A stretch of 41,038 bases of DNA from an uncultured Bacteroidales bacterium (GTDB taxonomy: Bacteria; Bacteroidota; Bacteroidia; Bacteroidales; UBA932). The translations under genes and the position numbers were made by a program. Positions 1 to 41,038 of the stretch are shown one piece after another; within the stretch, counting starts at the first letter, position 1; the number at the start of each line of letters is the position of its first letter. Location of the stretch: contig CAJODQ010000006.1 of NCBI GenBank assembly GCA_905233345.1, positions 64,001 to 105,038 on the forward strand. Direction: 5' to 3'. The notes beneath the pieces are model-generated. The model made no database searches. It was not told where the DNA came from and saw nothing but the letters and a program-made list of their open reading frames with translations.

Positions 1-235
1 TCACGTTGATCTTATGGTCTTTGAATTCGGCGTAAAGCGGCGTGGAATAGATGGAACGCTGGTAGAGCTGTTCAACTTCCGTGTTGTCGGAAACGGTGTT
101 CTTGCCTTCAACGGTACCGCGGCGGTCAATCACTTTGCCTTCATAGAGCATAGCCTCGGCCAAAGTGGTCTTGCCCGACCGCGTACCTCCAAGCAGGACG
201 ACGTTCCGGATCTGATCAGTGTTGTAATTCTTCAT
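1..235 (-). CDS. Elongation factor G-like translational GTPase, N-terminal fragment
   Basis: The first 78 residues of a translation-factor GTPase are present; the rest lies beyond the left edge. A P-loop, GGTRSGKTT, sits at residues 16-24, followed by the EF-G-type switch region around GTVEGKNTVSD. The classical EF-G P-loop carries AHIDAGKTT; the TRSGKTTLAEAM form is what I associate with the second, divergent EF-G paralogue found in Bacteroidota, so I call it EF-G-like rather than the main fusA. The product should act on the ribosome in the cytoplasm; the precise role of the paralogue is not visible here. The start at 235 is supported by an upstream TAACTTTG box at 289-282 and a 16-base palindrome in the short leader. 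It is separated from the leftward RNase HII fusion upstream by its own promoter, so it is probably a separate transcript. Confidence 0.85.
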   Translation of the reverse strand, partial: MKNYNTDQIRNVVLLGGTRSGKTTLAEAMLYEGKVIDRRGTVEGKNTVSDNTEVEQLYQRSIYSTPLYAEFKDHKINV

Positions 236-239
236 ATTG

Positions 240-289
240 ATATAAACGTTTATATTTATTTGATTTCGTATGAGTAGCCCACAAAGTTA
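240..289 (-). promoter_or_regulatory. Promoter and leader of the EF-G-like gene
   Basis: On the minus strand a TAACTTTG box (complement 282-289) matches the Bacteroidota -7 consensus TAnnTTTG. The leader then contains a perfect 16-base palindrome, ATATAAACGTTTATAT, at 240-255, only four bases before the start codon. The palindrome could be an operator or a weak RNA hairpin covering the translation start; no regulator is identified. Confidence 0.6.
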
Positions 290-303
290 TGGATTCTTTT
301 CCA

Positions 304-1908
304 TTAAAACAATACTTCTTCCCTATCGCCCAGCAGATTGAAGGATTTGCGGTGATAGGGCGTGACGCCGTACTGCCGGATGGCGGCGCGGTGTTCTTCC
401 GTGGGGTAGGCCATGTTGCGGTCCCAACCGTACTGGGGATAGTCCTGGGCCAGTTTCCGCATGTATTCGTCGCGGTGCGTTTTGGCCAGGACGCTGGCGG
501 CGGCGATGGCCTGCACGGTGGCGTCGCCTTTGACCACGGTATGGGCGGGCGTATTGCGCCAGGGCTTGAAGCGATTGCCGTCGACCAGCACCAGCTCGGG
601 CTGGATCAGGAGTTTATCCAGCGAGCGCTTCATGCCTTCGATCGAGGCGTTGAGGATGTTGATGCGGTCGATTTCTTCGGCGGAGACCGGTGTGACAGCC
701 CAGGCCAGGGCCTCGCGCTCAATGATGGGCCGCAGTTCGTCGCGCTGTGCTTCGGTCAGCTGTTTCGAGTCGTTGAGCAGGGGATGGTTGAAGCCTTCGG
801 GCAGGATAACGGCCGCTGCGAAAACGGGGCCGGCCAGGCAACCGCGGCCCGCTTCGTCACATCCGGCGATCCGTGTCCGGCCGCCGGAAAGCAGTGCCGC
901 AGCGTCGGCCATGCTGCGCTGCGCGTCGGGTTCGATTTCCGACAGGGCAAAGACATCGGCGACGCCAGCCTTTTTCCAGACAGAGGCCGGCAGCGTGCAA
1001 CGGCCACAGACGATCACCGGCTTCTTCTTATATTTCTTGCACAGCGACAGGACGCCGCTGACGAGTTTGCCATCCAGGCTTTGGCTGTCGAAGCTGCCTT
1101 CGCCGGTAATGATATGGTCGGCTTCCGCGATTTTCTGCTCCAGCCCGGCCATTTCGCCGAACAGTTGCCAGCCGGGCACCAGCCGCGCGCCGAGCTTCGC
1201 GAGGGCTGCGCCCACGCCGCCCGCCGCGCCGCCGCCCGGCAGCGCCGTGTCTAGGCCCGCCTCTGCCGCCCAGCGCTCCATCCTTCGCTCCAAGCGCTCC
1301 AGCATCGCCGCATCCGCGCCCTTCTGTGCCCCATACACCATTGTCGCCCCGTTAGGGCCCAATAACGGATTATCTACATCACAAGCTACTACTATCTCAG
1401 GGCCACGAGGGTTCTGATTGCGCCCCAGAAAGCCCGCCGCCCGCATCAGCCCTTTACCACCATCATTCGTCGACGAGCCGCCGATGCCGATCACAACCTT
1501 CTCGCAGCCGCGCTGTGCCGCTTCCGCGATCAGGACCCCGAGACCGTAGGTCGACGTCTTTTCCGGATTCCGCTCCTCCGGCGCAAGCATCGCCAAGCCG
1601 CAGACCTTCGCCATCTCGATGAAAGCCCCGCGGCCATTATCGAACAACAGCATCGGCGCCTGTATCGGCCGCAGCAACGCGTCGACCGTATCGACCAGCT
1701 CCCGCTCGCAGGCACCACCCAGCGCCTCCTCAACGACCTCCATCGATCCGTCGCCCCCGTCCGCCATCGGCAATTTCACCACCTTCGCCTGCGCGCCGCC
1801 CACCATCGTGCGGCGGACCGCCAGTTCCAGCGCATTGGCCACCGCCGCCGCCGATAGCGAACCCTTGAATTTATCGGGAACTATCAGAATATTTGTTAAC
1901 TTTGTCAT
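304..1908 (-). CDS. Glycerate kinase - ribonuclease HII fusion protein
   Basis: One open frame of 534 residues holds two unrelated enzymes. Residues 1 to about 341 are a glycerate 2-kinase of the GarK/GlxK family: N-terminal VPDKFKGSLSA, the MADGGDGS segment, GIGGSSTNDGG and ITGEGSFDSQ. Residues about 346-534 are a complete RNase HII core, beginning at IAGCDEAGRG; the four expected carboxylates are visible (D351, E352, D443 in VDGN, D462 in KGDA). The kinase part is roughly 20-30 residues shorter than usual at its C-terminus and the RNase HII lacks its own start, so the joint near 868-885 may be a true fusion or an in-frame loss of the region between two adjacent genes. I chose the ATG at 1908 (MTKLTNILIVPDK) over an in-frame ATG at 1929 because family similarity begins there and a TAATTTTG box lies at 1934-1927. 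RNase HII removes ribonucleotides from DNA; the kinase feeds glycerate into glycolysis. Confidence 0.85.
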   Translation of the reverse strand: MTKLTNILIVPDKFKGSLSAAAVANALELAVRRTMVGGAQAKVVKLPMADGGDGSMEVVEEALGGACERELVDTVDALLRPIQAPMLLFDNGRGAFIEMAKVCGLAMLAPEERNPEKTSTYGLGVLIAEAAQRGCEKVVIGIGGSSTNDGGKGLMRAAGFLGRNQNPRGPEIVVACDVDNPLLGPNGATMVYGAQKGADAAMLERLERRMERWAAEAGLDTALPGGGAAGGVGAALAKLGARLVPGWQLFGEMAGLEQKIAEADHIITGEGSFDSQSLDGKLVSGVLSLCKKYKKKPVIVCGRCTLPASVWKKAGVADVFALSEIEPDAQRSMADAAALLSGGRTRIAGCDEAGRGCLAGPVFAAAVILPEGFNHPLLNDSKQLTEAQRDELRPIIEREALAWAVTPVSAEEIDRINILNASIEGMKRSLDKLLIQPELVLVDGNRFKPWRNTPAHTVVKGDATVQAIAAASVLAKTHRDEYMRKLAQDYPQYGWDRNMAYPTEEHRAAIRQYGVTPYHRKSFNLLGDREEVLF

Positions 1909-1934
1909 ACAACAGCGAGAATCATACAAAATTA
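1897..1934. promoter_or_regulatory. Head-on overlapping promoters of mrp (+) and glycerate kinase (-)
   Basis: TAACTTTG at 1897-1904 on the plus strand fits the -7 box of mrp, and TAATTTTG on the minus strand (complement 1927-1934) fits the -7 box of the glycerate kinase fusion. The boxes point toward each other with 22 bases between them, so the expected start points cross and the two 5' leaders would overlap by about 10-15 bases. The mrp box lies inside kinase codons 2-4. No clear -33 element at the usual 19-base spacing was found for either. Confidence 0.55.
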
Positions 1935-1942
1935 CGCAAAAT

Positions 1943-2839
1943 ATGAATCCCTACGACATCAAAGGGCCCTATAACCCCAATCCCCCGAAGCCCCAGCCCA
2001 AGAAACGGCCGCTCGAACTCGGCATGGAACAGCTCAGCGAAGTGGACCACATCATCGCCATCGCCTCCGGCAAGGGCGGCGTCGGCAAATCCACCGTCGC
2101 CGTCAACCTCGCCGTGACCCTGGCCCGCATGGGCTACAAGGTAGGCCTGGCCGACGCCGACGTCTACGGTCCCTCCATCCCCAAAATGACCGGTACCGAA
2201 GGCGCCATCCCCGAAGTCGAAGTCTACGACGAAATGGGCCAGCCCCTGCCCATCGACGCCGAGCTGACCGACGACTGCAAGGAGATTATCGTCCCCATCG
2301 AGAAATTTGGTGTCAAATGGATGAGCATCGGCTATTTCGCACGGCCTGAACAGGCCCTCATCTGGCGCGGCCCCATGGCCTGCAACGCCCTCAAGCAGAT
2401 GCTCCTGCAGGTGAAGTGGGGCAAGCTCGACTACCTGCTCATCGACCTGCCGCCGGGAACCGGCGACATCCACATCTCGCTGGTGCACGACATTCCGCTC
2501 AGCGGCGCCATCATCGTCACCACGCCCCAGGCCGTGGCCCTCTCCGACGTGGAAAAAGGCGTCAACATGTTCCGCCACCCGCAGGTCGACAAGCCCATCC
2601 TCGGCATCGTCGAGAACATGTCGTGGTTCACGCCCGCCGAGCTGCCCGACCACCGCTACTACATCTTCGGCAAGGACGGCGGCCAACTGATGGCCGACAA
2701 GTACGGCCTCCCGCTCCTCGGCCAGATTCCTCTCGTCCAGAGTGTCCGCGAAGGCGGAGACGAAGGAACACCGGCCGCCACAGAGGACGGACCGGTGTTC
2801 GATGCCATGCGGGAAGCCGCAAAAGAAATAATCGGTTGA
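1943..2839 (+). CDS. mrp: Mrp/ApbC family Fe-S cluster carrier ATPase, short form
   Basis: This 298-residue protein is a MinD/Mrp-type P-loop ATPase that carries Fe-S clusters to apoproteins in the cytoplasm. The deviant Walker A motif GKGGVGKST is at residues 43-51, followed by LADADVYGPS and the LIDLPPGTGD switch segment. Most bacterial Mrp proteins begin with a DUF59/MIP18 domain of about 90 residues; here it is replaced by a Pro/Lys-rich stretch of about 30 residues. The C-terminal CxxC that ligates the shared cluster in many ApbC proteins is not seen: the corresponding stretch reads ENMSWFTPAELPDHRYY. I recall the same replacement in other Bacteroidota Mrp proteins. The ATG at 1943 follows a TAACTTTG box at 1897. 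An open frame extends upstream but is antisense to the kinase gene. A stand-alone DUF59 domain reappears fused to SufE at 12133-12432. Confidence 0.9.
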   Translation: MNPYDIKGPYNPNPPKPQPKKRPLELGMEQLSEVDHIIAIASGKGGVGKSTVAVNLAVTLARMGYKVGLADADVYGPSIPKMTGTEGAIPEVEVYDEMGQPLPIDAELTDDCKEIIVPIEKFGVKWMSIGYFARPEQALIWRGPMACNALKQMLLQVKWGKLDYLLIDLPPGTGDIHISLVHDIPLSGAIIVTTPQAVALSDVEKGVNMFRHPQVDKPILGIVENMSWFTPAELPDHRYYIFGKDGGQLMADKYGLPLLGQIPLVQSVREGGDEGTPAATEDGPVFDAMREAAKEIIG

Positions 2840-2840
2840 T

Positions 2841-4610
2841 CTATTTCTCCGGGGCGGTGCTCTTCAGGAAGAGCTCGTCCATCTGGATGTCGTCGATGCG
2901 CGAAGGCGCGTCGAGCATCACGTCGCGGCCCATGTTGTTCTTCGGGAAGGCGATATAGTCACGGATGGTCTCCTGACCGCCGAAGAGGGCGCAGACGCGG
3001 TCGAAACCGAAGGCCAGGCCACCGTGCGGCGGAGCGCCGAACTTGAAGGCGTTGATGATAAAGCCGAACTTGTAGTCCGCATCTTCTTTCGAGATGCCCA
3101 GCACCTCGAACATGCGCTGCTGCACGCCGGCGTCATGGATACGGATCGAGCCGCCGCCCAACTCCACGCCGTTGAGCACGAAGTCGTAGGCATTGGCGCA
3201 GACGCGCTCCAGGTCCTCTTTCTTGTTGCTGTAGAACAGATCCATGTGCTCCGGCTTGGGCGCGGTGAACGGGTGGTGCATCGCGTAGAAGCGCTGCGTC
3301 TCGTCGTCCCACTCGAGCAGCGGGAAGTCCACCACCCACAGGGGCGCGTACTCGCGCGGATGGCGCAGGCCGAGGCGGTTGCCCATCTCGATGCGCAGCA
3401 CGCCGAGCATGGTTTGGGCCTTGCGTTTCGCACCGCAGAGCACCAGCACCAGGTCGCCCTTCTTCGCCTCAACGGCGGCGGCGATCTCTGCCAGCTGCTC
3501 CGGCGTATAGAACTTGTCGACCGACGACTTGATCGTGCCGTCTTCGTTCATCTTGATATAGACCAAGCCTTTGGCGCCCACCTGCGGCCGTTTCACCCAC
3601 TCTGTGAGTTCATCGGTCTGCTTGCGGGTATAGCCGGCGGCACCGGGAACGGCGATCGCACCCACATACTCCACGCTGTCGAACACGCTGAAGCCCTTGC
3701 CCTGCACGAGCGAAGTGATCTCGTGGATCTTCATGCCGAAGCGGATATCGGGCTTGTCGCTGCCGTAGTTGTCCATGGCATCGTACCAGCTCATGCGCGG
3801 AATCTTCGGGGCGATCTCCACGCCGATGACCTCTTTGAAGAGGTGGCGCATCATGCCCTCGAACAGGTCGAGCACGTCTTCCTGCTCCACGAAGCTCATT
3901 TCGCAGTCGATCTGCGTGAACTCCGGCTGACGGTCGGCACGCAGGTCTTCGTCGCGGAAGCAGCGCACAATTTGGAAATAGCGGTCGTAACCCGCCACCA
4001 TCAACAGCTGCTTAAAGGTCTGCGGGCTCTGCGGAAGCGCGTAGAACTCGCCCGGATTCATGCGGCTGGGCACCACAAAGTCGCGGGCCCCTTCCGGCGT
4101 CGACTTGATGAGGAACGGGGTCTCGATCTCCATGAAACCTTTGCTGTCGAGATAATTGCGTACCTCGTGCGCCATGCGGTGACGGAGCATCAGCGCGCGC
4201 TTCAGCGGACCGCGGCGCAGGTCGAGATAACGGTATTTGGCGCGGATATCCTCGCCGCCATCCGATTCGTCCTCGATGGTGAAAGGCGGCGTAAGCGAGG
4301 CGTTCAGCACCTTGAGGCCGGTGAGCCGGATTTCGATCTCGCCAGTGGGAATTTTATCGTTTTTGCTCTGGCGCTCTTCCACGACGCCGGTAGCCTGGAT
4401 CACGAACTCGCGGCCCAACTTGGCCACGGCGGCGCTAACCTCCGGATCGGTGGTCTCATCGACGCGCAACTGCGTGATGCCGTAGCGGTCGCGGATATCC
4501 ACGAAGCTCATGCCGCCCATGCGACGGCTTTTCTGGACCCAGCCAGCCAGGGTGACAGTCTGGCCCACGTTGCTGAGCCGCAGCTCTCCACAAGTGTGTG
4601 TACGATACAT
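2841..4610 (-). CDS. aspS: Aspartyl-tRNA synthetase
   Basis: A full-length 589-residue class II aspartyl-tRNA synthetase of the bacterial type. It opens with the anticodon-binding OB fold ([19 protein letters not shown]), then the class II core with [11 protein letters not shown], motif 2 around [16 protein letters not shown] and motif 3 in GLAFGFDRV; the bacterial GAD insertion lies in between, roughly residues 290-400. It charges tRNA-Asp in the cytoplasm. The start is 7 bases downstream of the stop of the SGNH lipoprotein gene, so the two are probably co-transcribed, with ychF as first gene. Its stop is one base from the stop of the convergent mrp gene, and no terminator fits between them. 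Confidence 0.97.
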
Positions 4611-4617
4611 GGTTCCG

Positions 4618-5925
4618 TTAAAAATTAGGGTTCATGCGCGGGCCCTTCGCCAGTTCGGTGGCCCACTTGAAATAACCGATGGCCGACAGGTGAATGCCGT
4701 CGGTCGTGTTCATCTCTGCCAGATCGCCGTTTTCATCGGACAGCAGGGAAGCGATATCCAGATAATAGTAGTTGTAGCGATCCTCGCCGGCTTCGAGCAG
4801 TTTGTTGAGCTCGGCGGCCCGCTCGTTGAAACCTTCGTAGAACTTCGACTTCGGGTTGAGCGGCAGGGTGCTCTGCACATAGAGCTTGGTGTCAGGCATT
4901 TCCTTCCGGATGGTCTGGATGAGTTTCTCGTAGCTGTTCCAGACTTCGATGGCCGGTTTCTCGGGATTGTTGATGAAATCGTTGGTGCCGGTGATCAGGA
5001 AGATTTTGGCCGGCTGGTCAGGGATGATTTCATCGAGGCGCTGGCAGACCCCGTCAACCACATCGCCGCTGATACCGCGGTTGATGATGTAGCCCATCGG
5101 GAAGAGTTCCTCCCAGAGTGCGTTGTTATTGAGGCTGTTGCCCAGCATCACGATCTTGTGCTCCGTTTCGGGCAGCGAGCGGAAGACCGACACGCGATGC
5201 TTGTAGTAGTCCGAAACCTCGAGGGGATATTCGCGGTCGTTGGCGTGATTCAGGTGCTCCTTGCCGATCTGCAGTTCGATGGCCTGGGCGAGGGCTTCGT
5301 AGCCGGCGCCATTGAGGAACGTACCGCCATCCCAGGAATAGGTGTTGTTGCGGATGCCGGCGAGTAAGGCGCCCTGGATGTCGATGACCCCGAATTTGCC
5401 TTTCTCCGCGCGTTTGGCCACTTCTGCATTGACATAATCAATGTCAGCCGACATCTCTGCCGTCACACCGTTGGTGCTGACGATGTTCATCCAGTAGCAC
5501 TTCGTTGCGGGCGACAACTTGTGGATCTGCTTGAAGATGTTTTCAATGTTTTCCACGATCTGCTCCTTCGGGAGCTGGTGCACGATATCGTTCCAGCCCA
5601 CGCTCACGAAAATCTTGGCGGGATGCTGAATGGCGATGTTGTGGATGCGGTAAAGCACGTGCTCGGTCGCGTCGTAGGTGATGCCGCGGTTCTTGATGGC
5701 GGTATCGCCGAAGAACTCGCTCCACATGCCCCGGTCGATATAGTCGTCACCGACCATCACGATGCTGTTGGAACCCACGGGCATTTCCTCATACATGCCG
5801 TCTTTCTCTTCAAAATAGTTGGCATTGGTAAACCAATCCGGTTTGGCATAGGGGTTCGCCGGACCCTTCGAACAGCCGGCCAGCACGACCGACATCAATG
5901 CCACGACAAAAAGAATTCTTTTCAT
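4618..5925 (-). CDS. Lipoprotein with two SGNH/GDSL hydrolase domains, first one degenerate
   Basis: The 435-residue product has a lipoprotein signal (VVLAGC, Cys18) and should be anchored outside the cytoplasmic membrane. It contains two SGNH-type domains, about 50-225 and 250-430. The second keeps the signature residues: GNS with Ser264 as nucleophile, [12 protein letters not shown] at 313-316 and TDGIH with His412. The first has the same layout but lost the key residues: GDD replaces GDS at 59-61, GWND replaces GTND at 110-113, and the block V histidine is missing ([11 protein letters not shown] at 199-209). I infer one active esterase/acetylhydrolase domain and one pseudo-domain, possibly from tandem duplication. 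The substrate is unknown; family members deacylate glycans, lipids or peptidoglycan. It lies between ychF (17-base gap) and aspS (7-base gap). Confidence 0.85.
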
Positions 5926-5942
5926 TATCAGTAGATTAAATA

Positions 5943-7027
5943 TTATACATTAAACAGGAAGTGCATGATGTCGCCATCCTGCACCACATACTCTTTTCCT
6001 TCACTGGCCAGCTTGCCGGCAGCCCGGCAGGCCGCTTCGCTGCGCAGCGTCACGAAATCGTCGTACTTGATGACCTCGGCCCGGATGAAACCCTTCTCGA
6101 AGTCGGTGTGGATCACGCCTGCCGCCTGCGGGGCCTTGTCGCCCTTGCGGATGGTCCAGGCGCGGCACTCGTCGGCGCCGGCGGTAAAGAAAGTCTGCAG
6201 GTTGAGCAGCGCGTAGGCCGACTGGATGAGCCGCACCACGCCCGATTCCTCCAGCCCGATCTCGCCCCCGGATCCTCGAGCTCTGCAATCTCGCTTTCGA
6301 TCTTGGCCGAAATCACGAGCAATTGTGCGTTCTCGCCTTCAACCGCCTTGCGCACCGCCTCCACATAGGCATTGCCCGTGGCAGCAGACGCTTCGTCCAC
6401 GTTGCACACATACATCACCGGCTTGTTGGTCAGCAAGCAGAACTCTTTGGCAATCCGCAGGTCCTCTGCATTGTCGAGCGCCACTTCGCGCGCATTGCGA
6501 CCCTGTTCGAGCACCTCCTTGTAGCGGAGCAGCACGTCCACGGCCTTTTTCGCCTGCTTGTCGCCGCCCGTCTGGGCCTGTTTCTGCAGCTTGGCGAGTC
6601 GGTTGTCGACCGTCTCCAGGTCTTTGATCTGCAACTCGACGTCGATGATTTCCTTGTCGCGGACCGGGTCGACGCTGCCGTCCACATGGGTCACGTTCGG
6701 ATCGTCGAAGCAGCGCAGCACGTGCAGGATGGCGTCGGTTTCCCGGATGTTGGCCAGGAACTGGTTGCCCAAGCCCTCGCCGCGGCTGGCGCCCTTCACC
6801 AGACCGGCGATGTCCACGATTTCCACGGTGGCCGGGATGGTGCGCTTGGGATGACAGATATCGGTCAGCACGTTGAGCCGCTTGTCCGGCACGGTGGTCG
6901 AGCCGACGTTCGGTTCAATGGTGCAGAAGGGGAAATTCGCCGCCTGTGCCTTCGAAGAGCTGATGCAGTTGAAGAGGGTCGATTTACCCACGTTGGGCAA
7001 TCCTACGATGCCGCATTTCAGTGCCAT
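5943..7027 (-). pseudogene. ychF: Ribosome-binding ATPase YchF, frame broken by a small deletion
   Basis: Residues 1 to about 253 match YchF/Ola1: P-loop [36 protein letters not shown] and NKPVMYVCNVDE. The frame then ends in unrelated residues, while the remaining YchF C-terminus (the TGS-like region, [10 protein letters not shown] to [11 protein letters not shown]) continues in another frame from about 6250 down to 5943. Compared with the usual EDEERxxFLxxxGL segment, about 19 bases are missing near 6264-6273. YchF is almost universally kept, so this is either an assembly or sequencing error or a very recent mutation. If intact, the protein would be about 360 residues, binding ribosomes and hydrolysing ATP. 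Promoter box TATCTTTG on the minus strand at 7059-7052. First gene of a likely ychF - SGNH - aspS operon. Confidence 0.9.
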
Positions 7028-7051
7028 TCTTTACTTTTTAATTATAACTCG

Positions 7052-7091
7052 CAAAGATAGCAAAATGTGCTTGATATTTTTATTAACTTTG
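7052..7091. promoter_or_regulatory. Divergent promoters of ychF (-) and the C69 peptidase gene (+)
   Basis: TATCTTTG on the minus strand (complement 7052-7059) serves ychF and TAACTTTG at 7084-7091 serves the plus-strand peptidase gene. They point away from each other with 24 bases between, so unlike the mrp pair the transcripts do not overlap. No convincing -33 elements were found. Confidence 0.6.
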
Positions 7092-7121
7092 TCAGGATAT
7101 TGTTTCTCAACGTGTAAAATC

Positions 7122-8363
7122 ATGAAAAAGCTCCTTTTCTCCCTTGCGCTGCTGCTCTGCGGCTTCGGCCTTTCCTTCGCACAGGACGACAACTGTTTTT
7201 CTGTCATCGCCGGCCGCCTGGCCACGGTCGACGGCTCTGTGCTGATGGGCCACAACGAAGATGAAAGCGGCGAACAGATGCTCAACATCTATGTCTTCCC
7301 CGCCTCCGAACGGAACCTGCGCTACATCTGGTGCGAATTTCCGGGGATGGAGGTGGCCGACGTCTACATGAACCAGTTCGGCGTTTCCATCGCTTCGAAC
7401 GGCTGTCCGTCGCGCGAAGACATGGGAGAACTGACCGACGGCGGCGTGCTCTATGAAGTCCGCGGCTCGGTGGCCAAATACGCCCATTCGGCGCGGGAGG
7501 CCGTGGATATCATCGGCTCGATGGTTGAGACCTTCGGCTACAAGGGCAGCGGTCGCTCCTACATCGTAGCCGATCCGCTGGAAGGCTGGGTGGTATCCGT
7601 CGTCAAAGGCAAGCATTGGGTGGCCCAGCGCGTCCCCGACGACCAGGTGATGACCATTCCAAACTATTTCGTGATCGGCGAGGTGGATCTGGAAGATGAG
7701 GCCAATTTCGCAGGTTGCGAAGACCTTATCGAATATGCCCTCGAGCGCGGCTGGTACGACCCGGAGAAAGACGGAGCCTTCAACTTTGCCAAAGCTTACG
7801 CTTCTGAAAAATCCCTCAAGTCTGAGAACAATATCACCCGCCACAAGGAAGCCTGGAACTATTTCTTCGGCCAGGACAAGCCCGGCGAATTCGCCGCAGT
7901 GCCGCTGAAAAAGCAGTCGCTGCGCGACATGATGAACGTGCTCTCGCTCCATGAGCCGCCGACGGCCGAAGGACATCTCGAGAACAGCATCTGCAACGAC
8001 CGCACGGTGCTCTCGACCATCTTCCAGCTGCGGGCCTGGATGGGCTTCGACAAGGGCTGCGTGATGTGGAACGCACCGGGTCATCCCTGCAGCCAGGTCT
8101 ATGTCCCCTGGTATGCCGGCATCACCGAGGCGCCGGACGGCCTGGGTCGCTACAAATCAGCCCGTGAAGCCGAGATCAAGCACATGTCCAATGTCAAGGA
8201 CAAGCGCAAGAACTACCCGGACCATTTCTATTGGAAATGCGTCGACGGCTGGGACATCGAACTCGATCCCAGCGAGAAACAAAAGGAAGTCTTCAAGGAG
8301 CGCCGCAAGTTCGAAAAGAGCAACGACACCGACTTCAACGGCTTGATCCGGAAATTCTATTGA
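7122..8363 (+). CDS. Secreted peptidase family C69 (dipeptidase-like Ntn hydrolase)
   Basis: The 413-residue product starts with a clear signal peptide (MKKLLFSLALLLCGFGLSFAQ). A few residues later comes Cys25 in DDNCFSVIAGRLATVDGS, the position of the N-terminal nucleophile of family C69, followed by the family-typical GHNED. By family knowledge the protein is exported, loses the short propeptide and uses the new N-terminal Cys to cleave peptides; the substrate is not predictable, and proteins of this group have also been grouped with acid ceramidase/choloylglycine-type amidases. It is shorter than many C69 dipeptidases. Start chosen at the ATG at 7122, which gives the signal peptide; earlier in-frame codons lie within the divergent promoter region. 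The stop abuts the convergent gene at 8364. Confidence 0.8.
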   Translation: MKKLLFSLALLLCGFGLSFAQDDNCFSVIAGRLATVDGSVLMGHNEDESGEQMLNIYVFPASERNLRYIWCEFPGMEVADVYMNQFGVSIASNGCPSREDMGELTDGGVLYEVRGSVAKYAHSAREAVDIIGSMVETFGYKGSGRSYIVADPLEGWVVSVVKGKHWVAQRVPDDQVMTIPNYFVIGEVDLEDEANFAGCEDLIEYALERGWYDPEKDGAFNFAKAYASEKSLKSENNITRHKEAWNYFFGQDKPGEFAAVPLKKQSLRDMMNVLSLHEPPTAEGHLENSICNDRTVLSTIFQLRAWMGFDKGCVMWNAPGHPCSQVYVPWYAGITEAPDGLGRYKSAREAEIKHMSNVKDKRKNYPDHFYWKCVDGWDIELDPSEKQKEVFKERRKFEKSNDTDFNGLIRKFY

Positions 8364-8882
8364 TTACTGCTGCAGGCGCCGGATGTAGGTGCTGAGCGTG
8401 ATGTTACGGTCGTTTTTCGACGTGTAATAGCCGGTCTTGTGCGATTGCTCGAGGCCCTCGACAATGGTATTCAGCGGCGGGCAGTCCAGCACTTCGGCAT
8501 ATTTGCGGATGGTTTCCAGATCGTAGTGGTTGACGGCGTCCCACAGGCCCTGCAGGACCGGGATTTTCTCCATCTCGTCGCGGTTCCAGCGGTTGTGTTT
8601 GGTGAGGTATTCCTTGCCGGCAGCGCGCTCTTTCTTGGTGGTTTCGGAGATTTCGGGCACCTTCGGCACCGTATCCTGCGCGACCTCCACAAGTGCGGTA
8701 TCGGCAGCATTGGCAAAGAGGGTGTCGTCTGTCGCCAGATAGCTTGCCATTACGCTGTCCACCTGTGTCGACGGTGCTGCTGACGGCTTCGCATTGCGGT
8801 TGCGGTCGCCTACCCACAGTCCCAAAACGAAGCCCAGTAGAATGGCTCCCGCGACACCTGCTGCACTCAGCAGATGCTTCAT
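8364..8882 (-). CDS. Membrane-anchored protein of unknown function
   Basis: I do not recognise the family. The 172-residue product has one N-terminal transmembrane segment (about residues 5-24, AAGVAGAILLGFVLGLWVG), then an acidic, Ala/Thr-rich linker and a compact C-terminal part of about 85 residues with charged helical character (KHNRWNRDEMEKIPVLQGLW, ending in STYIRRLQQ). The topology suggests a small extracytoplasmic domain tethered to the inner membrane. I used the ATG at 8882; an ATG at 8912 would add ten residues and would begin two bases beyond the 3' end of tRNA-Pro. No promoter box lies between the tRNA and this gene, so it may be transcribed from the tRNA-Pro promoter. Confidence 0.6.
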   Translation of the reverse strand: MKHLLSAAGVAGAILLGFVLGLWVGDRNRNAKPSAAPSTQVDSVMASYLATDDTLFANAADTALVEVAQDTVPKVPEISETTKKERAAGKEYLTKHNRWNRDEMEKIPVLQGLWDAVNHYDLETIRKYAEVLDCPPLNTIVEGLEQSHKTGYYTSKNDRNITLSTYIRRLQQ

Positions 8883-8913
8883 CACACTGGGATTCTTGGG
8901 TCTTTCAACCATG

Positions 8914-8986
8914 TCGGGATGACACGACTCGAACGTGCGACATCTTGGTCCCAAACCAAGTGCGCTACCAACTGCGCCACATCCCG
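8914..8986 (-). tRNA. tRNA-Pro(UGG)
   Basis: A 73-base cloverleaf on the minus strand: acceptor CGGGATG pairs with CATCCCG, followed by discriminator A. The anticodon stem-loop is CTTGG-TTTGGGA-CCAAG with anticodon TGG, and the T loop is GTTCGAGTC. CCA is not encoded. A TACCTTTG box lies just upstream at complement 8996-9003. The unknown membrane protein gene starts right after the 3' end. Confidence 0.95.
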
Positions 8987-8995
8987 ATGGGACCG

Positions 8996-9043
8996 CAAAG
9001 GTATAAAAAAATTTTGCTTATTACCGAAAACCCCCTATCTTTG
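8996..9043. promoter_or_regulatory. Divergent promoters of tRNA-Pro (-) and tRNA-Ser (+)
   Basis: Plus strand: TTG at 9014-9016, 19 bases, then TATCTTTG at 9036-9043, a textbook Bacteroidota sigma-ABfr promoter for tRNA-Ser, whose mature end is 11 bases on. Minus strand: TACCTTTG (complement 8996-9003) ten bases upstream of tRNA-Pro. The two promoters share the AT-rich core of a 67-base spacer. Confidence 0.8.
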
Positions 9044-9053
9044 CACTCCCTAC

Positions 9054-9141
9054 GGTGAGGTGGGTGAGTGGCTTAAACCACCAGTTTGCTAAACTGACGT
9101 ACGGGATTACCGTACCGGGGGTTCGAATCCCCCCCTCACCG
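9054..9141 (+). tRNA. tRNA-Ser(GCU)
   Basis: An 88-base class II tRNA: acceptor GGTGAGG pairs with CCTCACC, discriminator G; anticodon loop TTGCTAA with anticodon GCT; a long variable arm GTACGG-GATTA-CCGTAC typical of tRNA-Ser; T arm GGGGGTTCGAATCCCCC. CCA is not encoded. One end pair of the anticodon stem appears mismatched. A strong promoter and an intrinsic terminator flank it, so it is a single-gene unit. Confidence 0.95.
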
Positions 9142-9154
9142 CAAATGGACAGAA

Positions 9155-9188
9155 AACAGCGCCAAGCTTGCTTGAGCGCTGTTTTTTT
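9155..9188 (+). terminator. Intrinsic terminator of tRNA-Ser
   Basis: AACAGCGC (9155-9162) pairs with GCGCTGTT (9176-9183); an inner AAGC/GCTT pairing extends the hairpin, and a run of T follows to 9188. It lies 13 bases after the tRNA. Confidence 0.85.
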
Positions 9189-9201
9189 GTCCGTTTGCAA
9201 A

Positions 9202-9313
9202 GCCCGCCGCAGGCGGGCGGGGATGTCGGAGCGAAGCGACGAAATCCCAGGTGAGGGGTCTGGGCGGAGCCCAGTAGACACAAATAACCAAGGGGGCCTT
9301 GCGGGCCCCCTTG
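9202..9313. repeat. Cluster of four small hairpins between tRNA-Ser and gcvH
   Basis: Within 112 bases there are GCCCGCC-GCA-GGCGGGC (9202-9218), an imperfect GTCG...CGAC unit (9226-9240), CTGGG-CGGAG-CCCAG (9260-9274) and a 10-bp stem CAAGGGGGCC/GGCCCCCTTG with a five-base loop (9289-9313). The last could act as terminator for the leftward gcvH, although the following T content is poor. No coding frame is convincing. The composition looks like interspersed REP-type repeats, of a different family from the CCGGGCTTGACCCGG repeat. Confidence 0.6.
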
Positions 9314-9341
9314 AACACATCACATTTTTGATTTTTACAAA

Positions 9342-9716
9342 TCAGATTATTTCCTCATACTGCGCAGCAGAAAGGAGGGTATCAAATTCCGAAGGATCGG
9401 AGAATTTGACCTTGATCATCCACCCCTCACCGTAAGGATCGGAGTTCACCAGCTCGGGAGCGCCTTCGAGGGCGGGATTGACTTCGCAAACCTCGCCGGA
9501 AACAGGCATGAACGCATCGGCCACCGTCTTGACGGCTTCAATGGTTCCGAAAACTTCTTCCTTCTTCAGGGTCTCGCCTTCCGTCTGGATGTCGACGAAG
9601 ACGATGTCACCCAGCTCGCTCTGAGCGAAGTCGGTAATACCGACAATGGCCACGTCGCCTTCGACGCGGACCCATTCGTGATCTTTCGTGTATTTAAGTT
9701 CAGCAGGTGTATTCAT
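9342..9716 (-). CDS. gcvH: Glycine cleavage system H protein
   Basis: A 124-residue lipoyl carrier of the glycine cleavage complex, which shuttles the aminomethyl group between the P, T and L proteins. The lipoylation site is Lys63 in [20 protein letters not shown]; the N-terminal [14 protein letters not shown] is typical. The start is the ATG at 9716 ([10 protein letters not shown]); a codon four residues upstream is in frame but gives no family similarity. Promoter TTTG-N20-TATATTTG lies on the minus strand at 9772-9741. No other gcv gene is nearby, and I see no glycine riboswitch in the leader of about 20 bases. Confidence 0.96.
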
Positions 9717-9740
9717 AGTTTTGCACACTATTCAACGCCA

Positions 9741-9772
9741 CAAATATACAAATTCCTTTCTAGACTGCCAAA
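9741..9772 (-). promoter_or_regulatory. gcvH promoter
   Basis: Minus-strand TATATTTG (complement 9741-9748) with TTTG (complement 9769-9772) 20 bases upstream, close to the phylum consensus spacing of 19. Confidence 0.7.
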
Positions 9773-9813
9773 TATTTTGACAATCATTTTGCAAAATTGC
9801 GGAAAAGATTCTG

Positions 9814-10407
9814 TTACAACTGTTTCAGCGCCCGCTTGATCAACTCTTCGAGCGTCAGGGCCGGGTTCTCCTTGAGCAGTTTGTCGAGTGTTTTCTCGAT
9901 CGCTGGCTTCGCAAATCCGAGCATGGTCAGGGCGCTCTGGGCTTCTTCGCGTACCGCCGACGAACTGCCGCTCTGGGCTTCGAAAGTGAAGGTGTCACCG
10001 CCCTTGCCAATCTTGTCTTTCAGGTCCAGGATCACGCGCTGGGCCGTCTTCAGGCCGATGCCCTTGACCGACTTGAACTTGTTGACATCGTTCGACAGCA
10101 CGGCTTCGCGCACCTCGTCGGCCGTCATGGCCGAGAGGATCATCCGGGCCGAACCGGGGCCTACGCCGCTGACCGAAATGAGCTGGACGAAAACGCTGCG
10201 CTCCGCCTTGTCGGCAAAGCCGTAGAGCGACTCGTCGTCTTCGCGCACGAGGTGGGTGGTGTAGAGTTTCACCTGCTTGCCCTGGGCGCCCTGCAGCTTC
10301 GAAAAAGTGCTGAGGGAGATGAGCAGGTCGTAGCCCACGCCACAGGCCTCCACGATGGCGTCGGTCGGGGTGATTTCTTCGAGACGGCCGGTGATATATT
10401 CGTACAT
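9814..10407 (-). CDS. ruvA: Holliday junction branch migration protein RuvA
   Basis: The 197-residue product is a full-length RuvA. It shows the N-terminal OB-like domain (MYEYITGRLEEITPTDAIVE), the helix-hairpin-helix segments SVSGVGPGSARMIL and SVKGIGLKTAQRVILDLKDK, an acidic/Ser-rich flexible linker and the C-terminal RuvB-binding three-helix domain ending in LIKRALKQL. It binds Holliday junctions as a tetramer and loads RuvB, which is encoded 19 kb away at 29833. It is divergent from sufS with a 52-base spacer; I found no clear -7 box on the minus strand. Confidence 0.97.
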   Translation of the reverse strand: MYEYITGRLEEITPTDAIVEACGVGYDLLISLSTFSKLQGAQGKQVKLYTTHLVREDDESLYGFADKAERSVFVQLISVSGVGPGSARMILSAMTADEVREAVLSNDVNKFKSVKGIGLKTAQRVILDLKDKIGKGGDTFTFEAQSGSSSAVREEAQSALTMLGFAKPAIEKTLDKLLKENPALTLEELIKRALKQL

Positions 10408-10444
10408 AGGAGCTCGGTTTTGTAGAATTTTCTGTAAAAATAGT

Positions 10445-10452
10445 TATTTTTG
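10445..10452 (+). promoter_or_regulatory. sufS promoter -7 box
   Basis: TATTTTTG at 10445-10452 fits TAnnTTTG; TTTTG at 10418-10422 is a possible -33 element at a long spacing (22 bases). The sufS ATG begins only 7 bases after the box, implying a leaderless or near-leaderless mRNA. Confidence 0.5.
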
Positions 10453-10459
10453 CGAGATT

Positions 10460-11686
10460 ATGGAAGTCAGACCTTTATTTCCCGCGCTCGACCGCCAGAT
10501 CTACGGCAAACCGCTGATCTATTTCGACAACGCAGCCACCGCCCAGCGGCCGCGCAGCGTGCTCGAACTGCAGGACCGGATGTGTGTGGAAGCCAACGGC
10601 AACATCCACCGCGCCGTCCACCGCCTGAGCGCCGATGCCACCGAGCTCTATGAGGCGGGCCGCGAAGCCGTGCGCCGCTTCATCAACGCGCCCGCCCGGG
10701 AAAACGTGGTCTTCACCAGCGGAACGACCGCTTCCATCAATCTGGTTGCCAGCTGCTTCGCGGAGCGCTATCTCACGCCGGGCGACCGCATTCTCATCTC
10801 CGAAGCCGAGCACCACAGCAACCTCGTGTCCTGGCAGTTGGCCTGCGAACGCCACGGGGCTTCGCTCGAAGTGCTGCCGGTCGACGAGGATGGAGACATC
10901 GCGCTGCCGGAGCTGGAGCGCCGCCTCCAGGCCGCGGAAGGACGCATCAAACTCGTGGCTTTGGCGCACATTTCCAACGTGTTGGGCGTGGTCAATCCCG
11001 TGCGGGAGGTCGTGGATATTGCGCACCGCCATGCGGTTCCCGTGCTGCTCGACGGCGCACAGGGCGTGGTCCACGCGCCGGTCGACGTGCAGGCGCTCAA
11101 CTGCGACTTCTACGCGTTTTCCGGCCACAAGATCTACGCGCCTACGGGCATCGGCGTGCTCTACGGCAAACGCAAGTGGCTCGACGCCATGCCCCCGTAC
11201 ATGGGTGGCGGCGAGATGATCGAGACTGTAAGCTTCGAAAAGACCACCTACGCCCCGCTGCCCCTCAAGTTCGAGGCGGGCACGCAGAACTACGTGGCGG
11301 CTGCCTGCATGGCGCCTGCCCTGGAACTGGCGCAACGCATGGCGGAAGATGAGGCCCTGCAGGCCGCCCAGCGCACGATGCGCGACTACCTGCTGGAAGA
11401 ACTCCGGAAGATCGACGGGCTGCGGCTCTACGGCACGCCGCGCGAAGCGGAGCGCAAGATTCCGCTCTTTTCCTTTGCGGTGGAAGGCGCCTTTGCGGGC
11501 GACCTGGCCCAGATCCTCGACAAGATGGGCATCGCGGTACGCTCCGGGCACATGTGTGCCGAACCGCTGCTGCGGCGCTACGGACAGACATCCCTGCTGC
11601 GCGCCTCGCTGGCCCCTTACAATACGCTCGCGGAGTGCGAGACCTTCGTGGCTTCGCTCCGCCGCGCCATCAAGATGTTGCGATGA
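10460..11686 (+). CDS. sufS: Cysteine desulfurase, SufS type
   Basis: A 408-residue class V aminotransferase-fold enzyme that strips sulfur from cysteine for Fe-S cluster assembly. Visible landmarks are YFDNAATAQRP, GNIHRAVHRLS, EAEHHSN, the PLP lysine K224 in SGHKIYAPTG and the persulfide Cys366 in RSGHMCAEP. The SGHxCA context assigns it to the group II SufS type rather than IscS. The ATG at 10460 (MEVRPLFPALDRQIYG) is placed by family similarity. Its stop overlaps the start of the next gene as ATGA, and the partner SufE follows directly, so the sulfur-transfer pair is translationally coupled. The scaffold genes sufBCD are not in the window. Confidence 0.95.
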   Translation: MEVRPLFPALDRQIYGKPLIYFDNAATAQRPRSVLELQDRMCVEANGNIHRAVHRLSADATELYEAGREAVRRFINAPARENVVFTSGTTASINLVASCFAERYLTPGDRILISEAEHHSNLVSWQLACERHGASLEVLPVDEDGDIALPELERRLQAAEGRIKLVALAHISNVLGVVNPVREVVDIAHRHAVPVLLDGAQGVVHAPVDVQALNCDFYAFSGHKIYAPTGIGVLYGKRKWLDAMPPYMGGGEMIETVSFEKTTYAPLPLKFEAGTQNYVAAACMAPALELAQRMAEDEALQAAQRTMRDYLLEELRKIDGLRLYGTPREAERKIPLFSFAVEGAFAGDLAQILDKMGIAVRSGHMCAEPLLRRYGQTSLLRASLAPYNTLAECETFVASLRRAIKMLR

Positions 11687-12432
11687 ATACGATACAAGAC
11701 ATACAAGCCGGCATCGTGGAGGAGTTCGCTGTCTTCACGGACTGGATGGACAAATATGAATACCTCATCGAGCTGGGCAAGGGAATGCCCCTGATCGACG
11801 AGAAGGACAAGACCGACGAGCACCTGATCAAGGGCTGCCAGTCGCGCGTGTGGCTGGCCTGCAAGCCCGAGAACGGGCGGTTGCGTTTCTCGGCCGACAG
11901 CGACGCCATCATCACGAAGGGTATTATCTCGCTGCTGCTGAAGGTCTACGACAACCAGACGCCCGCCGACATCTTGGCGGCCAACGAAGATTTCATCGAA
12001 CAGATCGGCCTGAAGGAAAACCTGTCGCCGACCCGGGCCAACGGCCTGGTGTCGATGATCGCTACGATCAAAGAATATGCGCGGCGGGGGATCCCGGGTC
12101 AAGCCCGGGATGAGGGGGGTCATGACAGGAAAGAACTTGAGCCTGATATCATTGCGGCACTGCGCAACGTCTACGACCCTGAAATCCCTGTCAATGTCTA
12201 CGACCTGGGCCTGATCTACGAGATCCAGGCCGATGCCGACGGGGTGGTGTTCGTCAAGATGACGCTCACCGCGCCGAACTGCCCCATCGCTGACGAGGTG
12301 GTGGCGCAGGTGCAGGAAGCCGTGGCCGACGTGCCTGGCGTGAAAGAGGTGCAGGTGGACCTGGTCTTTGAGCCGGAATGGACCACCGACCGCATGAGCG
12401 AAGAAGCGAAACTGGAACTGGGCATGCTATGA
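11683..12432 (+). CDS. SufE - DUF59 (MIP18/SufT-like) fusion joined by a palindromic repeat
   Basis: The 249-residue protein has two domains. Residues 1-134 are SufE, the sulfur acceptor that activates SufS, with acceptor Cys52 in HLIKGCQSRVWLAC. Residues 151-249 are a DUF59/MIP18 domain used in Fe-S protein maturation, with YDPEIPVNVYDLGLIY and Cys200 in TAPNCP. In Bacteroides I recall these as separate proteins, the second about 100 residues long. The linker, about residues 136-148 (GIPGQARDEGGHD), is encoded by a copy of the dispersed palindromic repeat at 12091-12111 plus flanks, so the fusion appears to run through the repeat. The gene overlaps sufS upstream and folK downstream by the 4-base ATGA form. 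The Mrp protein at 1943 lacks its own DUF59 domain; I infer that this fusion may supply it. Confidence 0.9.
   Translation: MNTIQDIQAGIVEEFAVFTDWMDKYEYLIELGKGMPLIDEKDKTDEHLIKGCQSRVWLACKPENGRLRFSADSDAIITKGIISLLLKVYDNQTPADILAANEDFIEQIGLKENLSPTRANGLVSMIATIKEYARRGIPGQARDEGGHDRKELEPDIIAALRNVYDPEIPVNVYDLGLIYEIQADADGVVFVKMTLTAPNCPIADEVVAQVQEAVADVPGVKEVQVDLVFEPEWTTDRMSEEAKLELGML
12091..12111. repeat. Palindromic repeat copy 1, inside sufE-DUF59
   Basis: A 21-base palindrome, arms ATCCCGGG and CCCGGGAT around TCAAG, followed by GAGGGGGGTCATGA. It is read in frame as I-P-G-Q-A-R-D. Orientation is opposite to the copies in mfd. Confidence 0.8.
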
Positions 12433-12845
12433 TCTATCTGGTACTCGGATCGAACCTGGGAGACCGGGAGTGGAACCTGGAGCAGGCGCTGGCCATGCTG
12501 GCCGAAGCGCTCAAGGTCGACATGCTCTGCTCGCGCGTGCTGGAGACCGAAGCCGTGGGTTTCAACGGGCCGGCTTTCCTCAACCAGGCGGTCTGCTTCG
12601 AGAGCGACATCGCGCCCGAGGCGCTGCTCGACCTTTGCCAGGACATCGAAGTGCGGCTGGGCCGACCGCGGCACGTGCCGGAATATGACGCTGCCGGTCA
12701 GCGCATCTTCCACGATCGCACAATGGATATTGACATTCTGAAATACAACGACTTAGAAACACATACCGACCGACTGGTCATCCCGCACCCGCAGCTATGG
12801 GAGCGGCCTTACGTACAAGAATTATTAAACGACATCACAATATGA
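12429..12845 (+). CDS. folK: Hydroxymethyldihydropterin pyrophosphokinase
   Basis: A 138-residue FolK, transferring pyrophosphate from ATP to 6-hydroxymethyl-7,8-dihydropterin in folate synthesis. Motifs: LVLGSNLGDREWNL at the N-terminus, ETEAVGFNGPAFLNQAV, and the catalytic HDRTMDIDIL followed by VIPHPQLWERPYV. The start is the ATG at 12429, overlapping the preceding stop (ATGA); the stop overlaps the glyS start in the same way. No other folate gene is nearby. Confidence 0.95.
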   Translation: MIYLVLGSNLGDREWNLEQALAMLAEALKVDMLCSRVLETEAVGFNGPAFLNQAVCFESDIAPEALLDLCQDIEVRLGRPRHVPEYDAAGQRIFHDRTMDIDILKYNDLETHTDRLVIPHPQLWERPYVQELLNDITI

Positions 12846-14389
12846 CACAGGAAGAAGTTTTCAAGACGCTCGTGGCGCACGCCAAAGAGTATGGTTTTAT
12901 TTTCCAGTCCAGCGAGATCTACGACGGGCTGAGCGCCGTGTATGACTATGGCCAGATGGGCGTCGAGATGAAGAACAATATCAAGAAATACTGGTGGGAA
13001 GCGATGGTCCATCTCAACGACAACATCGTGGGCATCGACTCCGCCATCTTCATGCACCCCCGCATCTGGGAGGCCTCCGGCCACGTGGGCGCCTTCAACG
13101 ACCCGCTCATCGACAACAAAGACTCGAAAAAGCGCTATCGCGCCGACGTGCTCATCGAAGAATACCTCGCCAAGCTCGAGGAAAAGATGAACAAAGAGGT
13201 CGAAAAGGGCCGCAAGAAATTCGGCGACGCCTTCAACGAAGAGCAGTTCCGCGCCACCAACCCCAATGTCCAGCGCAGCAAAGTCAAATACGACGAAGTC
13301 CATGCGCGTATGACCAAGGCCCTCAACGACAACGACTTGAAGGAACTCCGCCAGATCATCGTCGACTGCGAGATCGCCTGCCCGATCTCCGGTACCAAGA
13401 ACTGGACCGACGTGCGCCAGTTCAACCTGATGTTCAGCACCCAGTTGGGCAACGTGGACGGCGGCGTGGGCACCATCTACCTGCGTCCTGAGACCGCCCA
13501 GGGCATCTTCGTCAACTTCCTCAATGTCCAGAAGACCGGCCGCATGAAAGTTCCTTTCGGCATCGCCCAGATCGGCAAGGCCTTCCGCAACGAGATCGTG
13601 GCCCGGCAGTTCATCTTCCGCATGCGCGAGTTCGAGCAGATGGAGATGCAGTTCTTTGTCCGTCCGGGCGAAGAGATGAAGTGGTTCAGCAAGTGGAAAC
13701 AGACGCGCCTGGCCTGGCACAAAGCCCTGGGCCTGGGTGATGAGAAATACCGCTTCCACGACCACGAGAAGCTGGCGCACTACGCCAACGCCGCCACCGA
13801 CATCGAGTTCGAATTCCCCTTCGGCTTCAAGGAGCTGGAAGGCATCCACAGCCGTACCGATTTCGACCTCTCGCAGCACCAGAAGTTCAGCGGACGCAAG
13901 ATCCAGTATTTCGATCCCGAAACCAACGAGAGCTACACGCCGTACGTCATCGAGACTTCGATCGGCCTCGACCGCACCTTCCTGGCTATCCTTTCCTCGT
14001 CCTACACGGAGGAAAAGCTCGAAAACGGCGAGGAGCGCGTCGTGCTGCGCCTGCCGGCCTGCATCGCGCCGGTGAAGCTGGCTGTGCTGCCGCTGGTCAA
14101 GAAGGACGGCCTGCCCGAGAAGGCACGCGAGATCCTCGACGGCCTGCGCTTCGACTTCAACTGCCAGTACGATGAGAAAGATTCCATCGGCAAGCGCTAC
14201 CGCCGCCAGGACGCCATCGGCACGCCGTACTGCATCACGATCGACCACGACACCCTGGTAGACAACTGCGTGACCCTGCGCGACCGCGACACCATGCAGC
14301 AGGAGCGCATCCCCATTGAGCGCCTGCACGACATCGTTTCCGAAAAGGTCAGCATGAAGCCGCTCTTCAAACAGATTCACAAGATCTAG
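12842..14389 (+). CDS. glyS: Glycyl-tRNA synthetase, single-chain class II type
   Basis: The 515-residue enzyme is the alpha2-type GlyRS, not the alpha2beta2 bacterial form. It shows EYGFIFQSSEIYDGLSAVYD, VGIDSAIFMHPRIWEASGH, LRPETAQGIFVNF, the motif 2 stretch FRNEIVARQFIFRMREFEQM, and the C-terminal anticodon domain with RYRRQDAIGTPYCITID. It charges tRNA-Gly. It is the last gene of the sufS - sufE/DUF59 - folK - glyS run, every junction overlapping by four bases, so the set is almost certainly one transcript with coupled translation. A strong hairpin terminator follows at 14416. Confidence 0.97.
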   Translation: MTQEEVFKTLVAHAKEYGFIFQSSEIYDGLSAVYDYGQMGVEMKNNIKKYWWEAMVHLNDNIVGIDSAIFMHPRIWEASGHVGAFNDPLIDNKDSKKRYRADVLIEEYLAKLEEKMNKEVEKGRKKFGDAFNEEQFRATNPNVQRSKVKYDEVHARMTKALNDNDLKELRQIIVDCEIACPISGTKNWTDVRQFNLMFSTQLGNVDGGVGTIYLRPETAQGIFVNFLNVQKTGRMKVPFGIAQIGKAFRNEIVARQFIFRMREFEQMEMQFFVRPGEEMKWFSKWKQTRLAWHKALGLGDEKYRFHDHEKLAHYANAATDIEFEFPFGFKELEGIHSRTDFDLSQHQKFSGRKIQYFDPETNESYTPYVIETSIGLDRTFLAILSSSYTEEKLENGEERVVLRLPACIAPVKLAVLPLVKKDGLPEKAREILDGLRFDFNCQYDEKDSIGKRYRRQDAIGTPYCITIDHDTLVDNCVTLRDRDTMQQERIPIERLHDIVSEKVSMKPLFKQIHKI

Positions 14390-14415
14390 GCGACTTCGAT
14401 CGTTCTCAACGAAAA

Positions 14416-14460
14416 TCCCGGCCTCAAATTCGTCATGAATTGAGGCCGGGACTTTGTTTT
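14416..14460. terminator. Bidirectional terminator between glyS and the acyl-CoA synthetase gene
   Basis: TCCCGGCCTCAA (14416-14427) pairs with TTGAGGCCGGGA (14440-14451), with additional ATTC/GAAT pairing inside. A T-rich stretch follows on the plus strand, and AAAA before the hairpin gives U-rich tails on the minus strand. Confidence 0.85.
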
Positions 14461-14470
14461 AGCGTAGCTA

Positions 14471-16243
14471 TCAGGCGTTCTTGTACGTCTCAGCGATTAC
14501 CTCGGCGTAATGTGCCTGCAGATTGCGGCGCTTGAGTTTGAGCGTCTGCGAGAGCATGCCGTTGTCGGTGGTCCACTCGTCGAAAAGGAAGTGCACTTTC
14601 TTGATGTTCTCGTGGGCGGCCAGCTGCGCATTGACACTGTTGACACACTCATTCAGCGCCTTCACAATTTCTTGGTTTTCAAGCAATTGTTCTTTCTTTT
14701 CCACCTTAATTCCCTTCGCTTCAGCCAGGGCATTGAGCTTGTTGTATGCCGGAATGACAACCGCCGAAGCAAACTTCTCATCGGCACCGAACACGAACGC
14801 ATTCTCGATGAGCTCCGTCTCCTTGAGCAGCGTCTCAATGACCTGCGGCGCGATGTATTTTCCTGACGAAAGCTTGAAGATCTCTTTCTTGCGGTCCGTA
14901 ATCTTGAGGTACACGCCGTCTTTCAGGAAACCGATGTCGCCCGTGTGGAACCAGCCGTCCGCGTCGATGACCTCGCGCGTAGCCTCGGGGTTCTTGTAGT
15001 AACCCAGCATCACGTGCGGGCCGCGGGTCAGGATCTCACCGTCCTCGGCGAATGAGAGTTCCGTGCCGTCCATGGCCTTGCCCACCGTGCCGATCACATT
15101 GTATTTGTCGGCCGGAGAGTTGACGGCGATGACCGGAGATGTCTCCGTAAGTCCGTATCCCTCAAAGATATAGAGTTTCGCCGCATTGAAGCAACGCACG
15201 ATTTTTGCCTGGATGGACGAGCCGCCGCTGACGACCAGCATCTCGTGGCCACCGAGGTTCTCGCGCCACTTGCTGTAGACCAGTTTGTCGAAGAGTTTCT
15301 GTTTCTGCAGATAGAACCAGCTGGTATTCTCGTTGTCGAAATTGTTGGCGTAGTTCCAGGCCGCATCGTAGATCTTGCGCTTGAAGCCAGTGAGTTTCTT
15401 GCCCGCCTCGTCGAGTTTGCCGTACATCATCTCGAGCACGCGCGGGACGGCGCAGAAACCGTCGGAATGGCAATCTTTCAAGTCAGAGGCGATCGTAGCG
15501 AGGCTCTCCGCGTAATAAATGCTGATGGCCAGCTCCTGGTATTCGTAGTTCATGGTGCGCTCGTACATGTGGCAGAGCGGCAGGAAACTCACCATGCGGT
15601 GGCTGTAGTTTTTGGTCTGGCGGAGCGCATGTCCGTGCGAGTCGAACATCATGTTGCGGTGCGAGAGCATCACGCCTTTGGGCACGCCCGTCGTACCGGA
15701 AGTATACACAATACTGGCGCATTCGTCCGGACTGATGGTCTTCTTGTTTTCTTCCACTACCGGGCCGAATTTATCTTTGTTCTTGCGTCCCAGCTCATAG
15801 AGCTTGGAGAGGCACATTACATCGTCGGCGTCGTCGAACAGGATGAATTTAATGTCGCGGTCGATTTCAGCGGCGATCGGCGCCACGCGCTTGTAGAGCG
15901 CCGGCGAACCGACGGCAATCAGTTCGGCGTCCGAATGGGTAAAAATATGCAGGTAATCGTCTTTGCTCAGCGTACTATAGACTGGCACGTGGACCATGTG
16001 GGCCAAGTTGATACCCATGTCGAGGAAGTTCCATTCCGGCCGGTTGTTGGTGATGGTGATGACCTTGGTGCCGGCTTTGTAGCCCAAGGCCAACAGGCCA
16101 TAGGCAACGGCGTGCGCGATCTCATAGTATTGGTCAATGCTGTACTTGATCCATTTGCCACGCGTACGACGCGCCAGGATGTCATCTTTCGGCGGATAGG
16201 TTTTCAGGTTTTCGAGCAGGTCGAAAGTACGTAGGATTTCCAT
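14471..16243 (-). CDS. Long-chain acyl-CoA synthetase (AMP-forming, FadD/Acsl-like)
   Basis: A 590-residue ANL-superfamily adenylating enzyme. Motif A3 is seen as IVYTSGTTGVPKGVMLSH, A5 as YGLTETSPVI, A7 as GWFHTGDIG and the hinge/A8 region as ITDRKKEIFKLSSGKYIAPQ. The SSGKYIAP form and the length are typical of long-chain fatty acyl-CoA ligases, which use ATP and CoA at the inner face of the membrane. A TATATTTG box on the minus strand lies at complement 16263-16270, 20 bases ahead of the ATG. It is separated from mnmG by a repeat and a parS-like site, so it is probably its own transcription unit. Confidence 0.92.
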   Translation of the reverse strand: MEILRTFDLLENLKTYPPKDDILARRTRGKWIKYSIDQYYEIAHAVAYGLLALGYKAGTKVITITNNRPEWNFLDMGINLAHMVHVPVYSTLSKDDYLHIFTHSDAELIAVGSPALYKRVAPIAAEIDRDIKFILFDDADDVMCLSKLYELGRKNKDKFGPVVEENKKTISPDECASIVYTSGTTGVPKGVMLSHRNMMFDSHGHALRQTKNYSHRMVSFLPLCHMYERTMNYEYQELAISIYYAESLATIASDLKDCHSDGFCAVPRVLEMMYGKLDEAGKKLTGFKRKIYDAAWNYANNFDNENTSWFYLQKQKLFDKLVYSKWRENLGGHEMLVVSGGSSIQAKIVRCFNAAKLYIFEGYGLTETSPVIAVNSPADKYNVIGTVGKAMDGTELSFAEDGEILTRGPHVMLGYYKNPEATREVIDADGWFHTGDIGFLKDGVYLKITDRKKEIFKLSSGKYIAPQVIETLLKETELIENAFVFGADEKFASAVVIPAYNKLNALAEAKGIKVEKKEQLLENQEIVKALNECVNSVNAQLAAHENIKKVHFLFDEWTTDNGMLSQTLKLKRRNLQAHYAEVIAETYKNA

Positions 16244-16262
16244 ATTGAGAAGATTAATTTCA

Positions 16263-16270
16263 CAAATATA
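16263..16270 (-). promoter_or_regulatory. Acyl-CoA synthetase gene -7 box
   Basis: Minus-strand TATATTTG (complement 16263-16270) fits TAnnTTTG, 19 bases upstream of the ATG at 16243. No clear -33 element was found at the usual spacing. Confidence 0.5.
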
Positions 16271-16306
16271 ATAAAATATTCGTCAAGCCCGGCTTCATCC
16301 TTCGTC

Positions 16307-16348
16307 ATGTCGGACTTGATCCGGCATCTCATGTTCCACGTGGAACAT
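16307..16348. repeat. Palindromic repeat copy 2 with attached parS-like site
   Basis: An imperfect core, arms ATGTCGG and CCGGCAT around ACTTGAT (16307-16327), is followed after CTC by the 18-base perfect palindrome ATGTTCCACGTGGAACAT (16331-16348), which holds the parS consensus TGTTNCACGTGNAACA exactly. The last base overlaps the mnmG stop codon. Confidence 0.8.
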
Positions 16349-18336
16349 TAACGTCCGAAGTATACCAATAGAACCGAAATGTCAGCGGGAGAGACGCCGG
16401 AAATGCGTGAGGCCTGCGCGATGGTACGGGGACGATAACGGTCGAGTTTGATGCGGCATTCTATCGAGAGTGCCGTAATCTTGAAGAAATCGAAATCCTC
16501 TGGAATGGCCAGATCCTCCAAGCGCAGGATCTTTTCGGCTATCCGTTTCTCACGATCGATATACCCCGCATATTTGATCTCGATCTCCGTCGCATCGAGC
16601 ACCTCCTGCTCGTCGTAAACGATCTCTTTCTTTTCTTTTCCGTCCCACGGGAAAGACAAGGCAATCTCAGATGCCCGGTCAAGCCGGGCATGACCCGGGA
16701 GCCCCTCTCCCTCATTCCGGGCTTGACCCGGAATCTCATGTTCCACGTGGAACATATTGTTTTCGAGAAGTCCCGACAACGTCACATTCGGCCGGACAAG
16801 AAGGTCGGCGGCGCGTTTTGAAGAATCAATCGGTGCCTCACCGACCGATGTCAAATATGGATTAACCCGATCGGGGGAAAATGAGAGGTTTTTTAAATCG
16901 TTTGAGAGCTTTTCAATTTGCACTCTTTTGTTTTGAGAGCATTGCCAACGAAAATCGTCCACCAGGCCGATGCTGCGGCCTATCTCTGAGAGCCTTTCAT
17001 CTGCGTTGTCCTGACGAAGTAAGATTCGATATTCCGCCCGAGAGGTGAACATCCGGTACGGCTCGTCCACACCTTTCGTCACCAGGTCGTCAATCAGCAC
17101 CCCGATGTAGGCCTGGTCACGCTTCAGGATCAAGGGCTCTTTCCCGGCGAGACGCAAATGTGCGTTAATGCCCGCCATCAGGCCCTGCGCGGCGGCTTCT
17201 TCGTAACCCGTCGTCCCATTAACCTGGCCGGCGAGAAACAAACCGGCGACGACCTTCGACTCCAGCGTCGGCTTCAGCTGCGTCGGATCGAAATAGTCGT
17301 ACTCCACGGCATACGCCGGACGGAAAATCCGGACTTCCTCCAGCCCTTCAATGGCCCGGAGCGCAGCCAGCTGCGTTTCCAACGGCAGTGAAGAAGAAAA
17401 GCCCTGCAGATAATATTCAAAAGTGTCCCAGCCCTCCGGCTCCAGGAAAAGCTGGTGCGAATCCTTTCCGGCAAAAGTGCGCAACTTGTCTTCGATCGAC
17501 GGACAATAACGCGGCCCGATGCCCTGAATCTTGCCTGTAAAGAGCGGAGAACGGTCAAATCCCGTGCGCAGGATCTCATGCACGCGGGGGTTGGTATGCA
17601 CGATGTAGCAGCACTTCTGCGGCCGTCCCTGCTGAATCGCGGTCGGAATCGGCAGAAAAGAAAAACGCGCGGGCTGCGCATCGCCTTCCTGTCGTTCGAG
17701 ACGCGACAGGTCGAGCGAACGCACATCAATGCGCGGCGGCGTACCTGTCTTCATCCGGCCGACGGTCAGGCCGGCGGCGGCCAGCCGACACGAAAGACCC
17801 TTCGCCGGAAGTTCGCCGAGGCGTCCGCCTTCAGAAGTCTCGGTCCCGACAAACAGCCGTCCTTCGAGGAAGGTTCCGGCCGTCAAAACAACACTTTTGG
17901 CCGAAAATTCCGCACCCATCGACACGCGCACGCTCGAAATTTTCGATTCTCGCAGCGTTATGTCAACGGCTGTATCTTGCCAAATATCTAAGTTACAGGT
18001 ATTTTCGAGCACATAGCGCCAGTTCAGCGAAAAGTTGCGTTTGTCACACTGCGCGCGCGGGCTCCACATGGCCGGTCCTTTTGAACGATTCAGCATCCGA
18101 AACTGGATGGTCGAAGCGTCCGTCACGATGCCCGAAAAACCGCCAAGCGCATCTATTTCTCTGACTAACTGGCCCTTAGCAATTCCACCCATGGCCGGAT
18201 TGCACGACATCTGGGCGATTTTATTCATGTCTTGCGTCACCAGCAGCACACGCGAACCCAGCCGCGCTGCCGCCACCGCCGCTTCACAGCCGGCATGTCC
18301 GGCTCCGATTACGATGATATCGTAGTCAGCAACCAT
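16348..18336 (-). CDS. mnmG: tRNA uridine-5-carboxymethylaminomethyl modification enzyme MnmG with a repeat-encoded insertion
   Basis: MnmG (GidA) binds FAD and NADH and, with MnmE, modifies U34 of several tRNAs. The Rossmann motif [13 protein letters not shown] is at the N-terminus, then [43 protein letters not shown] and the C-terminal [10 protein letters not shown] domain. The product is 662 residues, against about 620-630 normally. The excess is an insertion at about residues 526-566, between TLSGLLE and [10 protein letters not shown]. It is encoded by a parS-like palindrome (read as MFHVEH) and two palindromic repeats (read IPGQARNEG and GHARLDRAS). The frame stays open throughout. The ATG at 18336 overlaps the end of ybeY by 11 bases, indicating coupled translation. 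The insertion falls in a probably exposed part of the protein; whether it affects function is unknown. Confidence 0.95.
16671..16691. repeat. Palindromic repeat copy 3, inside mnmG
   Basis: A 21-base palindrome with arms ATGCCCGG and CCGGGCAT around TCAAG. It is translated by mnmG on the minus strand as part of G-H-A-R-L-D-R-A, a different frame from copy 4. Confidence 0.8.
16714..16755. repeat. Palindromic repeat copy 4 with attached parS-like site, inside mnmG
   Basis: A core with arms ATTCCGGG and CCCGGAAT around CTTGA (16714-16734), then CTC, then ATGTTCCACGTGGAACAT (16738-16755). Layout and spacing are the same as at 16307-16348, 407 bases away. The stretch 16705-16737 matches 38577-38609 base for base. 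Confidence 0.85.
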
Positions 18337-18790
18337 GCTCCTTTTCGGCACGCATCTCGTCGAGCAGCTGCAACGCCCGGTTCTCCGCCGCGCGCATCCG
18401 CTGCTGCTTCCGGGGTGTCGTGTCATCGTAACCGATCAAGTGCAGCAGCCCGTGCACGATCACCCGGTGCATCTCGCGTTCGAATCCTTCGCAATAAGCC
18501 TTGCCATTGATCCGCACCGTGTCGACACTGATATAGATATCGGCGCTCACGCCCTTGCGTCCGGTCTCCAGCAGATAGTCGTCGGAGTTGTCGAAAGTGA
18601 TGATGTCGGTCTCATAGTCATGGCCCAGGAATTGCTGGTTGATGGCTTTCAGATACGGGTCGGAACAAAAAATGTAGTTGAGCTCGCCGATATCGTAGCC
18701 GCGCTGCGCCGCGACTTCCCGTAACCAGCTACTGATCAGCCGTTTCCCCTTGAGCGAGAAAGACGTGTCTTCCTTGAAATAACGTATCAT
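18326..18790 (-). CDS. ybeY: Endoribonuclease YbeY (rRNA maturation factor)
   Basis: A 154-residue YbeY, a metal-dependent RNase needed for 16S rRNA 3' end maturation. The segment [16 protein letters not shown] carries two of the three metal-binding histidines. The usual third one (HGxLHLxGYDH) is replaced by Asp, a change I recall in other Bacteroidota YbeY proteins. [22 protein letters not shown] matches the family middle region. It overlaps mnmG by 11 bases. A minus-strand TAATTTTG box at 18836-18829 is the likely promoter. Confidence 0.93.
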
Positions 18791-18799
18791 AAAATTTTA

Positions 18800-18836
18800 T
18801 AACTTTGCGAATTGCTGCGAAAGCACGACAAAATTA
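18800..18836. promoter_or_regulatory. Head-on overlapping promoters of mdh (+) and ybeY-mnmG (-)
   Basis: Plus-strand TAACTTTG at 18800-18807 serves mdh and minus-strand TAATTTTG (complement 18829-18836) serves ybeY. They face each other with 21 bases between, so the leaders overlap, the same geometry as at 1897-1934. Confidence 0.55.
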
Positions 18837-18862
18837 CAAAAAACTACGTAAACCATAACATT

Positions 18863-19810
18863 ATGTCTAAAGTTACAGTCATCGGCGCCGGCAACGTGGG
18901 CGCTACCTGTGCAAACGCCATTGCACACATGAAGATTTGCTCGGATCTCGTTCTTCTCGACATCAAGGAAGGTCTCTCCGAGGGTAAGGCAATCGATATG
19001 ATGCAGACCGCGAAAATGTACGGCTTCAACACCCGGATCAAAGGCGTGACCAACGACTACGCCGCCACCCGCAACTCCGACGTGATTGTCGTCACTTCCG
19101 GTATCCCCCGTAAACCGGGCATGACCCGCGAGGAACTCATCGGCGTGAACGCAGGCATCGTCAACGGCGTCGTCGGCAATGCACTGAAATATTCCCCGAA
19201 GGCCATCTTCATCATCATCTCCAACCCGATGGACACGATGACCTACCTGACCCTCAAGGCGACCGGCCTGCCGAAGAACCGCGTGGTCGGCATGGGCGGC
19301 CAGCTCGACAGCAACCGCTTCTGCTACTACCTGAGCCAGGCCCTCAAGGCCGCTCCGAGCGATGTGGAAGGCATCGTCATCGGCGGACACGGCGACACCA
19401 CCATGATCCCGCTCATCAGCCAGGCCACCTACAAGGGCCAGCCTGTGACCAAGAAGCTCAGCAAAGCCGCGGCTGCGAAAGTCGTTGCCGATACAATGGT
19501 TGGCGGCGCCACGCTGACCAAACTCCTGGGCACCTCGGCCTGGTACGCGCCGGGCGCATCCTGCGCTGCCATGGTGAAATCGATCATGCTCGACGAGAAG
19601 AAGGTCTTCCCTTGCTGCTGCTATCTGGAAGGTGAGTACGGCCACGAAGACCTCTGCATCGGCGTTCCGGCCGTCATCGGCAAACGCGGCGTGGAGAAGA
19701 TCGTCAAGTACGATCTGAACCCGGTTGAGAAGGCCGCTTTCGACAAGAGCGCCACGGCCGTGAAGAATGTTAATAACGTGCTCTACGAGAGCAAGATTTT
19801 AACTCGCTAA
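18863..19810 (+). CDS. mdh: Malate dehydrogenase
   Basis: A 315-residue NAD-dependent malate dehydrogenase of the LDH-like group. It has the dinucleotide motif VTVIGAGNVGATCA, VVTSGIPRKPGMTREEL with the substrate-binding arginines, IIISNPMDTMTYL, and the catalytic His in GGHGDTTMIP. It interconverts malate and oxaloacetate and, with FrdAB encoded 7 kb on, fits a reductive branch of the TCA cycle leading to succinate; fumarase is not in the window. The ATG at 18863 is set by the Rossmann start (MSKVTVIGAG). Promoter box TAACTTTG at 18800; the leader is about 50 bases. Confidence 0.95.
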   Translation: MSKVTVIGAGNVGATCANAIAHMKICSDLVLLDIKEGLSEGKAIDMMQTAKMYGFNTRIKGVTNDYAATRNSDVIVVTSGIPRKPGMTREELIGVNAGIVNGVVGNALKYSPKAIFIIISNPMDTMTYLTLKATGLPKNRVVGMGGQLDSNRFCYYLSQALKAAPSDVEGIVIGGHGDTTMIPLISQATYKGQPVTKKLSKAAAAKVVADTMVGGATLTKLLGTSAWYAPGASCAAMVKSIMLDEKKVFPCCCYLEGEYGHEDLCIGVPAVIGKRGVEKIVKYDLNPVEKAAFDKSATAVKNVNNVLYESKILTR

Positions 19811-19892
19811 TCCTCAGCGCTTTGCGGGGAAACCCGGAAAAGTTTTGAACAATTTTCCGCAAGAAAAATTGGATTAATTGATTTTTTCTTCT

Positions 19893-19900
19893 TAATTTTG
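19893..19900 (+). promoter_or_regulatory. Promoter box of the TonB-like gene
   Basis: TAATTTTG at 19893-19900 with TTG at 19869-19871 (21-base spacing), 60 bases ahead of the ATG. The rest of the 150-base gap after mdh holds an imperfect TTGCGG/CCGCAA inverted repeat near 19821-19862 that might end the mdh transcript. Confidence 0.55.
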
Positions 19901-19960
19901 GGTATTGTACTGTGGAATACGGCGCAATAATTGATAAGAAATAACAAAAAACGTAACGAT

Positions 19961-20653
19961 ATGGAAAGCAAAATTTCTCCCAAAGCTGACCTTAGCAAGA
20001 AGAATGTACTGTTCCTCGAGATTGGTCTGATCGTCGCTCTCGGCCTCTGCCTGCTCGCCTTCGAATGGTCTTCTACTGATAAGGTTGAAACGATGGACCT
20101 CACGGCCCAGACCGTGGCTATCGAAGAAGAAGAGATCATCAACACCCAGGAGCAGCAGGAAATTCCCCCGGAGGTCCCCAAGATCCCCGTCCTTTCCGAC
20201 ATCATCGACATTGTGGACGATGACATCCAGGTAAACGACGACCTTTTCATCGACATGGAGGACAATGCAAACCTCGGTGTGGAAATCATGGATTACCACG
20301 CTGCTGTCGAGGAAGAAGTGGTCGAAGAGGAAGCCATTCCGTTCGCCCTCGTCGAGGAGAAACCGAAGTTCCAGGGTGGTGACGCCAACACGTTCTCCGC
20401 CTGGGTGAACAAGAACCTCCAGTATCCGGAGATCGCCAAGGAAAACGGCATCCAGGGTCGTGTGACGCTGCAGTTCACGGTCAACACCGATGGCTCCGTC
20501 AGCGACGTGAAGGTGCTCCGCGGCGTGGACTCCTCGCTCGACAAAGAGGCTGTCCGTATCGTCTCGATGTCTCCGAAGTGGACGCCGGGCAAACAGAGAG
20601 AGCGTCCGGTGAAGGTTGTTTACAACTTCCCGGTCGTCTTCCAGCTCCGCTAA
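19961..20653 (+). CDS. TonB-family energy transducer
   Basis: A 230-residue protein with a single transmembrane segment (about residues 17-34, VLFLEIGLIVALGLCLLAF), a long, strongly acidic periplasmic linker (EEEEIINTQEQQEIPPEVPK and EEEVVEEEA) and a C-terminal TonB domain of about 90 residues, marked by YPEIAKENGIQGRVTLQFTV and KWTPGKQRERPVKV. TonB proteins transmit the ExbBD proton-motive signal to outer-membrane transporters. The acidic linker, rather than a Pro/Lys-rich one, is usual for Bacteroidota TonB. ExbB and ExbD are not nearby. The ATG at 19961 places the basic N-terminus before the membrane segment. A hairpin terminator follows. Confidence 0.9.
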   Translation: MESKISPKADLSKKNVLFLEIGLIVALGLCLLAFEWSSTDKVETMDLTAQTVAIEEEEIINTQEQQEIPPEVPKIPVLSDIIDIVDDDIQVNDDLFIDMEDNANLGVEIMDYHAAVEEEVVEEEAIPFALVEEKPKFQGGDANTFSAWVNKNLQYPEIAKENGIQGRVTLQFTVNTDGSVSDVKVLRGVDSSLDKEAVRIVSMSPKWTPGKQRERPVKVVYNFPVVFQLR

Positions 20654-20676
20654 GCTAAAGGGTTTTTACAACACGA

Positions 20677-20707
20677 ATGGCCGCCCCAACAGGCGGCCAT
20701 TTTTTTA
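20677..20707 (+). terminator. Intrinsic terminator of the TonB-like gene
   Basis: ATGGCCGCC (20677-20685) pairs with GGCGGCCAT (20692-20700) around a six-base loop, and a run of T follows from 20701. Confidence 0.9.
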
Positions 20708-20713
20708 CCCTCA

Positions 20714-20772
20714 CCCCGGACTTGATCCGGGGCCTCCTGTCATTTCGAGCGAGCGTTGCGCGTCGAGAAATC
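20714..20772. repeat. Palindromic repeat copy 5 plus a second repeat type
   Basis: CCCCGGACTTGATCCGGGG (20714-20732) is a copy of the dispersed palindrome. It is followed by an imperfect hairpin built of ATTTCGAGCGAGCG and CGCGTCGAGAAAT (about 20741-20771), which looks like another REP family. It lies between the TonB terminator and the stop of the convergent peptidase gene. Confidence 0.7.
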
Positions 20773-21924
20773 TTATTTTCCCAATACTTCCAGAACTGCC
20801 TCGATCGGCAAGGCCTCAACGGTCAATCCCCCACGGCCAGTCATGTCGGTGGCCATGAAGAGCGAGTTCCAAACGGCTTCGGCAGTTGCCTCGATGGTCG
20901 CCTCGAAAAGCGGGCTCATGTCGTCATTATGGAGCAACGTAGGATAATATTTATCGGTACTCTCGTCAATCAGGTTCTCGGGGCAGACACTCACGGCGAT
21001 GACATAGTCACCACTGCCGTTTGAGGCGATGCCGCCGGTCTTGGCGATGCCCATCATCGCGCGTTTGGCAACGCGCTCAAGGTTGCGTGCATCGAGCGGG
21101 GCATCCGTTATCACCACAATCATGCAGGAACCGTCCGGATTAAGCTGGTAATCAGGATTCTGTACGCTTTTGCTAAAGCTATAACGGCCCAAGCGGCACC
21201 CAACCGGCGCACCGTCGATTTCCAGGATCCCGCCATAGTTCGTCTGCACGAGCACGCCCACGGTATAGCCGCCGAGGTCTTTCGGCAGCACGCGCGAAGA
21301 CGTGCCAATGCCACCTTTCCAGCCAAAACAAATCGTCCCCGTGCCGGCACCCACGCAACCTTCCTGCACCGGGCCGCCTTTGGCACTCAGGATCGCCTTG
21401 ACCACATGGTCGGCCGTGACATGGCGTCCGCGGATATCGTTGAGTTGTCCGTCGTTGGTCTCACCAACCACGGCATTGACGCTGCGCACGTTTTCATTGC
21501 CCTTTACGTTCAGCGAGTAGGACAGCACTCCCTCGATGCCCTGCGCTACGGAAAGCGTATTGGTGAGCACAATCGGCGTCTCGATGTTGCCGAGCTCTCG
21601 GATCTGCGTCACACCCGCCAGTTTGCCGAAACCATTGCCCACGTACACCGCTGCAGGACATTTCTTGCGGAAGATATTGCCCTCATGCGGCACAATCGCT
21701 GTCACGCCCGTGCGGATATCCTCGCCCTCCATGAGCGTCACCTGCCCGACCTTGACGCCCGGCACATCCGTAATGGCATTATACGTCCCCGGATGAAAAA
21801 TGCCCGGCGCAATCCCGAAATCCCGCAGTCGACCCCGGCCTTCCGGCCGAACCACATCCTGCGCCAAAGCGGCACAAGACAGCGTCAAAAGTATCCCGAA
21901 AGCAAAGAATCTTTTCATACCCAT
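20773..21924 (-). CDS. Secreted P1-family peptidase (DmpA/BapA-like)
   Basis: The 383-residue product has a signal peptide (FFAFGILLTLSCAALAQ) and matches the self-processing P1/S58 aminopeptidases: ITDVPGVKVGQVTL, VVGETNDGQLNDI, GGIGTSSR, and the expected autocleavage site Gly265-Ser266 in PDGSCMIVVITDAPL, followed by AKTGGIASNGSGD. By analogy with DmpA the new N-terminal Ser266 is the nucleophile, and the enzyme removes N-terminal residues from peptides. The start could be 21924 or 21918 (two ATG codons, MGMKRF); both keep the signal peptide. The minus-strand TATATTTG box at 21942-21935 leaves a leader of only about 6-12 bases. It is convergent with the TonB-like gene. Confidence 0.88.
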   Translation of the reverse strand: MGMKRFFAFGILLTLSCAALAQDVVRPEGRGRLRDFGIAPGIFHPGTYNAITDVPGVKVGQVTLMEGEDIRTGVTAIVPHEGNIFRKKCPAAVYVGNGFGKLAGVTQIRELGNIETPIVLTNTLSVAQGIEGVLSYSLNVKGNENVRSVNAVVGETNDGQLNDIRGRHVTADHVVKAILSAKGGPVQEGCVGAGTGTICFGWKGGIGTSSRVLPKDLGGYTVGVLVQTNYGGILEIDGAPVGCRLGRYSFSKSVQNPDYQLNPDGSCMIVVITDAPLDARNLERVAKRAMMGIAKTGGIASNGSGDYVIAVSVCPENLIDESTDKYYPTLLHNDDMSPLFEATIEATAEAVWNSLFMATDMTGRGGLTVEALPIEAVLEVLGK

Positions 21925-21934
21925 AGATTTTTTA

Positions 21935-21954
21935 CAAATATAGTCTTAATTTTG
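21935..21954. promoter_or_regulatory. Back-to-back promoters of the P1 peptidase gene (-) and hflX (+)
   Basis: Minus-strand TATATTTG (complement 21935-21942) and plus-strand TAATTTTG (21947-21954) are separated by only four bases. The hflX ATG starts 6 bases after its box, so hflX mRNA would be leaderless or nearly so. Confidence 0.55.
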
Positions 21955-21960
21955 CGAAAT

Positions 21961-23178
21961 ATGTATGAGACTGTTGACAACAGAATACCCCAAGCGGCCT
22001 TTGTCGCGCTGATCACCCGGCAGCAAGACGAAGACCAGGTCAAAGAATACCTCGACGAACTCCAGTTCCTGGCAACAACCGCCGGCGTCGAAGGCGAAAA
22101 ACGCTTTACCCAGCGCCTCGACCACCCCGACTCGCGCACCTACATCGGCTCCGGTAAACTCCAGGAAATCAAGCAATACGTCCGCGAAAACGAACTCGAC
22201 TACCTCATCTTTGACGACGAACTCTCCCCTTCACAGATGCGCAACGTCGAGCGCGAAATCAACGAACACTGGCCCGACCACCACTGCGTCGTGGTCGACC
22301 GTACCGGCCTGATCCTCGACATCTTCGCCGAGCGCGCCCAGACCGCGTACGCCAAGACCCAGGTCGAGCTCGCCCAATACCAATACCTGTACCCGCGCCT
22401 GACCGGTATGTGGACGCACCTCGAACGCCAGCGCGGCGGCAAGGGCGGCCTCAACATGCGTGGCCCGGGCGAAAGTCAGCTGGAAACCGACCGCCGCATC
22501 GTGCTCGACAAGATCACCCGGCTCAAAGACCAGCTGCGCAAGATCGACCGACAGATGGCCTCCCAGCGCTCAAACCGCGGACAGCTGGTGCGCATCTCAC
22601 TTGTAGGCTACACCAACGTGGGCAAGAGCACCATTATGAACCTGCTGGCCAAAAGCGATGTCTTTGCCGAAAATAAGCTCTTCGCCACCCTCGACACCAC
22701 GGTGCGCAAAGTCGTGATCGAAAATGTCCCCTTCCTGCTCAGCGATACGGTCGGATTCATCCGCAAGCTGCCCACGCAACTCGTGGAGTCGTTCAAGAGC
22801 ACGCTCGACGAGGTGCGCGAAGCCGACATCCTGATGCATGTGGTCGACATTTCACACCCCAACTTCGAAGACCAGATCCGTGTGGTGAGCCAGACGCTCA
22901 AGGACATCGGGGCGCAGGACAAGCCGGTCTACATGGTGTTCAACAAGATCGACGCGTACAGGTACGAACCCTACGACGAATTCTCGCTGCAGGAAAAGAC
23001 CGAGAAGAATTTCACGCTGGAAGAATTGAAAAACAGCTGGATATCGAAGGAGCACACGCCGTGCATCTTTCTCTCGGCGTTGGAAAAGACTGGCGTCGAC
23101 AAACTCCGCAACGACCTCTACAAGATGGTCGCCGAGATCCATGCCGGCCGTTATCCCTTCGACAATTTCTTATGGTAA
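21961..23178 (+). CDS. hflX: Ribosome-associated GTPase HflX
   Basis: A 405-residue HflX GTPase, which binds the large subunit and can split stalled ribosomes. The N-terminal HflX domain shows EYLDELQFLATTAG, TYIGSGKLQEIK, and RTGLILDIFAERAQTAYAKT followed by RGGKGGLNMRGPGESQLETD. The G domain has the P-loop VGYTNVGKST near residue 212, LFATLDTTVR, DTVGFIRKLP and NKID. I start at the ATG at 21961 (MYETVDNRIPQAAF) because HflX similarity begins within ten residues; the frame is open far upstream, but that part is antisense to the P1 peptidase gene. The stop overlaps the end of the convergent hydrolase gene by 9 bases. Confidence 0.95.
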   Translation: MYETVDNRIPQAAFVALITRQQDEDQVKEYLDELQFLATTAGVEGEKRFTQRLDHPDSRTYIGSGKLQEIKQYVRENELDYLIFDDELSPSQMRNVEREINEHWPDHHCVVVDRTGLILDIFAERAQTAYAKTQVELAQYQYLYPRLTGMWTHLERQRGGKGGLNMRGPGESQLETDRRIVLDKITRLKDQLRKIDRQMASQRSNRGQLVRISLVGYTNVGKSTIMNLLAKSDVFAENKLFATLDTTVRKVVIENVPFLLSDTVGFIRKLPTQLVESFKSTLDEVREADILMHVVDISHPNFEDQIRVVSQTLKDIGAQDKPVYMVFNKIDAYRYEPYDEFSLQEKTEKNFTLEELKNSWISKEHTPCIFLSALEKTGVDKLRNDLYKMVAEIHAGRYPFDNFLW

Positions 23179-23994
23179 GAAGGCTATAAGAGCCTCGATG
23201 CACGCCGCCGGCTGCTCGATGAAAGAGTTGTGGCCGGCGTTGGGAATGAGCGCATAACGCACATCCGGGAACTTCTTCTTAATTTCTTCGACACGCTCCA
23301 GCGGGAGGAAAGCGTCGTGATCGCCGTGGATGAGCAGCACCGGCACCGGAGGATGCTCCAGCACGTCGGACAGGTCGTCGCGGCGGCGCAATCCTTCGAT
23401 CGAGGCAATGATCCCTTCCGGATCGTGCGTCTCGCAGAGCTCCACTGTTTCACGGATCTTCTCGTCGCACGCGCGCAGGTTCTCCGAATAGTACATGTTC
23501 GGGATCGAAATGTCCGCCACGGCCAGCAATTTGCCGGCCGCGACGAACTGTTTCTCCCGGCCGCGGTCTTCGATCTTTTGCGGCGAATCCGGATAGGGGT
23601 GCGAGTGCAGCAGGATGGCTTTTTCCACGCGCTCCGGATGTTCGCGCAGCGTCTGCAACATCACGTAGCCGCCCATCGAATGGCCGGCCAGTACCGCCTT
23701 GTCGACACCGCACTTGTCGAGCACGCCCACCACCACCGACGCGCCGAATGAGAGCGTATTTACGCGTTCCCCGTCCGGCCCCGCCGGCGCATAATCCGTC
23801 AGTCCGTGCCCCGGCATATCGATGACAATCACCCGATAGTGGCGCTTCAGTGCCTCCACCAGCTCATTGAACACATACATGGTCTCGAGATACCCATGCA
23901 GCAGCATCAGCACAGGAGCCTCCGCCGGCGATTTCTCGTCTTTCGTATCCCAAACGTGTACGGTAATTCCCGCAGCAGTCGTAAAAAATTCCAT
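23170..23994 (-). CDS. Alpha/beta hydrolase
   Basis: A 274-residue cytoplasmic alpha/beta-fold hydrolase, with no signal peptide. The oxyanion region is LLHGYLETMYVF, the nucleophile elbow GHSMGGYV, the acid GDHDAFLP and the histidine PNAGHNSF, so the catalytic triad is complete. The substrate cannot be told; the closest general resemblance is to esterase/peroxidase-like members of the family. It is the third gene of a DUF4251 - GH20 - hydrolase operon, its start overlapping the GH20 stop by one base (TAATG), so translation is probably coupled. Confidence 0.88.
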   Translation of the reverse strand: MEFFTTAAGITVHVWDTKDEKSPAEAPVLMLLHGYLETMYVFNELVEALKRHYRVIVIDMPGHGLTDYAPAGPDGERVNTLSFGASVVVGVLDKCGVDKAVLAGHSMGGYVMLQTLREHPERVEKAILLHSHPYPDSPQKIEDRGREKQFVAAGKLLAVADISIPNMYYSENLRACDEKIRETVELCETHDPEGIIASIEGLRRRDDLSDVLEHPPVPVLLIHGDHDAFLPLERVEEIKKKFPDVRYALIPNAGHNSFIEQPAACIEALIAFLP

Positions 23995-26189
23995 TATTCA
24001 ATGATCAACGGTTGAATACTCACAGCCTTGCCCTCGCAAGGTCCGTCCACCACGATGCGGACCGCCTTCACCGTGCGGCCATCGACCGGCACAACCACGC
24101 GGTTGTACATGTCGAAAGCGCCCACCGGCACAAAGCCGGCCGCTTCCGCGAATTCCACCTCCACATGGCCGGTCGTGATGCCATAGAAGTTGTTGACCGG
24201 ATCGGCCGTCTGCACGGTAATCCGCTGACAGACCAGCGGTTCCTCAAAAGTGAAAGTCACGACGTCGCCTGCCTTCGGAGCGCCGGATGTCCGCGTATAT
24301 TTCCGCGCTTCATACAGCGCCAGGTTCTCCAGTGGATAGCGCGGGTTCACCGCCAGCGTGGTCGTCACCTTCGTGGCGGGTTTCAGGAACTTGCGCGCTC
24401 CCGGCACCTCCACCGTCATGCTCTGGATATCGCCGTAGAACGTGGCGAAGCGCAGCTTCTCGGGCTGGTCGGTTACCACCGGACCCATCACCACGGGCGA
24501 AGCCACGGTCGGCTCCGTGCCGTCGAAAGTATAGCGCACCACCATGTTGGGATAGGGGCTGCGGACATTGCCGCGCGCGTCGACCTCCGGCACCGGGATA
24601 CGGAAGTGGATGCCCATATTGCGCAGGCGCTCGAAATGCGTGCGCATAAGCCTGCCGTCGAAGTCGGCATAATTGCGCAATTCCTGCGGAGTCCAGCCCA
24701 CTTCCGCCAGCGCACAGAGTCTCGGATATAACTGATATTCAGAGAAGTGCGGCGGGTAGTAAAGCAATTCTGCCCACAAGCCGCCCTGCAGGCCTTTCAC
24801 CTGTTTCTCCTTTCCGCCCGCCAGGTCGAGATCCTGCAGCGGATCGAAGGAATAGAGCCGCTCCACGTCGATGATCGTAGCCCAGCTGTGGCCGCGCTCG
24901 GCCGGTGTCTGCTTCATGTCGAGGTATAGATAGAAGCAGTTCTGCGTAACGGCCGAAAATCCGGCGTCCAGGGCTTTCTGCAGCACGTTCTGGTCGTGCC
25001 ACACCAGCACCAGGTCGTTGCGCGAGAGGGTCTCGGTCGGGATGATGTCTTCCCAGCCCTCCAGCGTCTTGCCGTACTTGGCCAGGATACCCTCCATCCG
25101 CTGCGCGAAATAGCCCTGCAGCTGGCTGACGTCGGTATAGCCCATCTTTTTCATCACGGCCTGGCAATCCGGGCAGTGCTTCCACGATTCCGTGGCCACT
25201 TCCTCCACGCCGATATGGAAATATTTCGACGGGAAAATGGATGCCATTTCCTTGATGATATTCTCCAGGATCACGTAGTTTTTCTCGCGTCCCACGCAGA
25301 GCACATTGTGCACTTCCCCCTGCACACTCTTGATGTCGGCGTCGTGCCGGCAGATCATTTCGGGATATGACACAGCCAACGCCTTGGAGTGGCCCGGCAG
25401 GTCGAATTCGGGGATGATCTCAATATGGCGCGCTGCGGCATAAGCCACGATTTCCTTCATCTCTTCCTGGGTATAGAAGCCGCCGTAGCGCTCCTCGCCC
25501 GAGTTGAAAGCCGGCTCGAGGGCCTCGTTGCGGCCACGCCAGGCGCCCACCTGCGTGAGTTTCGGATATTTCTTGATCTCCATGCGCCAGCCGTTGTCAT
25601 CGGTCAGGTGCCAATGGAACTTGTTGATCTTGTGGTAGGCCAGCCAGTCGAGGTGGCGCAGGATATATTCCTTGTCGAAGAAGGTGCGCGACACGTCGAA
25701 CATGCTGCCACGCCAGGAGAAGCGCGGCTGGTCGACGATCTCCACGCAGGGAATCTCCCACTGGCGGATCAGCAGCGCGTCGGGACCGGAAACGCGGTGG
25801 TATACCTGCGGCGGAAGCATCTGCAGCAGGGTCTGGACGGCGTAAAATTCACCGGCCGGGGTTGCGGAAGAGACCTGGATGCGGTTGGATGTCACATTGA
25901 TCGCATAGCCTTCCTCGGGATAAGACGCGGTGCGCACGAATTCGATGCTGCCGCGCTTCGAATTCCAGCTGTCGCCGCGGTAGTCGAACACACGATCCAG
26001 ATGCTGCTGGAGATACTGCACGTTGAACGGATCGCCGCCCTGGATCTGCACGTTCTTGTCGAGGATGAAAGGCGCGCCCGCTTCATACTGGACCGAGGCG
26101 GGTTGCGGCACGAAATCAATCTGGGCCATAGCCGGAAGCAGCTGGGCGGTCAGGACGACGGTCAGCAAAAATATCTTTCTGATTTTCAT
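23994..26189 (-). CDS. Secreted GH20 beta-N-acetylhexosaminidase-like protein with altered catalytic pair
   Basis: The 731-residue exported protein (signal MKIRKIFLLTVVLTAQLLPA) has a GH20b-type N-terminal domain (about 25-145), the GH20 barrel (about 150-500) and C-terminal chitobiase-like beta domains. Landmarks: WRGSMFDVSRTFF, FHWHLTDDNGWRMEIKKYP, IPEFDLPGHSKAL, LWAELLYYP and YPRLCALAEVGW. The catalytic pair, normally Asp-Glu in HIGGDE, reads HIGVEE (Glu329-Glu330). Glu330 can still be the acid/base, but the Asp that orients the acetamido group is replaced by Glu and the preceding Gly by Val. I infer altered or weak activity. The family removes terminal GlcNAc/GalNAc from glycans. Four bases separate it from the upstream DUF4251 gene. 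Confidence 0.9.
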   Translation of the reverse strand: MKIRKIFLLTVVLTAQLLPAMAQIDFVPQPASVQYEAGAPFILDKNVQIQGGDPFNVQYLQQHLDRVFDYRGDSWNSKRGSIEFVRTASYPEEGYAINVTSNRIQVSSATPAGEFYAVQTLLQMLPPQVYHRVSGPDALLIRQWEIPCVEIVDQPRFSWRGSMFDVSRTFFDKEYILRHLDWLAYHKINKFHWHLTDDNGWRMEIKKYPKLTQVGAWRGRNEALEPAFNSGEERYGGFYTQEEMKEIVAYAAARHIEIIPEFDLPGHSKALAVSYPEMICRHDADIKSVQGEVHNVLCVGREKNYVILENIIKEMASIFPSKYFHIGVEEVATESWKHCPDCQAVMKKMGYTDVSQLQGYFAQRMEGILAKYGKTLEGWEDIIPTETLSRNDLVLVWHDQNVLQKALDAGFSAVTQNCFYLYLDMKQTPAERGHSWATIIDVERLYSFDPLQDLDLAGGKEKQVKGLQGGLWAELLYYPPHFSEYQLYPRLCALAEVGWTPQELRNYADFDGRLMRTHFERLRNMGIHFRIPVPEVDARGNVRSPYPNMVVRYTFDGTEPTVASPVVMGPVVTDQPEKLRFATFYGDIQSMTVEVPGARKFLKPATKVTTTLAVNPRYPLENLALYEARKYTRTSGAPKAGDVVTFTFEEPLVCQRITVQTADPVNNFYGITTGHVEVEFAEAAGFVPVGAFDMYNRVVVPVDGRTVKAVRIVVDGPCEGKAVSIQPLIIE

Positions 26190-26193
26190 TGGA

Positions 26194-26712
26194 TTAGTCT
26201 CTCAAGACAATATTGCCGTAATAGCTCATGCTGCGGCCGTCTGCGCAGTTCGCGTCGATGCGGGCGTTGCCGTCATCATAGAGTTCGAGGGTCATCTCCC
26301 ATTTGTAGTATCCTTCTCCGCCCTTGAACTTATAGACGTACTGTCCCTTGTCTGCCTTGGAGAAATCTTTCTGGAGATCGACCTTCTCATCGTCAAAAAC
26401 GACCGAAATCTCGTCGACGCCACCATAAGACGGGGTATGTGAGGTGCCGATAAACGGAAGGCGCGTATTCACAACATCGTCTTTCAGTGTCAGTTTATAC
26501 TCGATGTTTGTCGTCTTGGTGGGCAGTCCGCGCGGGATGAGCTGGGTGACCATCACGGTAACATCCGGTTTTTCAATGGCACGCACATAGGCGGCCTGGA
26601 CCTTCTTGTCGACAGCGGCCTGCTGCTCTTTGGAAAGGTTGGAATAAGGGCCGCAGGCAACGACCAGCATGGCTGCAACAGCAACAAACAGAAGCGTTTC
26701 TAACTTTTTCAT
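26194..26712 (-). CDS. DUF4251-family lipoprotein
   Basis: A 172-residue lipoprotein (signal ending VVACG, Cys20 from the ATG at 26712). The body matches the pattern I associate with DUF4251: a segment KTTNIEYKLTLKDDVVNTRLPFIGTS, then DEISVVFDDEKVDLQ, YKWEMTLELYDDGNARIDAN and a terminal SMSYYGNIVLRD. The function is unknown; such proteins are common small beta-rich envelope lipoproteins in Bacteroidales. It heads the operon with the GH20 and hydrolase genes. On the minus strand TATCTTTA (complement 26739-26746) is a near-match to the -7 box. Confidence 0.75.
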   Translation of the reverse strand: MKKLETLLFVAVAAMLVVACGPYSNLSKEQQAAVDKKVQAAYVRAIEKPDVTVMVTQLIPRGLPTKTTNIEYKLTLKDDVVNTRLPFIGTSHTPSYGGVDEISVVFDDEKVDLQKDFSKADKGQYVYKFKGGEGYYKWEMTLELYDDGNARIDANCADGRSMSYYGNIVLRD

Positions 26713-26760
26713 GACAGTTTGGACTAAAAAATCTACAGTAAAGATACAAATAATTGCAAA

Positions 26761-26768
26761 TATCTTTG
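26761..26768 (+). promoter_or_regulatory. frdA promoter -7 box
   Basis: TATCTTTG at 26761-26768 fits TAnnTTTG, 47 bases ahead of the frdA ATG. No -33 element at normal spacing was seen. Confidence 0.5.
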
Positions 26769-26815
26769 ATTTTTGCGACATTTGTATCTTATTGGAACAA
26801 CTAATATAACGTTAT

Positions 26816-28722
26816 ATGACTGAATTGATTTCTAAGGTTCCGGAAGGACCGCTCGAACTGAAATGGTCGAAGCACAAAGCCGACATCAAAGTCGTGAGTC
26901 CTGCCAATAAGCGCAAAATGGAGATTATCGTGATCGGTACCGGCCTCGGCGGCGCGTCTGCAGCTGCATCGCTGGGTGAACTCGGTTACAATGTCAAGGT
27001 ATTCTGCATCAGCGACTCCCCGCGTCGTGCGCACTCCATCGCAGCCCAAGGTGGTATCAACGCCGCCAAGAACTACCAGAACGACAACGACTCGATCTAT
27101 CGTCTGTTCTACGACACCATCAAAGGTGGTGACTACCGCAGCCGTGAAGCCAATGTCTACCGTCTGGCCGAGGTGAGCAACAACATCATCGACCAGTGCG
27201 TCGCCCAGGGTGTTCCTTTCGCCCGCGACTACGGCGGACTGCTCGACAACCGTTCGTTCGGTGGTGCGCAGGTGTCCCGTACCTTCTACGCCCGCGGCCC
27301 CTCAACCGTGCCGTCGCCAAGGGCCAGGTGAAATCGTATCCCCGCCACGAGATGCTCGACCTCGTGCTGATCAACGGCGAGGCCAAAGGCATCATCGCCC
27401 GCAACCTGACCAACGGCAAGATCGAACGCTTCGGCGCCCACGCCGTCGTGTTGGCTTCCGGCGGTTACGGCAACACCTACTTCCTGAGCACCAACGCCAT
27501 GAACTCCAACGGCTCCGCTGCATGGCAGTGCTACAAGAAGGGCGCTTTCTTCGCCAACCCGTGCTTCGCCCAGATCCACCCGACCTGCATCCCCATCCAC
27601 GGTGACCAGCAGTCCAAGCTGACCCTGATGTCCGAATCGCTCCGCAACGACGGCCGCATCTGGGTGCCCAAGAAACTGGAAGAGGCCAAGAAACTGCAGG
27701 AAGGCAAGATCAAGGGTTCTCAGATTCCCGAAGAAGACCGCGACTACTACCTCGAGCGCCGCTATCCCGCTTTCGGTAACCTCGTCCCGCGCGACGTGGC
27801 TTCCCGTGCCGCCAAGGAGCGCTGCGACGCCGGCTATGGCGTGAACAATACGGGCAAGGCCGTATTCCTCGATTTCAAGGATGCCATCAAACGCCTCGGC
27901 AAAGAAGTGGTGGACGCCCGCTACGGCAACCTCTTCGACATGTATAAAGAGATCACCGATGTCGACCCGCACGAAGAGCCGATGATGATCTATCCGGCCA
28001 TCCACTACACCATGGGCGGCCTCTGGGTAGACTACAACCTGATGACCACCATCCCGGGCCTCTATGCCATCGGTGAAGCCAACTTCTCCGACCATGGCGG
28101 CAACCGCCTCGGCGCATCGGCCCTGATGCAGGGTCTGGCCGACGGCTACTTCATCCTGCCGTACACCATCGGCGACTACCTGGCCAGCAAGTTCAAGGAA
28201 CCGAAGACCGACACCAACGCGCCGGAATTCGAAGCTGCCGAGAAAGCCGTCCAGGAAAAGATCGACAAACTGATGAGCATCAAGGGCAAGAAGACCGTCG
28301 ACGCCTTCCACAAGGAACTCGGACACATCATGTGGGAATATGTGGGCATGGCCCGCAACAAGGCCGGCCTCGAAAAAGCCATCGAACTGATCCAGGAACT
28401 CAAGAAAAATTTCTGGAGCAATGTTTACGTGGCTGGCGAGACGGGTGTCTTCAACCAGGAACTCGAAAAAGCCCTCCGCGTGGCGGACTTCCTCGAGATC
28501 GGCGAGCTGATGGCCCGCGATGCCCTGAACCGCAACGAATCCTGCGGCGGTCACTTCCGCGAGGAGATGCAGACCGAAGAAGGCGAGACCAAGCGCGACG
28601 ATGTCAACTACATGTACGTGGCCGCCTGGGAGTACAAGGGCGCCGACAAGCAGCCTGAACTCCACAAGGAACCGCTGAAATTCGAATTCGCACACGTTGC
28701 AACCCGTAACTATAAAGACTAA
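26816..28722 (+). pseudogene. frdA: Fumarate reductase/succinate dehydrogenase flavoprotein subunit, frame broken by a small deletion
   Basis: Both parts match the Bacteroides-type SdhA/FrdA flavoprotein: [12 protein letters not shown] for FAD binding, [33 protein letters not shown], then in another frame [50 protein letters not shown] and [14 protein letters not shown]. At 27296-27303 the family segment following YARG (normally about 13 residues, QTGQQ to the LNR motif) is missing. By that comparison 37 bases are lost, which shifts the frame. FrdAB are usually central to fermentation in this group, so an assembly error or recent mutation is likelier than an old pseudogene. Intact, the protein would be about 650 residues, reducing fumarate to succinate at the inner membrane. 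frdB follows 21 bases on; no cytochrome b subunit gene precedes it. Confidence 0.93.
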
Positions 28723-28743
28723 TCTTCTTAAGGATAAAGTATT

Positions 28744-29529
28744 ATGAATTTTACTTTAAAAGTATGGCGTCAGAGAGACGCGAAAAGCAAGGGACATTTT
28801 GAGACCTATCAGGTAAAAGACATCTCTGAAGGTACTTCTTTCCTTGAGATGATGGATATCCTCAACGAACAGCTCATCGGCGAGAAGATCGACCCGGTGG
28901 CGTTCGACAAGGGTTGCCACGGCAACCAGAGCGGCCCGGTCTCCTTTGACCACGACTGCCGTGAAGGTATCTGCGGTGCATGCTCGCTCTACATCAACGG
29001 CCGTGCCCACGGCCCGGAGAGTGGTGTCACCACCTGCCAGCTCTATATGCGCAAATTCAAAGATGGCAGCACTATCACCATCGAGCCCTGGCGCAGCCGC
29101 GGCTTCCCGGTGATCAAAGACCTGGTGGTCGACCGCGGTGCCTACGACAAGATCCTGCAGGCCGGCGGCTTCATCAGCGTCAATACCGGCGGTGTACCCG
29201 ATGCCAATGCCATCCCCATTCCGAAAAAGAATGCCGATGAAAGCATGGATGCCGCTTCATGTGTCGGTTGCGGTGCCTGCGCTGCCACCTGCAAGAACGG
29301 TTCTGCGATGCTCTTCGTGGCAGCGCGCGTAAGCTCGCTGGCCCTGCTGCCGCAAGGTAAGATAGAAGGCGCACGCCGTGCGAAAGCCATGGTGGCCAAG
29401 ATGGATGAACTGGGCTTCGGTGCCTGCACCAACACCCGCGCCTGCGAGATGGAGTGCCCGAAGCACATTACCGTCAGCCACATCGCCCGCCTCAACCGCG
29501 AATTCCTCAAAGCCAAGTTCAAAGACTAG
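28744..29529 (+). CDS. frdB: Fumarate reductase/succinate dehydrogenase iron-sulfur subunit
   Basis: The 261-residue subunit carries electrons between the membrane anchor and FrdA. The [2Fe-2S] ligands are Cys72, Cys77, Cys80 and Cys98 ([11 protein letters not shown] and VTTC). The C-terminal cluster cysteines are in [11 protein letters not shown] (173, 176, 179, 183) and [13 protein letters not shown] (228, 234, 238). All are present, so unlike frdA the gene looks intact. It follows frdA by 21 bases in the same transcript. A possible terminator hairpin lies at 29661-29691. Confidence 0.96.
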
Positions 29530-29660
29530 TGGATAACTGGAAAGGATTGTTGAAAAATATTTCGGTTGTTGACAAAACCCCGTTTTATCCCAATCTATCC
29601 GGCTGTTTTCCACATTTCCTTTTTCCACTTCCGCCGCAACAAGGTTTATCAACAATCGGG

Positions 29661-29700
29661 CACCCATTTCTTCCCAGTGATGAAATGGGTGTTCATTTTC
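29661..29700 (+). terminator. Possible frdAB terminator
   Basis: CACCCATTTC (29661-29670) pairs perfectly with GAAATGGGTG (29682-29691) around an 11-base loop, followed by TTCATTTTC. The T tract is weak. Confidence 0.45.
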
Positions 29701-29799
29701 TGTTCAAACTTCCATGGATATCTTGATGTCCGTTTTTTATCAACCGTTTCAACAAGCTTAGAAATACCGGGAAAAAGATTTTTTACATTTTTATTTTAT

Positions 29800-29807
29800 T
29801 AATTTTG
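29800..29807 (+). promoter_or_regulatory. ruvB promoter -7 box
   Basis: TAATTTTG at 29800-29807, 25 bases ahead of the ruvB ATG, followed by the short palindrome GTTGTTGACAAC at 29809-29820. Confidence 0.55.
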
Positions 29808-29832
29808 TGTTGTTGACAACGTTTGTGGAGTT

Positions 29833-30855
29833 ATGGCTGAAACTTTCAATCCCCGTACGGAGACCTCTTTCCGGGAGAGTGAATTCGACAAGGTAATCCG
29901 TCCGCAGAACTTCGACCAGTTCTCCGGACAGGAAAAGGTGCTCGAAAACCTCAAAATCTTCGTGAAAGCGGCGCTTTTGCGGGGTGAGGCACTCGACCAT
30001 ATCCTCTTTCACGGCCCTCCGGGCCTGGGAAAGACTACGCTGGCCCATATCGTGGCGTCGGAACTCGGTGTCAACCTCAAGATCACGTCCGGCCCGATTC
30101 TGGACAAGCCCGGCGACCTGGCAGGCCTGCTGACTTCCCTGGAAGAAGGCGATGTGCTGTTTATCGATGAAATCCACCGTCTGAGTCCCATTGTGGAAGA
30201 ATATCTTTATTCCGCGATGGAAGACTACCGTATCGATATCATGATCGACAAGGGTCCTGGCGCGCGCAGTGTCCAGATTTCCCTGAGTCCCTTTACATTG
30301 ATCGGTGCGACCACGCGCAGCGGTTTGCTAACTTCGCCTTTGCGTGCTCGTTTCGGCATCCAGTGCCACCTCGAATACTACGACGCCGACGTGCTCTTTC
30401 ATATTATTAAAAGAAGTGCGTCGATTCTCGATATCGAGATCGAAGATGCTGCCGCAAAAGAAATTGCGCTGCGCAGCCGCGGTACGCCGCGTATTGCCAA
30501 TTCTCTCCTGCGCCGGGTCCGCGACTTTGCACAGGTACGTGGAAATGGCATTATCGACTTGGAAATCACCAAGTTCGCTCTCAATGCGCTGAACATAGAT
30601 ACACGGGGTCTCGATGCCATCGACAACAAGATCCTCAATACCATCATCGATAAATTCAATGGCGGACCTGTGGGTGCCGGCACCATTGCAACGGCGATCA
30701 GTGAAGACGTAGGCACGCTGGAAGAAGTTTATGAACCCTTCCTGATCAAGGAAGGCTTCCTGACGCGTACACCGCGTGGTCGTGTTGTGACAGACCTGGC
30801 TTACAAACACCTTGGAAAAACAAACCAGAATCATGAAAAAGATCTTTTCTCTTAG
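29833..30855 (+). CDS. ruvB: Holliday junction branch migration ATPase RuvB
   Basis: A full 340-residue RuvB, the hexameric motor that drives branch migration with RuvA. It has [15 protein letters not shown]-type N-terminal similarity (here [16 protein letters not shown]), Walker [13 protein letters not shown], Walker [12 protein letters not shown], sensor [19 protein letters not shown] and a winged-helix C-terminus ending in [16 protein letters not shown]. The 3' end overlaps the next gene by 23 bases, so they are likely co-transcribed, followed by mfd. Confidence 0.97.
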
Positions 30856-31990
30856 TATCCTGCTGGCAGTGACCCTGCTGGCGGCCATCCCTTCGGATGC
30901 CTGCACCTCAGCCATCTTTACGGGTAAAGCCACGCCCGACGGCCGGCCCTTACTCTGGAAGCACCGCGACACGGGAGAACTCAACAACCGCATTGAGTTT
31001 TTCCCTTCCGGAAATGGACGCAAATACAGCTTTATCGGCTTGGTCAACAGCCCTGTACAGGACGGAGAAGTGTGGACCGGTACCAACGAAGTGGGTTTTT
31101 CCATCATGAACACCGCTTCTTATAATCTGCAGAGCGAAGCCGCTGACTTCGAAGACCAGGAAGGTGTACTGATGTATCAGGCCCTGGGTAGTTGCAAGAC
31201 CCTCAAGGATTTTGAAAAACTGCTCGACAAGACGAAAAAGCCGCGTGGTATTGAGGCCAACTTTGGCGTGATCGACGCCGAAGGCGGTGCCGCTTACTAC
31301 GAAGTGAACAATACGGAGTGGCGCAAGATCGACGTAAACGATCCGAAGATTGCTCCGCAGGGCTATCTGGTCTATACCAATTATTCCTATACGGGCCGTT
31401 TGGACGACGGCATGGGCTATGTGCGCTATAGCACCGCCAATGAAATCCTGCAAAAAGCCTGGATCCGCGGGGAGCAGTTCACTCCGCAATGGATCTTCAA
31501 CAACCTGTCGCGCAGCTACTACAACTCATTGCTGGGTATTGACTTGAATAAGAATCCCGAGCTCGCGCCGGACGGTTGGTTTGTGGACCAGGACTTCATT
31601 CCGCGCCGCAGCACCAGTGCTTCCATCGTGGTCAAAGGTGTCAAAAAAGGCGAAAATCCCAACCTGACGGTCATGTGGACTATTCTGGGTTATCCGCCGG
31701 TGGGTATTGCCGTGCCGCTGTTCGTGGCCAATGGCGCCGATCAGCCGAAAGACGTGCTGAAAGGAAGCGGCAAGGGATACAACTGCCGGATGTGTGACCT
31801 GGCACTGGCCCGTCGTGCCGAAGTCTTCCCCTTGAAACGCGGCAACGGGAAAAACTATGTGAACGTGCATCGGGCGCAGGAACATATGAAAGCCATTGAG
31901 CTTCTGGAAAATGAGGTTTTCCGTGTCACGGAAAGGGCCCTTGACAGAATGTACGAAAAGGGTTCCTTCGACCGCAATCTCTTGCCATGA
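30833..31990 (+). CDS. Secreted N-terminal-nucleophile hydrolase (C45/acyltransferase-like)
   Basis: The 385-residue product has a signal peptide ([20 protein letters not shown]) directly followed by a Cys in [27 protein letters not shown]. This is the N-terminal pattern of the AAT/C45-like Ntn hydrolases related to isopenicillin-N acyltransferase; Cys24, from the ATG at 30833, would be the nucleophile. [16 protein letters not shown] and [19 protein letters not shown] also fit. The family cleaves amide bonds; the substrate is unknown. The start lies inside the end of ruvB and its stop overlaps the mfd start as ATGA. The position between two DNA-repair genes is probably operon hitch-hiking rather than a repair role. 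Confidence 0.8.
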
Positions 31991-34900
31991 TCCTTTCCGC
32001 ACAAGCCATATATATCGCCAATGCCGTGAAGCGCGCCGCCCAGGGTGCGCTTCATCTTGTGATTACCGACAACAAGAAGGAAGCCTACTTCCTCGCGTCC
32101 GATCTCGACAATTTTTTCCGGGAAGAAAACCTCTATTTCTTTCCGGCAACCAGCGAAAAGTCTGAATACAAGAAGAATACGGCCCTTCTCCAACGCACGG
32201 CCACCCTTTCCGCGCTGACCCGCTGGACCCCCGCACCAGCCCTCACCCCGGGCTTGACCCGGGGCCTCCCCGCAGATTACACCATTACTAAAGACTTATT
32301 GACGAAGGACCCTCTTCCTTCCACCATCATCGTCACCTACACCGAAGCTGTTGATGAACGCGTATTGCGCCCCAAGAAGATCCGGGAGTCCATCCTGGCG
32401 CTGCGCAAAGGTGAGAGCCTGTCGCACAGCGTCATCAGCGACGTGCTCTTCGAAGAGGGTTTCCGCAAAGTCGATTTTGTGACGCAGCCCGGCGAATTTG
32501 CCCTGCGTGGCTCGCTGGTGGACATTTATTCCTTTGCGGACGAACATCCGCTCCGCATCGACTTTTTCGGCGACGAGATCGAGTCGATCCGTTGGTTCAA
32601 CCCTGACAACCAGCTTTCCATCGGCGACCCCCTGCTTGAAATCTCCATTTATCCGAACCTCGACGAGATCGGCGAAGCGGAAGAATACGCCGGCTTCATG
32701 GACGTGCTGCCCGAAGGAACTACGATCTGGGACCTGCGCGACGATATCCTGAAAAACCAGGAAACGGGCATTGTGCCGCAGCCGGCCTTCGCCAAGAACT
32801 TCCAGCTGCTCTCCGACGACATCGTACGCAAGCAGATCGAAGGCTATACGGTGACCATCCTCTCGCCCAACGAGAGCCAGACGCGCCGCCTCAAAGAGAT
32901 CCTGCGCAACGTCTCACCGCAGTTCCTGCTGGTGTCATTACATGAAGGTTACATCGACAAAACCTCCAAAAACTGCTACTATACCGACCACCAGATCTTC
33001 GAGCGCTACCACAAGCTCAGCATCCACCGCCAGGTGGAACGGTCTGAGCAGATGACCATCAACGACCTCAACGCACTGCGCATGGGCGACTATATCGTGC
33101 ACATCGACCATGGCGTGGGGCAGTACGGCGGCCTGGTCAAAACCCACGTGGGCGGCCGCACGCAGGAGGCCGTCAAACTGATTTACAAAGACGGCGACGT
33201 GGTGTTCGTATCGATCCATTCCCTGCACCGCATCTCCAAGTTCAAGTCGCGTGACGGCGAGCCGCCGAAGATATACAAACTCGGCAGCAAAGCCTGGGAA
33301 AACCTCAAGCGTGCCACCAAATCGAAGGTCAAGGACATCGCTGAAGACCTCATCAAGCTCTACTCGGAGCGGCAGCAGGCCCGCGGCTTCGCGTTCAGCG
33401 CCGACAACTACCTGCAGCACGAACTCGAATCTTCCTTTATGTTCGAGGATACGCCCGACCAGGCCACCGCCACGGAAGCCGTCAAGGCCGACATGGAAAG
33501 CATCCATCCCATGGATCGCCTGGTCTGCGGCGACGTGGGCTTCGGCAAGACCGAAGTGGCCATCCGGGCCGCCTTCAAGGCCGTGTGCGACAGCAAGCAG
33601 GTGGCGGTGCTGGTGCCCACCACCATCCTTGCCCTGCAGCATTGGCAGACCTTCACGCAGCGGCTCAAGGACTTCCCGGTCAAGATCGACTATATCAGCC
33701 GCCTCCGCACTGCCAAAGAGATCAAGCAGATCGGCGAAGACATCGCTTCCGGGCGCACAGACATCCTGATCGGCACGCACAGTATCCTTAACAAAAACCT
33801 ACAGTTCAAGGATTTAGGCCTGCTTATCATCGACGAAGAACAGAAATTCGGTGTGGCGGCCAAAGAGAAAATCCGTCAGATGAAGACCTCGGTCGACACC
33901 CTGACCCTCACCGCCACCCCGATTCCGCGCACCCTGCAGTTCTCGCTGCTGGGCGCCCGCGACCTCTCGATCATCAACACGCCGCCGCCCAACCGCATCC
34001 CTGTCACCACGGAAGTTATCCGCTTCGACGAGGACTATCTGGCCGACATCGTGAACCGGGAGCTCGAGCGCGGGGGACAGGTGTATTTTGTGCACAACCG
34101 CATCGAAGACATCTACAAGATCTATGACATGCTGCATCGCATCTGCCCCAAGGCTGAAATCTGCGTGGCCCACGGACAGATGGAACCCAAAGAACTGGAA
34201 GAGAAGATATTGCGGTTCATTGCGGGTGACTATGACATCCTGCTCTCGACCACCATCATCGAAAACGGCATCGACATTCCGAATGCCAACACGATGATTG
34301 TCAACCGGGCGCACCGCTTCGGCCTGAGCGACCTGCACCAGCTGCGTGGCCGTGTGGGTCGCAGCAACGTCAAGGCCTTCTGCTACCTCATCGTCCCCGA
34401 AGAGGAGCGCCTGACCGACGACGCGCGCCGGCGTATCCGGGCCCTGGAGGCTTTCAGCGACCTGGGCAGTGGCTTCAACATCGCCATGCAGGACCTCGAC
34501 ATCCGCGGTGCCGGCAACCTCCTGGGCGCCGAACAGTCCGGCTTTATGGCCGAAATGGGCTTCGAAACCTATATGCGCGTCCTCCGCGAAGCCATGAACG
34601 AACTCGTCCTCTCTCACGCCCCTCAAAGCGCCCCTCACCCCGGGCTTGACCCGGGGCCTCCCCGCTTCTTGCTGGATATCGAAACCCAGGTCGACACCGA
34701 CCTCGAGATCATGATCCCCGACAGCTACGTCAACGTGCCGTCCGAAAAGATCCGCCTCTACAAAGAGCTCGACAGCATCAAGTCGGAAGACCTCCTCAAA
34801 CGCTTCACAGCCAACCTCGCCGACCGTTTCGGCTCGCCCATTCCCACCCCCGTGCTGGAACTCATCGACGTGGTGCGCCTGCGCATGCTGGGCAGCAAGA

Positions 34901-35130
34901 TGGGCCTCGAGCGCATCGTCCTGAAAAACGGCGTGATGCTGGCTTACTTCATCTCCGACCGCAAGCACCCCTTCTTCGAATCCGACCAGTTTGGCGCCAT
35001 CCTGCAGCAGCTGGCCGCCCGCAAGAGCGGCATTCATCTGCTCGAAGCAAACGGAAAACTCTACTTCAAAGTGCCGGATGTGCCTTCCGTGCAAGCCGCG
35101 GCACGCGTTCTGGCCCCGTTTTTGGTATAA
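31987..35130 (+). CDS. mfd: Transcription-repair coupling factor Mfd carrying two repeat-encoded insertions
   Basis: The 1047-residue ATPase displaces stalled RNA polymerase and recruits UvrA. After the UvrB-like N-terminal region come the RNAP-interaction domain (MGDYIVHIDHGVGQYGGLV), Walker A in CGDVGFGKTEVAIRAAF near residue 515, IIDEEQKFGV, TATPIPRTLQ, STTIIENGIDIPNANTMI, HQLRGRVGRSNVKAFCYL and the TRCF C-terminal domain. Two copies of the dispersed palindrome are translated in it, near residues 80-98 (LTPGLTRGLP) and 875-895 (HPGLDPGPP), in different frames and both in variable linkers. The N-terminus is some tens of residues shorter than I expect for the family; the ATG at 31987 overlaps the upstream stop, and no earlier start is available without entering that gene. 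Confidence 0.95.
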   Translation: MILSAQAIYIANAVKRAAQGALHLVITDNKKEAYFLASDLDNFFREENLYFFPATSEKSEYKKNTALLQRTATLSALTRWTPAPALTPGLTRGLPADYTITKDLLTKDPLPSTIIVTYTEAVDERVLRPKKIRESILALRKGESLSHSVISDVLFEEGFRKVDFVTQPGEFALRGSLVDIYSFADEHPLRIDFFGDEIESIRWFNPDNQLSIGDPLLEISIYPNLDEIGEAEEYAGFMDVLPEGTTIWDLRDDILKNQETGIVPQPAFAKNFQLLSDDIVRKQIEGYTVTILSPNESQTRRLKEILRNVSPQFLLVSLHEGYIDKTSKNCYYTDHQIFERYHKLSIHRQVERSEQMTINDLNALRMGDYIVHIDHGVGQYGGLVKTHVGGRTQEAVKLIYKDGDVVFVSIHSLHRISKFKSRDGEPPKIYKLGSKAWENLKRATKSKVKDIAEDLIKLYSERQQARGFAFSADNYLQHELESSFMFEDTPDQATATEAVKADMESIHPMDRLVCGDVGFGKTEVAIRAAFKAVCDSKQVAVLVPTTILALQHWQTFTQRLKDFPVKIDYISRLRTAKEIKQIGEDIASGRTDILIGTHSILNKNLQFKDLGLLIIDEEQKFGVAAKEKIRQMKTSVDTLTLTATPIPRTLQFSLLGARDLSIINTPPPNRIPVTTEVIRFDEDYLADIVNRELERGGQVYFVHNRIEDIYKIYDMLHRICPKAEICVAHGQMEPKELEEKILRFIAGDYDILLSTTIIENGIDIPNANTMIVNRAHRFGLSDLHQLRGRVGRSNVKAFCYLIVPEEERLTDDARRRIRALEAFSDLGSGFNIAMQDLDIRGAGNLLGAEQSGFMAEMGFETYMRVLREAMNELVLSHAPQSAPHPGLDPGPPRFLLDIETQVDTDLEIMIPDSYVNVPSEKIRLYKELDSIKSEDLLKRFTANLADRFGSPIPTPVLELIDVVRLRMLGSKMGLERIVLKNGVMLAYFISDRKHPFFESDQFGAILQQLAARKSGIHLLEANGKLYFKVPDVPSVQAAARVLAPFLV
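32240..32273. repeat. Palindromic repeat copy 6, inside mfd
   Basis: Core CCCCGGGCTTGACCCGGGG at 32246-32264. With its flanks this 34-base stretch is identical to 34632-34665. It is read as L-T-P-G-L-T-R-G-L-P. Confidence 0.85.
34632..34665. repeat. Palindromic repeat copy 7, inside mfd
   Basis: Core CCCCGGGCTTGACCCGGGG at 34638-34656. Same 34 bases as copy 6 but shifted by one reading frame, giving P-H-P-G-L-D-P-G-P-P-R. Confidence 0.85.
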
Positions 35131-35145
35131 TGTTTGAATTTTTAT

Positions 35146-35153
35146 TACTTTTG
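35146..35153 (+). promoter_or_regulatory. Promoter box of the outer-membrane protein gene
   Basis: TACTTTTG at 35146-35153 fits TAnnTTTG; TTTTG ending at 35124 is a possible -33 element (21-base spacing). It lies between mfd and the GTG start at 35183. Confidence 0.55.
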
Positions 35154-35182
35154 CAATTCGTACATTCCAAGAACCAGTCCCA

Positions 35183-36541
35183 GTGAAGAAGATAGAACGT
35201 ATACTGGTTGTCGCCTTCGCGCTTCTGCTGCTGTGCCCCGTGACCCTGCGGGCACAGGATGAGGATCCGCTGGCCAGCATCGGCTACTCGCCGTATTCCC
35301 TGTTTGGCTTTGGCGACATCTTGCGGCAGGGAACCTCCTACAACGCGATGATGGGCGGCATCGGCATCGGTGACCGCAACGTCCGCATGATCAATATCGT
35401 CAATCCTGCCGCCATCACGGCGCGCGAGCTCAAGTCCTTCATGGTCGACTTCGGCCTGGACAACCGCAACACCATCTACAACGGCAACGCGGCGCGCTCC
35501 ATGAGTCCCACGGCCGAAGGGGTGCAGCGCTCCGCCAGCAACACCTTCAACATGCACCACATCGTGGCCTCGTTCCCCATCGCGTCGCAAGGAGCTTTCA
35601 AGGTGGGCCTCATGCCCTACAGCACAGTGAACTACGATTTCCAGGCCTACGAGACCTCCGATGAACTGATCGCCAACGTGGGGGACATCGTCTACGACCG
35701 GACGGGCCGGGGCGGCTTCTACAAAGCCTTCCTGGGTGCGGGCGTCACGCTCTTCAAGCGGCTGAGTATCGGCATTGACGGCAACTACTATTTCGGCAAG
35801 ATCGTGCGCAGCAGCAGCGCCACCTTCAAGAACGCATCGTCCTACCGTGTCATCAACACCGGTTGGCGTGACAACGTGAGCTGCTTCGGCGCGAAGGCCG
35901 GTATCCAGTATTCACAGCCCTTCTCCCGCGCGCTGGTGGCCACGGTGGGCGTGACCTACGACTTCAACACGAAACTTCGCGGCGACCAGACCCGCTTCGC
36001 CTACGGCGAGTCCACCATGGACGGGGCTGACACCGATACCATCTTCTACGAGAAATACAAACTGGAAAACTATTCCATTCCGGGCGAGCTCGGTGTGGGC
36101 ATCTCGTTCCGCTACGCAGACCAGTGGATGGTGGGCTTCGACTACACCCGCCAGGACTGGCGCAAGGTCGACTTCGGCGGCTATCCGGGCGTCGACTTCG
36201 CGACGGGTGTGGCGCAGAGTTTCCGTGCAGGCTTCGAAGTGACCCCCAACCGCTATGACGTGCGTACAGGCTTCGGCCACTTCCTCAACCGGGTGACCTA
36301 CCGCGGCGGCCTCTACCACGAGCGCTCGTTCATGCAGCTGGGCGGAAGTCCCGTGGCTGCGACGGGCCTCACCCTGGGCTTCGGGATCCCGGTATTCCGG
36401 TATTACAACAGCATCAACTTCGGCGTGGACATGGGCCAGCGGGGCACTTTGCGCAGCAATCAGATCCGCGAACGCTACTTTTTGTTCACCATATCGTTCA
36501 ATTTGCACGATATTTGGTTTATCAAGCCGTTGTATAACTAA
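35183..36541 (+). CDS. Predicted outer-membrane beta-barrel protein
   Basis: The 452-residue product has a signal peptide (RILVVAFALLLLCPVTLRAQ) and a body rich in alternating aromatic/glycine beta-strand patterns, ending in FLFTISFNLHDIWFIKPLYN. The N-terminal part (SPYSLFGFGDILRQGTSYNA, RDG-like VNPAAITA) resembles the FadL-related barrels that stand before TPR, LptC and PpiD-like genes in Bacteroidales. The function is unknown; an envelope role is inferred from the neighbours. The start is GTG at 35183, because no ATG occurs before about residue 54 and the signal peptide begins here. A TPR-protein gene follows after 36 bases with its own -7 box. Confidence 0.75.
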   Translation: MKKIERILVVAFALLLLCPVTLRAQDEDPLASIGYSPYSLFGFGDILRQGTSYNAMMGGIGIGDRNVRMINIVNPAAITARELKSFMVDFGLDNRNTIYNGNAARSMSPTAEGVQRSASNTFNMHHIVASFPIASQGAFKVGLMPYSTVNYDFQAYETSDELIANVGDIVYDRTGRGGFYKAFLGAGVTLFKRLSIGIDGNYYFGKIVRSSSATFKNASSYRVINTGWRDNVSCFGAKAGIQYSQPFSRALVATVGVTYDFNTKLRGDQTRFAYGESTMDGADTDTIFYEKYKLENYSIPGELGVGISFRYADQWMVGFDYTRQDWRKVDFGGYPGVDFATGVAQSFRAGFEVTPNRYDVRTGFGHFLNRVTYRGGLYHERSFMQLGGSPVAATGLTLGFGIPVFRYYNSINFGVDMGQRGTLRSNQIRERYFLFTISFNLHDIWFIKPLYN

Positions 36542-36549
36542 ATATTTAC

Positions 36550-36557
36550 TAAATTTG
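36550..36557 (+). promoter_or_regulatory. Promoter box of the TPR-protein gene
   Basis: TAAATTTG at 36550-36557 with TTG at 36530-36532 (17-base spacing), 20 bases ahead of the ATG at 36578. Confidence 0.5.
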
Positions 36558-36577
36558 CCAACCAACTTGAGAAAGAT

Positions 36578-37891
36578 ATGAAAAAGTTTGCCCTCATTCT
36601 CCTGACCCTGGTGCTTGCAGTACCTGCTTTCTCCCAGGGAAGATTCGGAAAAGACAGCGCCGAATGCACGAAGTATCTCTCCTACTATCAGGAGTTGTAC
36701 AAGCAAAAAAATATGGCGGAAGCAGCGCCTTTCTGGCGTCAGGCTTTCTCCCTCTGCCCGCCCACGGCCAGCCAGAACATGATCATCAACGGCCAGGCCA
36801 TCATGCGCTATGAGATCGGCAAGAACCAGAAGAACCCCACGCGTTACAAAGAGCTCGTAGACACCCTGCTGATGCTCAACGACGTCCGTGCGCAGTACTT
36901 CCCCAAATATGCCGTCAAGAGCAAGGACAACAAGGCTATCGACCTGATCAACTACTGCGGGGCCGACTACGAGCGCCAGTACACGGAGCTCACCACGATT
37001 CTCAACGATATCCAGGGTGAGGCCAGCCCGATCGTCTTCGTCAAGCAGATGCAGTCGAGCGTCGAGATGTACCAGAACCAGAAGATCGGCGCCGAAGACG
37101 TGATGAACAACTACACCACGATCTCCGGCTATCTCGACAACAAGATCGCTTCGAGCAACGATCCGAAGTACCGCGATGCCAAACGCGACGTCGAGACCAT
37201 CCTGATTGAGAGCGGCGTGGCTTCCTGCGACAACCTGGTGGCTCTCTACACCCCGCGTTTCGAAGCCAATCCGAACGACGAGGCGCTCCTGGCCAACATG
37301 GTCAAGATGCTTTCCAAGAGCGAGTGCATGAACACCGACCTCTTCCTCAAGAGCATCGTCGCCCTCAACGAGATCAACCCGACCGCCAGCTCGGTCTACG
37401 GCCTTTATCGCCTCTACTCCTCGCGTGACGAGAACACCAAGGCTGCCGAGTCCCTGGAGCGCGCCATCAGCCTGCTCAACCCGGACGACGTGGCGACCCG
37501 CGCCGAATACACCTTCGAGCTCGCCACCTACTACTTCAAGAAATGCGGCAAGGCGGCTCCGGCCGTGGCCAAAGCCAAAGAGGCTGTCGAGATCGACGAA
37601 TCTTACAAGGGCAAGGCCTACCTGCTGATCGGTACCATCTGGGGTGGTCAGAAATGCGGTGGCGACGAAGTCAGCAGCCGCGCCAACTTCTGGGTGGCCG
37701 TCGACTACCTGCAGCGTGCAGCTGCCGCTGATCCGGAGGTGGCCGAGGATGCCAACTCGCTGGCAGCCCAGTACCGCCGCTACTTCCCGAAGACGGAAGA
37801 CGCCTTCTTCCTCGACATCACCGACGGCAGCGCCTACACCGTCAACTGCGGTGGCATGAGCGAGCGCACGACCGTCCGTACCAACAAATAA
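36578..37891 (+). CDS. Exported TPR-like protein
   Basis: The 437-residue product has a signal peptide (KKFALILLTLVLAVPAFSQ) and is alpha-helical with several tetratricopeptide-like units: YKQKNMAEAAPFWRQAFSLC at about 45-64, DENTKAAESLERAISLLNPD and APAVAKAKEAVEIDESYKGK further on, and YLQRAAAADPEVAEDANSLA near the end. Cysteine pairs (SLCPP, ESGVASCDN, KCGGDE, VNCGG) could form periplasmic disulfides. TPR proteins mediate protein contacts; here it probably works in the periplasm with the adjacent outer-membrane protein, LptC and PpiD-like products. No specific function can be assigned. Confidence 0.8.
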   Translation: MKKFALILLTLVLAVPAFSQGRFGKDSAECTKYLSYYQELYKQKNMAEAAPFWRQAFSLCPPTASQNMIINGQAIMRYEIGKNQKNPTRYKELVDTLLMLNDVRAQYFPKYAVKSKDNKAIDLINYCGADYERQYTELTTILNDIQGEASPIVFVKQMQSSVEMYQNQKIGAEDVMNNYTTISGYLDNKIASSNDPKYRDAKRDVETILIESGVASCDNLVALYTPRFEANPNDEALLANMVKMLSKSECMNTDLFLKSIVALNEINPTASSVYGLYRLYSSRDENTKAAESLERAISLLNPDDVATRAEYTFELATYYFKKCGKAAPAVAKAKEAVEIDESYKGKAYLLIGTIWGGQKCGGDEVSSRANFWVAVDYLQRAAAADPEVAEDANSLAAQYRRYFPKTEDAFFLDITDGSAYTVNCGGMSERTTVRTNK

Positions 37892-37909
37892 TTGGGCAAG
37901 AGTAAACAG

Positions 37910-38539
37910 ATGACACAAGTTGCGATGGCCGCCGCATTTGCGGTGGCCATCCTCTTGTCGTTGACTGCCTGTCACAGCGAAACGTCGAGCGACATCGATT
38001 TCGAGCAGCGCCCCGTCCAGGTGATCCACGACATGAACGTGTTGCAGACCGAAAACGGGGAAACGACCATGCGCATGCATGCGCCGCTGATGCAGAAGTT
38101 CGACTATTTCAAGGATTCGCTGCAGCAGAGCTATGAATTGTACCCCGACGGCTTCTTCGTGGATGCCTACACGGAGAACGGGGAACTCGAGACGTCCATT
38201 GTCTCGCAGCAGGCCAAGCACATCACCACCAAGGACCGGGAGTCCTGGAGCGCCTTCGGCGACGTGGTGATCATCAATCATTTGAAAGGGGAGAAGATCG
38301 AAACGGACACCCTTTACTGGAACCGCGCGGAGAAGAAAATCTACACCGACTGCTACGTCCGTCTCTCGTCAGAGACCGGCCTTCTCCAGGGCTATGGCAT
38401 GACCTCCGACGAGCGTGCCCGCAACGCCGTCATCCTCCGGCCCTTCGACTGGTACGCCGTCGAACGCGACTCCACCTACTCCTACAACGACACCGTCAAT
38501 TTCATTGGTCCGAAGAAATCCCGCGGCATCAGCCGTTAG
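37910..38539 (+). CDS. lptC: LPS-export protein LptC, lipoprotein form
   Basis: A 209-residue protein with a lipoprotein-type signal (ILLSLTAC, Cys21). The LptC/OstA-like core includes VQVIHDMNVLQTENGETTMR, MQKFDYFKDSLQQSYELYPD, SQQAKHITTKDRESWSAFGD and LKGEKIETDTLYWNRAEKKI. LptC is anchored at the inner membrane and passes lipopolysaccharide from LptBFG to LptA. I use the ATG at 37910; a TTG at 37892, directly after the upstream stop, would add six residues (MGKSKQ). The gene follows the TPR-protein gene by 18 bases. A palindromic repeat followed by a T run after the gene may end this transcript. Confidence 0.85.
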   Translation: MTQVAMAAAFAVAILLSLTACHSETSSDIDFEQRPVQVIHDMNVLQTENGETTMRMHAPLMQKFDYFKDSLQQSYELYPDGFFVDAYTENGELETSIVSQQAKHITTKDRESWSAFGDVVIINHLKGEKIETDTLYWNRAEKKIYTDCYVRLSSETGLLQGYGMTSDERARNAVILRPFDWYAVERDSTYSYNDTVNFIGPKKSRGISR

Positions 38540-38585
38540 CGGATACCGATCGGCCGCTTCCCGTCATGCCCGGCCACTCTCCCTC

Positions 38586-38616
38586 ATTCCGGGCTTGACC
38601 CGGAATCTCCTTTTTT
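38586..38616. repeat. Palindromic repeat copy 8, after lptC, with T run
   Basis: The core (38586-38606) has arms ATTCCGGG and CCCGGAAT around CTTGA. After TCTCC comes TTTTTT (38611-38616), so the repeat could serve as the lptC terminator. A partial unit, GTCATGCCCGG, precedes it at 38562. Confidence 0.7.
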
Positions 38617-38684
38617 ATCAAAAAAATATCTCATTCCGACTCAACGTTTTACCCTCTTTTTGCATCTAGTATCTGATTTTTGTG

Positions 38685-38692
38685 TACTTTTG
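38685..38692 (+). promoter_or_regulatory. ppiD-like gene promoter box
   Basis: TACTTTTG at 38685-38692; TTG at 38660-38662 gives a 22-base spacing. The leader to the ATG at 38760 is about 65 bases and A-rich. Confidence 0.5.
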
Positions 38693-38759
38693 CACTTCGT
38701 CCCGAAAAGGGCATGATCGAAAAACAACACAAAAATTAATAACTAAAACTAAACGTAAA

Positions 38760-40817
38760 ATGGCGGTATTAGAGAAAATTCGCGTCAAATTCGGAATTTT
38801 AATCACAGTACTCGTCGCGCTGGCTCTTCTGTCGTTCATCATTGATCCTCAGACACTTCGGTCGGCCGCCGATCGCTTCTCCTCAGACAACAAAGTGGGC
38901 TCCATGAACGGTAAATCCATCACTTACCGTGAGTTCTACGAAGAACTGAACAACTATACCGAGATCGCCAAGCTCATGGGGCAGAACCCCAGCTCGGAAG
39001 CGGAACAAGCCCAGCTCCGCGATGCAGCCTGGCAGTCGATTTTCGACAACGAAGTCTTCATTCCGAAGGCTACTTCCGCAGGACTGACCGTCGGTTCCGA
39101 TGAAATGCTCGACCTGACCCAGGGTACCAACATCTCGCCCGTGCTCCTGCAGCAGGGTGTCTTCTCCGACGCCAACGGCAATTTCAGCCGCGAGGCGCTC
39201 GTCAATTTCGTCCAGTCCATCGACGCCGACGAAACCGGCAACGCCGCCCGCTTCTGGTCGTTCCTCGAAGAGAGCGTCTATCGCAACCAGCTCTACAGCA
39301 AATACGGCTCCCTCATCCAGAACAGTGACTTCCAGACCGAGCTCGAGAAGAACCGCATGATCGCCGAGAGCAATGTGACGGCTGACGTTGACTTCGTCTT
39401 CACGCCGATGCCTTTCGGTGTCGACAGCACCATCAGCGTTACCTCCGACGAGATCCGCCGCTTCTACAACGAGCACAAGGAGCAGTTCAAGCAGCCCGCC
39501 AACCGCGACATCGAATATGTGATGTGGGAAGTGGTTCCGTCTGCCCAGGACTATGCCGACACCCGCGAAGAGTTCGACGCACTCTACGCCGACTTCGCCA
39601 AGGCGGAGAACCTGAAGGCTTTCGTCACGCTCAATTCCGACAGCAAATGGAATCCGTACTTCTTCTCGGAGGACCAGCTTTCCGTTACGCCGGAATTCCA
39701 GGAGACCGCCTTCCACCAGCCGGTCGGCACCGTCAGCCCCGTGGTGGAGGAAGACCGCGCCTATGCCGCCATGCGCGTAGCCGCTGTCCGCAACATGTCC
39801 GATTCGGCCAATGTATATTATAAGGTATACCCGCTCTCCGAGGAATCCGACGCCGATGCCTTCGTCGCCGCACAACTCAAGAAACCGGAAGCCGACCAGT
39901 TCTCGAAACTCGGCTGGGTCACCCAGGATATCCTGATGGCCAACGGTCTTACCGATTTCGACCCGGTGTTCGACGCCGCACAGAAAGTCATCAAGGTGAA
40001 AAGTGTAAACAACCAGGCTGTCTTTGTGCTCTATGTGCCTGAAAAGACCAAGCCCATGAAGAAAGTCCAGATTGCTACGCTCTATAAGAACGTCCTCCCG
40101 TCCGACGACACCTATCGCGACTTCCAGATGAAAGCCGTGGAGTTCGCTGACGCTTGCGACGGCAAGCTCGAGAATTTCCAGAAGATCGCCCAGGAGCAGA
40201 ATCTGCCCGTGGTACCTCTTAATAATATGACGCAGGCCACCCGTCGTATCGGGCCGGCCGAAAATGCGCGCGAAGTGGTCTACTGGGTCTTCGACAAGAA
40301 GACCAAGGAGGGCGACGTGTCCGATCTCAAGACCGTCGACAACAAGTACTACTTTGTTACAGCTGTAACCAAGGCGCGCAAGGAAGGGTATGCCGATCTG
40401 AAAGAAGTCGCCCCCGACATCCGTACGGTCCTCATGGGCCGCAAGGTGCTCGATAAACAGCTGGCCGATGTCTCCAACGAGATTGCCGGCCTCACGACGC
40501 TCGACCAGGTAGCCGACAAGCTCGGCTCCACGGTGAGCCACTATCCGGGTCTGTCGTTTGGCTCGACCCAGTACGCCCAGAACGACCCTGCGTTCGTCGG
40601 TGCGGCCTCCGTGGCCGACGAGGGCACCCTCCAAACGGTGAAGGGAAACATAGGGGTTTACGTCTTCGAAGTTACAAACCGTTCGGCTGGTAACTTCTTC
40701 TCCGAGGCGGATGCGGCCACACAGCAGGCGCGGAAGGCCTCGTATCATACCAGCATCTTACAGGATGTAATTGCCAATGAAGCAGAGATTAAAGACAATC
40801 GAGCCCGATTTTTTTAA
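38760..40817 (+). CDS. PpiD/SurA-like periplasmic folding factor
   Basis: The 685-residue protein has a short cytoplasmic N-terminus, one membrane anchor (about residues 12-28, GILITVLVALALLSFII) and a long periplasmic part that begins with a SurA-N-like domain (NKVGSMNGKSITYREFYEEL). PpiD proteins are anchored chaperone-isomerases near the Sec exit. The central parvulin region is poorly conserved here: the usual SxRHIL and GGDLGWF signatures are not seen, only a weak FSKLGWVTQDIL. I infer chaperone rather than isomerase activity. The ATG at 38760 (MAVLEKIRVKFG) gives the correct topology. A weak AATCG/CGATT hairpin and a T run follow the stop. Confidence 0.85.
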   Translation: MAVLEKIRVKFGILITVLVALALLSFIIDPQTLRSAADRFSSDNKVGSMNGKSITYREFYEELNNYTEIAKLMGQNPSSEAEQAQLRDAAWQSIFDNEVFIPKATSAGLTVGSDEMLDLTQGTNISPVLLQQGVFSDANGNFSREALVNFVQSIDADETGNAARFWSFLEESVYRNQLYSKYGSLIQNSDFQTELEKNRMIAESNVTADVDFVFTPMPFGVDSTISVTSDEIRRFYNEHKEQFKQPANRDIEYVMWEVVPSAQDYADTREEFDALYADFAKAENLKAFVTLNSDSKWNPYFFSEDQLSVTPEFQETAFHQPVGTVSPVVEEDRAYAAMRVAAVRNMSDSANVYYKVYPLSEESDADAFVAAQLKKPEADQFSKLGWVTQDILMANGLTDFDPVFDAAQKVIKVKSVNNQAVFVLYVPEKTKPMKKVQIATLYKNVLPSDDTYRDFQMKAVEFADACDGKLENFQKIAQEQNLPVVPLNNMTQATRRIGPAENAREVVYWVFDKKTKEGDVSDLKTVDNKYYFVTAVTKARKEGYADLKEVAPDIRTVLMGRKVLDKQLADVSNEIAGLTTLDQVADKLGSTVSHYPGLSFGSTQYAQNDPAFVGAASVADEGTLQTVKGNIGVYVFEVTNRSAGNFFSEADAATQQARKASYHTSILQDVIANEAEIKDNRARFF

Positions 40818-40854
40818 CATTTTTTCAACAATCGGTTGAAAATTTCCTCAAAAA

Positions 40855-40886
40855 TTTGGACAATCAAAATTTTATGTCTAATTTTG
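40855..40886 (+). promoter_or_regulatory. Promoter of the right-edge lipoprotein gene
   Basis: TTTG at 40855-40858, 20 bases, then TAATTTTG at 40879-40886. The leader to the ATG at 40958 is about 65-70 bases and AT-rich. Confidence 0.7.
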
Positions 40887-40957
40887 AGGCGATAAACTGT
40901 GTGCAAATTTTTAATGTTTAACCAATAAATAATAAACACACTTAACAAATTTTTTTT

Positions 40958-41038
40958 ATGAAAAAGATTATTTATTCACTGGTGATTATGATTGCTGCCG
41001 GCAGTCTTTTCACTTCCTGTATTGAGCAGGTGGAGCCG
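40958..41038 (+). CDS. Lipoprotein, N-terminal fragment
   Basis: Only 27 residues lie in the window: a basic start (MKKIIYS), a hydrophobic core (LVIMIAAGSLF) and a lipobox TSC with Cys21, followed by IEQVEP. The product is an envelope lipoprotein of unknown family. It has its own promoter, so it is not necessarily functionally tied to the ppiD-like gene. Confidence 0.7.
   Translation, partial: MKKIIYSLVIMIAAGSLFTSCIEQVEP

Follow-up and report, generated by a model that had tools for sequence, protein, structure and literature searches.

Short palindromes recur in the window, the whole 41,038-nt stretch of DNA that was analysed, and several lie inside housekeeping genes whose reading frames stay open. 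This raises the question of what the repeats are, how they spread and how protein genes accommodate them. The closest named relatives of the source genome are uncultured rumen Bacteroidales.

The eight repeats of the window were found to belong to a single hairpin family of about 100 copies across the 2.3 Mb draft genome. A whole-genome search for the repeat unit, suggested by an earlier sequence-only reading, yielded 103 copies at E<=0.1, and a covariance model (CM) identified 106 in the window and the sequence fetched around those copies; these counts are lower bounds because 150 of 1729 first-look candidates were scored. Exact cores numbered 51 in the genome and 0 in the reversed control. 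In the window, the search allowing up to three mismatches gave 12 matches, some of which are not repeat copies, against 1.96 expected (largest of 100 shuffles, 5). Each of the eight positions listed beforehand holds a copy, with cores at 12094(-), 16310(+), 16674(-), 16717(+), 20716(+), 32248(+), 34640(+) and 38589(+). The features are as follows.

11683..12432, plus strand: SufE-DUF59 fusion gene with a REP in the interdomain linker, flanked by Pfam matches SufE (55-174) and FeS_assembly_P (198-268)
12088..12115, minus strand: REP copy in the SufE-DUF59 linker (CM match 12081-12121, 49.7 bits; antisense reading GIPGQARDE)
16303..16330, plus strand: REP copy past the mnmG stop, adjoining a parS-like site (CM match 16297-16337, 49.2 bits)
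16348..18336, minus strand: mnmG (gidA), whose C-terminal linker holds two REPs and a parS-like site
16668..16695, minus strand: REP copy in the mnmG linker, stem variant CCCGG..CCGGG (CM match 16661-16701, 26.5 bits, E 0.0028)
16710..16737, plus strand: REP copy in the mnmG linker (CM match 16704-16744, 57 bits; antisense reading EIPGQARNE)
20709..20736, plus strand: REP copy flanked by a TonB-like gene and a convergent S58 peptidase gene (CM match 20703-20743, 48.3 bits)
31987..35130, plus strand: mfd, with two REPs outside Pfam domains
32241..32268, plus strand: REP copy, mfd site 1 (CM match 32235-32275, 45.1 bits; reads LTPGLTRGL)
34633..34660, plus strand: REP copy, mfd site 2 (CM match 34627-34667, 46.9 bits; reads PHPGLDPGP)
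38582..38609, plus strand: REP copy between LptC-like and SurA/PPIase-like genes (CM match 38576-38616, 56.8 bits)

The copy at 16674, the lowest-scoring match of the window (16668..16695), is a stem-swapped variant, CCCGGCTTGACCGGG, and corresponds to neither core named in the sequence-only reading. It forms a head-to-head pair with 16710..16737. A T.G wobble is present in the copy at 16310 (TCGGACTTGATCCGG), which lies just beyond the mnmG stop codon. As had been claimed, five copies (12094, 16674, 16717, 32248 and 34640) are located within ORFs and leave the frame open; those at 20716 and 38589 are intergenic. At the Rfam gathering threshold two tRNAs only were detected in the window, and a literature search on parS gave nothing relevant.

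The element consensus is 28 nt long: a CGTC or CCTC head, an 8-bp stem, a 5-nt loop, mostly CTTGA, and a CTC tail. Among the 93 full-length copies (13 of the 106 matches were of other length and were left out of this count), the head was CGTC in 67, CCTC in 22, TGTC in 1 and another sequence in 3; the loop, of 5 nt, was CTTGA in 72 and the tail CTC in 61. The stem-base pairs were A-T in 87 and T-A in 84 copies, and the 8-bp stem was perfect in 79. Eight of 11 neighbour pairs (gap <120) were arranged head to head.

The two arms of the stem covary. Two-sided changes occupied 97 cells; shuffling gave 23.1, and none of 500 shuffles reached 97. Of 739 stem cells 98.8% were paired, a figure biased upward because exact-core copies served to build the covariance model, which prefers paired stems. 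Among the 739 cells, 9 were unpaired and a single one, a wobble, had a standard change on one side. Coding copies were no worse than the others, their stems being perfect in 27 of 31 cases versus 52 of 62 (P 0.77).

The element is a CGTC-tagged REP, matching the repeats described in the available portion of PMC3733652 (Di Nocera, De Gregorio and Rocco 2013). That portion names Bacteroidetes among the hosts and reports intragenic REPs in several species, and the supposition that such elements were new for Bacteroidota was not supported; an intragenic precedent in Bacteroidetes may exist. Common to both are the CGTC/CCTC head, the stem length (8-9 bp in theirs), the 5-nt loop (4-5 nt in theirs), A-T pairs at the stem base, the predominance of head-to-head pairs, the leaning of intergenic copies to convergent genes, some intragenic copies, uneven distribution and no linked transposase (here of the Y1 class). 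The tail, in contrast, is mostly CTC here and CCA-like in their consensus; a CCA tail is not a strict criterion, since in the text available most tails, not all, are said to fit CCA. According to the same source, RPE-4 and RPE-6 belong to the CGTC repeats, as CGTC-4 and CGTC-1, which makes the earlier comparison with the Rickettsia palindromic elements an apt one. Those elements likewise lie in frame in protein genes, although their host is an obligate intracellular alphaproteobacterium and the present one a gut bacterium of another phylum. Among the papers listed in the literature searches, PMC3733652 was the only one found to deal with CGTC repeats; the CGTC-repeat string occurs once in the accessible text of PMC6006769.

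Genes were called by codon usage with a simple program whose training set was 16 genes of the window. By these calls, 37 of the 106 copies lie in frame within 27 ORFs, in agreement with the claim of a dispersed palindromic family inside housekeeping genes; 14 copies in partial overlap with a called gene were counted neither as inside nor as intergenic. Pfam matches were obtained for every REP-bearing ORF scanned, 24 beyond the window and 3 within it (the MG2 match in L285, at 31.3 bits, is under Pfam's cut-off of 32.8), and the proteins include SufE-DUF59, MnmG, Mfd, DnaG, MutS2 and superoxide dismutase.

The encoded peptides, for example EIPGQARND and VIPGLTRNL, are found mainly outside conserved domains. 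Outside Pfam spans, whose limits were entered manually, lay 24 of the 37 coding copies versus 13.6 expected, with 0 of 20000 random draws as high; this P is indicative only, because two spans were estimated (the first EamA domain of L304 and one Fer4 part of L289) and inserts can split domain matches. With a single copy per gene, 17 of 27 were outside versus 9.5 expected (P 0.00045). In the AlphaFold model of MnmG, residues 529-573, which comprise both copies, have pLDDT <50 and no regular structure except for three residues, and the insert is predicted to be disordered.

One sense frame of the consensus hits a TGA, in the loop, as the sequence-only reading had stated; of the antisense frames, too, one runs into a TGA, at the far end. 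The four open frames, the fourth of which (RFRVKPGMT) is also in use genome-wide, account for 35 of the 37 coding copies. The remaining two use the frame that holds a TGA in the consensus; SFRTRSGIS in L279, which itself is free of a stop there, is probably one of them. The L309 copy is a weak coding case, since the true start is probably downstream of it. Further weak cases are L333, L296 and L308, in which the copy forms the final residues of the ORF, and L338, whose ORF runs out in a stretch of N.

Orthologues were compared for five of the 27 genes (SufE-DUF59, MnmG, Mfd, superoxide dismutase and DnaG), the superoxide dismutase alignment being built from specified spans. In these five genes, sister species either had no insert or filled the same linker with a copy that differed in stem, orientation or frame. 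The sequence-only reading was in this respect partly supported: the sites are in linkers, and some sisters have them empty. Neither Mfd site is filled in G003, G007 or G034, nor the DnaG linker in G024, but G001, G004 and G024, from which the MnmG inserts are absent, are without more of the linker than the repeat alone. The DnaG linkers of G000, G001 and G004 (degenerate) contain differing REP-derived sequences. One additional copy was seen in each of the sufE linkers of G024 and G032, on opposite sides, and mfd site 2 is inverted in G032.

Of the eight window sites, five are shared with one or more of four sisters, perhaps because these insertions are old; G001 also has a copy at the place of 16303..16330, and about the same place as 38582..38609 is filled in G024 and G032. 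Mfd identity among the copy-richer sisters is 77-93%. Target-site duplications could not be read in DNA alignments of seven window places with G001, G004, G024 and G032, because the flanks differ by 10-25%; at some places the relative's sequence was absent or lay in another orientation.

Differing variants at one site could also arise if old palindromes were rewritten in place, by hairpin-templated template switching or gene conversion, which alters both arms and can invert the hairpin. At six orthologous positions, 9 stem columns had at least two Watson-Crick states and 5 had a non-Watson-Crick state. The near absence of one-sided changes in the whole set and the inverted mfd site of G032 are consistent with this mechanism, and in E. 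coli such switching has been described for imperfect palindromes, in sources available in part. However, independent insertions of differing family variants would yield the same pattern, the sufE linkers, with their extra copies on opposite sides, require copies to have been added, and orthologous sites show 10 one-sided versus 18 two-sided differences (19 non-independent comparisons). Rewriting in place is an unlikely explanation. Less probably, and put forward tentatively, the hairpin would act in this genus as a replaceable cassette for the same interdomain linkers of Mfd, SufE-DUF59, DnaG and superoxide dismutase, being refilled, inverted or rewritten with its arms changing together, so that the peptide would be species-specific and the hairpin nearly perfect.

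A classical REP-RAYT system, in which the genome's Y1 transposase moves the element, was also considered. Y1_Tnp (PF01797) was searched in the own genome and in 40 genus genomes, the latter giving 68 places. Matches were present in 27 of the 40 genus genomes; the protein of the own genome is a weak REP-transposase match (32.6 bits versus a cut-off of 80). REP copies were found near 3 of the 68 Y1 loci (about 3 kb each), where 2.9 were expected from the copy densities of the genomes; the loci were treated in two sets, 30 loci with 1 copy (1.3 expected) and 38 with 2 (1.6 expected), and the three positive loci hold one copy each. No copy was detected within about 1.5 kb on either side of the own-genome locus (L031), and at L239 the copy precedes the Y1 ORF by about 165 nt, with none on the other side. 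With copies near Y1 loci at chance level, RAYT was rejected as the partner, and the link to such a gene raised by the sequence-only reading was not borne out.

Nor does Y1 presence follow copy number, which ranges from 0 (16 genomes) to 125 across the 40 genus genomes: G018 lacks a Y1 match yet carries 48 copies, and G034 has two Y1 matches and no copy, both being draft genomes. The element resembles GTAG REPs with RAYT in its short dispersed hairpins, its pairs and its intragenic copies, the last known for some species from the portion of PMC3733652 at hand, but its head is CGTC/CCTC, not GTAG, and the Y1 genes are not flanked by the repeat. Movement by the genome's own Y1 protein is accordingly quite improbable.

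If the copies were kept for an intergenic RNA or DNA function, as a 3' end hairpin, terminator or gyrase site, the intragenic ones would be accidents. Convergent genes are indeed favoured: they flank 22 of 63 intergenic copies with both neighbours called, against a background of 52 convergent pairs among the 328 neighbouring gene pairs of these fetched stretches. Yet wobble pairs, which an RNA function would permit, are nearly absent, over a third of the copies are within called genes and the 16 copy-free genomes do without the element, making this account very improbable. Chance coding similarity or an assembly artefact can be practically dismissed: some copies are at or near contig ends (e.g. 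C37 and C30), but the window matches and exact cores exceed their controls and related copies occur in the same genes of sister assemblies.

The repeats are probably non-autonomous CGTC-tagged REP hairpins, moved in trans and tolerated in frame in linkers. According to the available text of PMC3733652, no dedicated transposase was found for CGTC repeats and their way of moving was left open; no later answer was met in non-dedicated searches. We infer transposition as the mode of movement: the 28-nt hairpin would spread through the chromosome, probably single-stranded, handled by an enzyme supplied in trans. Surviving insertions are mostly intergenic. Survival within a gene would need a total length that is a multiple of three, a frame avoiding TGA and a flexible linker, loop or terminus, and inserts tolerated there would be translated in the cell and near neutral. 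Tolerant linkers of this kind would therefore be filled repeatedly in sister species.

Compared with the CGTC REPs in the available portion of PMC3733652, what stands out here is the 37 of 106 copies in called genes and, within the genus, the same linkers holding different variants; the extent of the intragenic copies looks new, as does the way in which sisters use the same linkers repeatedly. REP-rich (G000, G024, G007, G032 and G015) and REP-free (e.g. G034) sisters within one genus make the question of the missing transposase testable by direct comparison. The many in-frame inserts, DnaG and Mfd included, indicate that mobile DNA can supply peptides to protein linkers outside the intracellular Rickettsiales.

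All eight palindromes described in the sequence-only reading were found in the window at the positions it gave; five of them lie within genes (one in SufE-DUF59, two in mnmG and two in mfd) and leave the open reading frames intact. With up to three mismatches allowed, the core matched the window 12 times against 1.96 expected, and the own genome, a 2.3 Mb draft, contained 51 exact cores and no match to the reversed control pattern. Four of the copies are referred to individually:

16310: copy immediately beyond the mnmG stop
16674: copy of a stem-swapped variant, a weak match
32241..32268 (+): copy at mfd site 1
34633..34660 (+): copy at mfd site 2

The repeat (REP) is a hairpin with an 8-bp stem and a 5-nt loop, preceded by a CGTC/CCTC head and followed by a three-base tail. 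A covariance model trained on 32 copies identified at least 103 copies in the own genome at E<=0.1, where it scored 150 of the 1729 initial candidates; in the window and the stretches fetched it gave 106 copies at E<=0.05. Stem cells were paired in 98.8% of cases (n=739), and 97 differed in both arms (shuffles: 23.1), so that the arms covary. A one-sided standard change affected 1 cell, and 9 cells were unpaired; these figures lean upward, since the model was trained on exact-core copies and prefers paired stems. That wobble pairs are nearly absent suggests that the unit is recognized or copied as DNA and not maintained as RNA.

The element belongs to the CGTC superfamily described by Di Nocera et al. 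(2013; PMC3733652). The hosts named there include Bacteroidetes, and REPs are reported within genes of several species, many in DNA synthesis and repair genes; the newness supposed for Bacteroidota was thus not upheld. The paper also proposes flexible linkers as neutral insertion sites and states that no dedicated transposase was found for CGTC repeats. In the literature searched, no other paper on protein-coding REPs of Bacteroidota was found; an earlier case in Bacteroidetes may exist.

The fetched stretches were approximately 91% coding by a simple gene caller. The 106 copies were distributed as 37 within 27 called ORFs, 14 across a gene end and 55 intergenic; copies outside ORFs are biased towards convergent neighbours, which flanked 22 of the 63 for which both were called, compared with 52 of 328 adjacent gene pairs. 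Pfam matches were obtained for all REP-bearing ORFs scanned (24 outside the window, 3 within; one under the Pfam cut-off), including DnaG, MutS2, superoxide dismutase, an RNA methyltransferase and a GH94 enzyme; a DNA alkylation repair enzyme and an OstA-like protein carry three copies each. All four open frames are used (EIPGQARND in 14 coding copies, VIPGLTRNL in 8, RHSGLDPES in 7, RFRVKPGMT in 6), and 2 coding copies use a frame whose consensus contains TGA. Outside Pfam spans lie 24 of the 37 coding copies, against 13.6 expected, an indicative comparison with hand-entered domain limits, two estimated spans and domain matches that inserts can split. Weak coding cases are L338, whose ORF terminates in a run of N, L333, L296 and L308, where the copy forms the C-terminal end, and L309, where it probably lies 5' of the true start. 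In superoxide dismutase the copy encodes an insert in the interdomain loop, as judged against the solved structure 1ues and five genus orthologues. MnmG residues 529-573, containing both copies, are predicted at pLDDT <50. Perfect stems were found in 27 of 31 coding copies and 52 of 62 others; coding stems are as perfect as the rest, and therefore the insertions are young or their stems renewed.

The MnmG linker also holds a palindrome, TGTTCCACGTGGAACA (16739-16754), found again across the mnmG stop (16332-16347), which we take to be parS-like. With up to two mismatches, such a site occurs within the mnmG ORF of 75 of 80 named relatives (32 exact) and within that of all 30 loci from the genus (18 exact, counting the own one). 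The VPRGT frame is used by 105 of 108 mnmG sites; the window site is read differently, as MFHVEH. Past the site, the linker varies from a few residues to about 100 across species (L060-L139, L200-L229; e.g. L062 and L220), perhaps since the DNA site, not the peptide, is conserved. A parS cluster around mnmG of the named relatives is likely, because 75 more sites (up to two mismatches) lie outside mnmG in the surrounding 587 kb (L060-L139), against a roughly estimated chance expectation below one. A second palindrome, GTCATTTCGAGCG...CGTCGAGAAATCT (20739-20780), adjoins the 3' side of a REP copy; elsewhere, GTCATYYCGAG matched four times in the remaining 383 kb of fetched sequence.

The comparison with orthologues covered 5 of the 27 REP-bearing genes. 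The absence from sisters that the sequence-only reading named as support was seen in part: both Mfd inserts are missing from G003, G007 and G034, the DnaG insert from G024 and the SufE linker copy from G001, but the MnmG sites of G001, G004 and G024, which also lack the insert, are not clean empty sites because more of the linker than the repeat is absent. At least one of four sisters is occupied at 5 of the 8 window sites. At mfd site 2 the window encodes PHPGLDPGP, G001 and G024 VIPGLTRNL, G032 the inverted EIPGQARND, and G004 a degenerate remnant. The sufE linker holds a single copy in the window and G004, and a second one of different stem type in G024 and G032, on opposite sides. The DnaG linkers of G001 (VIPGSTRNL) and G004 (degenerate VPGPARND) are, as we read the DNA, repeat-derived. 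Superoxide dismutase of G008 carries RHSGLDPES in one loop, also a covariance-model match, and SCPAPTGHL, from another stem variant, in the interdomain loop. Across six orthologous element positions, 9 stem columns had two or more Watson-Crick states and 5 a non-Watson-Crick state. Reinsertion and in-place rewriting each fit these patterns.

The covariance model had a match at E<=0.01 in 24 of the 40 genomes of the genus, counting the own one, with up to 125 copies. Among 61 genomes, the exact degenerate core was confined to 12 of this genus, the own one among them; none of the 24 from other families of the order had it. In a phylum sample, a longer pattern matched 32 of 395 genomes; besides the own genome, all 31 belong to other classes, with none among 5 same-order and 92 same-class genomes. 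This distribution fits acquisition and expansion of the element within this genus. One genome of another class, G317, gave 15 matches in this sample; the ten listed share a G.T stem mismatch (TCATGCC...GGTATC), compared with near-perfect stems in the own genome.

The RAYT partner that had been proposed was not supported: among all 68 Y1 transposase places found in the genus, a copy was present at 3, against 2.9 expected. The own genome encodes a 305-aa Y1 transposase-like protein (L031:1393-2310, contig C20). Its match to REP-associated transposases is weak, at 32.6 bits where the cut-off is 80, and the 3.2 kb scanned at this locus held no REP copy. Most likely, the REP is a non-autonomous hairpin mobilised in trans, whose survival within genes would require a length that is a multiple of three, a TGA-free frame and a tolerant site.

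This case contributes the breadth of coding insertion in one gut lineage and the repeated filling of the same linkers among sister species. It also offers a genus that permits a comparative hunt for the enzyme that would move the REP.
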